Source: Limnomonas spitsbergensis (taxonomy: Eukaryota; Chlorophyta; Chlorophyceae; Chlamydomonadales). Taken from it: a DNA stretch of 64,000 nucleotides. The translations under genes were made by a program, and so were the position numbers. Below, in pieces: positions 1-64,000 of the stretch (positions are counted from its first letter, which is position 1; each line of letters opens with the position of its first letter). The DNA is taken from NCBI GenBank assembly GCA_037349105.1, contig JAYJMM010000114.1:4517501-4581500 (forward strand), written 5' to 3'. The notes under the pieces were generated by a model. That model saw only the letters and a program-made list of their open reading frames with translations, was not told where the DNA came from and did not search any database.

Positions 1-597
1 AGCTCTGCATGGCTGTGCACAGCTCTGCATGGCTGTGCACAGCTCTGCATGGCTTTGCACAGCTCTGCATGGCTGTGCACAGCTCTGCATGGCTGTGCAC
101 AGCTCTGCATGGCTTTGCACAGCTCTGCATAGCTGTGCACAGCTCTGCATGGCTGTGCACAGCTCTGCATGGCTTTGCACAGCTCTGCATGGCTGTGCAC
201 AGCTCTGCATGGCTCTGCACGGCTCTGCACGGCTCTGCATGGCTCAGCACGGCTGTGCATTGGTCTGCATGGCTGTACATGGCTCTGCACGGTTCTGCAT
301 GGCTCAGCACGGCTGTGCATGGGTCTGCATGGCTGTGCATGGCTCTGCATGGCTCAGCACGGCTGTGCATGGGTCTGCATGGCTGTGCATGGGTCTGCAT
401 GGCTGTGCATGGGTCTGCATGGCTCTGCATGGCTCTGCATAGCTGTGCATGGCTCAGCATGGCTGTGCATGGGTCTGCATGGCTGTGCATGGCTCTGCAT
501 GGCTGTGCATGGGTCTGCATGGCTGTGCATGGGTTTGCATGGCTCAGCATGGCTGTGCATGGGTCTGCATGGGTCTGCATGGCTGTGTATCCCTTCA
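1..597. repeat. 10/20-bp array (AGCTCTGCATGGCTGTGCAC)
   Basis: About 30 copies of a 20-bp unit built from two related 10-mers. It lies in the intron after exon 36 and starts before the window. The unit length makes all frames open, which produces long spurious ORFs. Confidence 0.95.
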
Positions 598-627
598 CAT
601 GGAGGTATGCGGGCCACCTTGGCTCAC

Positions 628-701
628 CTTTGCTGCTGGCAGGACTCCCAGCTCCTTGAGCAGCTCCGCATACAGGCGTGCGACGGTGGTCTTTCCCGTC
701 C
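628..701 (-). CDS. Exon 36, second half of AAA+ Walker A
   Basis: Codes TGKTTVARLYAELLKELGVL then PAAK; acceptor GCTTAG, donor GTGAGC, phase 1 in and 0 out. TGKTTVAR.YA.LL...G is characteristic of CbbX/SpoVK. The gene continues past the left edge, so Walker B and sensor motifs are not in the window. Confidence 0.92.
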
Positions 702-3700
702 CTAAGCAGAGGACACAAAGTGGGGGTCAGGTGTTTTCTTGGGTGTCTGGATTATAGGGCCTGCCTCACAAGGCAATTTGGCCACAGGCCAGCTGCCTGA
801 ACCAATAAGACAAACACAACAGGCCTGGTGCCCTGAGATCTCCACATTCCTAGAGCCAAGATCCCCAGATCCCCAGATCTGCATATCCCCAGGGCCCCTG
901 GACTGCATGAACCAAGATCCCTATGTTAACATACCCCCATATCTGTGTATGCCCAGCTCACAGATCGTTGTAAGCAGCTCACTAGGGCCCCGGAAAAAGG
1001 CCTTAGGTGGTTGTGTCAACTATGTAAGATAATTCCATGCGTAGCCTGCGTCATAAATGCAAGGCGTCTGCCCGGTCTGCTGCAGACCCTGTACCCTCAA
1101 CCCTTAGCTGCATCATCAGGGCAACCCCTTCTGCTGACGACCCTGTACCCTGTACCCTCGACCCTTAGCTGCATCATCAGGGCAACCCCTTCTGCTGACG
1201 ACCCTGTACCCTGTACCCTCGACCCTTAGCTGCATCATCAGGGCAACCCCTTCTGCTGACGACCCTGTACCCTGTACCCTCGAACCTTCGCTGCATCATC
1301 AGGGCAACCCCTTCTGCTTGCTCTGCTGAAAAATCCGACCCTCCCTGGTCCTCATCCGCCACCCTGTTTACTCCCATTTGCTTCAGCTACAATTCAGCTA
1401 CACTCAAGCAATGCTTCAGCTACATCAACGCTGAGGATCGGGATATAGCTCGGAAACATGAAAACAGCCCGCCTTGTCTGGGTTCTGTTGAAGCACGTAT
1501 TGTACTGCTTACTCAAGAGTGGCATGCGTGACATGTGTGACATGCGTGACATGTGTGACATGAGTGGCATGACTCATGCGTGACATGAGTGATATGAGTG
1601 ACATAAGTGAAATGACTCATGAGTGACATGAGAATAGCCCGCCCTACCTGGATTCCCGTAGAAGCAAGCATTGTATTGCTTGCTCGAGAGTGACAGTTTT
1701 CGCTCCTTGTCCAGGTCCACCTGCGCAAAAGCATGCGCCAACGTCAGATTTTAGGATTTGCGGTTTAAGGTTGTAGATTTAGGGTCAACCTGAGTGAAAG
1801 CATGCGACCAATGCCAGCGTTTAACGTTTAAAGTTTAGGGTTTATGTTTAGGGTCAACCTGAGCGAAAGCATGCGCGCCACGTCAGGGTTTAGGGCTTAG
1901 GTGCGCACTGGACCACCTTTGAGGGCCTGCCGGGCAGCCAGCGCTAGGTGGAAGGACGGGGAGGGAGGGAGGGGGGCGTAGCCAGCGCTAGGCGGAAGGG
2001 CGGGGAGGAAGGGAGGTGAAGAAAGGGGGGGGGGAGGGACTGGAAGAAAGGGGGGGGAAGAGGGGGGAGGGGCAGCCACCTCCCCCCCCTTCCTCTCCAC
2101 CCTCCCTCCCTCCCGGCGGAAGGGCGGGGAGGGAGGGAGGGTGGAGAGGAAAGGGGGGGAGGAAGGGGAGGGAGGAAGGGGGGGGGGGGGGGAGGGAGGG
2201 AGGGAGGGAGGGGAGAAAAAAGGTGGAAAGGGGGTAGGGGCAGCCAATGCTAGGCGGAAGGCGGGGAGAGAGAGAGAGGAGAAAGAGGGGGGGGGAGGGA
2301 GGGGCAGCCAACGCTAGGCCGAAGGGGAGGGAGGGAGGGGAGGAATGGAGGGGGGGAGGGAGGAAGGGCATCCAGCGCTAGGCGGTAGGGGACATGGGGG
2401 TGGGGTCGAAACCAGGACCTCTAACCACAGGTCCTGAAACAACAGGTCAGTGTGAGAATGGTAACGGGTCTGTAGTAGGTTCAACAACAGGTACCAAGCT
2501 AGATCTCAAGAAGATTCCTATGCAGGTATCTGTGGAGTGGCCACAAACCGTTTTTCAACTTCAGAAAGGGGCTTTTCGTCATCAGCAATTTGGCCTTTTA
2601 CAACGGGGCCTGTAGACCAGGCCCTTTCAGCTACTAATTGAGTTTGAGTGAAAGTATAGCTGAACTTTGGCTGCAGTGTAGCTGAAGTGTAGCTGACGTG
2701 CAGCTAGAGCTTGCCTGAAGCACCCTGAAATAAAAGAAAGGGTTGACAACTAATGGAGAAGCAGGAAAGCGGGGGCCCCAAGAAGGCAGCACAATGCTTG
2801 TATTTGAATTAGAATTTGATTCCGCCGACCGTCAACGATCGGTGCACATTACCTTATCTGCCAGCTCCGCCAACGCCTGCTTCACAGGCGCTAGGCCTGT
2901 GAGCTCGAGCACCTTCTTGAACGTTGCAGTCTTCTCAGCCCGCAGCTCCCAAGCGGCCTGAGAATGCCATGGACACAGAATTCGCAGGCCAAATCAAAAT
3001 TCGAATTCAAATTTGAAAAACAAGGCTTGCACTTCAAGAAATTCGCCCAGTCGATCTAAAACTTGAATGCACACACACCCTGCGCAACAGAGGTACTTAG
3101 TTTAGGGTTCAGGGTTTTGTCTAGCTTGGTCATGTGGCACGTCTTGAACCTTAGTCTTCTAGCGGATTTAGATTAGCTTAGTCTTTTAGCTTAGTACTGT
3201 ATCGGATTTAGAAAAGCTTAGGCCTGTAATGGATTTAGACTAGCTTATTCTTGTATCGGATTTAGACTAGCTTATTCTTGTATCGGAGTTAGACTAGCTT
3301 ATTCTTGTATCGGAGTTAGACTAGCTTAGTCTTGTAGCGGAGTTAGATAGCGAGTTAGACTAGCTTAGTCTTGTAGCGGAGTTAGACTAGCTTAGTCTTG
3401 TAGCGGAGTTAGACTAGCCTCCTCTTGTAGCGGAGTTAGACTAACTTCGTCTTGTATCTGAGTTAGACTAGCTTAGTCTTGTAGCGGAGTTAGATAGCGA
3501 GTTAGACTAGCTTAGTCTTGTAGCGGAGTTAGACTAGCCTCGTCTTGTAGCGGAGTTAGACTAGCTTCGTCTTGTAGCGGAGGTAGACTTGCCTCGTCTT
3601 GTAGCGGAGTTAGACTAGCTTAGTCTTGTAGCGGAGTTAGACTAGCCTCGTCTTGTAGCGGAGTTAGACTAGCTTCGTCTTGTAGCGGAGTTAGACTAGC

Positions 3701-6700
3701 CTCGGCTTGTAGCGGAGTTAGACTAGCCTCGTCTTGTAGCGGAGTTAGACTAGCTTAGTCTTGTAGCGGAGTTAGATTAGCCTCGTCTTGTAGCGGAGTT
3801 AGACTAGCCTCCTCTTGCAGCGGAGTTAGACTAGCTTCGTCTTGTAGCGGAGTTAGACTAGCCTCGTCTTGTAGCGGAGTTAGACTAGCCTCGTCTTGTA
3901 GCGGAGTTAGACTAGCCTCGTCTTGTAGCGGAGTTAGACTAGCCTCCTCTTGTAGCGGAGTTAGACTAGCCTCCTCTTGTAGCGGAGTTAGACTAGCTTC
4001 GTCTTGTAGCGGAGTTAGACTAGCCTCGTCTTGTAGCGGAGTTAGACTAGCCTCCTCTTGTAGCGGAGTTAGACTAGCCTCCTCTTGTAGCGGAGTTAGT
4101 CTAGCTTAGTCTTGTAGCGGAGTTAGACTAGCCTCCTCTTGTAGCGGAGTTAGACTAGCTTCCTCTTGTAGCGGAGTTAGACTAGCCTCCTCTTGTAGCG
4201 GAGTTAGACTAGCTTCGTCTTGTAGCGGAGTTAGACTAGCCTCCTCTTGTAGCGGAGTTAGACTAGCCTCCTCTTGTAGCGGAGTTAGACTACCCTCGTC
4301 TTGTAGCGGAGTTAGACTAGCCTCGTCTTGTAGAGGAGTTAGACTAGCTTAGTCTTGTAGCGGAGTTAGACTAGCCTCCTCTTGTAGCGGAGTTAGACTA
4401 GCTTCGTCTTGTAGCGGAGTTAGACTAGCCTCGTCTTGTAGCGGAGTTAGACTAGCCTCGGCTTGTAGCGGAGTTAGACTAGCTTAGTCTTGTAGCGGAG
4501 TTAGACTAGCTTCGTCTTGTAGCGGAGTTAGACTAGCTTCGTCTTGTAGCGGAGTTAGACTAGCCTCGTCTTGTAGCGGAGTTAGACTAGCCTCGGCTTG
4601 TAGCGGAGTTACACTAACTTCGTCTTGTAGCGGAGTTAGACTAGCTTAGTCTTGTAGCGGAGTTAGACTAGCTTAGTCTTGTAGCGGAGTTCGACTAGCT
4701 TAGTCTTGTAGCGGAGTTAGACTAGCCTCGTCTTGTAGCGGAGTTAGACTAGCTTCTTGTAGCGGAGTTAGACTAGCTTCGTCTTGTAGCGGAGTTAGAC
4801 TTGCCTCGTCTTGTAGCGGAGTTAGACTAGCCTCCTCTTGTAGCGGAGTTAGACTAGCTTAGTCTTGTAGCGGAGTTAGACTAGCTTCGTCTTGTAGCGG
4901 AGTTAGACTAGCCTCGTCTTGTAGCGGAGTTAGACTAGCCTAGTCTTGTAGCGGAGTTAGACTAGCTTCGTCTTGTAGCGGAGTTAGACTAGCCTCCTCT
5001 TGTAGCGGAGTTAGACTAGCCTCGTCTTGTAGCGGAGTTAGACTTGCCTCGTCTTGTAGCGGAGTTACACTAACTTCGTCTTGTAGCGGAGTTAGACTAG
5101 CTTAGTCTTGTAGCGGAGTTAGACTAGCTTCGTCTTGTAGCGGAGTTAGACTAGCTTAGTCTTGTAGCGGAGTTAGACTAGCTTAGTCTTGTAGCGGAGT
5201 TAGACTAGCTTAGTCTTGTAGCGGAGTTAGACTAGCCTCCTCTTGTAGCGGAGTTAGACTAGCTTCGTCTTGTAGCGGAGTTAGACTAGCCTCGTCTTGT
5301 AGCGGAGTTAGACTAGCCTCGGCTTGTAGCGGAGTTAGACTAGCTTAGTCTTGTAGCGGAGTTAGACTAGCTTCGTCTTGTAGCGGAGTTAGACTAGCTT
5401 CGTCTTGTAGCGGAGTTAGACTAGCCTCGTCTTGTAGCGGAGTTAGACTAGCCTCGGCTTGTAGCGGAGTTACACTAACTTCGTCTTGTAGCGGAGTTAG
5501 ACTAGCTTAGTCTTGTAGCGGAGTTAGACTAGCCTCCTCTTGTAGCGGAGTTAGACTAGCTTAGTCTTGTAGCGGAGTTAGACTAGCTTCGTCTTGTAGC
5601 GGAGTTAGACTAGCCTCGTCTTGTAGCGGAGTTAGACTAGCCTCGTCTTGTAGCGGAGTTAGACTAGCCTCGTCTTGTAGCGGAGTTAGACTAGCTTCGT
5701 CTTGTAGCGGAGTTAGACTAGCTTCGTCTTGTAGCGGAGTTACACTAACTTCGTCTTGTAGCGGAGTTAGACTAGCTTAGTCTTGTAGCGGAGTTAGACT
5801 AGCTTAGTCTTGTAGCGGAGTTAGACTAGCTTCGTCTTGTAGCGGAGTTAGACTAGCCTCGTCTTGTAGCGGAGTTAGACTAGCCTCGTCTTGTAGCGGA
5901 GTTAGACTAGCTTCGTCTTGTAGCGGAGTTAGACTAGCTTCGTCTTGTAGCGGAGTTAGACTAGCTTCGTCTTGTAGCGGAGTTAGACTAGCTTCGTCTT
6001 GTAGCGGAGTTAGACTAGCCTCGTCTTGTAGCGGAGTTAGACTAGCCTCGGCTTGTAGCGGAGTTACACTAACTTCGTCTTGTAGCGGAGTTAGACTAGC
6101 TTAGTCTTGTAGCGGAGTTAGACTAGCTTAGTCTTGTAGCGGAGTTAGACTAGCTTAGTCTTGTAGCGGAGTTAGACTAGCCTCGGCTTGTAGCGGAGTT
6201 AGACTAGCCTCGGCTTGTAGCGGAGTTAGACTAGCTTAGTCTTGTAGCGGAGTTAGACTAGCTTCGTTTTGTAGCGGAGTTAGACTAGCCTCGTCTTGTA
6301 GCGGAGTTAGACTAGCCTCGGCTTGTAGCGGAGTTAGACTAGCTTAGTCTTGTAGCGGAGTTAGACTAGCTTCGTCTTGTAGCGGAGTTAGACTAGCTTA
6401 GTCTTGTAGCGGAGTTAGACTAGCCTCGTCTTGTAGCGGAGTTAGACTAGCTTCGTCTTGTAGCGGAGTTAGACTAGCTTCGTCTTGTAGCGGAGTTAGA
6501 CTAGCCTCGTCTTGTAGCGGAGTTAGACTTGCCTCGTCTTGTAGCGGAGTTAGACTTGCCTCGTCTTGTAGCGGAGTTAGACTAGCTTCGTCTTGTAGCG
6601 GAGTTAGACTAGCTTCGTCACGTGAAACCTACTTGGTGTTTTGAGGCGGTCGATGAGGAGCCTCCAGCAGTAGAGGCATCAGCCGCCGCCGCCGCTGCCG

Positions 6701-9700
6701 CCGTTGCACGGAAGTCCCCGAGCTTGGCGATATTGCATCCAAGCACCTCAAGGGCTTTCCTGGCCGGGCGAGCAGGTGGCAGGTGGAGGGCGAATGGCTA
6801 TCTCAGTAATTTATATTTGAATTGACAGTTTGAGTTTTGTGCAACTGCTGTTTGTATTCAAAGTGTCATGTGGAGGGGTGACGGCTAGTTTTGCATTTCG
6901 TATTTAAATTGACAGGTGGGGGGGGGGGGCGACGGCTAATATTGTATTCTGTATTATAGTTCACAGGCGGAGGGGGCGACGGTAAAATTTTAAATTTTGT
7001 TTAGTTTACAGGTTGAGGGGGAACAGCCAATTGTTTTTAAATTGACTGTGGAGGGCGACGTCTACTTATTTACTTTGTATTGTAACTGACAGGTAGAGGG
7101 GGCAAGACTGTTCTCCACATCACACATCACACCTTCTCAACCACTCTGGCAGCTGCTCAGCCTGAGGATGCAACAGGTACGCTAGCGCCTCCCCCGCTGC
7201 CCGAGCAATGGACGCGGCGCGGGTGCTGATGGAGTTGCGGTCCTGTCCCGATGAGGTGGCCTGCCGATGCTGCAATAGGACGTACAGCAAGCCAGCAAGG
7301 GTATGAGACGTAAGCAAATTGCTACGATAGGACGTACAGCAAGCCAGCAAGGGTATGAGACGTAAGCAAATTGCTACGATAGGACGTACAGCAAGCCAGC
7401 AAGGGTATGAGACGTAAGCAAATTGCTGCGATAGGACGTACAGCAAGCCAGCAAGGGTATGAGACGTAAGCAAATTGCTGCAATAGGACGTACAGCAAGC
7501 CAGCAAGGGTATGAGGCATGCGGTATTCTAGACAATGGGCGAGGACTGCGAGCAAAATGCTGCTATGGAGTTTGTTAATTGCATGAATTGTGCACTAGTG
7601 TAAAATTTAATTGCAGGACTCCGTTGCAGGATTTAATTGCAGGACTCCGTTGCAGGATTTAATTGCAGGACACCGTTGCAGCATTTAATTGCAGGACTCC
7701 GTTGCAGGATTTAATTGCAGGACACCGTTGCAGCATTTAATTGCAGGACTCCGTTGCAGCATTTAATTGCAGGACTCCGTTGCAGGATTTAATTGCAGGA
7801 CTCCGTTGCAGCATTTAATTGCAGGACTCCGTTGCAGCATTTAATTGCAGGACTCCGTTGCAGCATTTAATTGCAGGACTCCGTTGCAGCATTTAATTGC
7901 AGGACACCGTTGCAGCATTTAATTGCAGGACTCCGTTGCAGCATTTAATTGCAGGACTCCGTTGCAGCATTTAATTGCAGGACACCGTTGCAGCATTTAA
8001 TTGCAGGACACCGTTGCAGCATTTAATTGCAGGACTCCGTTGCAGCATTTAATTGCAGGACACCGTTGCAGCATTTAATTGCAGGACTCCGTTGCAGCAT
8101 TTAATTGCAGGACTCCGTTCACCGGTTAAACATTGATTTGCAGAGCACCAGTGTACAATTTAAATGCAGTTCGCCGGTGTACGATCTAATTGCAGTACCC
8201 TGGTGTAGCATTTAATTGCAGTACACCAGCGCAACGCTTTATTGCATTAAACTGGTATAGGAATTTTTTGCTTTGCTTTGTGCGCCAGATTACAAAATAT
8301 AAATCTGGAAACAGGGAGTGAGAAGACAACGATTTTATTATCGTTTGAATCATGACATTTTTTTCTGGAAGGGTTTTTGCAGCCTGTGCCCATGCAATTT
8401 TGTCTCAGCCCTGCCACAAATTTCTGAAAGGCTGCCCTCATATGCATAACGAATCCCACACATCTGCCCTCCCACACATTCACACCTCCACGACTTCACA
8501 ACCACCCAGGGGCAAAGCCAATCCCACCCTTCCACACCTTCCACCCTTCCACCCTTCCAGACCTGAACAAGGGCACTCGCGAGGTGCAGAGCCGGGTGCT
8601 GTCGGCGTTCCGTGTTCGACGATCCGTCAGCAGCTTCACCGCCTCCCGCCATTGGCACCTGGGGTCAGAGGATGAATGGAGCATGTTAGGACAATCCGGC
8701 TATATTAATAAATAAATCATCGATCCACACTAGGCTATACCGTTGCTATCATGTTGGTACGATCCAGCTTAACCTGTACTGTATCACGCTATACCATGCC
8801 ATACCTGACCCCTGTACCCCTTTACCCCTCACCCCCATCACCCCCATCACCCCCCTTACCCCTACACCCTTACCCCTACACCCTTACCCCTACACCCTTA
8901 CCCCTACACCCAGACCCCTACACCCAGACCCCTACACCCTTACCCCTACACCCTTACCCCTACACCCTTACCCCTACACCCTTACCCCTACACCCTTACC
9001 CCTACACCCTTACCCCTACACCCTTACCCCTACACCCTTACCCCTACACCCAGACCCCTACACCCAGACCCCTACACCCTTACCCTTACACCCTTACCCC
9101 TACACCCTTACCCCTACACCCAGACCCCTACACCCTTACCCCTACACCCTTACCCCTACACCCAGACCCCTACACCCTTACCCCTACACCCTTACCCCTA
9201 CACCCAGACCCCTACACCCTTACCCCTACGCCCTTACCCCTACACCCTTACCCCTACACCCAGACCCCTACACCCTTACCCCTACACCCTTACCCCTACA
9301 CCCAGACCCCTACACCCAGATCCCTACACCCTTACCCTTACACCCTTACCCCTACACCCTTACCCCTACACCCAGACCCCTACACCCTTACCCCTACACC
9401 CTTACCCCTACACCCAGACCCCTACACCCAGACCCTTACACCCTTACCCCTACACCCTTACCCCTACACCCTTACCCCTACACCCAGACCCCTACACCCA
9501 GACCCCTACACCCTTACCCCTACACCCTTACCCCTACACCCAGACCCCTCCACCCTTACCCCTACACCCAGACCCCTACACCCTTACCCCTACACCCTGA
9601 CCCCTACACCCAGACCCCTACACCCTGACCCCTACATTCTAAACCCTGAGCACTGAACCCTTAACCCCTGATTAACGTCGCAGGGGTGTTAAAACGGGGA

Positions 9701-12700
9701 AGACTTGACGCAAGACGAAAACCCACCGGCAGAAGCCGTCGCCGTTTGGCGTCCGGCAGGCCCAGGTGGACCCGGCACAGCTCCAGTAGCGCGCCAGCCG
9801 CCGCCGCGCCGCCCGCCCCCTCAGCCTCCCTGGGGCAGCTGCTTATCCCCACCGCCGCCGCCGCCGCCACCTGCGCCTCCACGGCGGCGACGGCCTCTGT
9901 AAAGTACTTGAGAGCGTCGACCCATTTGTCCTCCTGGATCAGGGAGAGGCCTCGGGCCACAGACTTGGAGGAGGGGTCCGCCCTGGGCGCGCCCAAGCCC
10001 TGTTGGGAGGGATTCAAATGGTGTGGTCAGGGATCAATGAGTCATCCTTAATGGGAGACGTGGAGGGGTCTGCCCGGGGTGTTACTGCACCCAACCCCTG
10101 CTGGGAGGTTTTTGAAGTTTAAAATGGAGTTTTGCGAGGCCTCGGGCCAGAGACTTGAATGAGGGGTCGGCCCTAGGCGCACCCAAGCCCTGTCGGGAGA
10201 GATTCAAAGTTTCAAATAAACGGAGGTTTGAGGAGCCTTAGGCCAAGGGCCTGGAGGGGTCGGCCCTAGGCGCACCCAAACCCTGCCGGGAGGGATTCAA
10301 AGTTTCAAACTAAGTTTTGAGAAACCTTAGGCCAGGGCCTCAGCCTATCTCAGCTATGACACGTTGCACACTTTTCCCTGCCCAGCGCGTACGATCATGC
10401 CCGACCGGCCCTCGCATACATAGACGAGCAAGTCACATGATACCCTGAGTTGTGGACATGATACCCTGAGTTGTGGACATGACGCCCTGAGGTGTGACCA
10501 TGATGCTCTGAGGTGTGAACATGATACCCTGAGGTGTGGACATGATGCCATGAGGTGTAGACATGATGCCCTGAGGTGTGGACATGATGCTCTGAGGTGT
10601 GGACATGATGCCCTGAGGTGTGGACATGATGCCATGAGGTGTGGACATGCTACCCTGAGGTGTGGACATGCTACCCTGAGGTGTGGACATGTTGCCCTGA
10701 TGTGTGGACATGATGCCCTGAGGTGTGGACATGATACCCTGAGGTATGGACATGATACCCTGAGGTGTGGACATGATACCCTGAGGTGTGGACATCATGC
10801 CCTGAGGTGTGGACATGATACCCTGAGGTGTGGGCATGATGCCCTGAGGTGTGGACATGCTACCCTGAGGTGTGGACATGTTGCCCTGATGTGTGGACAT
10901 GATGCCCTGAGGTGTGGACATGATACCCTGAGGTGTGTTCATGATGCCCTGAGGTGTGGACATGATGCCATGAGGTGTGGATTAGGGCAGCTACCCGCCT
11001 GAGTAAACCCTAAACCCTAAGACCTAGACCCTAAGACCTAAAGCCTCTGCCTGGCCATGATAGCAATGGGTAGGTTGCCGATCGACCTGCCTTTGCGTAT
11101 CTCAGCAGGATGTCCCCGAGCCCCGACGAGTGGAACAGCACGTCCAGCGTCCCAGCTGCGTCCGGCTCGGCCGCTTTCAGAGCCGCCCGCAGCGCCTCAA
11201 AGCCGCCGCTGCCACCGCCACCACCGCTGCCGCTGCCGCTACCGCCGCTGCTGCCACCGTTGCCGCCACCCTGCTGAGGCCCGTCGGGGGAGGAGACGGC
11301 AGCGGCCACGGCATCCTTCCAGACGCTCACCTGCGAGGAGCGTGAGAGGGAAAGAGAGGGGGAGGGGAATGTGAGAGAGGGCAGGGAACTTGAGAGAGGG
11401 AGGGGATTGTGAGGGAGTGCAAGGAGCGTAACAAAGAGCAGGAAATTTGGGATTTGGCAGCGTCTTCGAGCTGGCTTGCACCTCTTACCATGTCCCCCAC
11501 TTTTGTTGACATGAAGGGAACGCCAAAGAGCAGGTGTCGCAATTGCCGCACCTGCTCTGACTTGGCGAGCATTCCCCCTCCACTATCCCCTACTTGCGCC
11601 AACATGCAAAGATTAACAAAGAAACCTTAAACCCTCAATCCTCAACCCTTAACTAGGGCAGCCGAATTTGGGTTCTACCTTAAACCCTGAATCCTCTCCT
11701 AGTCTCCTTCCCCCCCACTCTTGCCAACTTGCGGAAATGAGGGAGCAGGAATCGCGATCTGGGCACCCTCTCTGAATTGGCTAGCTTCCTCTCCCGTGCC
11801 CATATTTGCCGACTTGCAAACGATATGAAAGCAGGCGTCGCCAGGAATCTTTTAAATGGTTACTTATTATTACGAGTCGTAACCAAAGTGGTGACTGAAT
11901 AATTAATTCAGCGAAGCCTGGGTTCATCAGTCGTGCGGTACAAAAAAAACGTCGACATCAATTCGAATCGGGAACTCGCCTACTTCTGGCTACTCCATCA
12001 TTAATTCCAAATGCCACGAGAAAGAAAACTGGGCATCGCAATTTGGCCCCTCCCTGACTAGGCTAGGATCCCCTCCCTCTCCCGTGACGTCATCGCCTTC
12101 ACACATAGCACTCAGCCCACTCACTCCGCAGAAGGACCTAAGTCCCGGCTGGTCCCTAAACCCTAAACCCTAAACCCTAAACTAGGCACTAGTTTAGGGC
12201 TTAGGGGTAAGGGCCTAAACTAGGTAACTTATTCGGCTCAGGGTTCAGGGCAAGACCCTAAGCCCACACGTTACCCACGCCCACTCGTCGTACGCCTCAC
12301 CGTCGCGTAATGGTGAGCCTTGCTGCCCGCAAGCGCTCCAACCTTCGCGGCCTGGTCCCCGGCCAGCGCCTCCGCGCGCATCTTCCCGTTGTGTACCCTC
12401 TGCAGCGCCTCGTCCTGCCTGCGGTTCAGCGCCTCCAGCTGGCGGCTGGTGGCTGCCAGATCCTCCCTGGCTCTCTTGGCCTCTGCGTGGCGCCGTGCTT
12501 CCGAGTGCTGCGGTTAGGGTTAAGGTTAAGTGTGAAGATTCAAGGGTTGAGGGTTAAGCGTTTAGGATGTGCGGGCTTAGGCAGGCCTAGTGCGCCGCAC
12601 CTCCGAGTGCTGCGGTTAGGGTGTGGGTGGGTGGGTGGGTGGTGACGGTGTGGGCCTTTGGGTAGTTGGTTGGTGATGGTTTAGTTGGGTAGCCGGTTGA

Positions 12701-15700
12701 TGGTGTGGGCGGTTGGCTGGTTAAGGTTTCGGGTGGGCAGTCGATTACGGTGTGGCAAGTTGGTCTGTTATGGCTTCAGTTGGATTAAGTTAAGTTCAGG
12801 AAACAGCGCAGCCTGGGCCAAAGCCACATCTGCGCATTACAAGCAAATGTTGAGGGCCGCGCCGCCTTATCACCGCTGGACCTCCAGATACCAATCACGG
12901 CGGCGCTGGGGAGGGGGGGGGAGGGCAGCGGTGAACCGACAGACGCACCCCGGTTTGCGGATTATGGCCAACAGACAAATATTGGGCAGAGTATCGGGTC
13001 ACAGGGGGGACCCCAATCGCGGAGCTGGGGGGGGGGCCAACGGTAAACAGCCACACCCCCGTTTGCGGATTATACCGGCCAAAAGTATTAGGTGCCTTTT
13101 CCTCCAGCCCCTGCTGACAGGAGAGGGGGCGAGGCCTTCAGTGCGCCTACAAGTTTTAGGGTAAAATGTTAAGTTTTGTTTTTATGGATTATGCGGGTTT
13201 AGGGTTCATAGATTCTGGGTTTAGGGCTCTCGTGGATTTTGCGGATTTGGGGGTGAGGGCGGCGCTCAAGGTGGCCGAATGCTGATCGGGAAAGGTGGGT
13301 CCTTCGTTCTGCCTTTTCCTGGTACACGGCGGAAAGAGGAGGGAAGAAAATAGTTTGCCTTTTCTAGTACAATAAAAAGGGAAGAAAAGAGTCTGCCTGT
13401 ACTTGTACACGGAGGAAAGCAAAGGGAAGGAAAGAGTCTCTACCCTTTCTGGTACAGAGAAAGGAAAAGGGAAGAAAATGAAATTGTCTGCATTCTCACT
13501 TGTACAAGCCAGACGGAAGGTCTCACCTTTCCCACCATGTCATAATGGGCGCTGTCACAGTAAAAAACGTTCCACACAAGTAGGTGCCCCCTGGTGTCCA
13601 CACTTTTACCACCACCACCGCGCCCGCCCCCTGATCTTCGCACTTTTTGCTCGGCTAGCTTCTCGCGCTCAACGCGCGCAGCAGCTTCCAGGTCGGCCAT
13701 CTGCTCGGCAGCCTTGTGCCGCCGCTCCTGCTCCCACGTTGCCATTTCAGAGGCGCTCAACTGCCTCTGAAGAAAGTGATAAAGTGAAGGAGGTGGGGGA
13801 AAGTGTGAGGTGGGGAGATAAGTGCTGCTCCTGCTCCCATGTGGCCATTGCAGAGGCGCTGAACTGCCCCTGACAAAATATATAAAAGTGAATGAGGCAA
13901 AGGAAAGTGTGAGGTGGGGAGGAAAGTGTCGCCGCCACTGCACCCACATGGCCTTTTCAGAGGCGCTCAGATGCCTCTGATAAGTGATAACAGTGATGGA
14001 AGTGGGGGGAAGTGGGGGGAAGTGTGTGAGAGAAAAGTGTCAGTGTTCCCGCTCCCATGTGGGCAGATCAGATGCGCTCAACGGCCTCTGGTCAAAACTG
14101 ATCAAGTGATATAAGTGGGGGGGAGTGAGAGGGGAGAAAAGTGTGAAACGTTTGAAAATGACCTCCCTCCACGCAGGTCCACATCCCCATACCTGCAGGT
14201 CCACACCTCCATACCTGCACGCCCACACCTCCATACCTGCATGTCCACACCTCCATACCTGCAGGTCCACACCTCCATACCTGCAGGTTTATACCTCCAT
14301 ACCTGCAAATCCACCTCCTTCTCGAGAACCGCCTTGTCGAGCTCCATCTGGACAGACGCCTTCCTCGCCTGGCGCGCCTCCTCCAAAGCGGCCTGCTGCC
14401 GCCGCAGCCGCCTGATGCTGGCCTCGAGGGAGGCGCGCTCCTTCTCCGCCTCGGCGCGACTGCAGGCCGCCTCCTCTTCCTGAGCAGCAGCAGCAGGGCC
14501 GTCGTGCGGGTTTTCTGACCAGTGGCTAAGAAAGAAAGATAATCACGCCTTCCTGGGGCATTAAGGGAACAGCGCAGCCACTGGATGGCGGCAAAGAGGG
14601 AGGCACGCTCCTTTCTCCGCCTTAGCGCGGCTGTGGGCCGCCGATTCTTCCTGAGGGGTGGCAGGGCCATCATCACGACAAGACCGGCCAATGCCCCCCC
14701 CCCCATATGACGACAGTGCCGTACGTCATTCAAGATGAAAAAGAAAGGAAGAAAACTATATGCCTTAGTGGGGCGTGAAAAGATTAAGGAAGCAACGCTG
14801 GATGGCGGCCAAAGAGGGAGGCACACTGCTTCGCCGCCTTTGCACGGCTGTGGGCCGCCGCCCCTTCCTGAGGGGCGGCAGGGTGACGAAATCATCAGCA
14901 TAGCTTCCAGCGCATTTTTTCCTTTGAATATTTGGTATTACACCGGATATTCTAAATATCAAGTAAAAAAAGGCCACACAAGTACCGGGTACCGGTATGT
15001 CTTAGTCTATGTGTAGAAGCAACATTTTTCGATGAATCCCGAAACGTTTTATTGTCACGTTAATGCCGTAAAAATGAGCAAGCTTAGAGCATAGTAATGC
15101 ACAAACCTGAAGGATTTGGGGGGCTAAAAGAGTGGAGATGCTCGATCGTAACCCTTAACCCCTGTATGGGGTGTAATGGAGCTAAGCTCATGAAAGACCT
15201 TCAGTCGGAAAAGTTTTTCCCTCTTTTGTCTGAGCCTGAAGTTCCTCTAACTTTCGAACCCACCCACCCTGACGTCCGCTTTAGCTTCTGATGCTCCTTG
15301 TTACCCTGGAGCACCCCTTGGGCCAGCGGCTATTGGGCTTTTCACTGCGCTCCAAACCGTCAGTTTGTCCCCTCTGAAGAGTTACGAGTCGTCTCCGGTT
15401 CAGTGTTAGCAGATTTATTTTTGCTCCGAAACCGGCCCCCCCGACACTGGTTTCACTTTCTGAGGGCAGGACCCTCTACTAAACTGTGAACTGCTTGTGC
15501 AAGCTTGAGGAGTAGGATGACCGCAGTTTAAAGCGCCGACTTTTCTGACGGACCTTTTCACCCAACTATTTATAAACGGGCAGTGATGATACTGTAGTCT
15601 CAAACTGACTCTATCTCGGAGACTAATGCCAATCTGAGCCCCCCAAATTTTGAGATCCCCCCCCCCCACTTTTCCAGCTCACACTCAAATGGACATGAAA

Positions 15701-18700
15701 CACAAACCCGCTGTAAGTCAACACCAGTACATGTTTAATCAGAATACCGTATATTTGGTTTCCTTCCCCTCAGGTATGAATTCATTAATAATTTCATGCT
15801 ACCCTCAGGGCACAGTTTCGACAAATTTCGACCAAAACTCTCCATTTCTGACTGGAAACTGGTTTCAAGGACAGATGACTAATTTTTTAGCATCCCTCAC
15901 CTCAAAACAATCTTAATTATGAGGGGAGGCGAAGCATATCTCCAGTACGTGAAAACGATGTCTTTGGCCGGATTGCCTTATGGTCGGCAGTGCCACTAAA
16001 CCCTCACCAGCTTGCGCAGAGCTCTCTTCTCCTCCTCCTGGATCCTCTGAAGCTCAAGGCACGTCAGGCATGATGCGTCCTTCACATGGCATCTGTGGAG
16101 GTTAGAGGGGGAGGGATAGGGAGGGGAAACGAGGGGATGGAGGGGGGAAGTGGGAAGTGTGAACGTTGGGCATGAATGCATGATGCATCCTTCACATGAC
16201 ATCTGTGGAGGGTAGAGGGGGAGGGATAGGGAGGGGAATCGAGGGTGGGGGGGGGAGGTGCGAAGTGGGAACGTCAGGTTCTTCCCGGCATCTTTGATTG
16301 GGCATCTGTGGAGGGTAGAGGGGAAGGGGGGTGAATGTGTCCTTAAGCTTCCCAGAGGCACCTCCTTCTCCTCCTTCTCCTCCTCCTGGATCCTCATGAG
16401 CTCAAGGCATGATGCATCCTTCGCAGGGCATCTGTGGAGGGTAGAGGGGAAGGGGGGCGAGGAGGGATTTGTGTGGCTGGCTGAACCCGATTTGGGGGTG
16501 CGTTGTAAAGGTTAAGGTTTAGGGTTTAAGGTTTAGGGTTCAGCCGTTTCATGTTTTTTAATTCAAAACTTGGGTGTTTTCTGTTCAGGGTTTCAGAATG
16601 ATGGAATAGGGTTAAGAGTGCAGGGTTGGGTTATTGCAAACTAGATACGTGATACAGTCGTTTCATGGTTGAAACAGAACCCTGAACACTAATCCTTTTA
16701 CGTGGAGATACAATGAGACACAAACCTTTGGGGAACTGGCATGTTTAGCGAGATTGGCACTAGGCAAACTTGAGAGATAGCGTTTCGTAGGGGCCGAGGC
16801 TGTAGCTTACAACAGTACCACTGTCACATGACACAATGCGCCTAACGACCCACCTTCCCCGTCCCTTCCACCCCACACTGCCCCGTGTCACGCTCCTCGC
16901 TTGCAGATGCTCATTAGACATTTCCCTAATGCATCCACATACCCCCCCCCCAAAATAACCTTGCCCCCCCCCCCCCTGCATCCTCATGCATTCACATGCA
17001 CCCGCCTGCACCCTCATGCTCTCCCCATACAACCGCATGCACCCTCATGCATCCCTTATACACCCCATGCATCCCCATACACCGTCGTGTACCCTCATGC
17101 ATTAAAAAACAACCTCATATACCCTCATGCACCCTCATGCATCCCCATGCACCCTCGTGCACCCTCTGATGCATCCCTCATACACCCCATTCACCCCTGT
17201 ACCCTCATGCACCCCCATGCATCCACATACACCCCTCATGCATCCCCATGCACCTCCATGCATCCCTCATGCACCCCATGCATCCCCATGCACCCCATGC
17301 ATCCCACATGTACCCTGTGCACCTCCATGCATCCCCATGCACTCCCATGCATCCCACATGTATCCTGTGCACCTCCATGCATCTCTCATGCACTCCCATG
17401 CATCCCACATGTACCCTGTGCACCTCCATGCATCCCCATGCACCCCATGCATCCCACATGTACCCCATGCATCCCACATGTATCCTGTGCACCTCCATGC
17501 ATCCCTCATGCACTCCCATGCATCCCACATGTACCCTGTGCACCTCCATGCATCCCTCATGCACTCCCATGCATCCCACATGTACCCTGTGTACCTCCAT
17601 GCATCCCTCATACACCCTCATGCATCCCCCTGCATCCTCGTGCACCCCCATGCATTCCTTTTACACCCCCATGCAGCCTTCATGCAACCCATGCAAATCC
17701 ATGCATCCGAATGCACCTCCATGCATGTATCATTCACTCCCATTACCCCATGCACCATGTGCATTTATCATGCACTCCCATTGCCCCATGCAACATGTGC
17801 ATTTATCATGCACTCCCATTGCCCCATGCACCATGTGCATTTATCATGCGCTCCCGTGCACTCACTCTCTTGTGATCAGGTGCCCCTGCGCCTTGCAGAA
17901 ATCAACAACCGAAAACAACCATCCGCCTCACCGCGCCAAACGCTCAAGGAAATTTAAAAAATCAAAAATCAAATTTCGAAATTCGAAAACCTAAGAGACT
18001 GCCGGACTCACTCCCTCGTGATCAGGTGCCCCTGCGCCTTGCAGAAATCGTACACCAGCTCCTTGCAGCGCATGCGCTCGTGCGAGCGGTCGTAAGCGTG
18101 GCAGCGCAGCGAGCACGCGTGGCCGCACGGCAGCGGCTGGTTGCACGGCTGGCAGCATCCGCCCTGGGGCGTCTTGCTGAGGAAGGACGCAGGTGTGTCC
18201 AGCAGGGAGCGAGTGCCGTGGATCTGGCACTGCGCTGGCAGGCCCCGCAACACGGCGCCACGCGGGACCAGAAGCCCCAGGACCTTGCCCCAGTGCCTGT
18301 GAAGGGATATGTGAAGAGTGAAGTGTGAAGGAGTACCAGGGAGCGCATCCCCAGGACCTGTCAAGGGAAGTGCAAAGTGTGGATATTGTCAAAGGGGGCA
18401 GCTCCAGAACATTGCCCCAGTGCCTGTCCAGTAAAGTAGCCTGCTGGCGTCATATGCACTCTACCCTACAATCTATACCCTACACTTAAACTTAAACTTC
18501 ACAACTTCACCCTATGCCCTGAACACCGCCAAACCTGCATATATCCCCACTGCTGGCACCCTACACCCTAAACCCTACACCCTTGACCCTAAACCCTGCA
18601 CACAGCCATACCTGCGTGCCTCCCCGCTGCTTGCGCCCCGCAGAGTGGCTGCACTGCCGATCAGCACCAAGCCATGTCTCGCGCGAGACAGCAACACATT

Positions 18701-21700
18701 GATGCGCTCCGGCTCGCTCAGGAAGCCGACACTCCCGCGGTCGTTGCACCTCACCAGGGACGCGACAACCACATCGGCCTCCTCACCCTGGGGTGTGGGA
18801 AGGGTGTGAGAGGCAGTGTGGGAGGGTGTGAGACGTAGTGCGGGAAGGTGTGATATGCGGTGTGAGAGGGTGTGAGAGGGTGTGGGAGGCAGTGCAAGGT
18901 AGTGTGGGACGGTGTGAGATATGGTGTGAGAGGGTGTGGGAGGCAGTGTGGAAGGATGTGCAAGGAAGTGTGGGTGGGTGAGAGATATGGTGTGAGAGGG
19001 TGTGGGAGGATGTGTGGGAGGATGTGCAAGGTAGTAAGGGAGGGTGTGGGATGTGGTGTGAGAAGGTGTGAGAGGTAGACCACCCGATACTTGTCAGTAA
19101 AGGGCTTCACAATGCAGGGTTTAGGGTTAAGAGCTTAGATCTAAACCCTAGACCAGTGTGTCAAGGACCACCTGGTAGTTTTCGATCGTGGGCTTCACAG
19201 GTTAGGGTTACTGGGTTAGGGCATCACCCTTCAATTTGGTACCCTAAACCAACGCATTGAAGACCACCTGATAGTTGTCGATTGTGGCCACACGAATGCC
19301 GGGGGAGGGAGAGCTGCTTGAAGAGCCAGATGCTGACCCTGCCCCGCTGCTACCCGTTGCGGGGATGGACGCGGAGATGCCGGACAGCAGCTGCGGCTGG
19401 GCCTCTTTATGGAGGGCGGTGACATCAAGATCCCCCAGGGAAACCTGGTATGAATTATGTGTGGGACAAGTGTGGGAGGTGTGAAGGTGGCTGGGAATTC
19501 TTGTGGAGGGCAGTGACATGGAGACCCCTACAGACACCTGGTATGAACTGAAAACTGTGAGATAAGTGAGAAGGTGTGAAAGCGGCTGGGCCTCCTTGTG
19601 GGGTGCTGTGATGGCGAGAATCGCGAGATCCCCCAGGAACACCTGGTATGAATTGAGAATTGTGGGAGAGTGTGGAGGGTGTGAACGTGGCTGGGAATTC
19701 TTGTGGAGGGCGATGACGACGAGACCCCAGGGACACCTGGTATGAATTGAGAAGTGTGGGGAAGTGTGGGAGGTGTGAACGGCTGTGTTTCCTTGTGGAG
19801 GGCAGTGATGTCGAGATCCTCCACGGACACCTGGTATGGATTTATAAGTTTGGGAAAAGTGTGGGAGGTGTGTATGCGGCTGGGCTTCCTAGTGGACAAC
19901 GGCGATGTTGAGATCCCCCGGGGACACTTGGTATAAATTGAAAAGTGTGAGATGGGTGCGGAGGTGTGAACGACTGTGTCTCCTTGTGGAGGACGGTGAC
20001 ATCGAGATCCCCCACAGACACTTGGTATGCATTGACAAGTGTGAGAGAAGTGTGGGAGGTGTTAATGGGGATGGGTATGCTTGTGAAGGGCCCCCATCCC
20101 CTCCAGTTTACCTTATTGTTTGTTTTGCACAGCTCCCTGTGGATCTCCAGCAGCTGGCCTAGGTAGGGGGTGAGGATCACCATCTGGTCGGCCCGGTAGC
20201 CCTGCTGAAGCAGGTAGGTCACGATAGAAACTGCCATCTGCACCTCGTGGAGGTTGACCTATAAAGAGTGAGGAGGCAGGTAAGAGTGAGATAAGAGTGG
20301 GGGAGGGAAGTGGGAAAGAGTGGGGGATTAAGAGTAGAGAGTAAAGTGTTATGAGTGACGAGTCAATAGTCGAGAGTGATGCAAGACAAGTGGCGCGTGG
20401 GAGTGACGAGGAAAGAGTGAGAAGCGGGGATTGGGGAGTGGGAAGTGAGGAGTGGGGAGAGAGGAGTGGGGAGAACGGAGACAGGGGGGAGGAGCAATGA
20501 GTGCATCTGTTTTCTGGGGATATGATGCACTATGCCCTGGGGTATGTAGAGGCTGGTAATACTGCAGCTTATAATGCTCATATTTTGTTGCATGGTAGCT
20601 CACCTAGTGCAAGGGCCAAACAGGTGGCTTCCTTAATCCAGGCCTCAGGGCGTATCGTTTCTTTATTTATTTAGTTAGTTTCTTTATTTAATGCTTATAC
20701 TGAAGTTATGTTGAACAATCATTTAATCAAAAAAAAATGTGTGATTTATCTGTTCCACTATTAAACTTGAACCGCCATGGGGTAATTAAGACTAGCATGT
20801 TATTGATAGCGGCAGAGGGCATGCATCCCCATTCAAGGGCACTTAAGAGTAGGTGCACCTGCTGTTCCTCGGGGATGTGACGCGCTGGGCCAGGCATGCA
20901 AGATTGGCAGCTTGGGGGTCATGCGTGCTGGGTTTGTAGCCAAAGGGCCATGCACGATAGCTTTATAGTTTGCCTCTTGGGCTGGAAGGTGTAGGTATGC
21001 CATGCATGCTAGACAAGTAACTGGGGAGCCATGCATGCTAGCTGAGTAGATACGGTAGGGGCCATGCATGCCGGTTGAGTAGCTAGGGGCCATGCACGAG
21101 GGGGGGGCAAAAACAAAAAAAATCGACCCCATGCCCCTTTTTTGTAGAGCTTGAAGAGAGCGTTCCATAGCTGTGTTTAAAATATTTTTGGCCCAGGGGG
21201 GTGGGAGATATGGGGGGGCAAAGTTGGGGGGGGGAAGGTGGGTGGTCTCCCCAAAAATCCAATATTTGGAAAACTTCGTATATTTTTTCTGGAGGTCTGT
21301 TGAGGCTGGCAGTGGCACCTCTGTGTTCCTCTTGTCAACATGAGTCCATTAACATCATAAAATGTTGCTTGAATTACCATATGACCCCCTGCCCCCCCAC
21401 ACTGAGGGTTTGGCCCCATTGGACACACCCCGAAACCAGCTGAGCCAGCCTTAGAAAGAGCGTTGTATTACACGCAGCACATAGTAGTGTTGGTCTGGTG
21501 GATCATGAATGAACATATCACTTGTGGTCGTTGTGGCAAGGTCCTCAAATCCGCTGACCCTGCAAACGTCAGACGCCACCAGAATGGGAGGGAGTGCATG
21601 GCAGCTTCCGCGATACAACGCGATTCGAAACGGCAGAGAACGCTCGGGTTTGCTCCCCCTCCACCGCTAGCTATCCCTGCTGCTGCCCCAGCCTAGCATC

Positions 21701-24700
21701 CTGCACAGCCTAGCATCCTTCATGGTGCGGGACCCCTTCGCCGTGCTGGTCTCAAGCGGCGGGGTGCTGGCCTTGGCAGTCTTCAGAGCTGATGTGCTCC
21801 AGGTCCCCACGGCCAAGGGGGGTCTGTATAGTGTGGGCGAGATGACACCGGAGCAACTGCTGATGGATGCTGCTCAGGTGACTGGGGTGCTTATGCACCT
21901 GAGGTACGCTGGAGGCGACGAGGAGGATGGGTCAGATGCTGCATTTGAGTGAATGGGCAAGACAGGCGGGCAGCTAAAGGTGGCTGCCCACAGAGCCTTC
22001 CCCTTCGCCATGACAGCCTCTCCGTCTCCAGAGACACCACACGCCGTGGCAAGGTGCGAGGCATCTACTCTGGACAGCATCTTGGCAGCTCTGCTCACCC
22101 AGGGGGGGTGCCAGGCCAGCTTCCGCCAGCTGCCCCTCACAGCGTGAATATGTCCGCTGAGTTCCCATACAGAGGCAGTGAGGCCAAGGTCTGGCCTCTT
22201 TGCAACAGCGTGCCTCAGCAGCTAGAGCAGCGCCAAGATCAGCCTGGGCCATCAGCAACCAAGGATGCCTTTGTGGACTGTAGGGTGGCTGGGTGTGGGA
22301 AGAAGTTCAAGTTATCCGCTGTGCGTCGCACGCCATATCTTGTTAGGCCAATGTGGCGCAGCCTGCAGCTTGGAGCCTCATGCTGATGAAGCATGTGGCT
22401 TCTGTGGTGCCGTGTGTGGAGACCGGGACTCTGGCATGTGCAGGTCAGAGCTGGGAAATGACTCTAACAGCATTATCGTGAAAGTCAGCTCCGCATGCCC
22501 TCTGCACCACAAGATGTCATACGCCTCAGCGCACAAGGTGTCAGCCACCAATCCTTGCACCAACAGGCCAGTGCCATGCCAGGTCTGCAGGAGCAGGGAT
22601 CCGCCCGTCCCCCGCCCGTGGGTCTGGAGCTATCACTACCTTGATCACATGCTGACAGCCCATCCTGATCAGCAGGTGGCGGAGGCAGATGTGGCAAGCT
22701 ACGCGGTGACGGTGGAGGAATTAGAGGGAGTAGTGGGCAAAGAGATCCCGCTGAGGGAGAGGAAGAAGGCAGTGAGGGAGCTCATGGCAAAGATGAAGGC
22801 TAATGCCATCGCATTGCCACCGCCATCCAGGCCATCTGCCTTCTGGAAACATGTCATTGCTAGCGAGCAGTAGTCGGTTGTCAATAGCCTGGCTTAGCTC
22901 AGTACCCAAATTGACTGTTGGCATGAATTGTGATCGCTAGCGAGCATTAGTCGGTACTCAATAGCCTGGCTGAGCCCAGTACCAAAATTGACTGTTGGCA
23001 TGTCATCACCTAACGAATTGAAATATACCAGAAGAAGCGCCTTGACGAGCTGATAAAAAAACACCCCTTAAGTAACCTGTAATTTTGAATTTTGACTGAG
23101 ATATTTGAATTGCAATGGGTTCCGGAGGCAGTGGGTGGGTGGGTGGTAGCCTCAGGTGCTCGTTTTATTTTCTGGGCATGGGGTCCCTGGCTTTTTGTGT
23201 CCCCCCCTCGGCCGTGCACGCAAGTTTAGGAGGTAGGAGCCATGCATGCAAGTTTAGGAGGTAGGAGCCATGCATGCAAGTTTAGGAGGTAGGAGCCATG
23301 CATCCAAGTTTAGGAGGTAGGAGCCATGCATGCAAGTTTAGGAGGTAGGAGCCATGCATTCAAGTTTGGGAGGTAGGAGCCATGCATGCAAGTTTAGGAG
23401 GCAGGAGCCATGCATGCAAGTTTAGGAGGCAGGAGCCATGCATGCCAGCTTAGGAGGTAGGAGCCATGCATGCCAGCTTAGGAGGTAGGAGCCATGCATG
23501 CTAGGTGAGTAGCTTGCCTTGGACTGGAACGTGTCGGCGTTCCATCCTTGACCCTTCTCCATGACCTCCATTTGGTCATGGTCGATGAACAAGACGCGCC
23601 CACTGTCCGGCTGCAGGCCGCGCAGCGGTGGGTGGAGCGACACGCTGGCGTGGTCCTTCAGGTCGGGGTAGGTGCAGGCACGGACAAGCTCTGAAACCTG
23701 CAGGACAAAATCGGGAGCAGCGCCTCTTTTAGTGGGCTTCAGACCACACATAGGGGGCCGCCGGGCAGCCACCACTGGGTCAATTGGGACAGAATGTTGA
23801 CCAATCTATAGCCCGTGGCCTGAGCAGCAGGACTTGCTTCCCCAGGCCCCCACGTCCGTGCGCCGTGATGTAGCTGAATTGTAGCTGAAGCACGATAAAC
23901 GAGACACTGATCAGGAGGCGAGATATCTGAGGCAACTAGGGCTGGCGCACACCGTATGTCCTCACGCTACATCTTAGCCCTAAACCCTGAACCTTGAACC
24001 CTAAATCCTGGAACCTGAAACCTAAATCCTGAACCTCGTACCCTGAACCCCAAACCCTGAACCTCTAAACATTGTGTGCAGGCGTTTGTGTATGCGGCCA
24101 AGATAGAATGAAGGGAGCCTGGCCTTGCTAACAGCCCCGACCCTTGACCTTGGACCCTTAACCCTGCAACATAAAGCCAACAACCAAAACTCATACCCCC
24201 CCTCAGTGAGAGTACATTCACATGTAACATTCATAAAATAAACGTGAGGGAAGCCTAGGTCTTGTTTGATTCCTAAACCCTGAAGCAGGACCCCTTAACC
24301 CTTAACCCTAGACTCCTACATGAGGGTGCACGCGGTGCTGAACACCCAAGGTCGCAAACGTTATATTGCTTGTTTCCTGAACCCTGACCCCTAAACCCGT
24401 AACTCCTACCCGAGGGTGCACGCGGTGCTGAACACCCAAGGTCGCAAAGGTTATATTGCTTGTTTCCTTAACCCTGAACCCTGACCCCTATACCCGTAAC
24501 TCCTACCCGAGGTTGCACATGGTGTTGAACACCCAAGGTTGCATAGGTGAACTTGATTGTTTCCTTAAACCTAACAACGTAACCCTCATCCCGAAACTCC
24601 TACCTGAGGGTGTGCGTTTTGTTCGCCCAAGGTCACGTGGGGGAAGCCTAGTCTTGCTTGTTTGCTTAACCCCAAACCCTAAACCTTAAAAACTAAAAAC

Positions 24701-27700
24701 AAAACCCTAACCCATCAACTCCTACCTGAGGGTGCATGCGGTGTTGTATTATGCCCAATGCCATGCGGGGGGAGCCAAGTCTTGCTTGATTCCCAAACCC
24801 CAAACCCCAAACCCTAAACCGTAAAAACTAAAACAAAAAACTAACCCATCAACTCCTACCTGAGGGTGCATGCGGTTTTGTATGCCCAATGCCATGCGGG
24901 GGGGAGCCAAGTCTTGCTTGATTCCCAAACCCCAAACCCCAAACCCTAAACCGGAAAAACTAAACCCTAACCCCTCAACTCCTACCTGAGGGCGCATGCG
25001 ATGTTGTACGCCCACTGCTATGTGGGGGAAGCCAAGTATTGCTTGTTTCCTGAACCTTAAACCCTCATACCCTTAAACCCTAACCCCTAAACCCCTACCT
25101 GGGGGTGCATGCGGTGTTCTACGCCCACTGCCATGTGGAGGAAGCCAAATGTTGCTTGTTTTCTTAACCCTAAACCCTAAAATTTTTAAATTAAACCCTA
25201 AACCCTCAACTCCTACCTAAGGGTGCATGCGGTATTGTATGCCCAATGCCATGTGGGGGAAGCCAAGTCTTGCTTGTTTCCTTAACCTTAAACCACAACC
25301 CCTGAACTCCTACCTGGGGGTGCATGCGGTGTTGAACGCCCAGTGTTACGTGTGGAAAGCCAGCCATGACCAGGCGCTCAAAGAGAGAGACATTGAGGTC
25401 GTGGCCGTGGCCCGACTGCACCGACAGCGGCCAGCTCTCCACCTTGGGGCGCAACTGCTTGTGGTCACCAATCTACAGAGTATGTGCAATGCGGCGCAGT
25501 TGAGCCTTTCAACAACGTTTATATACGGTAGTTTGTTTTGTTGCTTTAGGGCGCAGCAGCTTGGGGTCACCAATCTACAGAGGCATGTGCAATAATGCAT
25601 TGATGCGGCGCACGTGTGCCTTTAAACAATGTTTTGTTTTGTTGCTTTGGGGCGCAGCTGCTTGGGGTCGTCCGATCTACAGAGCATGTGCAATGCGGCG
25701 CACATGAGCCTTCCAATAACGTTTATGTAGTTTGTTTTGTTGCTTTGGGGCACAGCAGCTTGAAGTCGCTGATCTACAAAGAATGTTTAGAAAGCAAGGA
25801 TGCAGAAGCTGGGCATTGGCTGGGCTGCCGAAACGTGGGCCTTATAATGATGTTTTTGTTGTTTTCTTTGGGGTGCAGCTGCTTGTGGTCAGCGATCGAA
25901 AGAGCATGTGCAGGAAGGAAGGCAGCAGAGGCTAGGCTGAACGAATGGAATGCTGACACGTGAGCATTCAAACGATGTATTTTTGTTATTTGCGTTGGGG
26001 TGCGGCTGCCTGCGGTCAACACGATCTACATAACATGTGTGCCACATAGCATACATATAGGTATAGGTTTGGAGAATCCAAGGAATGCTGACACTGTTTA
26101 GTTTCACGGAAGCTCGATACGGCAAGATTTGACACGATATGACACAGGTTTGACCAGATAGGATAATTCATCACCAAGGTAGCAAGAAGGGGGGCTGTTG
26201 GTTGCAAGGCATCAGCCCCAGCAGCCGGGGGTGGATGAGCGGCAGAGCCATGGTAGCAAGAAAGGGCACAAAATCGGCACAATACGGCACAGGTCGAGCC
26301 GAATTGTGCTAACATATCCGGCGGCCACGGTTTGTTTTACGACGTGATATGCTGTTGCCTGATCATATCATGATATAAGGCATCACAAAACTCAGATAGA
26401 TTGAATAACCCACCGGTATAATAGAGGCTATCATAAAAATAAAACTGAGTGTTGACCAAGGTATTGACTCGATTTTGCTACAGAGCGTGCGTCCGAGTTT
26501 GTTTCAAACTGCACGCCAGGTCATGTTCTGGAGTCCGCCAAGTGGCCTCACCACTGAGCGAAAGGGGACCAATGCTTGACTGGTGGCCGGGGCAGCAGGA
26601 CTAGCGGCATCCGCCCCACACCCCTTGGCCACAGAACGTCATGTAGCTGCATTGTAGCTCAAGCGCTTTGAAAGGAACAGCTTAAATTTGTATGACGTGC
26701 TGGTAGTCATTGACTTGCTACCGCAGTCTCATCGCATGCCACCCTAAACCCTAAAAATGTACTCTAAACCCTTACCCTTAACACTTATCCTTGCTCGCAG
26801 CCCTTACCCTTAGTCTCAACCCTTACCCTGAACCCTTACCCTAAACCCTTACCCTGAGCCCTTACCCTGAGCCCGAACCTACCATAATGAGCTGCTTGGT
26901 TTTGGGGCTGAGGCTGGTCAATGCATGGGACTCATGCAACTCCCCCGCCTCCTCCACCATGACTATGGTGGGTGCCACACTGGCGTTCTGAAGCATGTCC
27001 TTGTACTTTGCAGCGCCTGCAGCAAACCAAATCAGACCGTGTTTGAATATTGCACAGCGCTGAAGCAGCTGGGTAGAAGGCGGGTGCCACACTGGCCTTC
27101 TGAAGCATGCCCTCGTACTTTGAAGCACCTGCAGCAAACCGAAGCAGACAATGTTTGAAAATTGCAGTGCCGAAGCAGCTGGGTAGAAGGTGGGTGCCAT
27201 ACTGGCCTTCTGAAGCATGCCCTCGTACTTTGAAGCACCTGCAGCAAACCGAAGCAGACAATGTTTGAAAATTGCAGTGCCGAAGCAGCTGGGTAGAAGG
27301 TGGGTGCCACACTGGCGTTCTGAAGCATGTCCTTGTACTTTGCAGCGCCTGCAGCAAACCAAATCAGACCGTGTTTATATAATGCAGTGCTGAAGCAGCT
27401 GGGTAGAAGGTGGGTGCCACACTGGCAATCTACATGAGGTCCTTGTCGCTGCGGCGCCTTCAATAATATGATTCATACCATGGATTCAAAATTGCACAGC
27501 GCTGAAGCAGCTGGGCAGAAGTCGGGTACCACCCTGAAGACATGCATCAGGTCCTTGTACTTCGCGGTACCAGCGACAATGGAAATCGTACCATGAAAAT
27601 TGTTTAGCGCTGAAGCAGCTGTCTAGTAGACGGGTTCCTCTCTCTGGGGATCTGCCGTCCCGGGTCCTTTTACTTTGTGGTACCAGCAGCTTGCGTTGAA

Positions 27701-30700
27701 TGTTTGTAAACCAGGCAAGGATTTGAGATTGTGGCAGGATTAAAGCAGACGGTGCGTGGAAGGTGGGTAGAAGGTGTGTGGAAGGTGTGTGGAGGGTGGG
27801 TAGAAGGTGGGTAGAAGGTGGGTAGAAGTTGGGTAGAAGGTGCCTGTCGGTCCAAGCACTGAAACAGGTCATATGAGTCACCCTGCTTATGTTTGAGTGC
27901 ACACCAGACACCACACTTTGGCGTGCTGCCACCACTGGGCTGCTTGGGACCCAGAATCGACCGGCCCAGGGCTGGCAGTCCGAGCAGCAGGCCCCTCCCA
28001 CCCCCACCCGCCAGGCCCCCATGCCTTGCCTGTCGTGGTACAGCCGATGACGCGTGCCCCTGCCAGCGTGGCCAGCTCCGAGGTGCTGTGCAAGACCCGC
28101 ATCTCGTCCTGTGCCTCCTTGCACCTGATCAAACAGGCGTGGGGGGGAGGTGGTCGCCACGGAGGTGTGGAAATCAGGAGGATGAAGTGAGGAACACGCA
28201 TCCAGGGGGTCATGCATGTCAAAAGCTTGATCTCAGTGTGTCAATATTTTATGATTCCACCCAGGGAAAGGTGTCTGTCAAAAGGATGATCCCAGTACGT
28301 CAAAAATATGATTCCACTCAGTTTTAGGTGTCTGTCAAAAGCATGGTTCAAGTGTGTCAAAATGATGTTTCGAGTCTGTCAAACGATCCGACAGAAGGAT
28401 GATTGGAGTGCATAAAAAGTATGATTTTAGGATGCCAAAAGTATGATTCAAGTATCTGTCATAAGTGTGACTCAAGCTTGTCAGAAGGAGGGTTCAAGTA
28501 TCAGTCATAAGTGTGATTCAAGTACGCGTAAAAGTTTGATTGAAGCCTGTCAAAAGCACGATTCAAACCTATCTCTAAACACAATCTGACAAAAGGCATA
28601 TGCAACAACCCCTGTCTCTTGCTCATTCGGTTGGCCATAGCTTTAAGACACATCATATTTGTAGTAAGAGATACAGCCAATGGCTTATGGGGCCTGGAAC
28701 CCTAAACCCTAAACCACTTCGAACACTTCAATGAGTATGTGAAGGTTTGACAGGCCAGCGGGCCACCAAATTTGATTTGATTTCACAAAGTCTGAACCCT
28801 AAACCTTCAAATAGGACAGGATTTCACACAGTTTTAACCCTAAACCCTAAACCCTAAAATATGACAGGATTTTCACATAGTGTAAACCCAAAACCCTAAA
28901 CGACGACAGGATTTTCACATAGTCTAAACCCTAAACCCTAAAGCCATAACTCCTAACTAGGTCAGGTACCTGTGAACCAGTTTGAGCACAAAATAAAATA
29001 GGACAGCGAGCGGAACTGGGATGCAAACGTAGGCAAGACAAACAAAGAAGGAACGGTCAAGAAGAAAGAAGAGTTCGACTAGCTCAAAAAGTGTGATGCC
29101 ACGTATCTCTCCAAGACGGGCCAGGCCTGAAGCGATGATTGTCTCGGGGTCGCAGTCGACCCTAAAAGCGCTATGACCTCTTCCGCCAAACCCTGGAAAA
29201 CCTCATCGAATTCTGGAGCACTAAGGCTACTGACGACGTTCGTAAAAACAGTGACCCCAGCAAGAAATAACAAAATAAATTACCGGTAGGACAGCGAGCA
29301 GGAAAAGCAGTGAACCCAGCAAGACAATAACAAGCAAGCGTCGGCGTTGCCCCTATCTTGCAGATCCTTCATCGGAGTTGAAAACATGACAGGCAGAGAT
29401 CATTGTTATAATGAAATAAATTTGAAACGTGACGGTCAGAGATCTTGGCAGAAATCATTGCTAGAATATACATCTTCAAAATATATTCCAAGCCCCACCT
29501 GAGAATGGCGGAGGCGAGGTCCGAGCACCACCTGGGGATGATGGGAGGCAGCAGAAGCAGAGGTTTCAAATTCAAATTCAAAATCGAAGCTTCAGATGCT
29601 TAGACATCAAACGACTAACCAAGGCATCCGTAATAAAGAAAGGGGAATGTGGAAACACTTCAAAGCAATAACTGGCTTCCACTCTGAACACACCCAGCAG
29701 CAAACAGCAACATCCAGCATCAACCAGCAACAACCAGCAACAACCATCACCATCCACCAACCTCCAGCAACATCCAGCAACAACCAGCAACAACCAGCAA
29801 CAACCAGCAACAACCAGCAACAACCAGCAACAACCAGCAACATCCAGCAACATCGAGCAACATCCAGCAGCATCCAGCAACATCCAGCAACATCCAGCAA
29901 CATCCAGCAACATCCAGCAACACCCAGCAACATCCAGCAACAACCAGCAACATCCAGCAACAACCAGCAACAACCAGCAACATCCAGCAACAACCAGCAA
30001 CATCCAGCAACATCCAGCAACAACCAGCAACATCCAGCAACATCCACCAACCTCCAGCAACATCCAGCAACATCCAGCAACGACCAGCAACTACTAGCAA
30101 CAACCAGCAACAACCAGCATCAACCAGCAACAACCAGCAACATCCAGCAACATCCAACAACATCCAGCAACATCCAGCAACAACCAGCAACATCCAGCAA
30201 CATCCAGCAACATCCAGCAACAACCAGCAACGAGTAGCAACAACCAGCAACAACCAGCAACATCCAGCAAGACCCAGAAACATCCAGCAACCACCAGCAA
30301 CCACCAGTAAAAACCAACAACGACAACACACAGCAACATCCAGCAACAACCAGCAACAGCCACCAACAGTATGCAACAACCAGCAACATCCAGTAACAAC
30401 CAGCAACAACCAGCAACAACCAGCAACATCCAGCAACATCCAGCAACAATCAGCTTCAACCAGCAAGGACAACATCCAGCAATATCCAGCAACAAGCAGC
30501 AACAACCAGCAACATCCAGCAACATCCAACAACAACCAGCAACAACCAGCAACAACCAGCAGCAAACAGCAACATCCAGCAACATCCAACAACAACCAGC
30601 AACAACCAGCAACAACCAGCAGCAAACAGCAACATCCAGCAACAACCAGCAACATCCAGCAACAACCACCAACCTCCAGCAACCTCCAGCAACCTCCAGC

Positions 30701-33700
30701 AACAACCAGCAACATCCAGCAACATCCAGCAACATCCAGCAACATCCAGCAACATCCAGCAACATCCAGCAACATCCAGCAACATCCAGCAACAACCAGC
30801 AACATCCAGCAACATCCAGCAACATCCAGCAACATCCAGCGGCAACCAGCAACAGCCAGCAACATCCAGCAACAACCAGCAACATCCAGCAACAACCAGC
30901 AACAACCAGCAACGACAACATCCAGCAACATCCAGCAACATCCAGCAACAACAAGCAATAACCAGCATCAACCAGCAACAACCAGCAACGACAACATCCA
31001 GCAACATCCAGCAACATCCAGCAACACCCAGCAAGGACAACATCCAGCAACATAAAGCGATATCCAGCAACATCCAGCAACATCCAGCAACATCCAGCAA
31101 CACCCAGCAATGACAACATCCAGCAACATCCAGCAACATCCAGCAACAACCAGCAACGACAACATCCAGCAACATCCAGCAACAGCTTTTTTTGGTCGTT
31201 TTAACCTTAACATTTTCCAGATACCCACATCATCCCACACCCGACCTAATCACCCACCCACCCTCCTTTCGATCACGCACCTCTCTCTCAGCCCACCCAT
31301 CCACTTAACGGCGAGCTGCAATCTTTCATCCATAGGAAGCGCCCAGATGTCGCCCAGAGGCTCCTCATCGTACCCTCCCTCCTCTCCCCCGTCCTCTCCC
31401 TCTTCGCATTCCCCCTCCGCCCCGGTGTCTTCTCCGCCTTCGTAGCCCTCGTCCTCTCCTCCGTCCTCTCCTCCGTCTTCTCCACCCCGGTCGTCTCCCC
31501 CTCCCCCCTCGTTTCGCGGCACCTTGATCCGCCTCCAGACCATGGCTTGAGACAGCAGCATCGCCTGCTTGCACAGAGCAGCGCATGTACAATAAATGCT
31601 GGATCACATCATTATGGTAGTAAGATGCATTATCGTCAAGGCGTCGCAATAAGATGCATCGCCCCCGCCTCCAGACCATGGCTTGAAACAGCAGCATCGC
31701 CTGTCCTGGTACCGAGAGGCGCATGCATGAGATGTGCAAATTCCCATTATTAGTGAGATTTATCATAATTAAGATGTACCGATATGGACAACTTGTATTA
31801 TTAAGAGGATGCATCGCCCCCGCCTCTACAACATGGCTCAAGATACCAGCAAGGCCTGCACGCACAGAGCGGTGCACACGCACGGGAAGTACAAATGTCC
31901 ACAATTAGTAACGTATTAAATCAGTGCAAATTCCAATTATTTGTTGTAAACATGTGTAACGCCTGCCTGCTTTGATGAGCAAGGACGGGAATTCGTAATC
32001 CAGTTGCGTTACCGGTTTCAAGGTGTGACCATCCTCGCGAGCATGTACCTCTGCTTCCTAAACCCTTTACCCTAAACCCTAAACCCTGACCCATCAAACC
32101 TGCTTCCGGCAGCCAGTGCAGCAGTGGTCTCTGTAAGTAAAATATACAAATCTAATCACCTACCGTAAAGTAAATAATACACAAATCATAAATACCGGTA
32201 ACAAAGCAAAAAATAAAGAACCTGCCATTGCATATAATACAATTGTACACCGGTATCAATTGTACACCGGTATCAATTGTACACCGGTATCAATTGAGTA
32301 TCAATCTAGCCTGCACCAAACTAACCTCACAGCGCTGTCGGACTGCCAGGGAACACACCTTGCTCCACCTACGGCCAGTGGCCGGGTTGTAGCTGAAGTG
32401 TAGCTGAAGCGTGACTGGAGTGTGTAGCCAAAGTGTACCTGACATGTACCTGAAATATACCTGAAGTGAAGCTATAGTATGTAGCTGAGATGTAGCTGGA
32501 ATGTAGCTGAACTTAAGCTGTAGTGCACCTGCGATGTAGCTGAAGCGACCGGACATTGCTGCGCAGTGAGTAGCCTCTCACCTGCGCCTCTGGGTACGGA
32601 CGTGTGGTTCGGGTGGGAGTGGCATAAGAAGACCGCCGGCGCTTGCGCTTTTTCTTGGATTCTGGCCGGTCCCCAACGTCGCTGTTGCCACCCGATTTGA
32701 CAATGGACAGCTCCGTCATGGTATGCCTGACCACGTGGGCGACGAGCAGTGGGTGAGGAGCAGCTTAAATCGGCACTGGGTACGATTTGTACCAAAACAC
32801 CCTAAACCCTCCTCCCCCCTAGACCCTTTACCCTAAACCCTCCTCCCCCCTAGACCCTTTACCCTAAACCCTCCTCCCCCCTAGACCCTTTACCCTAAAC
32901 CCTCCTCCCCGTAGACCCTTTACCCTAAACCCTCCTCCCCCCTAGACCCTTTACCCTAAACCCTCCTCCCCCTAGACCCTTTACCCCCCCCCTCCCTATA
33001 CCATTTACCCCCCCCCCCCCCCTAGACCCTTTACCCTATACCCTCCCCCCTAGACCCTGAAAAGAACATCACTCACGCACCCCTAGACCTGGAACGTCCA
33101 TGTCCTTTCGTTCGTTCTTCACAGTAATTGATAACGATGTTAAGGACAGTAAAAGGATACGCCACCCCGACAGCCACGACCTCCACACCGCCGCACTGTT
33201 TCCTGAACCCGCACGCCACTGTCCGGCGTGGTTTCCTATATTTGAAATAAGGAACGCATCGCTCACGGAACCCTACACCTGGAACGCCAGTATCCTGCCG
33301 CTCGTTCGTATAGAAACATGAGAGAGATGTGAAGAAAGCGGAAGATTACTAACCCCGACAGCCATGGCTTCCACACCGCCAAACTCCTTCCTCTACCCTG
33401 ACGCCACTGTCGGGCGCAAAGTGAACTGTGTTGAGAAGTTTCTACAGTCCAACAGAGCACCACATTTTACAGTCCAACAGAGGGGATCACAGGGCGCGTA
33501 CTTTTGTTACTCTAACATTAGGCATGCATCGCTCACGCACCCCGACAGCCACCATTTCCACACCGCCGACTCGTTGCCGGAGACCTGCGCGATCTGCTCG
33601 ATGGCCTCGCCGACCTCCTCATACAGGTACGGACGGATCAGGCTCCACAAGTCCAGCACATCCAGCGGGTGGGTTGCCGGCAGCGGCGGCGGCGGCGGAT

Positions 33701-36700
33701 ACGGGACACTTGACAAGCCCGGCGGCGGCAGCGGCGGCGGCGGCGGCGGCGGGAAGGGACCGCTCGGCGTGTCAGGCGGCGGAGGTGGCGGGAGCGCACC
33801 GCTCTGCTCGCCCAGCCGCGGCGGTGGCGGTGGGTATGGGCCGTTCTGCTTGCCACGATTCTCACCAAGGCCAGCCATGCCGCCACCTCCCCCGCTGTTT
33901 CCAGCGCCACTACCGCCGCCTCCGCTGCCGTTGCTGTTGCCGCCATTGCCGGTGTTGTTGCCTCCCCCGCCGCCGTTGTAGCCGCTGCCGCCGTTGTAGC
34001 CGCTGCCGCCGTTGCTGTTGTTACCGGCCTTAGGTGGGTCGTGCCAGGCCTGCATGCCGGCCTTGCGTGCGGTGCCGGGGGACGTGGAAAGAAGCAGCTT
34101 CTCAATTTCCTGGATCTGAAGAGGAAGGTCGGTATGGACACAGCGGGTGAGTGGTGCTAGGGGGTGCGGTGAGTGGTGCTAGGGGGTGCGGTGAGTGGTG
34201 CTAGGGGGTGTGGTGAGTGGTGCTAGGGGGTGCGGTGAGTGGTGATAGGGGTGCGGTGAGTGGTGATAGGGGATGCGGTGAGTGGTGCTAGGGGGTGCGG
34301 TGAGTGGTGCTTGGTGGTGTGGTGAGTGGTGCTAGGGGGTGCGGTGAGTGGTGCTAGGGGTGTGGTGAGTGGTGCTAGGGGGTGCGGTGAGTGGTGCTAG
34401 GGGGTGCGGTGAGTGGTGCTAGGGGGTGCGGTGAGTGGTGCTAGGGGGTGTGGTGAGTGGTGCTAGGGGGTGCGGTGCGTGGTGATAGGGGTGCGGTGAG
34501 TGGTGATAGGGGTGCGGTGCGTGGTGCTAGGGGGTGCGGTGAGTGGTGATAGGGGGTGCGGTGAGTGGTGCTAGGGGTGCGGTGAGTGGTGCTAGGGGGT
34601 GCGGTGAGTGGTGCTAGGGGGTGTGGTGAGTGGTGATAGGGGTGCGGTGAGTGGTGCTAGGGGGTGCGGTGAGTGGTGCTAGGGGTGCGGTGAGTGGTGA
34701 TAGGGGTGCGGTGAGTGGTGATAGGGGGTGCGGTGCGTGGTGATAGGGGTGCGGTGAGTGGTGCTAGGTAGTGCGGTGAGTGGTGCTAGGTTGAAGAGGT
34801 AGGTCGGGCTGACTTGGGTAAGGGTTGGGTTAATGAAATTTTGAGTTCAGGGTTACGGGTGAGGGGATAGGAATAGGGTTTGGAGTTCCTTTAGGGGTCC
34901 AGAGTTAAGGGTTCATTATGAGAGGTTGAGGGTAAGGAATTGAAATTGGGTGCTTAAGCCTGGATAGAGCTGCTGTGGGTCGAGCGGTTCTCATGCCTCC
35001 TACTTTGGCGGAGGAGTAGTATTTCTTTCTTTCTTTCTTTCTTTGGGGCTCAGGGTTTAATGATAAGAGTGGAATCGACGGCCCTGGATTTGATGTAAGT
35101 CGGGTTGGGTCGCAGACCATGTGTGATTTTAATTTCTGTGTACCACTTCGCAGTGTACGCACTGGACCGTGTACCGTCCAAAAGGAGCCCTGCCTGGGAC
35201 TGCACCTGCGTCTTGGTCGAGCGCTCCACATCCCGGAGGCATGCCATCCGCCTGGCCTCGTTCATGGGCAGGGCGACCCTGCGCCCTTGGTTGGCAGAGC
35301 CCATGACGCTGAACAGGTTGTACTGCTCTAGCCTCTGGCTCTTGCTGCGGCCGCCGATGCGGATGACGCTCGTCACACCCTGAAAGGCGTTTTGGGTTAT
35401 AACAGTTAAGGGTTTAGGGCTTTGGGTCACACTTTGAAAAAGCACAATCGGTGCAGCAGGAGGTCAGGTAATCTGGCACCCGATAGTTCAGCACCGCACC
35501 AGTTGGCCATACAATGCTTTTGAATTCGAATTCGAATGTAACTGAATGTGATTAACGGGGAAAGTCCAATCGCTTTGAATCGACCACGGGTCACTTCCCA
35601 TTTCTGCATTTCGTGTCCCACCTTGTCGAGCAGCGCCTCCAGGAACTGATCGAGCGCATGGTTTGTGTAGCAGACGCACAAGAGAGTCTCCTGGGAGCAG
35701 CGCACAATCGCCTCGGCAACCAGGGCGCCGACGTACGTCTTGCCTGTGAAGTGCAGGCAAGATTCATGAAGCGCCCAGGGTCTTGAAACAGGGCCCATGC
35801 ATGACGCCCCATGGTTAAAAGGCCAAGAAGGTAAAAACAAATTAGTTTTCCTGTTTTTAGAATAAACAATGGCCCGTGCATGACGGCCCGTGCATGACGC
35901 CCATGCATGACGCCGATGCAGGAGGTCCCATGCAGGAAGACCCATGCATGAGATCCCATGCAGGAAGACCCATGGATGAAGACACATGCAAGAGGCGCCA
36001 TGCATGAGGTCCCATGCAGAAGGTCCCATGCAGGAGGGCACATGCAGTAGTTCCCATGCAGTAGTTCCCATGCAAGAGGTCTCATGCATGAGAAGCCATG
36101 CAGGAGGTCCGAAGCACAAAGCCTTATGGAGGAGGACTTATTCAAGAGGTCACATGCATGAGGTCACATACAGGAGGCCCAATGCAGAGGGACTTATGCA
36201 GGAGGTCACTTGCGGGAACACCCATGCATGAGGTCCTATGCACGAGGCCCCAGACAGGAGGTCCCATGCAGGAGGTCCCATGCAGGAGGTCCCATGCACG
36301 ATGACTAATGCAGGAGGGAGCATGGACTGGACTCACCAGTGCCAGGCAGACCCTTAACCCTAAACTCTAAACCCTAAACCCCAAACCCTAAACCCTAGAC
36401 TCAACGGTGCCAGGCGGACCCTAAACCATAAACCCGAGCCCCTAAACCATAGACTCACCGGTGCTAGACGGACTTCAGACCATAAACCCTAACCCTAGAC
36501 TCACCGGTGCCAGGCAGACCCTAAACCCTAAACCCTAAACCCTAAACCCTAAACTCACCGGTGCCAGGCAGAGCCAAAACCCTTAACCTTCAACCCTAGA
36601 CTCATCGGTGCCAGGCAGACCCAAAACCCTAAACCATAACCCGTAGACTCACCGGTGCCAGGCAGGCCCAAAACGCTAAACCCTAAACCCTAGATTAACC

Positions 36701-39700
36701 GGTGTCAGACGGACCCTAAATCCTAAACCCTAACCCCTAGACTCACCGGTGCCAGGCAGACCCTAAACCATAAACCCTAACCCCTACACTCACCGGTGCC
36801 AGGCGGACCCTGGATGAGAGCCACACTCTGTGAAAGTGCTTGGCTGAGGGCCTGCTGCTGAGTCGGGTCCAGGTGCAGGTTTGCCTGCAGCTCCTGCAAA
36901 CGCAGGGTCATAACAGCAGGAGAGGCATTTGCATCAACACGTTATACACTAGATGAGGGAGGAGGAGTCTGGTTCAAAGTATGAGAAGGCAAACATGTGG
37001 CATGCAGGTTCCATGCCAAGAGAGCCCGCTCTCACCTTCTCAACAGCTTCCCCGCTGAGGCATTCTGGATCTACCGGTGGGTCCAGGCGCACAATCTGGT
37101 CGGCGAGGGGCACCGTGGCCATGCTCTGGAGGCAGCTGAGCAGCGGGCTGATGCTGAAAAAACTGGTTGAGATCTGAATGCAGCAATGCGGTAAGTGCAA
37201 GGAGCAATGAGAAAGGAGCAAAGTTTCAGCATAAAGTTTCAACATAGAGTTAAAGGAGCAAAGGTTCAGGATACGGTAGTCATGCACACACCTGAAGGAT
37301 TTGCTTGATTGGGACCCTTTAGCCTTGTGCGGGGTATATAGGAGCTGGTGGCCCACTGCTAAGCTTAAACACTAAACCCTATACCCTAAACCCTAAACCC
37401 CAAACCCGAAACCTTAAACCCTAAACCCTGCATAAAGCGCACTTAATTTGCCTCACCTGCACCAGGCTCATGTCCCTAGGCTGCCCCTGCCCAATCATCT
37501 GCAGCACCGCCTCGACGTCCTGCCCACGGTCAAAGGCGAGGCCGATGACGGGGTTCTCCTCCGCCAGCTCCTTGACGTCTCGGCGGCCGATCGTGGCAAA
37601 CACCATCAGCGGCCTGGTCGAAGTAGAGGAGCTCCCTCCGGCATTGCTGGGTCTGTACGCGATAATGGACGAGTACGAGGATGAGCATTAGAGTGTGTGT
37701 GTGTGTGTGCGCGTGTGCCTGTGTGCGTGTGTGCCTGTGTGCGTGTGTGCCTGTTGGCGTGTGTGCCTGTGTGCGTGTGTGCATGTGTGCGTGTGTGCCT
37801 ATGTGCGTGTGTGCGTGGGTGCGCGTGGGTGCGTGTGTGGTGCGTGGGTGCGTGCGCGTGCGTGGGTGCGTGTGCGTGCGTGTGGCACCGGCACCGGCAC
37901 CGGCACCGGCACCGGCACCGGCACCGGCACCGGCACCGGCACCGGCACCGGCACCGGCACCGGCACCGGCATCGGCATCGGCATCGGCATCGGCATCGGC
38001 ATCGGCATCGGCATCGGCATCGGCATCGGCATCGGCATCGGCATCGGCATCGGCATCGGCATCGGCATCGGCATCGGCATCGGCATCGGCATCGGCATCG
38101 GCATCGGCATCGGCATCGGCATCGGCATCGGCATCGGCATCGGCATCGGCATAATTAAATAGAGGAACATGCTTAACTCTTGAGCATGAACTCCCGCACA
38201 CACAATATATCGCTGGAAAAGTCACCTAAGGGTGGGGGACTCCCAACCCATCCCCCGGCTTATATTGCCTGACATACTGTAGTGATACGATAATGTGGTG
38301 ATACATAACAAAATACTAACATTGGTGAAATAACTATATTGTATTTAATGAAAATGGTGGAACAAATGGTTCACCTGCACACCAAGCACACCAGCGCATC
38401 GAGCGGCAGCGTGCCCCGCCCGTGGTCCGCCCAGAACTCCTCGCGCTCCTTCATCTGCATGCGCGCCACGCGGTGGCTCCGCGGCAGCTCCACCGCGACC
38501 ATCACCGAGGGACGGGGCTTCTCGGCCACACCCAGCACCGCCACCAGCGGGAACACGCTCCGCTGGAGCGCGGCCGGCAGGGGCGCGGCGACGGCGTCCT
38601 GCGTCGTCGCTTGCTGGCCGTTGAGGTGCATGGCTTTGACCACCTCGCGCAGGCCGCCCATCATGTCTTCACGCATCAGCCTAGATGATCGGGAACCATC
38701 GAAAAGGCGCAAGGAAGTCAATTTATTGAAGACCATTGTTTTCCCTCGCTGCTCTTCTTTAATCACTCCCTGAAAAATGCTCCAAGAATAAAATTTGGGT
38801 ATTTTTTCTGCCGGCAAGCGAAAAAAATGTTAAGTATTGTATACTAAATATTACTAAAAACACACAGCGGATCTCGTTTTTTATAATATTTATAGGCATC
38901 GGCAATATTATATAGTATATAAAGTATATAATACATTATATCATATATATAAGAATTCGGCATATCAGATATACTTTATATTAAGTCGCGAAAATCCCGG
39001 ATGTCGCGACTGAAACGTGGAAATACGGCATTTCAGCTACTGGGGGCCTGCTTGTGAGACAAGCGCATGTGTTCTCGTCCGATTCTATACTCCAATAATA
39101 CTCGTGTTACCTGGAATGGCCCCTAAGAAAGTAAAACGATCTATCTTTCTCAACAACTCGCAACTGCACTTAGGGACCGAGTGGGAGCCTGAGGCTCTGT
39201 GTGCCGAGCTGAATAAGATTAAGCGATTTTGGAACAATCTCTATTCCGTCGTCCTGGGCGAGGAGAACGCTGGCGATGCGTGTTGCTACCTTCAATGCAA
39301 AGGCTACGGGCAGAACTTGTCGCCGTCCAACCCATCTGCTGCAGTCAAGGCGCATTCAACAACATGTGCATCCATCGAGACGCGTCAAAGCCCCAGAAAG
39401 TGCGCTGCCTCTCGCGCCAGCCGGACTTTGAAAAGGTTTCTCTGCATTATTACTCTTACTGACTTGAGAACTTAGGAATAGTCGCGCTATGAGTCTCAAA
39501 TGTGTGCCTATTGATCATGCAGTGGTACTATAACTGAATGAACTACCGGACCAGACCTGCCCCATTTTGCGAACCCGCGAACCGCGTCAAACAAATACGG
39601 TGTCTTTATGTTTTGGGGTCTTGGCTTTCTTAGAAGGGACGAGTTAGCTGCATATCCTGAATGCCCTGATTAAGCTGAATCCATACCTCAATTCTTTTAG

Positions 39701-39823
39701 TTTGGGCCACTTTTTCCTGACTTGATATGCTATATATATGATGATATATATTATATACTTTACATTGGCGGGGCATGTCAAGTATATTGCCGATGCCTAA
39801 ATATTTAGTATTATATATATAAA

Positions 39824-39894
<71 letters not shown>

Positions 39895-40200
39895 TAAACG
39901 TCCCTGAAGTTTTGAACGAGTTTGCGCATTTGCGGGTACCTATCCGTTGCCTCAAGTCAATCAGGTTACAAATCTGGGCCTTGCTCAAGTGCCTTATGGC
40001 AAAAGCAAGAGTTTAGGGTTGAGGGTTAGGGGTTGAGATTTGAGGGTTCAGAGTTGAGGGTCCAGAGTTGAGGGTTGAGGGTTCACAGTTGAGGGTTCAG
40101 AGTTGAGGGTTCAGAGTTGAGGGATCATAGTTGAGGGTACAGAGTTGAGGGTTGAGGGTTCGGAGTTGAGGGTTCAGAGTTGAGGGTTGAGGGTTCAGAT

Positions 40201-40239
<39 letters not shown>

Positions 40240-40550
40240 GGCTGAGGGCTGAGGGCTGAGGGTTGAGGGCTCAGAGTTGAGGGTTCAGAGTTTAAGGTTG
40301 AGAGTTGAGAGTTGAGGGTTGAGGGCTGAAAGTTGAAAGTTGAGTGGTTGAGGGTTGAGGGCTGATGGTTGCGGGTTGCGGGTTGCGGGTCAGGGTCGAG
40401 AGTTAAGGGCTGATGGCTGATGGCTGATGGCTGATGGCTGATGGCTGAGGTTTGAGGTTTGAGGTTTGAGGTTTGAGGTTTGAGGGTTGAGGGTTGAGGG
40501 TTGAGAATTGAGGGTTGAGGGTTGAAGGTTGGGGGTTGAGGGTTGAGGAT

Positions 40551-40638
<88 letters not shown>

Positions 40639-40647
40639 GGTCAGGGT

Positions 40648-40679
<32 letters not shown>

Positions 40680-40688
40680 GGTCAGGGT

Positions 40689-40720
<32 letters not shown>

Positions 40721-40870
40721 GGTTCGGAGGTGAGGGTTGAGGGTTGAGGGTTCAGGGTTCAGGGTTGAGGGTTGGGGGTTGAGGGCTGAGAGTTGAGGGT
40801 TCAGAGTTGAAGGTTGAGGGTTGAGGATTGAGGGTTGAGGGTTGAAGGTTGAGGGTTGAGGGACGAGAGT

Positions 40871-40923
<53 letters not shown>

Positions 40924-43900
40924 GGTTAAGGATTAAGGGCTGAGGGTTGAGGGTTGGGGGTTGAGGACCGAGGGTTCAGAGTTGAGGGTTGAGGGTTAAG
41001 GGTTGGAGGTTGAGCAACTAGGGTTAGTTTGGGCCAGGGTGCTGACATCACGGCAGCGTCAGCGTGACGTCACTCCTGTCTCACCTGAACTGCCTGTCCA
41101 TCAGCGCAGCCTCTGAGGAGGACAGGTGGGAGTGTTCCCCTGCACGAGGGAGGAAGGGCTGCCGCACACACAGAGCCTGCACAACACAGGAACACGTGAA
41201 ATAATCCATGGACGAGGTTCTCCTGCGCTTCTCTGTGCTTTTTGTCCTGCCTTGATTTCTGCTGCCTTGGTTCTGTCTGGGCCTTCTTGCCTTTCAGCCT
41301 TTTGTTCTGCCCTTGTTGCCTTTTATTCTGCCTTGGTTTCTGATGCCGGTTGCCCCCCCCGTTCCCTCTGCCTGGCCCCTCTAAAAATTGTATGTGGGGT
41401 GGACTCGTTTACTTTGTGACAAGAACAGCGCCTTTCATCGCGGCTCAGCTACATTTCAGCTACGTTTCAGCTACATTTCAGCTACACCTTAGCCTCCAGC
41501 CGGAGGCCTGCTGCACGGACAGCCATGCTGCTTGGGCCTGTGCAAGGTCCCTTGACCGATCAAGGTTTGGACCCAATCGGGCATGTGGCAGCCGTGTGAA
41601 GCTTTCAAAAGGATTGGTGCTGAAATTTTCTTGGAGCTGAAAGATCAAAACTAGCCATGACGCTATGTACACGCAGCCGACACACATCAGACTCAACCCT
41701 GAACCCTATATCCTGACCCCTAAACCCTCAACCCTACATCCTGACCCCTCAACCCTCAACCCTAAACCCTACATCCTAACCCCTGAACCCTTAGCCCTAA
41801 ACCCTACATCCTGACCCCTGAACCCTAAACCCTAAACCCTACATCCTGACCCCTAAACCCTTAGCCCTTAACCCTAAAAAGTTTCTCACCTCGTCTGCTG
41901 TTGGGATGATCTTGATAGACCTGCATGCAGGATTGTGACGCGTCAAACAGGTTAATGACGTTACACCTCTGGAACATGTTGAAACGAATGACGCTACACC
42001 TCTGGGCCATGTTGAAACGAATGACGTTACACCTCTAGGCCATGTTGAAATGATTGACGTTACACCTCTGGGCCATGTTGAAACGAATGACGTTACACCT
42101 CTGGGCCATGTTGAAACGAATGACGTTACACCTCTGGGCCATGCTGAAATGAAACTCGGCCACGTCGGCAAGCAAAAGGTCAGCTAGGTAAGTCAAGGGA
42201 GAAGGCACTCGTCAAACAGGTGGCTGGTGTCCTTGTTGTTTTTTCGGTCCTTGGCGGGTCCCTCTAAGGTTGGTATCAGAGTGCACTTTGGGTCCCTCTA
42301 GAGATTTTAGGGTGAAAGGTTAAGGGTTTAAGGTTTAAGGTTCAGGGTTTAGGGTTAAGGGCTAAGGGTTTAGGGTTTAGGGTTAAGGGTTTAGGGTTAA
42401 GGGTTAACGGTGTAGGGTTTAGTGTTTAGACCAGGACACAATTCAGAGCAGGTTCAGATTTTCCTGGCTGGTCTTGATGTTATGAAAACGCAGCTACTAA
42501 CATGAGGTACAGGAGGAAAAGCCAGTCAATCGTAGCAGCGGTGGGAACTCCCTTCAACTGCTAACCGTCGTTTGTTAAGGGGCCAACTGCGTGCAACAGA
42601 GACGTGTTTTGGCAGGCTCCTGGGCGGCCGCCACTGGGCCGATGGGGACCTTAACATACAGCCAAAGGCCCAGGCCGCAGGCACCTTGCTGGAACAGGCG
42701 TTCCCCCCTGGCCCTCGCCTTGTTGTAGCTGAAATGTAGCTGAAGCACCTCAAATCTAAACTGAACTCTGAAAGCGAGTTTGACTAAACCCTTAAATAAA
42801 GAAGAAAAAAAAACGCCAGTTGAACCAACCCTAAAATAAATAATGATGTAGCTGAATTGTAGCTGAAGCACCCCAAACTGAAACTCAATCCTACGAAACA
42901 GTTTAACCCTAAATCATAAAACCTGCAATCAGACCTGAAGTCATGGTAATCATTGTCGTGCCGACCTCCCGGACCGGCATGCAGATCCTCCAGCGCCAGC
43001 AGGGGGGCGGAGGGGCCGGACGCTGCTGCCGCCTCAGCTGCCGCCGCCGCAGCCTCCGTGCCGGCCAGGACAACACGCATGGCCCGGCCTGCCTTGGCCG
43101 CAGCTCCCTCGCAAGCCACGAGGAGGTCGGCAATCAGCTGCATCTCGGGATCCTTACGGGCCTCTTCGTCCTGCGACCGGATGTCAGTGCCGCAGCAAAA
43201 GCAATCTTACTCGTAATACTAAGCAATACGGCATACAGGTCGGCGATCAGCTGCATCTCAGGATCCTTGCGAGCCTCTCTGTCCTGCGGCAGATGAACGG
43301 CAGAAAGAAAGGGCGGTCAATGACAGATGTCCTAGCCCTCGTGATGGGGACCAGCAGCGTGACATCAAGCCACGACGAGGCCGGCGATCAGCTGCATCTC
43401 GGGATCCTCACATCTTTTCGAGCTTCTTCGTCCTGTGGCGGGATGTCAGAGGGTGTGCTGTCCCCCATATCCCTGCAGCAGTCCTTATAACCCTAAACCC
43501 TTAAGCCTCAAACCTAAACGGAGGTGCAGGTCGGATACAATTGCCTTACACTGACCCTAAACCCTAACCCTTAAACTTACACACTTAGACTAACCCTTAG
43601 CTCTAACCCTTGAACTTCCACACTTAGACTAACCCTTGACCCTTACCCTTAAACTTTCACACTTAGACTAACCCTTGACCCTAACCCTTAAACTTACACA
43701 CTTAAACTAACCCTTGACCCTGAACCCTTAGCCATAACCCCTAACCCCGACCCGTTGACCGCAATCAGAGGTGCAGGTCGAATGCACTGACCTTAGACAC
43801 CAGGGTCAACGCAATCCAGGGTTTTCGCAAACCAGGGTCAATGCTTAACAAGGGTAGCCCCCAATGGTTGCACGTAAACGGAGTGCAGGCTGGATGCACT

Positions 43901-46900
43901 GACCTTGGACACCAGGGTCAACGCAAACCAGCCGACTGGCGCGGCATCGGGGATAACGCCCGCGGCCAACGCCTTCCGCATGATTGCCAGGAGGCCGGGG
44001 ATGCGGTACAGCTCCCCCAGCAGCTTCAGAAGAGGCTCCCTGGGTCAAAGATGGCGGCAGTTGAAGCAGGACAGTTCCGAGGACCAGGAGTGGGAATTTT
44101 GAGGGGAAATTAGGAGTGGGAATTTGGAGTGGAAAGTTTGAGTGGCGCGGCATCTGGAATCATGTAGGCAGCCAACGCCGTCCTCCGCGCAATCGCCAGG
44201 AGGCCGCAGATGCGGTACAGGTCTTCCAACAGCTTCGGAAGGGGTGCCACAGTCAGCGACAGTTGGAGCAGGAAAGCATGAGCGGACGGGACAGAGTGGA
44301 TGCGGCCCTCGGGTCGTAGGAACCCTAAACCCTAAACCCTCCACATTATGACCCTGAACCCTAAACCTGAACCCTGAACCCTGACACGTAAAACCTGAAT
44401 ATTTACACCCTGAACCCTGAACCTGAACCCTAAACGTGAATCCTAAAGCTGAACCCTAAAGCTGAACCCTAAAGCTGAACCTGGTGGACGTGCCGCACTG
44501 CATGGCTGATCCCCAGGCTTGCCTGTGCATGTTCTGGTGCACCTATCACGGGACTCATCTAGCCCAGCATCATAAAAGAGGCTGTCATGCTCCGCGCTGT
44601 AGTAGGGGGCTAGCTAGCCCAGGGAACACGCACTAGCTGGCCAACAAAGAGCTCTTTAGTTATGAAGAATCTTTTTTTGTTAGGAGTCCACCGCGGCCGC
44701 CGAAGGCCCGATTGGGACCAAACCTGGACCGGCCTACGACTGGTTGCAAAAGCAGGGCATGGCTGTGGCCACAAATGGGGCTTTCGGCCAGAGGCTGGCG
44801 TGTAGCTGACATGTAGCTGAGTCGAGAAAAATAAACGTTGATGCTCTGGCCCTTGATGCATTTAGGGCATCTAGGGCCTTGTCTGAAAAACAACTTCAGC
44901 TTGGCTGCATGCTCCAGTGCACATGTTGGAGGACTCATCGCTGCCCAGCATGAAAAACGGGCCTTTTGATACACCAACCCGATAAATAGAAGGCCTCCCT
45001 TTTTGAAATCATACTTGCCTGCACATGCTCCAGTGCACATGTCGTAAGACATAATTGCTGCCCTGCCTGCAAAATGGGGCCTTGATCAAATGACCCAGCA
45101 CATGTAGGACCTACCGTTGTTTAGCCACAGGCCTGCATGCTCCAGTGCAGCTGTGCACATCCCATGCACGGCCCAGCATTGCAACAGGGGCCTTAATGCA
45201 CTGGCCCATTCACATTGAAGGTGTTGTAAATTTTATTTGCCTTCCCTCATAATTGAAGTTGTCTGGGGAATCCAAGAATTTACTTTTTGTCGAGTGTCAA
45301 CGCCAGTTATCAGTCGGAAATTGAGATTTCTTGTTGTGGAAAGTTTGCCCTGAGGGCAACACAAAAGTCACTCATTTTTTGATGCCCAAAGGAAGGCAAA
45401 GTAAATCAAAATAAATCTACAGTATCTAGGGCATTTTTCGACCTTGATGCACTGGCCCGGTACATTGAAGGTATATAGGGCCTTTCATTTTTCATCCCAC
45501 TTGCCTGCATGCCCCAGTACACATGCCGTTGTTGCCCAGCATGGCCAGGCAGGGGCCTCAATGCACCAGCCCGGTCCATTTGGGGCATCTAGGGCCTCCC
45601 TCTATTTTTATCCCACTTGCCTGCATGTCCCAGGACACATGCCGTCGCTGCCCAGCATGAAGAAAAGGCCCTGATGCACTGGTCCGGTCCATCTAGTGCC
45701 CCTTGTGTGTGTTTTTAATTCACTTGCCTGCATGTCCCCGTGCACATGTCGTCGCTGCCCAGCATGGCGAGGAAAGGGACCAAGTGGTTCCAAACGTGGT
45801 CATCGCTGTCGTCGCAGGACAGGGCTCGACGCAGCCGGCCCAAGGCAAGCCCGTTCTCCTGCAGGGGTAACAGCACGAAAGAGTGGATCCAAGATCCTAA
45901 ATTAAAAAGCTGGATTAAATGGGAATGCATTCACACTCAAGATCACACAGGCGGTCCTAGCAATTATCTTAGGGCTTAGGGTTTGGGCAAGTTTGGGCTA
46001 CAGGTTATCAAGTGCTCACATATATGGTGCCACAGGCAGTCCTAGAAATCAAGGGATTCGTGTTTGGGGTTTTCAGGGTTTAGGGTTTGGGGTTTGGTAT
46101 TGAGTGTTCACAGATATGGTGCCACAGGCAGTCCTAGCAGTTAAGGGATTCGTGTTTAGGGCTTTGTTAAGAGGTTTAAGGTTTAGCTTTAGTGTTATGT
46201 TCGCGGCAAATGGATGCTGCAGGGCCGCTAGCAAGTTCAAAACATGCATGCAATCAAACATGACAACGGCAAGGACGCAGACAGGCAGACTCTACTTCCA
46301 TCAATGCTTTGAAAGAAAGGAAGAAAGCTACGCCCCGTGGGAGGCGTGAGAGTTAAGGAAACAGCGCAGCCCCGGCCGGAGCCACATCCGTGCCGTCACC
46401 AAATCAATGGTTTGGCCCACATGAGCTTCGTGGCAGGTGCTGTGCTTTGAATGGTTTGGTGAGAATCAGCGTGAATAGCTCCACTTGATGAGGTCAGCCA
46501 TCACATCAGACAAACAGCCATTCCTTCCCCCTCCAAAATGCTGGAGGGAAAAACGAATCCTTGCCACTGTCCCGGTTCTAGGCATCCTAAGCTTTTCGAA
46601 TTCATTGCCGGGATTCAACAGAGGGTCATTGTAGGTCGGGGTTAAATGTGTAGGCCTTGGGGGTACAATTCAGGGTTTCGTGTTGACGTTTCTAGGGGTT
46701 TGGGCCGAGTTTTTGGGTGTATATTTCAGGGTTTAGGACTGAGGTGTTGAGGGTTTGGACGCCCTTTTGCCTGATTGAGATGGCCAACTATCTGCAGTAC
46801 AGCAAGGACTCTTCGGTTCGCTCTGGCTGTCCCTTTCGCGAAAGGCTGAGGGTGGCTGCGTCAACTTAGTAACAACAACTGGGAGGACCCTACAGCCCTG

Positions 46901-48030
46901 CTTGTAGTGCACTTCAGCTACACTTCAGCTACATCCCAGCCTTTGATCGACAAGGAGGGCATGGTGCAGCATGCCCTGTAGCTTGGGCTACCGGCTGTTG
47001 GACGGTCATGGTCATGATCCGGTCACAAGTTGCCCATTGATGTCCGCTCGGCAGCCCCCAAGTACCCTGGTGGGGTAGCCCCTAGCAGCCCCACGTGGCC
47101 TTGTGGCCTACTGATGTCCGCTCGGGGGCCCCCTGTACCCAGGTGGCCCCTAGCAGCCCCAATTGCTACATTTGGGTCCCAGCAGGTGGAGGCGCTAAGC
47201 GCTCCAAGCGTTCAATTTGGTGTCCCAACTGGTAGGGGCGCTTAGTGCCATAACCTGTTGGGACCCCAAATTGAACACAAGGGGGGGCATCCCCCCTTTC
47301 TCATGCTGGGATTTTATAAGGTGTGAGACCGGCCGCCCAACCCTAAACACCTGAGATGCAAAAACACAAAACAGCCCGGGTGCGCATGTGGCCCTCGCCG
47401 TCAGCCGAGAAAAGGCGAGCAGGAAACAGGAGAGACACACAGCCAACAAACACTCACACGGCCGCAAAAACTCATGCGTACAGAGTAAGATTAAGGTCTG
47501 AAAAATGAGAACTGGAACCCCACCTCGGCACCCCCCTAGCTTAGAACACACTACCACAAAAAATTCACCCCAAAGTGGTAGCGAATGTCTCCACCGAAAC
47601 CGTGAAAACGGCACCCAACCAACAGAAGGCTGACGAGAAGCCAAAAATAAAAGAGCTGCCTGCCCCCACTTGGGCCCCTAGGTGGTCTTGTGTGAACTGA
47701 AAACGACACTGGGCTACAGGACTCGGTAACCTGTCATGCTGGGCTACAGGACTGGGTAACTGGTCATGCTGGGCTACCAAATGTAGGAGGACGCATGCCT
47801 GGTGGTGCACTGCGTGCACATAAGAGCACCTCCCCCTGCCAACAGCAGCTTACTCGGGGGTTTGATATGATGTACAGCAGGTCTATCTTGTCCGGGAAGA
47901 CCAGGGCGGATTTGAGCAGGGCCACGCCATCTCGAGGCAGGGAGAAGGAAGCAGCCGGATCTCTCAAGATCTTTTTGACGAAACGGCTGCATCTGTCCGC
48001 CGCTGGGTTCGTCATCATCATCGTCGTCAT
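628..48030 (-). CDS. ZNFX1-like: ZNFX1-like RNA helicase fused to a CbbX/SpoVK-type AAA+ ATPase, 36 exons, 3' end off window
   Basis: A chain of 36 exons was read on the minus strand; every junction has a GT-AG or GC-AG pair and matching phase, giving 1,966 codons without a stop. Order by residue: helical N-terminus (1-227); DFRSIKIIPTADE and MDRQFRLMRED ZNFX1 signature (about 225-260); SF1 helicase motifs I (about 488-496), Ia (about 515), II VEEAGE (about 975), III GDHKQLRP (about 1003), IV QHRMHPQ (about 1050), V and VI (about 1220-1265); NFX1-type Zn segment (about 1335-1395); coiled coil (1395-1570); linkers (1570-1880); AAA+ start (1883 onward) with Walker A GNPGTGKTT. Family knowledge: ZNFX1 homologues bind RNA and support small-RNA inheritance, heterochromatic RNAi or antiviral sensing. 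The helicase assignment is firm; the fusion rests on phase continuity across introns of several kb and needs RNA support. Start ATG has an in-frame TGA 27 nt upstream, but an upstream 5' exon cannot be excluded. Confidence 0.88.
1087..1322. repeat. 61-bp tandem repeat, about 3.8 copies
   Basis: Unit contains GACCCTGTACCCTGTACCC and CTGCATCATCAGGGCAACC; copies are nearly identical. Intron 35. Confidence 0.9.
1519..1632. repeat. 10-bp GTGACATGAG-type array
   Basis: Short degenerate array adjacent to the exon 35 donor, between the real donor edge and a copy of it at 1,470-1,531. Confidence 0.8.
1648..1720 (-). CDS. Exon 35, first half of AAA+ Walker A
   Basis: Reads VDLDKERKLSLSSKQYNACF then YGNP and one base; acceptor GCGCAG, donor GTAGGG. 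Joined to exons 34 and 36 it gives the CbbX-type FYGNPGTGKTT. Acceptor echoes at 1,788-1,810 and 1,852-1,880; an internal/donor echo at 1,470-1,531. Confidence 0.88.
1920..2400. repeat. Polypurine G/A tract with repeated CAGCGCTAGGCGGAAGG blocks
   Basis: About 480 bp almost purely G/A on the plus strand, broken by five or six blocks like CAGCCAGCGCTAGGCGGAAG and one polypyrimidine inversion near 2,070-2,110. Intron 34. Purine-strand bias suggests triplex or G-quadruplex potential (inference). Confidence 0.9.
2853..2957 (-). CDS. Exon 34, start of CbbX-like AAA+ domain
   Basis: Codes AAWELRAEKTATFKKVLEL then TGLAPVKQALAELADK; acceptor TCTCAG, donor GTAATG, phase 0. The pattern L..L.GL..VK....L is the N-terminal hallmark of CbbX/SpoVK AAA+ proteins. 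Confidence 0.85.
3170..6618. repeat. 27-bp satellite array, about 127 copies
   Basis: Core GTAGCGGAGTTAGACTAG plus a variable 9-mer such as CCTCGTCTT or CTTAGTCTT. It occupies nearly all of intron 33. Copies differ mainly in the 9-mer, and variants recur in runs, suggesting higher-order duplications (for example blocks with TTACACTAACTTCG recur about every 430 bp). Confidence 0.97.
6633..6759 (-). CDS. ZNFX1-like exon 33
   Basis: Reads KALEVLGCNIAKLGDFRATA followed by an Ala-rich stretch; acceptor GGCCAG, donor GTAGGT. The donor lies 13 bp from the edge of the 3.4-kb 27-bp satellite. Confidence 0.65.
6838..7105. repeat. Degenerate 50-60-bp repeat, about 5 copies
   Basis: Each copy has an AT-rich half and GACAGGTGGAGGGGGCGACGG-like half. 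Between exons 32 and 33; it may be an old echo of the exon 33 acceptor edge but similarity is too weak to say. Confidence 0.7.
7133..7269 (-). CDS. ZNFX1-like exon 32
   Basis: Starts HRQATSSGQDRNSISTRAAS and contains AAGEALAYLLHPQAEQLPEW; acceptor TTGCAG, donor GTGTGA, phase 2 out. Helical. A 52-bp tandem array made from the acceptor region sits directly upstream. Confidence 0.68.
7270..7522. repeat. 52-bp array echoing the exon 32 acceptor
   Basis: Nearly five copies containing TAGGACGTACAGCAAGCCAG; on the minus strand each carries the exon 32 acceptor context (TATTGCAG or TATCGTAG). Confidence 0.9.
7592..8120. repeat. 26-bp array (TTTAATTGCAGGACTCCG...), about 20 copies
   Basis: Near-identical 26-bp units with CTCCG/CACCG variants, followed to 8,260 by four diverged copies. 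Intron 31. Confidence 0.95.
8563..8658 (-). CDS. ZNFX1-like exon 31
   Basis: Codes VPMAGGGEAADGSSNTERRQ then HPALHLASALVQ; acceptor CCCCAG, donor GTCTGG, phase 0. No recognisable motif; included for splice signals and phase. Confidence 0.55.
8840..9655. repeat. Telomere-like 14-bp array (CCCTTACCCCTACA)
   Basis: About 56 copies mixing CCCTTACCCCTACA with CCCAGACCCCTACA, related to the plant telomere repeat. Intron 30. The 301-codon PYTLTP-type open frame here is a repeat artefact. Confidence 0.95.
9727..9999 (-). CDS. ZNFX1-like exon 30, TPR-like helices
   Basis: Reads GLGAPRADPSSKSVARGLSL, IQEDKWVDALKYFTEAV and ALLELCRVHLGLPDAKRRRL; acceptor CAACAG, donor GTGGGT. DKW.DALKYFTEAV resembles a TPR helix pair (weak). 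Acceptor edge echoed three times at 10,060-10,345. Confidence 0.72.
10060..10345. repeat. Echoes of the exon 30 acceptor edge, 3 copies
   Basis: Each 80-100-bp copy keeps GGCGCACCCAAGCCCTG and GCCTCGGGCCAGAGACTTG, matching the start of exon 30 at 9,945-10,010. Confidence 0.85.
10432..10985. repeat. 21-bp array (CCCTGAGGTGTGGACATGATA), about 26 copies
   Basis: Unit length divisible by three keeps ORFs open on both strands (CGHDALR and MSTPQGI repeats). Intronic, so not taken as coding. Confidence 0.95.
11091..11330 (-). CDS. ZNFX1-like exon 29, Ser/Gly-rich linker
   Basis: Starts VSVWKDAVAAAVSSPDGPQQ, has a 30-residue Gly/Ser run, then FEALRAALKAAEPDAAGTLD and VLFHSSGLGDILLRYAK. Acceptor TCGCAG. 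The donor is either GCAGGT at 11,090 (phase 0, fits exon 30) or GTCGAT at 11,086; the first is preferred for phase. Confidence 0.7.
11489..11551 (-). CDS. ZNFX1-like exon 28 (63 bp)
   Basis: Codes VRQLRHLLFGVPFMSTKVGD plus M; acceptor AGCAG, donor GTAAGA. Phase 0 both sides, so the frame survives with or without it. Degenerate copies of its 5' flank lie at 11,700-11,850 and 12,000-12,090. Confidence 0.6.
11700..12240. repeat. Degenerate copies of exon 28 region and short CCCTAAA run
   Basis: Two diverged copies of the exon 28 upstream flank, separated by AT-rich unique sequence, then CCCTAAACCCTAAACCCTAA (four telomere units) at 12,150-12,181. Confidence 0.65.
12301..12507 (-). CDS. ZNFX1-like exon 27, coiled coil
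   Basis: 69 codons, starts HSEARRHAEAKRAREDLAAT and ends KAHHYAT; continuous heptads. Acceptor CCGCAG, donor GTGAGG. A copy of the acceptor edge lies at 12,595-12,615. Confidence 0.8.
13644..13766 (-). CDS. ZNFX1-like exon 26, coiled coil
   Basis: Reads RQLSASEMATWEQERRHKAA then EQMADLEAAARVEREKLAEQ and K; acceptor CTTCAG, donor GTGCGA. Acceptor edge (QLSASEMATWEQE) is repeated three more times between 13,820 and 14,100. Confidence 0.78.
13820..14100. repeat. Echoes of the exon 26 acceptor edge, 3 copies
   Basis: Copies keep GCTCCCATGTGGCCATT, CAGAGGCGCTCA and the polypyrimidine acceptor on the minus strand. The real exon 26 edge is at 13,730-13,766. Confidence 0.9.
14160..14314. repeat. 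22-bp array at the exon 25 donor, 7 copies
   Basis: Unit CCATACCTGCAGGTCCACAC plus CT; the first copy overlaps the GTGGATTTGCAGG donor flank. Confidence 0.9.
14315..14479 (-). CDS. ZNFX1-like exon 25, coiled coil
   Basis: 55 codons, starts EEEAACSRAEAEKERASLEA and ends LDKAVLEKE; Glu/Arg/Ala-rich heptads. Acceptor CTCAG, donor GTGGAT, phase 0. A 22-bp array begins at the donor. Confidence 0.8.
14500..14900. repeat. Two copies of a dispersed GGAACAGCGCAGCC element
   Basis: About 200-bp units (14,510-14,700 and 14,735-14,890) share AAGAAAGGAAGAAA, TTAAGG.A.CAGCGCAGCC, GGATGGCGGC.AAAGAGGG and TTCCTGAGGGG.GGCAGGG. Partial relatives lie at 12,790-12,830 and 46,305-46,385. Confidence 0.7.
15000..15960. 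other. Intron 24 sequence without recognisable feature
   Basis: Mostly non-repetitive, AT-richer DNA. Short open frames do not resemble known proteins or the gene's codon use. Confidence 0.5.
16008..16092 (-). CDS. ZNFX1-like exon 24, Cys pair and coiled-coil start
   Basis: Reads CHVKDASCLTCLELQRIQEE then EKRALRKL; acceptor CCACAG, donor GTGAGG. Cys pair followed by a Glu/Arg/Lys heptad region. Acceptor-side echoes occur at 16,140-16,450. Confidence 0.82.
16090..16470. repeat. Echoes of the exon 24 acceptor edge, about 3 copies
   Basis: Copies share GCATGATGCATCCTTCACA, CATCTGTGGAGGGTAGAGGG and part of CTCCTCCTGGATCCTC. Unit about 120-180 bp. Confidence 0.88.
16965..17858. repeat. CATGCACCC/CATGCATCCC array
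   Basis: About 890 bp of 9-10-bp units with higher-order 50-70-bp repeats (ATCCCACATGTACCCTGTGC). Intron 23. Confidence 0.93.
17859..17902. repeat. 44-bp copy of exon 23 3' edge and donor
   Basis: Matches 18,006-18,049 almost exactly, including TGATCAGGTGCCCCTGCGCC and the CTCACT donor complement. Confidence 0.9.
18012..18296 (-). CDS. ZNFX1-like exon 23, NFX1-type zinc-finger segment
   Basis: Starts HWGKVLGLLVPRGAVLRGLP, then QCQIHGTRSLL, and a Cys/His cluster GGCCQPCNQPLPCGHACSL with RCHAYDRSHERMRCKELVY. Acceptor TCACAG, donor GTGAGT, phase 2. Only one finger-like cluster is seen; animal ZNFX1 has several. A 44-bp copy of the exon's 3' edge lies at 17,859-17,902. Confidence 0.93.
18612..18787 (-). 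CDS. ZNFX1-like exon 22, motifs V and VI
   Basis: Reads GEEADVVVASLVRCNDRGSV, GFLSEPERINVLLSRARHGL and VLIGSAATLRG; acceptor CCCCAG, donor GTATGG, phase 2 out. INV.LSRARHGL is motif VI of UPF1-like helicases and carries the arginine finger. Confidence 0.96.
18785..19085. repeat. GTGTGAGAGGGTGTGGGAGG-type array
   Basis: About 300 bp of variable 20-35-bp units directly upstream of the exon 22 acceptor. Confidence 0.88.
19268..19444 (-). CDS. ZNFX1-like exon 21
   Basis: Begins VSLGDLDVTALHKEAQPQLL, has a Ser/Gly-rich linker and ends GIRVATIDNYQ at donor GTGGTC. VATIDNYQ|GEEADV is motif V split by an intron. Acceptor edge echoed six times at 19,490-20,040, donor edge once near 19,160-19,200. 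Confidence 0.92.
19488..20060. repeat. Echoes of the exon 21 acceptor edge, 6 copies
   Basis: 80-95-bp units retain GAGGGCGGTGACATC, GATCCCCCAGG and ACACCTGGTATGAATTGA, i.e. the first 45 nt of exon 21 plus acceptor AG. The GT/AG dinucleotides are intact in every copy. Confidence 0.93.
20112..20258 (-). CDS. ZNFX1-like exon 20
   Basis: Reads VNLHEVQMAVSIVTYLLQQG, then RADQMVILTPYLGQLLEI and HRELCKTNNK; acceptor TTATAG, donor GTAAAC. SK.N..E......YLLQQGY....I.ILTPY.GQL is conserved in ZNFX1/UPF1 RecA2. Confidence 0.94.
20280..20500. repeat. GAGTGGGGA-rich degenerate repeat
   Basis: Short irregular purine-rich repeats (AGTGAGGAGTGGGGAG) upstream of exon 20. Confidence 0.6.
20880..21097. repeat. 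Degenerate GGAGCCATGCATGC array, left half
   Basis: Six diverged copies of the CCATGCATGC repeat that continues at 23,211 on the other side of an inserted transposon. Confidence 0.8.
21463..21696 (+). CDS. BED-like zinc-finger ORF of transposon copy 1
   Basis: 77 codons with the finger CGRCGKVLKSADPANVRRHQ followed by NGREC, i.e. C-x2-C...H-x4-C, as in BED fingers of hAT transposases, then KRQRTLGF and a Pro/Ala tail. The true start may be the internal Met before NEHITC. Likely a DNA-binding module left after loss of the catalytic part. Confidence 0.6.
   Translation: MYYTQHIVVLVWWIMNEHITCGRCGKVLKSADPANVRRHQNGRECMAASAIQRDSKRQRTLGFAPPPPLAIPAAAPA
21722..21952 (+). CDS. Middle ORF of transposon copy 1, unknown
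   Basis: 76 codons reading MVRDPFAVLVSSGGVLALAV and MTPEQLLMDAAQVTGVLMHL. Possibly another exon of the element's gene. Copy 2 lacks this segment (about 540 bp shorter). Confidence 0.4.
   Translation: MVRDPFAVLVSSGGVLALAVFRADVLQVPTAKGGLYSVGEMTPEQLLMDAAQVTGVLMHLRYAGGDEEDGSDAAFE
22265..22873 (+). CDS. Cys/His-rich C-terminal ORF of transposon copy 1
   Basis: Coherent from CGAACSLEPHADEACGFCGA onward with NPCTNRPVPCQVCRSRDPPV and WSYHYLDHMLTAHP, a C-x2-C...H...H finger. Ends SAFWKHVIASEQ. The same protein is encoded in minus-strand pieces of copy 2 (61,265-61,752). The N-terminal 25 residues may be intron. Confidence 0.55.
   Translation: MPLWTVGWLGVGRSSSYPLCVARHILLGQCGAACSLEPHADEACGFCGAVCGDRDSGMCRSELGNDSNSIIVKVSSACPLHHKMSYASAHKVSATNPCTNRPVPCQVCRSRDPPVPRPWVWSYHYLDHMLTAHPDQQVAEADVASYAVTVEELEGVVGKEIPLRERKKAVRELMAKMKANAIALPPPSRPSAFWKHVIASEQ
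23211..23512. repeat. 28-bp array (AAGTTTAGGAGGTAGGAG + CCATGCATGC), about 10 copies
   Basis: Runs up to the exon 19 GC donor; the unit includes GTGAGTAG-like donor flank in the last copies. Split by transposon copy 1. Confidence 0.92.
23518..23697 (-). CDS. ZNFX1-like exon 19
   Basis: Reads VSELVRACTYPDLKDHASV, RGLQPDSGRVLFIDHDQMEV and NADTFQSK; acceptor TGCAG, donor AAG|GCAAGC (GC-AG). Matches the ZNFX1 pattern IS.LV...YP.L.DH.SV and V.FI.H...E. A 28-bp array containing the donor region follows. Confidence 0.92.
23765..23915 (+). repeat. Dispersed GTAGCTGAA-tailed element
   Basis: About 150 bp with CCACTGGGTCAATTGGGACA near the head and ATGTAGCTGAATTGTAGCTG at the tail. Relatives: 26,515-26,670; 32,345-32,560; 41,445-41,600 (reverse); 42,605-42,760; 44,690-44,830; 46,905-47,000 (reverse). 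Confidence 0.75.
24290..25235. repeat. Echoes of the exon 18 donor edge, 9 copies, with CCCTAAA
   Basis: Units of 95-135 bp each keep ACTCCTACCTGAGGGTGCA and GCGGTGTTG, i.e. the QHRMHPQ-coding exon end and its GTAGGAG donor on the minus strand, joined by degenerate CCCTAAACCC telomere-like spacers. Confidence 0.94.
25314..25472 (-). CDS. ZNFX1-like exon 18, motifs III and IV
   Basis: Starts IGDHKQLRPKVE and ends FPHVTLGVQHRMHPQ; includes NVSLFERLVMAG. Acceptor CTGTAG, donor GTAGGA, phase 0. These are the canonical GDHKQLRP and SLFERL...L..QHRM.P motifs. Both edges are echoed: acceptor copies at 25,540-26,025 and donor copies at 24,310-25,230. Confidence 0.95.
25535..26030. repeat. Echoes of the exon 18 acceptor edge, 5 copies
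   Basis: Copies keep GGGGCGCAGCAGCTTG and GGTCACCAATCTACAGAG, matching the acceptor and GDHKQLRPK start of exon 18. Several still read DHKQLHPK on the minus strand. Confidence 0.93.
26080..26340. repeat. Degenerate GATACGGCAAGATTTGACACG-like repeat
   Basis: A few diverged 20-25-bp units (ACGGCACAGG, GACACAGGTTTGACC) around a GCAAGAAGGGG duplication. Low-order structure only. Confidence 0.5.
26755..26880. repeat. Degenerate telomere-like CCCTTACCCT array at exon 17 donor
   Basis: About 12 units of CCCTTACCCTGAAC-type sequence reaching the GTAGGT donor. Confidence 0.85.
26883..27016 (-). CDS. ZNFX1-like exon 17, Walker B (motif II)
   Basis: Reads GAAKYKDMLQNASVAPTIVM then VEEAGELHESHAL and SPKTKQLIM; donor GTAGGT. 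VEEAGE fits the ZNFX1-type motif II (VEEA.E) and KQLIM leads into motif III. The acceptor edge is echoed about six times at 27,095-27,690. Confidence 0.94.
27095..27700. repeat. Echoes of the exon 17 acceptor edge, about 6 copies
   Basis: Units of about 115-145 bp keep GCCACACTGGCGTTCTGAAG, CATGTCCTTGTACTTTGCAG and GAAGCAGCTGGGTAGAAGG. On the minus strand they repeat acceptor plus GAAKYKDMLQNASVAP. Confidence 0.94.
27750..27845. repeat. GTGGGTAGAAG 11-bp array
   Basis: About nine units, apparently an expansion of the GGGTAGAAGGTGGGT piece of the exon 17 echo. Confidence 0.85.
28030..28124 (-). CDS. ZNFX1-like exon 16, TTG motif
   Basis: Reads CKEAQDEMRVLHSTSELATL then AGARVIGCTTT plus one base; acceptor GATCAG, donor AG|GCAAGG (GC-AG intron). 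VIG.TTTGAAK is the family signature for helicase motif Ic. Phase links directly to exon 15. Confidence 0.88.
28225..28570. repeat. Degenerate CTGTCAAAAGTATGATTCAAG repeat
   Basis: About ten diverged 25-40-bp units. Confidence 0.8.
28690..29680. other. Intron 15 spacer with scattered CCCTAAA runs
   Basis: Short CCCTAAACCCTAAA runs at 28,700, 28,840 and 28,925, otherwise unique. A minus-strand open frame at 29,079-29,273 (VVSSLSAPEFDEVFQGLAEE) looks protein-like but no splice pair in phase was found. Confidence 0.5.
29690..31187. repeat. 10-bp array (CCAGCAACAT/CCAGCAACAA), about 150 copies
   Basis: 1.5 kb in intron 15. Because the unit is 10 bp, frames rotate and remain open on both strands, creating ORFs up to 403 codons. 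Interspersed AACGACAACATCCAGC marks a higher-order pattern near the right end. Confidence 0.96.
31281..31564 (-). CDS. ZNFX1-like exon 15, acidic insert
   Basis: Starts AMLLSQAMVWRRIKVPRNEG, followed by about 45 Asp/Glu/Gly residues and EPLGDIWALPMDERLQLAVKW (first 20 given as the ZNFX1 pattern W.L....R..L...W). Acceptor AAGCAG, donor GTGCGT, phase 2 out. Two or three copies of its acceptor edge lie upstream at 31,640-31,880. Confidence 0.75.
31640..31885. repeat. Echoes of the exon 15 acceptor edge, 2 copies
   Basis: At 31,665-31,705 and 31,815-31,860; keep CCTCCAGACCATGGCTTGA and CAGCAGCATCGCCTG with the acceptor AG intact in the first copy. Confidence 0.9.
32232..32295. repeat. 17-bp array (TTGTACACCGGTATCAA), about 3.5 copies
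   Basis: Short perfect array in intron 14, upstream of a GTAGCTGAA element. Confidence 0.9.
32582..32726 (-). CDS. ZNFX1-like exon 14
   Basis: Reads HTMTELSIVKSGGNSDVGD then ESKKKRKRRRSSYATPTR and ends YPEAQ; acceptor GGTCAG, donor GTGAGA. Contains a basic KKKRKRRR run that could act as a nuclear localisation signal (inference). No family motif, so assignment depends on phase and position. Confidence 0.6.
32795..33058. repeat. 32-bp array with CCCTAAACCCTCCTCCCCCC, about 7 copies
   Basis: Telomere-like unit CCCTAAACCC plus TCCTCCCCCCTAGACC; poly-C degeneration at 32,985-33,025. Confidence 0.93.
33090..33540. repeat. Echoes of the exon 13 donor edge, 2 copies
   Basis: At 33,160-33,225 and 33,350-33,410, keeping ACCCCGACAGCCATGGCTTC and CACACCGCC; on the minus strand they still read AVWRSWLSG and AVWKPWLSG. 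Confidence 0.9.
33541..34115 (-). CDS. ZNFX1-like exon 13, Gly/Pro-rich insert in helicase 1B region
   Basis: Opens IQEIEKLLLSTSPGTARKAG, then about 110 residues of Asn/Gly-rich and poly-Pro sequence, then PLDVLDLWSLIRPYLYEEVG and WKWWLSG. Acceptor CTTCAG, donor GTGCGT, phase 2 out. The low-complexity block is an insertion relative to animal ZNFX1. The last 40 nt are repeated at least twice in the next intron (33,120-33,540). Confidence 0.78.
34140..34790. repeat. 22-bp array (GTGAGTGGTGCTAGGGGGTG), about 30 copies
   Basis: Intron 12, beginning 25 bp from the exon 13 acceptor. Unit alternates 21 and 22 bp. Confidence 0.95.
35206..35379 (-). CDS. ZNFX1-like exon 12
   Basis: Starts GVTSVIRIGGRSKSQRLEQY and ends DVERSTKTQ; acceptor TTTCAG, donor GTGCAG. 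Joined to exon 11, LLDKGVTSVIRIGGRSKS is a close match to the ZNFX1-specific LLD.GI..IVRIGGRSKS. Confidence 0.9.
35622..35743 (-). CDS. ZNFX1-like exon 11, motifs I (end) and Ia
   Basis: Completes the P-loop as GKTYVGALVAEAIV and carries CVCYTNHALDQFLEALLDK (motif Ia). Acceptor TCACAG, donor GTGGGA, phase 1 in, 0 out. ZNFX1 and UPF1-like helicases share GKT.....L and TN.A.D.F. Confidence 0.93.
35875..36330. repeat. 15-16-bp array (GAGGTCCCATGCAGGA), about 28 copies
   Basis: Degenerate array in intron 10, followed directly by the P-loop echoes. Confidence 0.92.
36335..36790. repeat. Echoes of the Walker A exon end and donor, 9 copies
   Basis: 45-65-bp units of ACTCACCGGTGCCAGGCAGA followed by CCCTAAACCCTAAACCC. 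On the minus strand each repeats the PPGTG-coding exon end with its GTGAGT donor (sometimes GTTAAT). Confidence 0.95.
36794..36893 (-). CDS. ZNFX1-like exon 10, first half of helicase Walker A
   Basis: Encodes ANLHLDPTQQQALSQAL followed by VALIQGPPGT and one base of the next Gly codon, then donor GTGAGT. LDPTQQQAL is the Q-motif-like entry and GPPGTGK the P-loop (motif I), interrupted by intron 10. The donor-side exon edge is echoed nine times in that intron. Confidence 0.93.
37036..37173 (-). CDS. ZNFX1-like exon 9
   Basis: Reads ISTSFFSISPLLSCLQSMAT then VPLADQIVRLDPPVDPECL, corresponding to the family segment Y.PVL.ALQ......P....IV. Acceptor ATTCAG, donor GTGAGA, phase 0 both sides. Confidence 0.85.
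37457..37652 (-). CDS. ZNFX1-like exon 8
   Basis: Contains RPLMVFATIGRRDVKEL and NPVIGLAFDRGQDVEAVL; acceptor GTACAG, donor GTGAGG. FATI.RRD.KEL is the conserved strand of ZNFX1 N-domain (F.TV..RD.K.L). The adjacent downstream coordinate (37,690) begins a GT-rich then CGGCAC/CGGCAT array in intron 7. Confidence 0.85.
37690..37884. repeat. GTGTGC/GTGCCT microsatellite
   Basis: GT-rich 6-10-bp units adjoining the hexamer array in intron 7. Confidence 0.9.
37885..38153. repeat. Hexamer array: CGGCAC block then CGGCAT block
   Basis: About 14 CGGCAC units then about 30 CGGCAT units with a single clean switch near 37,970. All frames open; not coding. Confidence 0.96.
38375..38680 (-). CDS. ZNFX1-like exon 7
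   Basis: Starts LMREDMMGGLREVVKAM and ends GRGTLPLDALVCLVC; acceptor ATCTAG, donor GTGAAC, phase 2 in and out. FWADHGRGTLPLDALVC corresponds to the family pattern W..SKRL..GSLVCL. This is the domain just before the helicase core. Confidence 0.82.
38893..39799 (+). mobile_element. hAT-like DNA transposon, 907 bp, perfect TIR and TSD
   Basis: Ends TAGGCATCGGCAATAT and its exact reverse complement (16 bp), subterminal AT-rich inverted similarity (AAGTATATAAT.C.TTATATCATATATATA), flanked by identical 8-bp AATATTTA at 38,885-38,892 and 39,800-39,807. An 8-bp duplication fits the hAT superfamily. It carries one short finger ORF and no catalytic domain. Intron 6 of the big gene. Confidence 0.92.
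39116..39475 (+). CDS. BED-like finger ORF inside hAT-like element
   Basis: 119 codons starting MAPKKVKRSIFLNN. It contains CKGYGQNLSPSNPSAAVKAH followed by STTC, a BED-like C...H-x3-C finger missing the first CxxC spacing (CKGYG), and a basic SPRKCAASRASRTLKRF tail. Resembles the N-terminal DNA-binding region of algal hAT transposases; the catalytic RNase H part is missing. Confidence 0.6.
   Translation: MAPKKVKRSIFLNNSQLHLGTEWEPEALCAELNKIKRFWNNLYSVVLGEENAGDACCYLQCKGYGQNLSPSNPSAAVKAHSTTCASIETRQSPRKCAASRASRTLKRFLCIITLTDLRT
39836..39886. repeat. (AT)n microsatellite
   Basis: About 25 AT dinucleotides followed by a T run, just outside the hAT-like element. Confidence 0.95.
40015..41020. repeat. 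1-kb 7-bp array (GGTTGAG), telomere-like
   Basis: TTGAGGG heptamers with TCAGAGT, CTGATGG and TTTGAGG variants. A one-base variant of TTTAGGG at kilobase scale inside intron 6. Confidence 0.95.
41085..41110 (-). CDS. ZNFX1-like exon 6 (26 bp micro-exon)
   Basis: Micro-exon AALMDRQF plus AG before donor GTGAGA; joined to exon 7 it gives DRQFRLMREDMMGGLRE, matching the ZNFX1 consensus YLDTQFRLLREDFV.PLRE. About 25 residues normally found between PT..EL and YLD are absent, so an unrecognised exon may lie between 41,111 and 41,889. Confidence 0.68.
41445..41600 (-). repeat. Dispersed GTAGCTGAA-tailed element, reverse
   Basis: Begins with four AGCTACATTTC units and ends CCCAATCGGGC, the reverse of the family described at 23,765. 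Confidence 0.75.
41700..41880. repeat. 30-bp telomere-like array with TACATCCTGACCCC
   Basis: Five or six units mixing CCCTAAACCCTACATCCTGA; reaches the exon 5 donor. Confidence 0.88.
41890..41920 (-). CDS. ZNFX1-like exon 5 (31 bp)
   Basis: Small exon coding SIKIIPTADE between acceptor CATGCAG and donor GTGAGA. Phase 2 in, 0 out. Matches the family consensus FR.I.I.PT..E. Flanked on the acceptor side by a 33-bp tandem array. Confidence 0.72.
41945..42150. repeat. 33-bp array related to the LINE 3' end
   Basis: Six units containing TGACGTTACACCTCTGGGCC, the same core as the retrotransposon 3' ends at 56,640 and 63,368. Confidence 0.9.
42300..42430. repeat. TTTAGGGTTAAGGG telomere-like run
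   Basis: About 17 degenerate TTTAGGG/TTAAGGG units in the intron between exons 4 and 5. Confidence 0.9.
42605..42885 (+). repeat. Dispersed GTAGCTGAA-tailed element plus extra tail copy
   Basis: CCACTGGGCCGATGGGGACC head, tail TTGTAGCTGAAATGTAGCTG at 42,722, and a second tail TGTAGCTGAATTGTAGCTG at 42,846. Confidence 0.75.
42935..43170 (-). CDS. ZNFX1-like exon 4
   Basis: Starts DEEARKDPEMQLIADLLVAC, followed by an alanine-rich stretch and LLALEDLHAGPGGRHDND; ends DF plus AG at donor GTCTGA. Joined to exon 5 it makes DFRSIKIIPTADE, the ZNFX1 motif that precedes the helicase-associated N-domain. The exon start is duplicated twice upstream. Confidence 0.75.
43205..43450. repeat. Echoes of the exon 4 acceptor edge, 2 copies
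   Basis: GGCGATCAGCTGCATCTCAG and GGATCCT, at 43,240-43,290 and 43,380-43,445; minus strand reads DREARKDPEMQLIA in the first. Confidence 0.93.
43500..43850. repeat. Telomere-like array (CACTTAGACTAACCCTTGAC)
   Basis: Five 40-50-bp units with degenerate CCCTAA, then two partial echoes of the exon 3 donor edge (CTGACCTTAGACACCAGGGT). Confidence 0.85.
43904..44039 (-). CDS. ZNFX1-like exon 3
   Basis: Reads EPLLKLLGELYRIPGLLAI then RKALAAGVIPDAAPVGWF and TLVSK; acceptor CCCAG, donor GTCAGT, phase 2 in and 0 out. A degenerate second copy of the whole exon lies at 44,150-44,280. Confidence 0.72.
44100..44285 (-). pseudogene. Duplicate of exon 3 in the intron between exons 2 and 3
   Basis: Reads PKLLEDLYRICGLLAIARR then TALAAYMIPDAAP, clearly homologous to exon 3. 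The GTCAGT donor is lost and replaced by CTCAAACTTTCC, so it is likely an unused relic exon. Confidence 0.75.
44485..45720. repeat. Echoes of the exon 2 donor edge, about 7 copies
   Basis: Diverged 100-250-bp units keep CTGCATG(C/T)CCCAGTGCAC and GCTGCCCAGCATG, i.e. MLGSD..CTG.CR plus the GCAAGT donor on the minus strand. Interrupted by a GTAGCTGAA element at 44,690-44,830. Confidence 0.88.
45728..45858 (-). CDS. ZNFX1-like exon 2
   Basis: Acceptor TGCAG, then ENGLALGRLRRALSCDD and MLGSDDMCTGTC; ends phase 2 at an AG|GCAAGT donor, a GC-AG intron. Phase joins exon 3 to give TGTCREPLLKLLGELY. Helical, no catalytic motif. Its 3' edge is echoed several times in the following intron. Confidence 0.72.
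45990..46165. repeat. Two 95-bp copies (ATATGGTGCCACAGGCAGTC)
   Basis: Tandem pair with GGGATTCGTGTTTGGGG and telomere-like GGGTTTAGGG. Intron 1. Confidence 0.8.
47030..47260. repeat. Two-copy direct repeat in intron 1
   Basis: TTGATGTCCGCTCGG.AGCCCCC and CCCCTAGCAGCCCCA recur about 75 bp apart. No coding support. Confidence 0.7.
47854..48030 (-). CDS. ZNFX1-like exon 1 (putative N-terminus)
   Basis: 59 codons beginning MTTMMMTNPAAD and ending IISNPR, donor GTAAGC, phase 0. Contains SRFVKKILRDPAASF and LLKSALVFPDKIDLLY, a helical pattern like the N-terminus of ZNFX1 proteins. An in-frame TGA lies nine codons before the ATG. The ATG may instead be internal to an exon with an upstream acceptor; I saw no strong one. 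Confidence 0.65.
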
Positions 48031-49125
48031 CAGCAGCAGCGTGCGTCGCCAGCCTCAAGAACCCTACTCAAGGCTGAGTTTCTGGCTCTGCTGCTGATTG
48101 CTGCTGAGCAGTGCGTGAGATGCGTGTGCCAGAAGGCGTGCACCTTGTAGTCCTTGCTTGGATTGCTTAAAAAAGGCCGGAAGCTCGACAAATTGAAGGT
48201 GAGGCACTGAGGCCGGGCGATGGATAGGATGACTTCAGTCACGGGAGGGGACGGAAGTAAATTAGCCAGCAGTGTGGCATCGTTACGGTGGGCTGGGCGG
48301 GATGACTTGGATTATCTATCATCAGCCCTCTCCGGGCAGAAACCGGTTGTCGCCTCGATCAAATCAGACATAGCAGGGACAACCAACTACCCAACCATCA
48401 GCGGCCCCCCTGCCCCCTGGCACGGCTGGCACGGCTTGGATCATGGATGTACGTCAGATCTCAACTGATCCATTCAAATTCTGATTGACGAGCTTCCCAA
48501 ACAAACGCTACTGTTCAGCGAGCGGCATGCTTGGTCTGGGTGCTCAAATTATGCATTTAGCTGTACATGTCGTCGCCATTCTTCACAGAGCTTCGGAGCA
48601 CACCGTAATTCATGGGCTTGGTTCGAGACACGCTTTGTTACAGCTTAGCCGCTAAGCCGGCCAGGCGTGGCCAGGTTGCCAGTTAATGCTGTGGGTCATA
48701 CCATAGTAAATTAGAAGATGGTGGTGCCTTTACAAGCGCTGTCAATTGTACCTTAAATTCTGATGTTTTGCATGGCTCTTTCCCGCTATGTCAATGGACC
48801 CTTTACGAACAAACTAAGGTTTTATTTCTCCTCAACAGGCCCAGCAAGCCAGCCAGAATCTTGTCTACCGTGCTTGTCAAATTGGCAAGCCAGACCAATG
48901 TTCCCCAAGATGGACCAATCCGTTTTAGGACCGATCTGTGTTGCACTAATGACTTGCTCCTGCTGTTGTTTCTGCATAGAAGCAAGTAGAGTTGGCGGCG
49001 CATCCAAGTTGGCTGATGTATTCATGGAGGAGGGCGACACAGCATGGCAGCCCAGGCACCAGGCGGCAGGGATTATAACCAGTGCTTGCTACTCGATGCG
49101 CACCCACGCGGCCGAGCATTCTCAG
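48031..49125. other. Region upstream of the big gene, nothing recognised
   Basis: Non-repetitive DNA between the putative start at 48,030 and the first LINE stub. It probably holds the promoter, but I see no clear motif. A plus open frame at 48,763-49,143 is not recognisable. Confidence 0.4.
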
Positions 49126-49127
49126 CA

Positions 49128-49440
49128 TGGCCCAGAGGTGTAATATCATTGACTTAGTATGCACCAGACCACGTCTGTGGTCGGGGGTCACCGTTGGGCC
49201 GATGGGGAACCAGCAGGCACTGGCCTAGCCGGATACTGTGGGTGGCTGAAGTCAAGGGCTAGGATCTGGACGGCCTGGGGTTTCTTCAAACTTCCTTTAC
49301 TTTTGGGGATTGTATTTTTTCTTCTCCTATTTCCTTCTGTTCCTTTCCGTTCTCCTCCAGCCTTTAGTTTTTCCCCTGCCGACCAGACAGGCCTTTGCAG
49401 CATGGCCCAGAGGTTTAATGTCATTGACATATCCCAATGT
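49128..49440 (+). mobile_element. Two LINE 3'-end stubs, plus orientation
   Basis: Each ends CATGGCCCAGAGGT(G/T)TAAT then ATCATTGAC or GTCATTGAC. The second carries the polypyrimidine 3' UTR (from about 49,300) with TTTTTCCCCTGCCGACCAGA. Confidence 0.75.
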
Positions 49441-49499
49441 GTGAACCCCCCAGATACGCCGTCAGCAAGTCCCAGTGCATGCTGTCATGCACAACGATT

Positions 49500-50000
49500 T
49501 TCGAAGCTCCCTCATGCCCCCCCAGCTGGCCCTCAACCTTGATTGCGTACTGCTCCCTGCCCTCATGACCCCCCCGGCTGGATCTGCAACTACCTCTTGA
49601 CTTTCCAGCTGGCGGCGTAAGTAAGCAGTTTCGCAGCTTGGCGAGGGTCCTGAAGCAAGCTTGATTACATCCTGCTCTGGAAGCAGTGCCACGGTTGGAG
49701 GTGACCTGTGGCCCACACGACATCACTGTAGCTGTCCGCAGGCGCTGCACAGATAGACACCAACCGGATGCGTGAAGGCAGATAATGCCTCGGACACACC
49801 CTGGCGGCCATGCGGCGGACACACTGCAACCAGAGGCATCTGTCCAGACTCCAGAGGCACCTTCCACAGCCTCCCTCATGCTGTCGTTCAGGGGCTGGTA
49901 AGTGCTGCATGATCCCTCTTGACGTGCCTGGCGACTGATTGCAGCAGATATGTGTGAAGCCTGTGGCAGGCAGGGGACAGAGGCAGGAAGAAGTTTGGGA
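49500..50000 (-). pseudogene. LINE reverse transcriptase/C-terminal fragment, minus
   Basis: About 500 bp closely parallel to 57,560-57,900: shared GCAGGCGCTGCA.AGATAGAC, CCAACCGGATGCGTG.AGGCA and GCGGCCATGCGGCGGACAC. Broken by frame shifts; a 5'-truncated, decayed copy. Confidence 0.85.
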
Positions 50001-50804
50001 TGGAGTCGGTGACCGTCGGTGAGTCGGTGATCCCAGTAACCACCCGAACAAAGCTCCTGCCTTCCTAAACCATTCCTTAACCCTGAACCCTTCACCCTAC
50101 ACCCACCCCATGTAACCGCATCGCGTGACCGCGATGAGCATAGATAGATGCTCGATGGCTGCGTACGGGGAAAACCCAACCCAGTAGGGACCGCCGAGGT
50201 AAGGGAGGGACCCAGGCCATGCGTGCTGCAAGCAACTCTAGCCCCTTTGAAACAGGCCAAAGGCTTACAACTAGCTCTAGGCTAAGATGACAGCCCATTG
50301 GGTGGGTACATTAAAAGTGTGGCAGCAATCCTGGGCATTTGGAGCAGCGGGACAGGAGGACTGAAGTGGCAGAGATGGCCGCCGCCTGCCCCGTTCGAAT
50401 GTAGCGTGAGCGATGCTCTGTGAAGAACAGCAGGACATGCAAGGGCTTCTTGTCAGGGGCATGCGTATTCAAGGTACGGTGGGCATGGAAATGGCTCACG
50501 TGGCGTTTTCTACCGGAGCCTGTGGCTATTGCATGGCTGCTATTGGAATTCTCCCATGGGGCAGTCATTTACTGTGAAAACTGCTCCCATGGTGAAGTCA
50601 TGCACCGGTAACTCGTATATCCCAGGCTAAACGGGAACTGGGCTCAGTCAGTGGCAGTCTCTATGAGAGGGAGCAAAGGTTGCCAGCCTTCAGCCTCGTA
50701 TCATAATGCTGTTTGCAGTCCACTTTGAGGATGACAGGGCGACTCTTTGTGTCGGTAGCTAAGGTTCGGGTCCGAGCCTGTATTACTGTTACCTGCCCAC
50801 ATGG

Positions 50805-50850
50805 CCGAGCCTTTTGAGCATGGCCCAGAGATGTGACGTCAGTGACTGTA
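50805..50850 (+). mobile_element. LINE 3'-end stub
   Basis: GCCGAGCCTTTTGAGCATGG then CCCAGAGATGTGACGTCAGTG; very short 5'-truncated copy. Confidence 0.7.
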
Positions 50851-51519
50851 ACCTGCATTCCACAATCCACACAAGATTTGAAAAATTCATACCGGGTACA
50901 ATCCGGGGACAAGGTCCTTCTTAATTCCTTCAGGGATATATTGGATTCTGACCTCAACATCCCCGTCAATATCCCATCCTGGAGACAACTTCCATTCAGT
51001 TCAGTCAAACAGCCCTTGGTCCAGCTCCGAATGAGACAGCATTTGTCTGTTTTCTTAGTACCGTAGATCAGAGTTCTGAATCCTTTTTGTGCATTCACAT
51101 GGCTTCTGTTCAGGCATTAAGTTATGTCATTCATGGCTTGTGCCATGCACGGCTGTGTTTGTAGATGCCTCCTTAGACATATGACAAGCCCTGTAAAGGC
51201 CAGATGGAACAATCATCTCAGCCAAGGTCAGCCTAAATCAGCCTGGGGAAGACAAATTTGAAGTCCCAGGGTGAATCACCTCACGAACTTAAGATTCAGC
51301 AGTAAGGGGAGCCATTCCTCTAAAGCTAGACAGCATCTCAAGCAAGCACAGCAAGCGAAAATAAACAATGCTCTTGTTGATAGCGTTTTGACGTTTGGCT
51401 ATGGGTATCATTTCAAGCCTCGGCTGCAAGCTCGACTGCAAACCCATATCCGTCTTTGGGGCCTGCCATTGGGAATAAAGTCATTCCCTGATAGCCCTAC
51501 GACACAACATTTTGAGGTG

Positions 51520-52921
51520 ATGACCCTGCCGTTAAGTCGAATGTCAGACCTGCATTATCGTATGGCCCCTTATACTGCCCCCCCTGGTACATTTCATGAG
51601 CCCTTTGCATATCCTGCCAGCTCCTCTATGCCTCCTCCTTGGGTCGGCATGCAGCAAGGCCAGGGACGATGGCAGCAGCAGGGAGGCGCTAGAAGAGAAG
51701 CCCCAGGGCGACACGGACCCAGGAGGAAGCAGATGAAGAACAAGAAGAAGAAGCCTCAGTCAGGACAAGATCAACCTAGTTTGTCCTCGCTGCAACGAGA
51801 AAATAAAGCCCGTACCAAGAAACATTTCTATCGAGGTAGATTCCGCAAAGGCCCCACATGCTTCTCCCGCCCTGGGAACGCGCGCAAAGATGTTGGCAGG
51901 CAGCTGACACCCTATTCCTCATGGTCACCTTTCCAAGGTCAAGGGGGGACGCCTGGGCTTTGGATAGCACCAGAGGCTCCAAGTCATTCACAGACCTACG
52001 TCTTCCCTTCGCCAGCACCAGGTATGTGTATCTTCTTACCTTCCCTGTTATCGAATCGAATTCCACTGGCTGTCTTAACAATGCCTAGCACTTCTGTCTA
52101 CTGCTGCTGATATGATCACCTTGTTCTGGTATTCAGGCTCGTCACGCGCAGTCCCGTCGTCCCCTGCCCTTGGACTGCACCACTCTACCCCTACTACAGA
52201 TTTCGCTGAAAAGGGGTACTGGAGGAATGGATATGGCTCAGGCGTTGGGCAGGAGGCAGCCGAGGCAGGGGCAGCTGCAGGTAATTATAATTCTCGACGC
52301 AGGCTTCTGCCAAGTTGGCTTTGCCTTTGGCGCACTTGAAATTCGCTTGTAAATTTGATGACCTGAGGCTTGTGTCCTGTCCAGCATCTTCCTGTTTCCT
52401 GCATGAATGATTCCTTACCTGCTGCCCCCTTCAACTCTCCAGGCATCGATATGTTCGGCACAAATGTGGGCCTTGTGGAAGGCTATGATACGATCGCCGC
52501 GGATGAATCGACATCGGACGAAGATCTGGACCCCTACGGTTTTTTCGGCCTAGAGGACGAGCCTGCTGGAAGCGGGGCAGGACCAGGTGGTAATGCCCCA
52601 GGTACCGAATCAGCAAGCTCGCTGAAACGTTTAGACGAGCAGGCAGCTTACATCTGCCAGCTTGAGGAAACGAATTTGAAGCTGCAGGAAAAGATCTGGC
52701 TTCTGCAGAATCGAGTTGCTGAGCTGGAGCAGCCCCTGGATCGGGGCAGCAGGCAGGCAGAAGAAGCTGGCGGCACCTCCGAGCAGCAGACTACAGATGA
52801 CGAAGGCCCGCAACTTCGTCAGCAGCGAAACGATGAAGGTGTCAGTGCTACCGATCGCTCCAACGGCGAAGGCCCGAGCCACGAACACGCTGGCAGTCCT
52901 GCGACCAGCATGGCGGAATGA
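51520..52921 (+). CDS. Three-exon gene, basic/low-complexity protein with C-terminal coiled coil
   Basis: Exons 51,520-52,021 (donor GTATGT), 52,137-52,280 (TTCAG; donor GTAATT) and 52,443-52,921 (TCCAG; stop TGA) join in phase to 374 codons. N-terminal part is Pro/Gln-rich, then basic (KQMKNKKKKPQ, KKHFYRGRFRKG), a linker, IDMFGTNVGLVEGYDTIAAD acidic region, and coiled coil AAYICQLEETNLKLQEKIWL. The frame is open further upstream, so the start is uncertain (Met at 51,541 or 51,562 also possible). Function unknown; the basic region suggests nucleic-acid or nuclear role (inference). Divergent to the big gene. Confidence 0.68.
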
Positions 52922-54640
52922 GGCGCTATCTGACAGTGTTGTACAAGTAATTGCTCATGCATGCATGCATGCATGAACTGTGTATGTGTCTCTTTCCCTG
53001 TGCCTGCCCAAGTGCGCGCATGCGAGCATCTATTTGCCAGAGGCCCCATACGCCTTAGCATGCGCAGTTAATCTTATCGGCTGATGGCTGGCGACAAGAG
53101 CTGCTCCTTCCAGAGGGCGGTCTCGCAAGAGCGAGGGCCGAGGCTTCCTCGTCACGAATTTCGTCGCTCCCCCCTGGTGAGACCTTATTAGCCTCATCTC
53201 GGCCTCCTGCCTTGCTCTGGCGAAAAGGGACTCCGTTCTGTGAGGAATGTTGGAAAATCAGGGAGCCAGAGGGTGTGCCTGGCATAGTGTTTAGGGCTGA
53301 AAAGTAGTGCAGGCCCCTGGTTTGAGAATGTCCTTGCACCCTCGACCCATGAAGCCACACTTCTTTGTCTCACCACCTCTTGGTCTGTGGTGTGAATCCT
53401 TTTGTTTGAACAGCGATCGGGCCCTCGAGCGAGCGAGCGCCCCCCGGCTGCCTCTCCCTCCCCTCGACGATGCTGCAAGGCATGGTGAGGAGGGTAGTGT
53501 GTTGGTGCGACTCTTGCTGCTTGGATTCTGTGTCAACTGGGGAAATTCTTCTAATACATCTGATTACAGCCTGGATAAATAGTTAAAATATGTCTGAATT
53601 ATGTTCAGTTGACAAAGCTATGAACACTGATCTGTGGCTTGCATGTTTCTACTAGGCACAAGTGCCTCACTGTATTTAATTTCAGGAAACAAATAAACAG
53701 CATGGCACAGGTGTCTGGGTTAGCTTGCTGTGAGAGTTGTTTAAGTGTTGGACAGCGTCCCGCCTCTCACGAGGAGGCCTAGATTACTTGTGTCTCAACT
53801 TCAGAGACGGCAGTCCTGTTGAAATCTTGTCTTGCTCAGCTTGCGACAGGTGGGGCAACTGAGGATTAGATGTTGCATTGTCTGAATTTGCCAGTGCAAG
53901 ACTGCCAGCTTTTCCATCTGCATCATGCAGCCTGGAATGTAATCAGCGGTCAAGTCGATCGCCGCTGGCCTGCCTTTTTCGCAATTAGGGAACACATGCT
54001 AGCATAGGATTGATGGATTGTGTACATAATTGGCTTGGTGGCTGTGTGAATCACTCTTGTAGCAAACATCCAGAAGAAGCCATTATTTTTTCTTCAGCTG
54101 CAGGGCCTGCCCTGTATTTCATCTCACCAGTCTGTTTTGTTCTGTATACAACAAAAAATCGGTTGTGCATAACTTTGTTTCTGCGAATGCCCGTTCAGAT
54201 TTGGCTGCCATTTTGTGCTAGAATAAGGTCTGCTGTTGAATATTAATGTGCCAGAGCCTTGATCATCCTCCTCTGACAACACAACACATCCACCTGCATT
54301 CTGCACCGCTAGATGGTAGTGTCATTGCATATCAAGAACGTTACACCTCAAGGCCCTGCTGAAAAGTCTGGGACCACAGCAGTGAAGTGAGAGAGAAAGG
54401 TAGAGCAGCTTGCTACCAGGCCCTGCTATTGCAAAGCATTTAATACTGAAATGGCTGCTTACTAGCCAAGATGGTGGTGGTGGCGATGGATATGAAGGAA
54501 ATGTGGATTTAGAAAACACGGATGCAAGTTAGACATGCTGGTACCGGACACTGGATTGTTAGATCCCTCCACTCTCCTCGGCCATACATTTCTAGATGAT
54601 ATTGGTCTCTGCCCTGAGGACCCCAAGCCAGCCGCCTGGC
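52922..54640. other. Downstream region, no gene recognised
   Basis: Contains a short CATGCATGCATGCATG run at 52,959 and a possible LINE 3' stub at 54,338-54,362 (ACGTTACACCTCAAGGCCCT). Otherwise unique sequence. Confidence 0.4.
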
Positions 54641-54664
54641 AAGGAGAGGTTAAACGGACATCAG

Positions 54665-54900
54665 ACATTCAACAACATTGTACCTCTGGGCCAGCTCAAA
54701 GCTCGGCCGCGTGGGCGCCCAACTGTTCAGAGGGGAGTAAAGGAGCAAGTAAAAGGAAGAGAGGGGGAAAGGAACAAAAGGAGAGGCCGCGAAGGCGAAC
54801 AAGACCAAGTCCATCACCCGAATTCCACTAGAGACTAGCCCTCAACAAAGCCTCTAAGGAAAGTCAAGGAAAGCAAGCATATCCCACCCCTGCTTGGCTG
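54665..54900 (-). mobile_element. LINE 3' end, truncated, minus
   Basis: TGTACCTCTGGGCCAGCTCA, then GGCCGCGTGGGCGCCCAAC and TGTTCAGAGGGGAGTAAAGG, matching the 3' UTR copies at 55,950 and 60,228. Confidence 0.85.
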
Positions 54901-55194
54901 CGAGGGCGCTCCACTGATCATAAGGGAGAAGAGAAGAAACTAAAAAGGGGGTAAACAACAAAAAAGCTAAAAGAGATGCCCGGAAAGGCCAACGACAGTC
55001 AAGTGAGGACTTCAAAATCCCCAGCCCCTCAAAAAGCAATCCAGTCGCCACATCTACCTTCTAAGCTAAGACATGAAAATCTGTTCGTACCCCGTACTGC
55101 CCATGACAGAGCCAACTGGGGTCTTGCCTTCCCTGGTGTCCGGGGGCCTTCTCTGTAAGACCGATAGCACTGGAAACAAGCAAGCCAATGACAA

Positions 55195-55950
55195 GTACCT
55201 CTGGACCCTGGTCAAGAAGGCTCGGCCACGCGGGCGCCCAACTACTAAGATGGGAGAAGAGATTAGGCTAAAAGGAGTTGAGGAGGGGGGAGGAGGGAAC
55301 AAAGGAAAGGCCAGAAGCAAGCATGTCAATGACGGTACACCTCTGGGCCCTGAGACCTCCTGGTCAGAAGCTCGCCCCGTGGCTGACAAAGGCCCGATAA
55401 GTACCAACCTAGACCTGCCACAATTGGGCCCTCGACCAGACGCCAAAGGAACGTACGGCATGTCAAAGGTTTACCCCAGCCTCTGAAAGATCTACGCCTC
55501 AGCGATATCAAGCATTTTTTACAAAATATAGCCAGGTAGGGTATCCCACTCATGCCTGGTTTTACATTATTTCTCCCATCTGAACAGTTGGGCGCCCACG
55601 CGACCAAGCCTTCTTGTCCATGGCCCAGAGGTGCAACGTCATTGACCCATGCCTGCCCCGGCACGATCGCGGAAGTCTGTGGCACCGTCTGTGGGGCCTG
55701 CCCATCCCATGTCCCTTTGCTTTTCCTGGACGGTGGGGCATTGGAAGCAAGCAAGTGGGGCGTCCTTCCCATGCTCGCAGGCTCCCCCTGGCTAGATCAC
55801 CGGGCTCCGTGTTCCTGCCCCCCTCACGTAGGAGGGGGGCATGGCTGCACCATCGTCCAGGCTGTGCATGGCACCTGGGCTTGAGCCCAGTCATCCCATA
55901 CCAGCCCCATGCAGCCAAGCGTTCAGCAGGGCTCAGCGGGTCGAATACGT
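55195..55950 (-). mobile_element. Nested LINE fragments, minus, with a plus-strand stub inside
   Basis: A minus 3' UTR piece (55,195-55,560) contains another stub start at 55,323 (TCAATGACGGTACACCTCTG). A plus-orientation stub lies at 55,575-55,655. C-terminal coding homology (GGGGCCTGCCCATCCCAT..GGGCATTGGAAGCA) continues to about 55,930. Confidence 0.75.
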
Positions 55951-56302
55951 TACACCTCTGGGCCCGCTCAAAGCTCGGCCGCGTGGGCGCCCAACTGTTC
56001 AGAAGGGAGTAAAGAAGGAACTAAAAGGAAGAGAGGGGGAGAGGAACAAAAGGAGAGGCCGGGAAGGCAAAGAAGACCAAGTTTAACACCTGAGTTCCAC
56101 TAGAGACCAGCCCTCAACAAAGCCTTTGAGAAAAGAAAAGTCCACCAAAGCAAGCGTAGGGCCCAGCGGGTATGCACCATTCTAAACATGCTCGCGGTCT
56201 CCCCTAGCCCAGCACTGCTGACAGGAGCATGCTTCACGCAACTGACCGCTGCGCCGTCCTCTGGTGTCGGCCGTTTCAATTGCGCCGAGCTGCACCGGGA
56301 AG
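55945..56302 (-). pseudogene. 5'-truncated LINE copy ending in C-terminal zinc-knuckle region
   Basis: 3' end TACGTTACACCTCTGGGCCC at the left; minus-strand coding remnant reads ETADTRGRRSGQ and CSCQQCWARGDREHV, matching the C-terminal finger of the long copy at 57,000-57,110. It breaks off exactly where organelle-like sequence begins. Confidence 0.85.
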
Positions 56303-56515
56303 TTTGTACACCCATGAGTATTGAAAACATTTCTAACGTTAGAGTTAATTGGCGCACAGTTTATAAACTTACTCAACACTGCTGCATCTGTGGTTCACGT
56401 GGTTCTATCCAATATCATCACGTAAAACATATTAGAAGAGGTAAAGTTACTGGTTTCCTACAAGTTATGAAACAACTAAACAGAAAACAAATCCCTACTT
56501 GTCCACCTTTTGATT
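56303..56515 (+). pseudogene. Organellar group II intron maturase fragment (HNH region) in nuclear DNA
   Basis: AT-rich insert encoding SIENISNVRVNWRTVYKLTQ, HCCICGSRGSIQYHHVKHI and FLQVMKQLNRKQIPTC. This is the C-terminal X/HNH part of a group II intron-encoded reverse transcriptase typical of algal plastid or mitochondrial introns. The terminal C..CH..IH is missing because the fragment ends right after IPTC. Base and codon use (TTA, ATT, AAA) contrast with the GC-rich surroundings, so it is a NUMT or NUPT. Confidence 0.85.
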
Positions 56516-56519
56516 AACC

Positions 56520-56634
56520 TTAAATTAATTTATTGCTGTCTATACCTTTCCTTTCTGCTGTAGCCTTAACTTTTTCCCCTCCCGACCAGACAGTTGGGCG
56601 CCCATGCGGCCGAGCCTTTGCGGCATGGCCTAGA
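56520..56634 (+). mobile_element. LINE 3'-end stub, plus, tail-to-tail with the long copy
   Basis: Polypyrimidine tract, CCCGACCAGACAGTTGGGCG, GGCCGAGCCTTTGCGGCATG and AGAGGTCAATGAC. It abuts the 3' end of the minus-strand copy that starts at 56,637. Confidence 0.8.
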
Positions 56635-56877
56635 GGTCAATGACATAACACCTCTGGCCCTGCTCAAAAAGGCTCGGCCGCGTGGGCGCCCAACTGTCCC
56701 GTTGGAAGAAAGAAACTGTAGGTAAGAGTGAAAGAAGGAGAAGGAGAAAGAAATACCCCCCCAAAAAGGAAAAGGCAGCCCGACGTATCTTAGCCCCTCT
56801 CAAGCCTTATCCCCAAGACGGCAAAGAAAAGCAACGAATCTAGGCCTGAACGAAGCGTACAACGTCCTCAACAAAAG

Positions 56878-57492
56878 TCAGAGCCTCCCATCCAAGCCTG
56901 CCCCGGTACAACTGTTGAAAGTCTTTGGCGCCCTCCGGGGGGCCTGCCCAACCTCTGTCCCTAACCTCTCCTTCATGCTAGGGCATTGGAAGCAGACATG
57001 CAGCACATCCTCCACATGCTCGCCATCTCCCCTTGCCCAACACCGCTGGCAGCACCATCCGTCACGCTGCTGACCGCTGCGCCGTCCTCGAGTGTCAGCC
57101 GTGCTGACGGTGCCGAGCCGCAGCCTTAAGTTCGTGCGCACGCAAGCACACTCCCTTCGACTGGTGCGGCCCCTGGCCTGCGCCAACACGGCGCCCGCCA
57201 TAGACTGAAACCAGGTGCGGTAGGCCGCCGTAGACCTGTGTTCAGTGGCAGGATCTCTGGGGTCCCCTCTGCCAGCTGCATCCAGCTGCGCCCGCTCGTA
57301 TACTGCATCAACTAGTGCTAGCACCTCTGGGACAGGTAGCAGCTGCAGGTCAGTCGCTGTCTGATGCAGTTTTGGGATTGCTGATCCCAGATCCAGCTCC
57401 TCCAAAGCACCTAGCAATTCCCTGGACCAAATGCGCCCCCCGGTGCCTTGTCTGACAGCGAGCTCCATGTCGGCCACCATGGCTGCAGCCAT
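56878..57492 (-). CDS. LINE C-terminal domain with zinc knuckle
   Basis: 204-codon block beginning MAAAMVADMELAVRQGTGGR. It ends with CCQRCWARGDGEHVEDVLHV and CFQCPSMKERLG, a C-x2-C...H...C finger common at LINE C-termini. Frame-shifted relative to the RT block. Confidence 0.75.
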   Translation of the reverse strand: MAAAMVADMELAVRQGTGGRIWSRELLGALEELDLGSAIPKLHQTATDLQLLPVPEVLALVDAVYERAQLDAAGRGDPRDPATEHRSTAAYRTWFQSMAGAVLAQARGRTSRRECACVRTNLRLRLGTVSTADTRGRRSGQQRDGWCCQRCWARGDGEHVEDVLHVCFQCPSMKERLGTEVGQAPRRAPKTFNSCTGAGLDGRL

Positions 57493-57577
57493 GAGTGGAT
57501 TTTCTTGCTGTGCTACTGGTGCGACCGCGGCGCTGTAGAAGCGAAGTACAGGCTGCCACCAACAACGCTGTACCGGC

Positions 57578-58363
57578 TCACGGCTGTATCTGCAGCTCCC
57601 TCATGACCCCCCAGCTGGCAGCGGACGGAGGTAGCCCTGCAACATGGCGCAGATGCTGGAGGAAGCTGGACTGCATCTTGCTCTTGAGGCAATGCGGCGG
57701 CCTGAGGTGATCGGTGGCCCACACCACATCACCGTGGTTGGCCGCAGGCGCTGCATAGACAGACGCCAACCGGATGCGTGTAGGCAGATGATGCCTGACG
57801 CGCACCTTGGCGGCCATGCGGCGGACACGCTGCAACGCGGTAGCCAAAGGCCCCTCTCTTCCTTGCATGGCCTTCCTCATGCTGCTGCTCTGGTGCTGGA
57901 TGATGCCCAAGAACTTGAATTCTTGGACACGCTTCAGCGCTATCCTATCGGGGCCGTACACGCAAGTATGGGCTGATTGCCGGCGCTGCGCTGCTAAGCG
58001 GCTCCCAAACTCCAACATCTCCGTCTTGCTGACGTTGGCCTGGAGCTGTTTGACCGCCACATATTCATGCAGGGCATCCAGCATGTGCTGCAGCCCTGCC
58101 GGGCTGCTGGTTAGCAGGGAGAGATCATCAGCATATAAGAGGCACCTGGGTTTTCGCCCCGCCCCCAGTACAATGCCCTCCGCTGGGCACTGGGCTGCGA
58201 TCTTGCCCGGCAGATCGCTGATATAGAGACTGAAGAGGAGGGGGCTGAGTGGGCGGCCCTGCTTGATACCTCGGGTGCAAGGCACAGGGCCAGTGCTTTT
58301 TAGCCGTCTGCGAGCATGTAGGCTGCACCTTTGTGGAGCGCTTGCACAGCGCGTAACAGGCAT
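57578..58363 (-). CDS. LINE reverse transcriptase block (motifs B-E)
   Basis: 261-codon open block with GIKQGRPLSPLLFSLYISDL, YADDLSLLTSSPAGLQHML and VSKTEMLEFGSRLAAQ. The YADD aspartates are intact, but the upstream motif A block is in another frame, so this is a fragment of the decayed element. Confidence 0.85.
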   Translation of the reverse strand: MPVTRCASAPQRCSLHARRRLKSTGPVPCTRGIKQGRPLSPLLFSLYISDLPGKIAAQCPAEGIVLGAGRKPRCLLYADDLSLLTSSPAGLQHMLDALHEYVAVKQLQANVSKTEMLEFGSRLAAQRRQSAHTCVYGPDRIALKRVQEFKFLGIIQHQSSSMRKAMQGREGPLATALQRVRRMAAKVRVRHHLPTRIRLASVYAAPAANHGDVVWATDHLRPPHCLKSKMQSSFLQHLRHVAGLPPSAASWGVMRELQIQP

Positions 58364-59221
58364 GAAGGCATGTGAAGCCGCTCAGACAGGTGCTGCCATA
58401 GCTGCTCCTGTGGCACACAGTCACAGGCCTTGGTGAAATCCACAAAGGCCACATGCAGTTTGCCACGCCCTGCAGCTGCCCGCTGCGCATGGACTGCATG
58501 CCTCAATAGAAAATCAGTTTAGGGCGTGCTACGGCGCTGCTGAAAGCCGAACTGTTCAGGAGGGATGTGCGCGTGCATGCGAGCCAACTAATCAGCGACG
58601 GCGGTTAGCATGCTAGCATACAGCTGGTACAGCACACTAGTGATGGCAATGGGCGGGACGGTAGTTACCGGGGTCAAGGGGGTCGCCCTTCTTGTAGATG
58701 GGCTGAATTCTGACAGGCTGCCAGGCACTAGACATTCCCCCCCGCACCGCCATCGAAGTCATCCACTCTTGTAGCATGTCCCTGATGACATGCCGATGCT
58801 CCCCATCGGTGGTGTCGTCTACCAAGGCCAGCTTGATGAAAGGAGCTGCCATGCCATCCAGGCCCGCCGCGGTATGCACTCGTATACGGGAGAAAGCCCG
58901 GTCAAAGCAAGAGGCTAGCTGATCGGTGAACACGCCCATGTCGTCATGCTGCCAGCTGACTGGGGACAGGCTGGGCTGTGGCGCCGTGGCAGAGGGGGGC
59001 GAGATGGCGGTAAACTGCTGCCGCAGGTGAGCCTCCCACCTCTGGGAGGAGACAGCAGTAGTTGGGCATGCATGCCGCCTGTCTTGCAGCTTCTCCCGAT
59101 AGACGCTGTGGTCATGTCGTTGCAGCCTATCCGCTATAGCCGCGGCCATATGGCGCGTGAAATGCCGGCGGCGGCGGCGAGCTGTGGACTTAAACCGCTG
59201 CCTGGCTGTCTTGCGCTCTGG

Positions 59222-60120
59222 TCTTGGGGCACCGCTCATGGCCTAGAGGTGTCATGTCATTGACATGTGAGCGTACGTCATGTAAGTAGGACAGCCCCTG
59301 GCATGCGGCAGTCAATGACATTACACCTCTGGGCCCTGCTCAAAAAGGCTCGGCCGCGTGGGCGCCCGCGTCCAACTGCTCGGGTAGGGGGGAGGAACGG
59401 GACGGGACGGGAAACGAGAAAATGAAAAGAGGGGAATTGAAAGTTAAGGGACTGACAAGATGTTGGGAAATTAGGACAGCCACAGGACTCCCCAGCCTCT
59501 GCAACGTCTGTGCCTCAACAATACGTTTCACATCTTCCACAAAAGCTAGGGTATGCCGCCCATGCCTGCCCATGTGCAACTGATGGAGGTGTGTGGCACC
59601 GCTTGTGGGGCCTGCCCAATTACTGCTCTCTCAGCTTGTCCCGGACGCCAGGGCATTGGAGGCAGGCATGTCAATTCAATGACGTCACACCTCTGGGTCC
59701 AAGTAAAAGGCTCAGCCACATGGCTGCCCTGCTGGCTGGTCAGGCAACAAGAAAAGCGTCCTTGGCCATGAAAGACGGACTAAGGGAAATAGAGGAGAAG
59801 CAAGCTTGTCGCCCATCCTCAACATGCTCGCCATCTACCCTAAAGCCCAGCATCGCTTTTTACACGTAAGTGTTGGCCTGGCAGCCTTTTGTCTGTGCCT
59901 TCACTTTTGTTCACTTATTTTCCTTCTTTTTCTGCCCCTTTTGTTTACAGGCGCCCACACGGCCGAGCCTTTGTTGCGCAGGGCCCAGAGGAGTAACGTC
60001 ATTGACACTTGAGTCTTGGCCGTGTTAACTGCGCCGGGCCGCAGCCTTCACTTTGTATGCACAAGAGCACACTGCCTCACACTTGGGCGCCCACGCGGCC
60101 GAGCTTTGAGCGGGCCCAGC
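59222..60120. mobile_element. Cluster of LINE 3'-end stubs in both orientations
   Basis: Plus stubs at 59,235-59,265, 59,900-60,010 and 60,080-60,120; minus stubs at 59,308-59,700 and 59,672-59,730. All share ACACCTCTGGGCCC and/or GGCCGCGTGGGCGCCC. The minus piece 59,470-59,660 retains C-terminal coding homology. Confidence 0.8.
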
Positions 60121-60227
60121 AAAATGTGGGCTGGCGCAAACTAACATAACAACTGGTTTCCAGAAGACTACAACAAAATTATAAAAATAATATTGACGGC
60201 TCCCAGTTATGGTGCGTACTTCGTGCT

Positions 60228-60430
60228 GCCCCGCGTGGGCGCCCAACTGTTCAGAAGGGAGTAAAGAAGGAACTAAAAGAAAGAGAGGGGGAAAGGAACA
60301 AAAGGAGAGGCCGGGAAGGTATAGAAGACCAAGTCCAGCACCTGAGTACCACTAGAGACTAGCCCTCAACAAAGCCTCTAAGAAAAGATATGTCCAGAAA
60401 AACAAGCACCCTCCTATGTGAAAGGGTAAG
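60228..60430 (-). mobile_element. LINE 3' UTR fragment, minus
   Basis: CGTGGGCGCCCAACTGTTCA and GGAGAGGCCGGGAAGG, near identical to 55,975-56,150. Confidence 0.85.
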
Positions 60431-60852
60431 AACATGAAACCCTCAACCTAGCAACCTGATCCATGGTGCAGCCATGACCACATCCTACAAGATGGGGATG
60501 GAACTTGGAATCCGGGGTCCTAGACAGGGGGGAGAGAGAGAGAGGCTCGGTTGGCGAAGTTATAGTACCGGCAAATATTTGCCCCTGCGTGATGACAGTA
60601 CAACTAACATTCACTTAACGTCGGACCTCCTCTCCGTTTTCTGGGGGGGTCGTTTTCTTTCAACTGCTCTTGAAAATTGTAATTACTGAGATTCCATCCA
60701 GGCAGTTGGAAGCCGACATGGCCGAGCCATTTGCAGAAGGGCCCAGGGGCTTAAGGGAAGAACTAAGTCCATCCGCCACTCTTTCTCGGCTGGCACCCTT
60801 CCGGACCCTGAAGCCCTCTTACGCGTTTTTATAATTTAACGCTGTCTACTCT

Positions 60853-62423
60853 GAGGGGGGGGCAAAAAAGCCAGGGACCCCATGCCAAAATTAAAACCGA
60901 GCACCCAAGCCTACCACCCACCCACCTACTGCCTCCGGAACCCATTGAAATTCAAATATCTCCATCGAATTCAAAAATACAGGGCATGTAAGTGGTGTTT
61001 TTTATCAGCTCGTTATGGGTCTCCTTCTGGTATATTTAATTCGTTAGATGATGACAATTCATGCCAACAGTCAATTTTGGTACTGGGTTCAGTCAGGCTA
61101 TTGAGTACCGATTAATGCTCGCTAGCGATCACAATTCATACCAACAGTCAATTTGGGTACTGAGCTCAGCCAGGCTATTGACAACCGACTACTGCTCGCT
61201 AGCAATGACATGTTTCCAGAAGGCAGATGGCCTGGATGGCGTTGGCAATGCGATGGCATCAGCCTTAGTTCATCTTGGCCATGAGCTCCCTCACTGCCTT
61301 CTTCCTCTCCCTCAGGGGGACCTCTTTGCCCACTACTCCCTCTAATTCCTCCACCGTCACTGCATAGCTTGCCACATCTGCCTCCACCAGCTGCTGATCA
61401 GGATGGGCTGTCAGCATGTGATCAAGGTCGTGATAGGTCCAGACCCATGGGCGGGGGACGGGCGGATCCCTGCTCCTGCAGACATGGCATGGCACTGGCC
61501 TGTTGGTGCAAGGATTGGTGGCTGACACCTTGTGCGCATAGGCGTATGGCATCTTGTGGTGCAGAGGGATGCGGAGCTGACTTTCACGGTACTGCTGTTA
61601 GAACCCTTTCCCAGCTCTGACCTGCACATGCCAGAGTCCCGATCTCCACACACGGCACCACTGAAGCAACATGCTTCATCAGCATGAGGCTCTAAGCTGC
61701 AGGCTGCGCCACATTGGCCCAACAAGATATGGCGTGCGACGTGCAGCCTCATTCTCAGCCGGAGATGGAGAAGGAGAGGCTGGCGGGCTCTCAGGTGTTG
61801 GCTCAGCTGGAGCAGCAGCTGGGGTAGCAGCAGGGGTAGCTAGGGGTGGAACATGAGCAAACCCGAGCGTTCTCTGCCGCTTCGAATCGCGTTGTATCGC
61901 GGAAGCTGCCACGCACTCCCTCCCATTCTGGTGGCGTCCGACGTTTGCAGGGTCCGCGGATTTGAGGACCTTGCCAGAACGAGCACAAGTGATCTGTTTA
62001 TTCATGATCCACCAGACCAACACTACCATGTGCTGCGTGTCATACAGCTCTTTCTAAGGCTGGCTCAGCTGGTTCCGACTTCCGAGGTGTCTCCAAAGGA
62101 GCCACACCCTCAGTGTAAGGGGCCAGGGGGTCACGTGGTTATTCAAGCAACATTTTAGGATGTAAACGGACGTATGTTGGAAAGAAGAACACAGAGGTGC
62201 CGCCGCCAGCCTCAACAGACCGACCTCCAGAAAAAAAGATACGAAGTTTTCCAAATACAGTATTGGATTTTCTTGGAGGCCCCTCCCCCCCACTTTGCCC
62301 CCCCATATTCCCCACTCTCCCTGGACCAAAAACATTTGAAAAACAGCTTTGGATCGCTCTCGTCACCAAGCTCTACAAGAAGGGGGATGGGGTCGATTCT
62401 TTTCGTTTTTGCCCCCCCCCCTC
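60853..62423 (-). mobile_element. DNA transposon copy 2, BED-like finger, internally deleted
   Basis: Same family as 21,098-23,209 in opposite orientation. Ends GAGGGGGGGGCAAAAA and TTTTTGCCCCCCCCCCTC; flanks GTCTACTCT and GTTTACTCA hint at a decayed 8-9-bp duplication. It is 541 bp shorter than copy 1 because the segment between the BED ORF and RRTPYLV is absent. Confidence 0.85.
61679..62029 (-). CDS. BED-like ORF of transposon copy 2 fused across a deletion
   Basis: 116 codons: VWWIMNKQITCARSGKVLKS then ADPANVGRHQNGREC (second finger Cys changed to Ser), Ala/Pro/Ser-rich stretch, and EAARRTPYLVGPMWRSLQL, which in copy 1 lies about 600 bp further on. The finger is broken. Confidence 0.6.
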   Translation of the reverse strand: MVVLVWWIMNKQITCARSGKVLKSADPANVGRHQNGRECVAASAIQRDSKRQRTLGFAHVPPLATPAATPAAAPAEPTPESPPASPSPSPAENEAARRTPYLVGPMWRSLQLRASC

Positions 62424-62837
62424 GGTTTACTCACCTGTATTCGAAACGGTTGCGGTTGACTGGGGATCTGCTCTGGGCCAGATATCTCCATCCTCTTTTG
62501 ACATTTCAGTTCGTTTGACGTTTCAGGCCCGTCGTGCCTTCCTAAAACCGAATTTTGCCTCTGCCAACTAATGGCTCCGCCATGTTCCCCGAGATCTTCT
62601 CCGAGGGCATTTTTTGATTTCATATCCGAATGCAGCATGGGTGATGCTGAAATTATGCTCTGACATCCATCAGGCACGCAAACCTGACGTAAACCAGTGA
62701 CACCTGTTCGCCCATCAGCCACCTGGATTTGCTATTTAGGGCCAGAAACTGGCGTTACCTCCATACAGTATCTTCTAGCCAGTCACTCTCATTTGCGTCG
62801 TCAGCAAGACAACTTATCCCAAGAACCAAGCACAAGA
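62424..62837. other. Spacer before possible exon, nothing recognised
   Basis: Unique sequence; may contain the promoter of the open frame at 62,838, but no clear motif. Confidence 0.35.
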
Positions 62838-62939
62838 ATGTCGTTCATGATCACTCGCCGCTCCCCTGCTGCCGTTGCCAGTGGCCGTCCCGCCCCCGTC
62901 AAGGCAACCGTTCGCCACGCCGTTATGCGACCCGTCGGA
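62838..62939 (+). CDS. Possible first exon with organelle transit-like peptide
   Basis: 34 codons starting MSFMITRRSPAAVASGRPAP then VKATVRHAVMRPVG, followed by donor GTGAGT in phase 0. Ser/Ala/Arg/Val composition without acidic residues resembles algal plastid or mitochondrial transit peptides. Downstream exons were not identified with confidence; an open frame with AVTIPLAHGEEYAENLCLE near 63,590-63,660 could belong. Confidence 0.38.
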
Positions 62940-63365
62940 GTGAGTAGCATCACCTGGTATTATCGAGCCTCGCCCATCCAGCCATCCCATCTTTACTTTT
63001 GGGAAAGAAGCAAGCCAGGTGTATTTTCTCGATTTCCATGTGCATCCACTTCTTATGCCGAGTCAGCTTCACAAACTGACAAACTGGGGCACTCAGTGCC
63101 CACTGCCCCATCTAGTTGCCCATTGTTCTGTGAGCAACGTCCAGTCCATCTGAAAGCTGGCTGAAGTTGTAAGCTTAACATTTTGATTGCAATTGAACTT
63201 GCTGGCAAATCAAATGGGTCGCGGCATAATTTTTATGTGACAACCCAACTCAGCTGGGTTGGGTGGCTGGATTAGCAGGTACAAGGATGAATGGATGATC
63301 TGGGTCAAACTCCTCCGTTTGCCTGCATGCAAATATGAAATATCTAGATCTATACATATAAATAT

Positions 63366-63450
63366 GTCAATGACATTACACCTCTGGGCCCTGCTCAAAA
63401 AGGTTCGGACGCGTGGGCGCCCAACTGTCCCGTTGGAAGAAAATAAAGTG
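63366..63450 (-). mobile_element. LINE 3'-end stub, about 85 bp
   Basis: TCAATGACATTACACCTCTG, GGCCCTGCTCAAAAAGGTTC and CCAACTGTCCCGTTGGAAGA, the best match to the 3' end of the long copy at 56,637. Confidence 0.88.
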
Positions 63451-64000
63451 ATATAAATATGTCTGCGTGATTGTGCCGAACCTGCAGTGAATGCTGTGGC
63501 CGGACGCAGGGTACGCAGGGCCCTTCACTACGCAACCCCGCAGCCTCTCAGAAGAAATTCCGAGTGGAACTCGGATACAGCAGCGGTCACTATTCCTCTT
63601 GCACACGGAGAGGAATATGCTGAGAATCTTTGTTTGGAATGCAATGCAGGTCAACTCCAGCCAGAGGAGCATGGTCCAGGCTGAGGAAGGTAAGTTCTGG
63701 GGTTTGCGATGGCGGCCCCCCGGCCAGAAGTGGGGGACGGAAAAAACAGTGTGCGGAATTTATTATGCCTGTCGAGCCCACCAGCCCACATACTCGTGAA
63801 GTATGTGGCCTTTTGGTTTATACCTGTGTGCAGGATGTATGCCATTTCCATTCGAAGTATATTTGAAATGCTGATCGCTGATCCGCTGCCTTGATCCCTC
63901 CAAAGTGATGAAGAGCAGTGCCATGATGCCTAGCTGCTTCGTTTCTAGCGACGAATAACCTGGCAATGTTCACTCCTTTAGTGGCCCCTCAAGTATCTGC

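Follow-up and report, generated by a model that had tools for sequence, protein, structure and literature searches.

Tandem copies of exon edges in the introns of a ZNFX1-like helicase gene of the green alga Limnomonas spitsbergensis

Copies of exon edges, together with the adjoining splice sites, were found in the introns of a ZNFX1-like helicase gene of Limnomonas spitsbergensis. The gene was studied in one stretch of 64,000 nucleotides, called the window below, and the copies are referred to as echoes. We showed that the echoes are real and lie far above chance. They are stretches of genomic DNA that span a splice site and were duplicated locally in tandem. The echoes are probably mirage-type minisatellites, that is, the junction-spanning members of local tandem duplications occurring throughout the gene, which were retained as echoes. 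This reading was weighed against a duplication process that favours splice junctions, a regulatory role of the copies, an origin in intron gain and an assembly artefact.

The helicase gene and its echoes

The gene model on the minus strand consisted of 36 exons and 35 introns between window positions 48030 and 628, with 1969 codons and 0 stops. The gene runs beyond position 1 of the window, and the 36 exons are the part within it. Its product is predicted to be a ZNFX1/NFX1-type helicase on the basis of the Pfam domains AAA_11 and AAA_12 and of tblastn with Chlamydomonadales proteins. The Pfam search was performed with the first 1546 residues, taken from an earlier model, and gave AAA_12 at 6e-40 and AAA_11 at 2e-20. 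In the last two exons a CbxX-type AAA domain presumably starts. The earlier model was also the query of a protein search in which 8000 candidates were scored. The top match was from Chlamydomonas eustigma, with 69% identity across 41% of this 1546-residue query. Further green algae, among them Gonium and C. reinhardtii, came next among the best 120 of the 2398 matches. Among the matches listed, the nearest relatives of the helicase thus appear to be Chlamydomonadales green algae.

Support for the exons was obtained by tblastn with Chlamydomonadales proteins, for which the matches of 3 of the 6 query proteins were used. Thirty of the 36 exons were matched, some of them weakly (E1 and E15 at E ~0.01). 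E5, E13, E14, E16, E31 and E33 had no clean match to the three proteins and were placed by splice sites and frame. Exons near 41.6, 32.1, 13.3 and 11.5 kb in early models were false, and they were removed by comparison with relatives. The median exon length in the 36-exon model was 141.5 nt, and the median intron length was 1050 nt. GC stood in place of GT at 4 of 36 donors, those of E2, E17, E20 and E29 (exon ends 45728, 28030, 23518 and 11091). The usual share of GC donors is about 1%, and the share in this gene is high. In the case of E29, an alternative end at a nearby GT is possible. Rfam gave no match at gathering scores across the window.

Echoes were counted using a 50-nt window at each junction (25 nt on each side), which was aligned locally to the adjoining intron over at most 1.5 kb. 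A score of at least 20 was obtained at 23 of 70 junctions, corresponding to 10 of 35 donors and 13 of 35 acceptors. Shuffled queries gave mean scores of 6.5-13, compared to the threshold of 20. Windows of 30+20 nt returned the identical 23 junctions. A query of 50 exon nucleotides alone returned 16 of 70, and one of 10 exon and 40 intron nucleotides returned 21 of 70. In a stricter count, a 60-nt query was used and a copy had to include 6 nt or more on either side of the junction. This gave 22 junctions with 65 copies, namely the donors 2D, 3D, 10D, 13D, 19D, 22D, 23D, 24D, 26D and 35D and the acceptors 3A, 4A, 15A, 18A, 19A, 22A, 25A, 26A, 27A, 28A, 30A and 35A. The acceptors 24A and 32A were found in the first, looser count alone, and 3A in the stricter count alone. 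The original prediction that copies of exon edges lie beside many junctions of this gene was therefore confirmed. Its list of affected exons agreed with ours when exon numbers were allowed to differ by one or two. It had also stated that splice dinucleotides are often kept, and canonical letters were present in 56 of the 65 copies, with GC donors counted as canonical. The positions are given in Table 1.

Table 1. Terminal exons of the model and echo sites in the window
Feature	Position	Strand
E1, first exon of the model	48030-47854	-
E2 donor echoes, 4 copies, GC kept in 3	44517..45778	-
E3 acceptor-side copy (44276-43940) and two E3 donor echoes (43792, 43545)	43545..44276	-
E4 acceptor echoes, 2 copies, AG kept	43112..43449	-
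E10 donor echoes (Walker A exon), 9 copies, ~47-bp unit with TTTAGGG-like stretch	36337..36811	-
E13 donor echo, 1 copy; E13 without clean tblastn match	33067..33591	-
E15 acceptor echoes, 2 copies	31529..31909	-
E18 acceptor echoes, 4 copies, ~110-bp unit	26967..27691	-
E19 acceptor echoes, 5 copies	25444..26039	-
E19 donor echoes, 9 copies, spacing 90-131 bp	24289..25362	-
E22 acceptor echoes, 6 copies, ~95-bp unit	19392..20091	-
E22 donor echo (19172) and E23 donor echo (18535), one each	18535..19268	-
E24 acceptor echo (18427-18273, looser count only) and E24 donor echo (17866)	17866..18427	-
E25 acceptor echoes, 3 copies	16026..16460	-
Echoes of E26 acceptor (2), E26 donor (2 counted) and E27 acceptor (3)	13716..14883	-
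E26 donor, 22-bp unit array	14173-14314	-
E28 acceptor echo, site at 12609	12507..12640	-
E30 acceptor echoes, 3 copies, ~93-bp unit	10087..10334	-
E32 acceptor, 52-bp unit array extending to the acceptor (looser count only)	7268..7515	-
E35 (1720-1648), acceptor echoes (2) and donor echo (1478)	1456..1892	-
E35 acceptor, 69-bp unit array	1714-1892	-
E36, last exon in the window	701-628	-

Origin and divergence of the copies

The copies at the 23 junctions of 70 were sense copies in the intron adjoining the junction itself. The search for junction copies was confined to this window. Antisense copies in the own intron were found at 0 of 70 junctions, copies in other introns of the helicase gene at 0 of 70 and copies in the intron across the same exon at 0 of 68. 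No joined copy was found for the 35 exon-exon 40-mers, which scored 26 of 40 at best; a match to one half on its own scores 20. Each repeat unit was contiguous exon and intron DNA. The spacing was regular in several arrays, with 47 bp at the E10 donor, ~95 at the E22 acceptor and ~110 at the E18 acceptor. Because the copies were direct, local and contiguous across exon and intron, and none was antisense, distant or joined, they are local tandem duplications of genomic DNA. The joined exons and the distant or antisense copies of cDNA- or RNA-templated copying were not found within the gene, and the earlier proposal of cDNA-linked repair was not supported.

The introns as a whole were rich in repeats. 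Approximately 57% of intron bases lay in local repeats at threshold 20, and TRF arrays covered 18,823 of 41,496 intron bases compared to 601 of 5,907 exon bases. When 2,000 random intron windows were used as queries, a copy was present on the tested side in 46%. This share was 22% without short-period and low-complexity windows, and 9% outside all TRF arrays. In a self-BLAST of the introns, 18 of 43 repeat families crossed a junction, some of them through merging of short arrays. The self-BLAST misses repeats with an offset below 86 bp and was used for large units only.

The telomere-like motif TTTAGGG occurred mainly on the sense strand and toward the 5' ends of introns (28, 17, 15, 6 and 8 by quintile), and CCCTAAA was rarer and lay later in introns (1, 4, 7, 3 and 9). 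TTTAGGG is present in several donor arrays, so that these counts by strand and position are not independent. A segment resembling a mobile element was located in intron 20 (21100-23209), with an inverted copy at 60853-62419 (92% and 85% identity). Retroelement remains were located at 56881-59242 on the minus strand, with RVT_1 at 5.8e-15 in an ORF at 57584-58381. The two ORFs neighbouring it gave no Pfam match.

Tandem duplications of genomic DNA with a spacing of ~20 to 250 bp occur all along the gene, and they may arise through slippage or through unequal exchange. We propose that selection would remove a duplication that falls within an exon, whereas one inside an intron would be harmless. 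In the case of a duplication spanning a junction, the exon-proximal copy would stay the working exon edge and the extra copy would land in the intron. The arrays would then lengthen and diverge like minisatellites, with the working copy held by coding and splicing constraint. Splicing would pick the exon-proximal copy through exon definition. A mild preference for junctions may add to uniform duplication.

The divergence of the copies was examined by codon position. The identity between exon and echo was 0.855 at position 1, 0.871 at position 2 and 0.742 at position 3. For a freely drifting echo and an exon that is frozen at the first two codon positions but not at the third, the identity at position 3 is expected near 0.863 squared, or 0.745. 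Since the identity at position 3 was close to the square of that at positions 1 and 2, the echoes drift as if neutral, each a freely changing copy of a frozen exon. In the nine arrays with at least three copies, the mean identity between echo and exon was 0.82-0.89, and the copies differed mutually, with few identical pairs. Adjacent echoes were more alike than non-adjacent ones in five of the arrays (E2, E18, both sides of E19 and E27), equal in two and less alike in two, as read from a single haplotype. The echoes were nearer to the exon than to neighbouring echoes in six of the nine. This pattern fits a frozen exon with drifting copies, and repeated copying from the exon edge would also give it. 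A distant copy in the array of the E18 acceptor matched the exon edge at 100% over the aligned window. Two copies nearer to the exon had other variants in common, as if copies had been exchanged.

The splice sites of the echoes were well kept. The dinucleotide identity was 0.892 as a per-family mean (P 0.037 compared to control arrays), and the identity of the splice core was 0.918. Each of these values slightly exceeded the 0.86 seen at the first two codon positions. The control arrays had no central bias (0.792 vs 0.802). We read the retention of the splice sites as the result of a frozen true site and drift, with at most weak extra retention. Thirty-five of the 65 echo sites combined a canonical dinucleotide with a score at least as high as that of the true site, on a scoring matrix built from the gene's own other sites. 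The offset of an echo was in frame in 20 of 65, about one third as by chance, and in frame and open in 6 of 65. Since only these six are in frame and open, the use of an echo would mostly truncate the protein, and the spliceosome therefore presumably ignores echo sites of equal strength. From the many echo sites as strong as the true one, and from the exon and intron lengths, we infer that exon definition selects the exon-proximal copy.

These data bear on the suggested regulatory role of the echoes, in which they would be maintained as decoys or as alternative splice sites. The 56 canonical copies, the 35 sites of at least true strength and the better-kept site surroundings (0.917 vs 0.792 in control arrays) would be in line with such a role. 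However, the frozen true site accounts for most of the retention, just as the frozen exon does at the first two codon positions, and the frame of the echo sites is close to chance. There was no good evidence for a regulatory decoy-site system, and we consider this explanation very unlikely. Even less probable is that the introns originated when exon sequence was duplicated in tandem, with exon copies left inside. This Rogers-type intron gain is discussed as a model for lancelet mirages (PMC3087553) and for a potato gene (PMC4974935), but across the 35 introns the two edges of an intron, donor and acceptor, were no more alike than permuted pairs (mean score 6.46 vs 6.74, SD 0.25), and matching sequence at the two intron boundaries was not found. 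Repeat arrays are error-prone in assemblies. However, the divergence of the copies from the exon and from each other and the intact coding frame across 36 exons make it hardly credible that the echo arrays are an assembly artefact.

Echo frequency at junctions and within introns

The original prediction had placed the centre of the arrays on exon edges. This was examined using a first-copy rate, the share of positions for which a copy lies further into the intron but not toward the exon, which avoids counting a whole array. The rate was 0.30 from exon position -20 to -6, 0.33 at the junction and 0.30 from +6 to +40. Further into the intron it was 0.27 (+41 to +70), 0.23 (+71 to +120), 0.27 (+121 to +200) and 0.22 (+201 to +300), and then 0.17-0.12. 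In the exon it fell to 0.22 (-21 to -40), 0.05 (-41 to -70) and 0.01 (-71 to -100). At threshold 30, the rate at the junction was 0.13, lower than the 0.17-0.19 from +21 to +120. With one window per intron side, controls 25-200 nt away gave 33-39%, compared to 33% at the junction. Thus, neither the distance profile of first copies nor the per-side controls had a peak at exon edges.

The expectation under uniform duplication was obtained by simulation. Exon-internal events were rejected, exons and splice sites were held, and the control was pooled from windows at 75-175 nt. Unit lengths, rates and copy numbers were assumed, and 60-70 genes were simulated per setting. The simulations predicted a dip at junctions, with a junction/control ratio of 0.63-0.91. 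Because of this dip, the near-junction control was dropped as a clean null. The addition of deletions and insertions raised the expected ratio from ~0.8 to at most 0.9. The observed pooled control rate was 0.24, or 0.19 without periods below 20; control rates depend on the weighting, one window per side or pooled, and the ratios of the simulations use the pooled form. The observed ratio was 1.37, 1.40 and 0.88 at thresholds 20, 25 and 30. When windows with a period below 20 were left out, which kept 67 of 70 junctions, it was 1.69, 1.66 and 1.14. Depending on settings and baseline, the share of uniform simulations that reached the observed value was 0.00-0.07 for the two lower thresholds and 0.07-0.48 for threshold 30. 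The original interpretation was thus supported in part: exon-edge copies were frequent and kept their splice sites, but a centring of the arrays on exon edges was not shown, as there was no peak. At thresholds 20 and 25 the ratio was nevertheless above that of uniform duplication.

Other baselines were also used. Compared to deep-intron baselines, the excess at junctions was 1.6-2.4-fold (P 0.016 to 7e-5), and across thresholds 20 to 37 it was 2.2-3.2-fold (P <=0.023). At threshold 34, 7 of 70 junctions were found where 2.2 were expected (P 0.007). The excess was gone at threshold 40, with 2 of 70 compared to 1.2 expected (P 0.32). These baselines contain inserted DNA, such as the mobile-element copy of intron 20, as well as conditioning effects, and were given less weight. 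A per-intron null, with 16-17 of 70 expected and 18-20 seen, was rejected as circular, since junction arrays belong to the intron with which they are compared.

These results may mean that the duplication process itself favours splice junctions, for example through breaks or R-loops tied to co-transcriptional splicing, at ~2- to 3-fold the intron rate. A two- to threefold boost at junctions simulated the observed ratio better than none, and a twofold boost fitted all three thresholds when periods below 20 were left out. With one window per side, the simulated ratio was 0.55 under uniform duplication and 1.13 under a threefold boost, and the observed 1.00 lay between the two; this simulation used 80-nt exon flanks and a control reaching to 200 nt, where an upward bias was seen. 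The deep-intron excess points in the same direction, as do the 18-20 of 70 junctions compared to a global ancestral intron estimate of ~10-11%, which merges telomere-like repeats. However, the distance profile had no junction peak, the per-side control was equal or higher, and the excess over the near control was weak or absent at threshold 30. The deep-intron baselines include the inserted DNA, and the simulation settings were assumed. We therefore regard a process that favours junctions as unlikely to be the main explanation. We hold as equally doubtful the wider proposal that junctions are ~2-3 times more duplication-prone than the rest of the intron genome-wide, with introns growing by spawning near-perfect decoy sites, dozens per gene, tolerated by strict exon definition. 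Because uniform duplication predicts a dip whereas the observed ratio at threshold 20 was 1.37-1.69, a roughly twofold junction preference may be real. With 70 junctions, one gene and assumed parameters, it is a serious hint and not a finding. Local tandem duplication throughout the gene is still the reading that we prefer, and in its uniform form alone it may fall short as a full account.

Relation to lancelet mirages

Mirage-type repeats are already known from lancelets. Passages of PMC3087553 describe 'mirage' minisatellites in the amphioxus genes Adh3, where Canestro et al. 2002 is cited as the source, and in the globins BflGb6 and BflGb9. PGBD5 and TnC are further amphioxus genes with mirages in passages of PMC3902484. 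According to the passages of both papers, the mirage unit spans the exon-intron boundary, donors and acceptors are both affected, and many but not all copies keep AG/GT. They also describe concerted turnover within the array from which the end copies are excluded, regular mRNA splicing that is unaffected, and somatic length instability.

The echoes of the helicase gene were similar in the first three of these respects. The repeat unit crossed the exon-intron boundary in the 65 copies at 22 junctions, donors (10 of 35) were hit as well as acceptors (13 of 35), and many but not all copies (56 of 65) kept the canonical letters. Turnover within the arrays was only partly visible here, with adjacent echoes closer in five of nine arrays. 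Unlike the lancelet mirages, the echoes occurred in a green alga and at many junctions (22-23 of 70) of one gene. The Rogers model, as discussed for a potato RdRp gene (PMC4974935), likewise involves tandem duplication that includes splice-site sequence. However, in that model a new intron is made, whereas here existing introns grow and their donor and acceptor edges are unlike. Ordinary minisatellites of these introns were like the echoes in their units and abundance, but in an echo array the copy at one end serves as a working exon edge and is held by constraint. Among the top-ranked open-licence literature we found no report of junction-spanning echoes in algae, and the mirage-naming papers examined concerned amphioxus only. 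What is new here is the green-alga lineage and the high density in one gene.

These results would extend a little-noticed phenomenon of lancelets to a green alga. The gene must still be spliced at one correct copy, despite echoes at about a third of its exon edges. Since 35 of its 65 echo sites equal or exceed the true site in score, the helicase gene is a natural test of how the spliceosome chooses among near-identical copies, and also of how introns lengthen.
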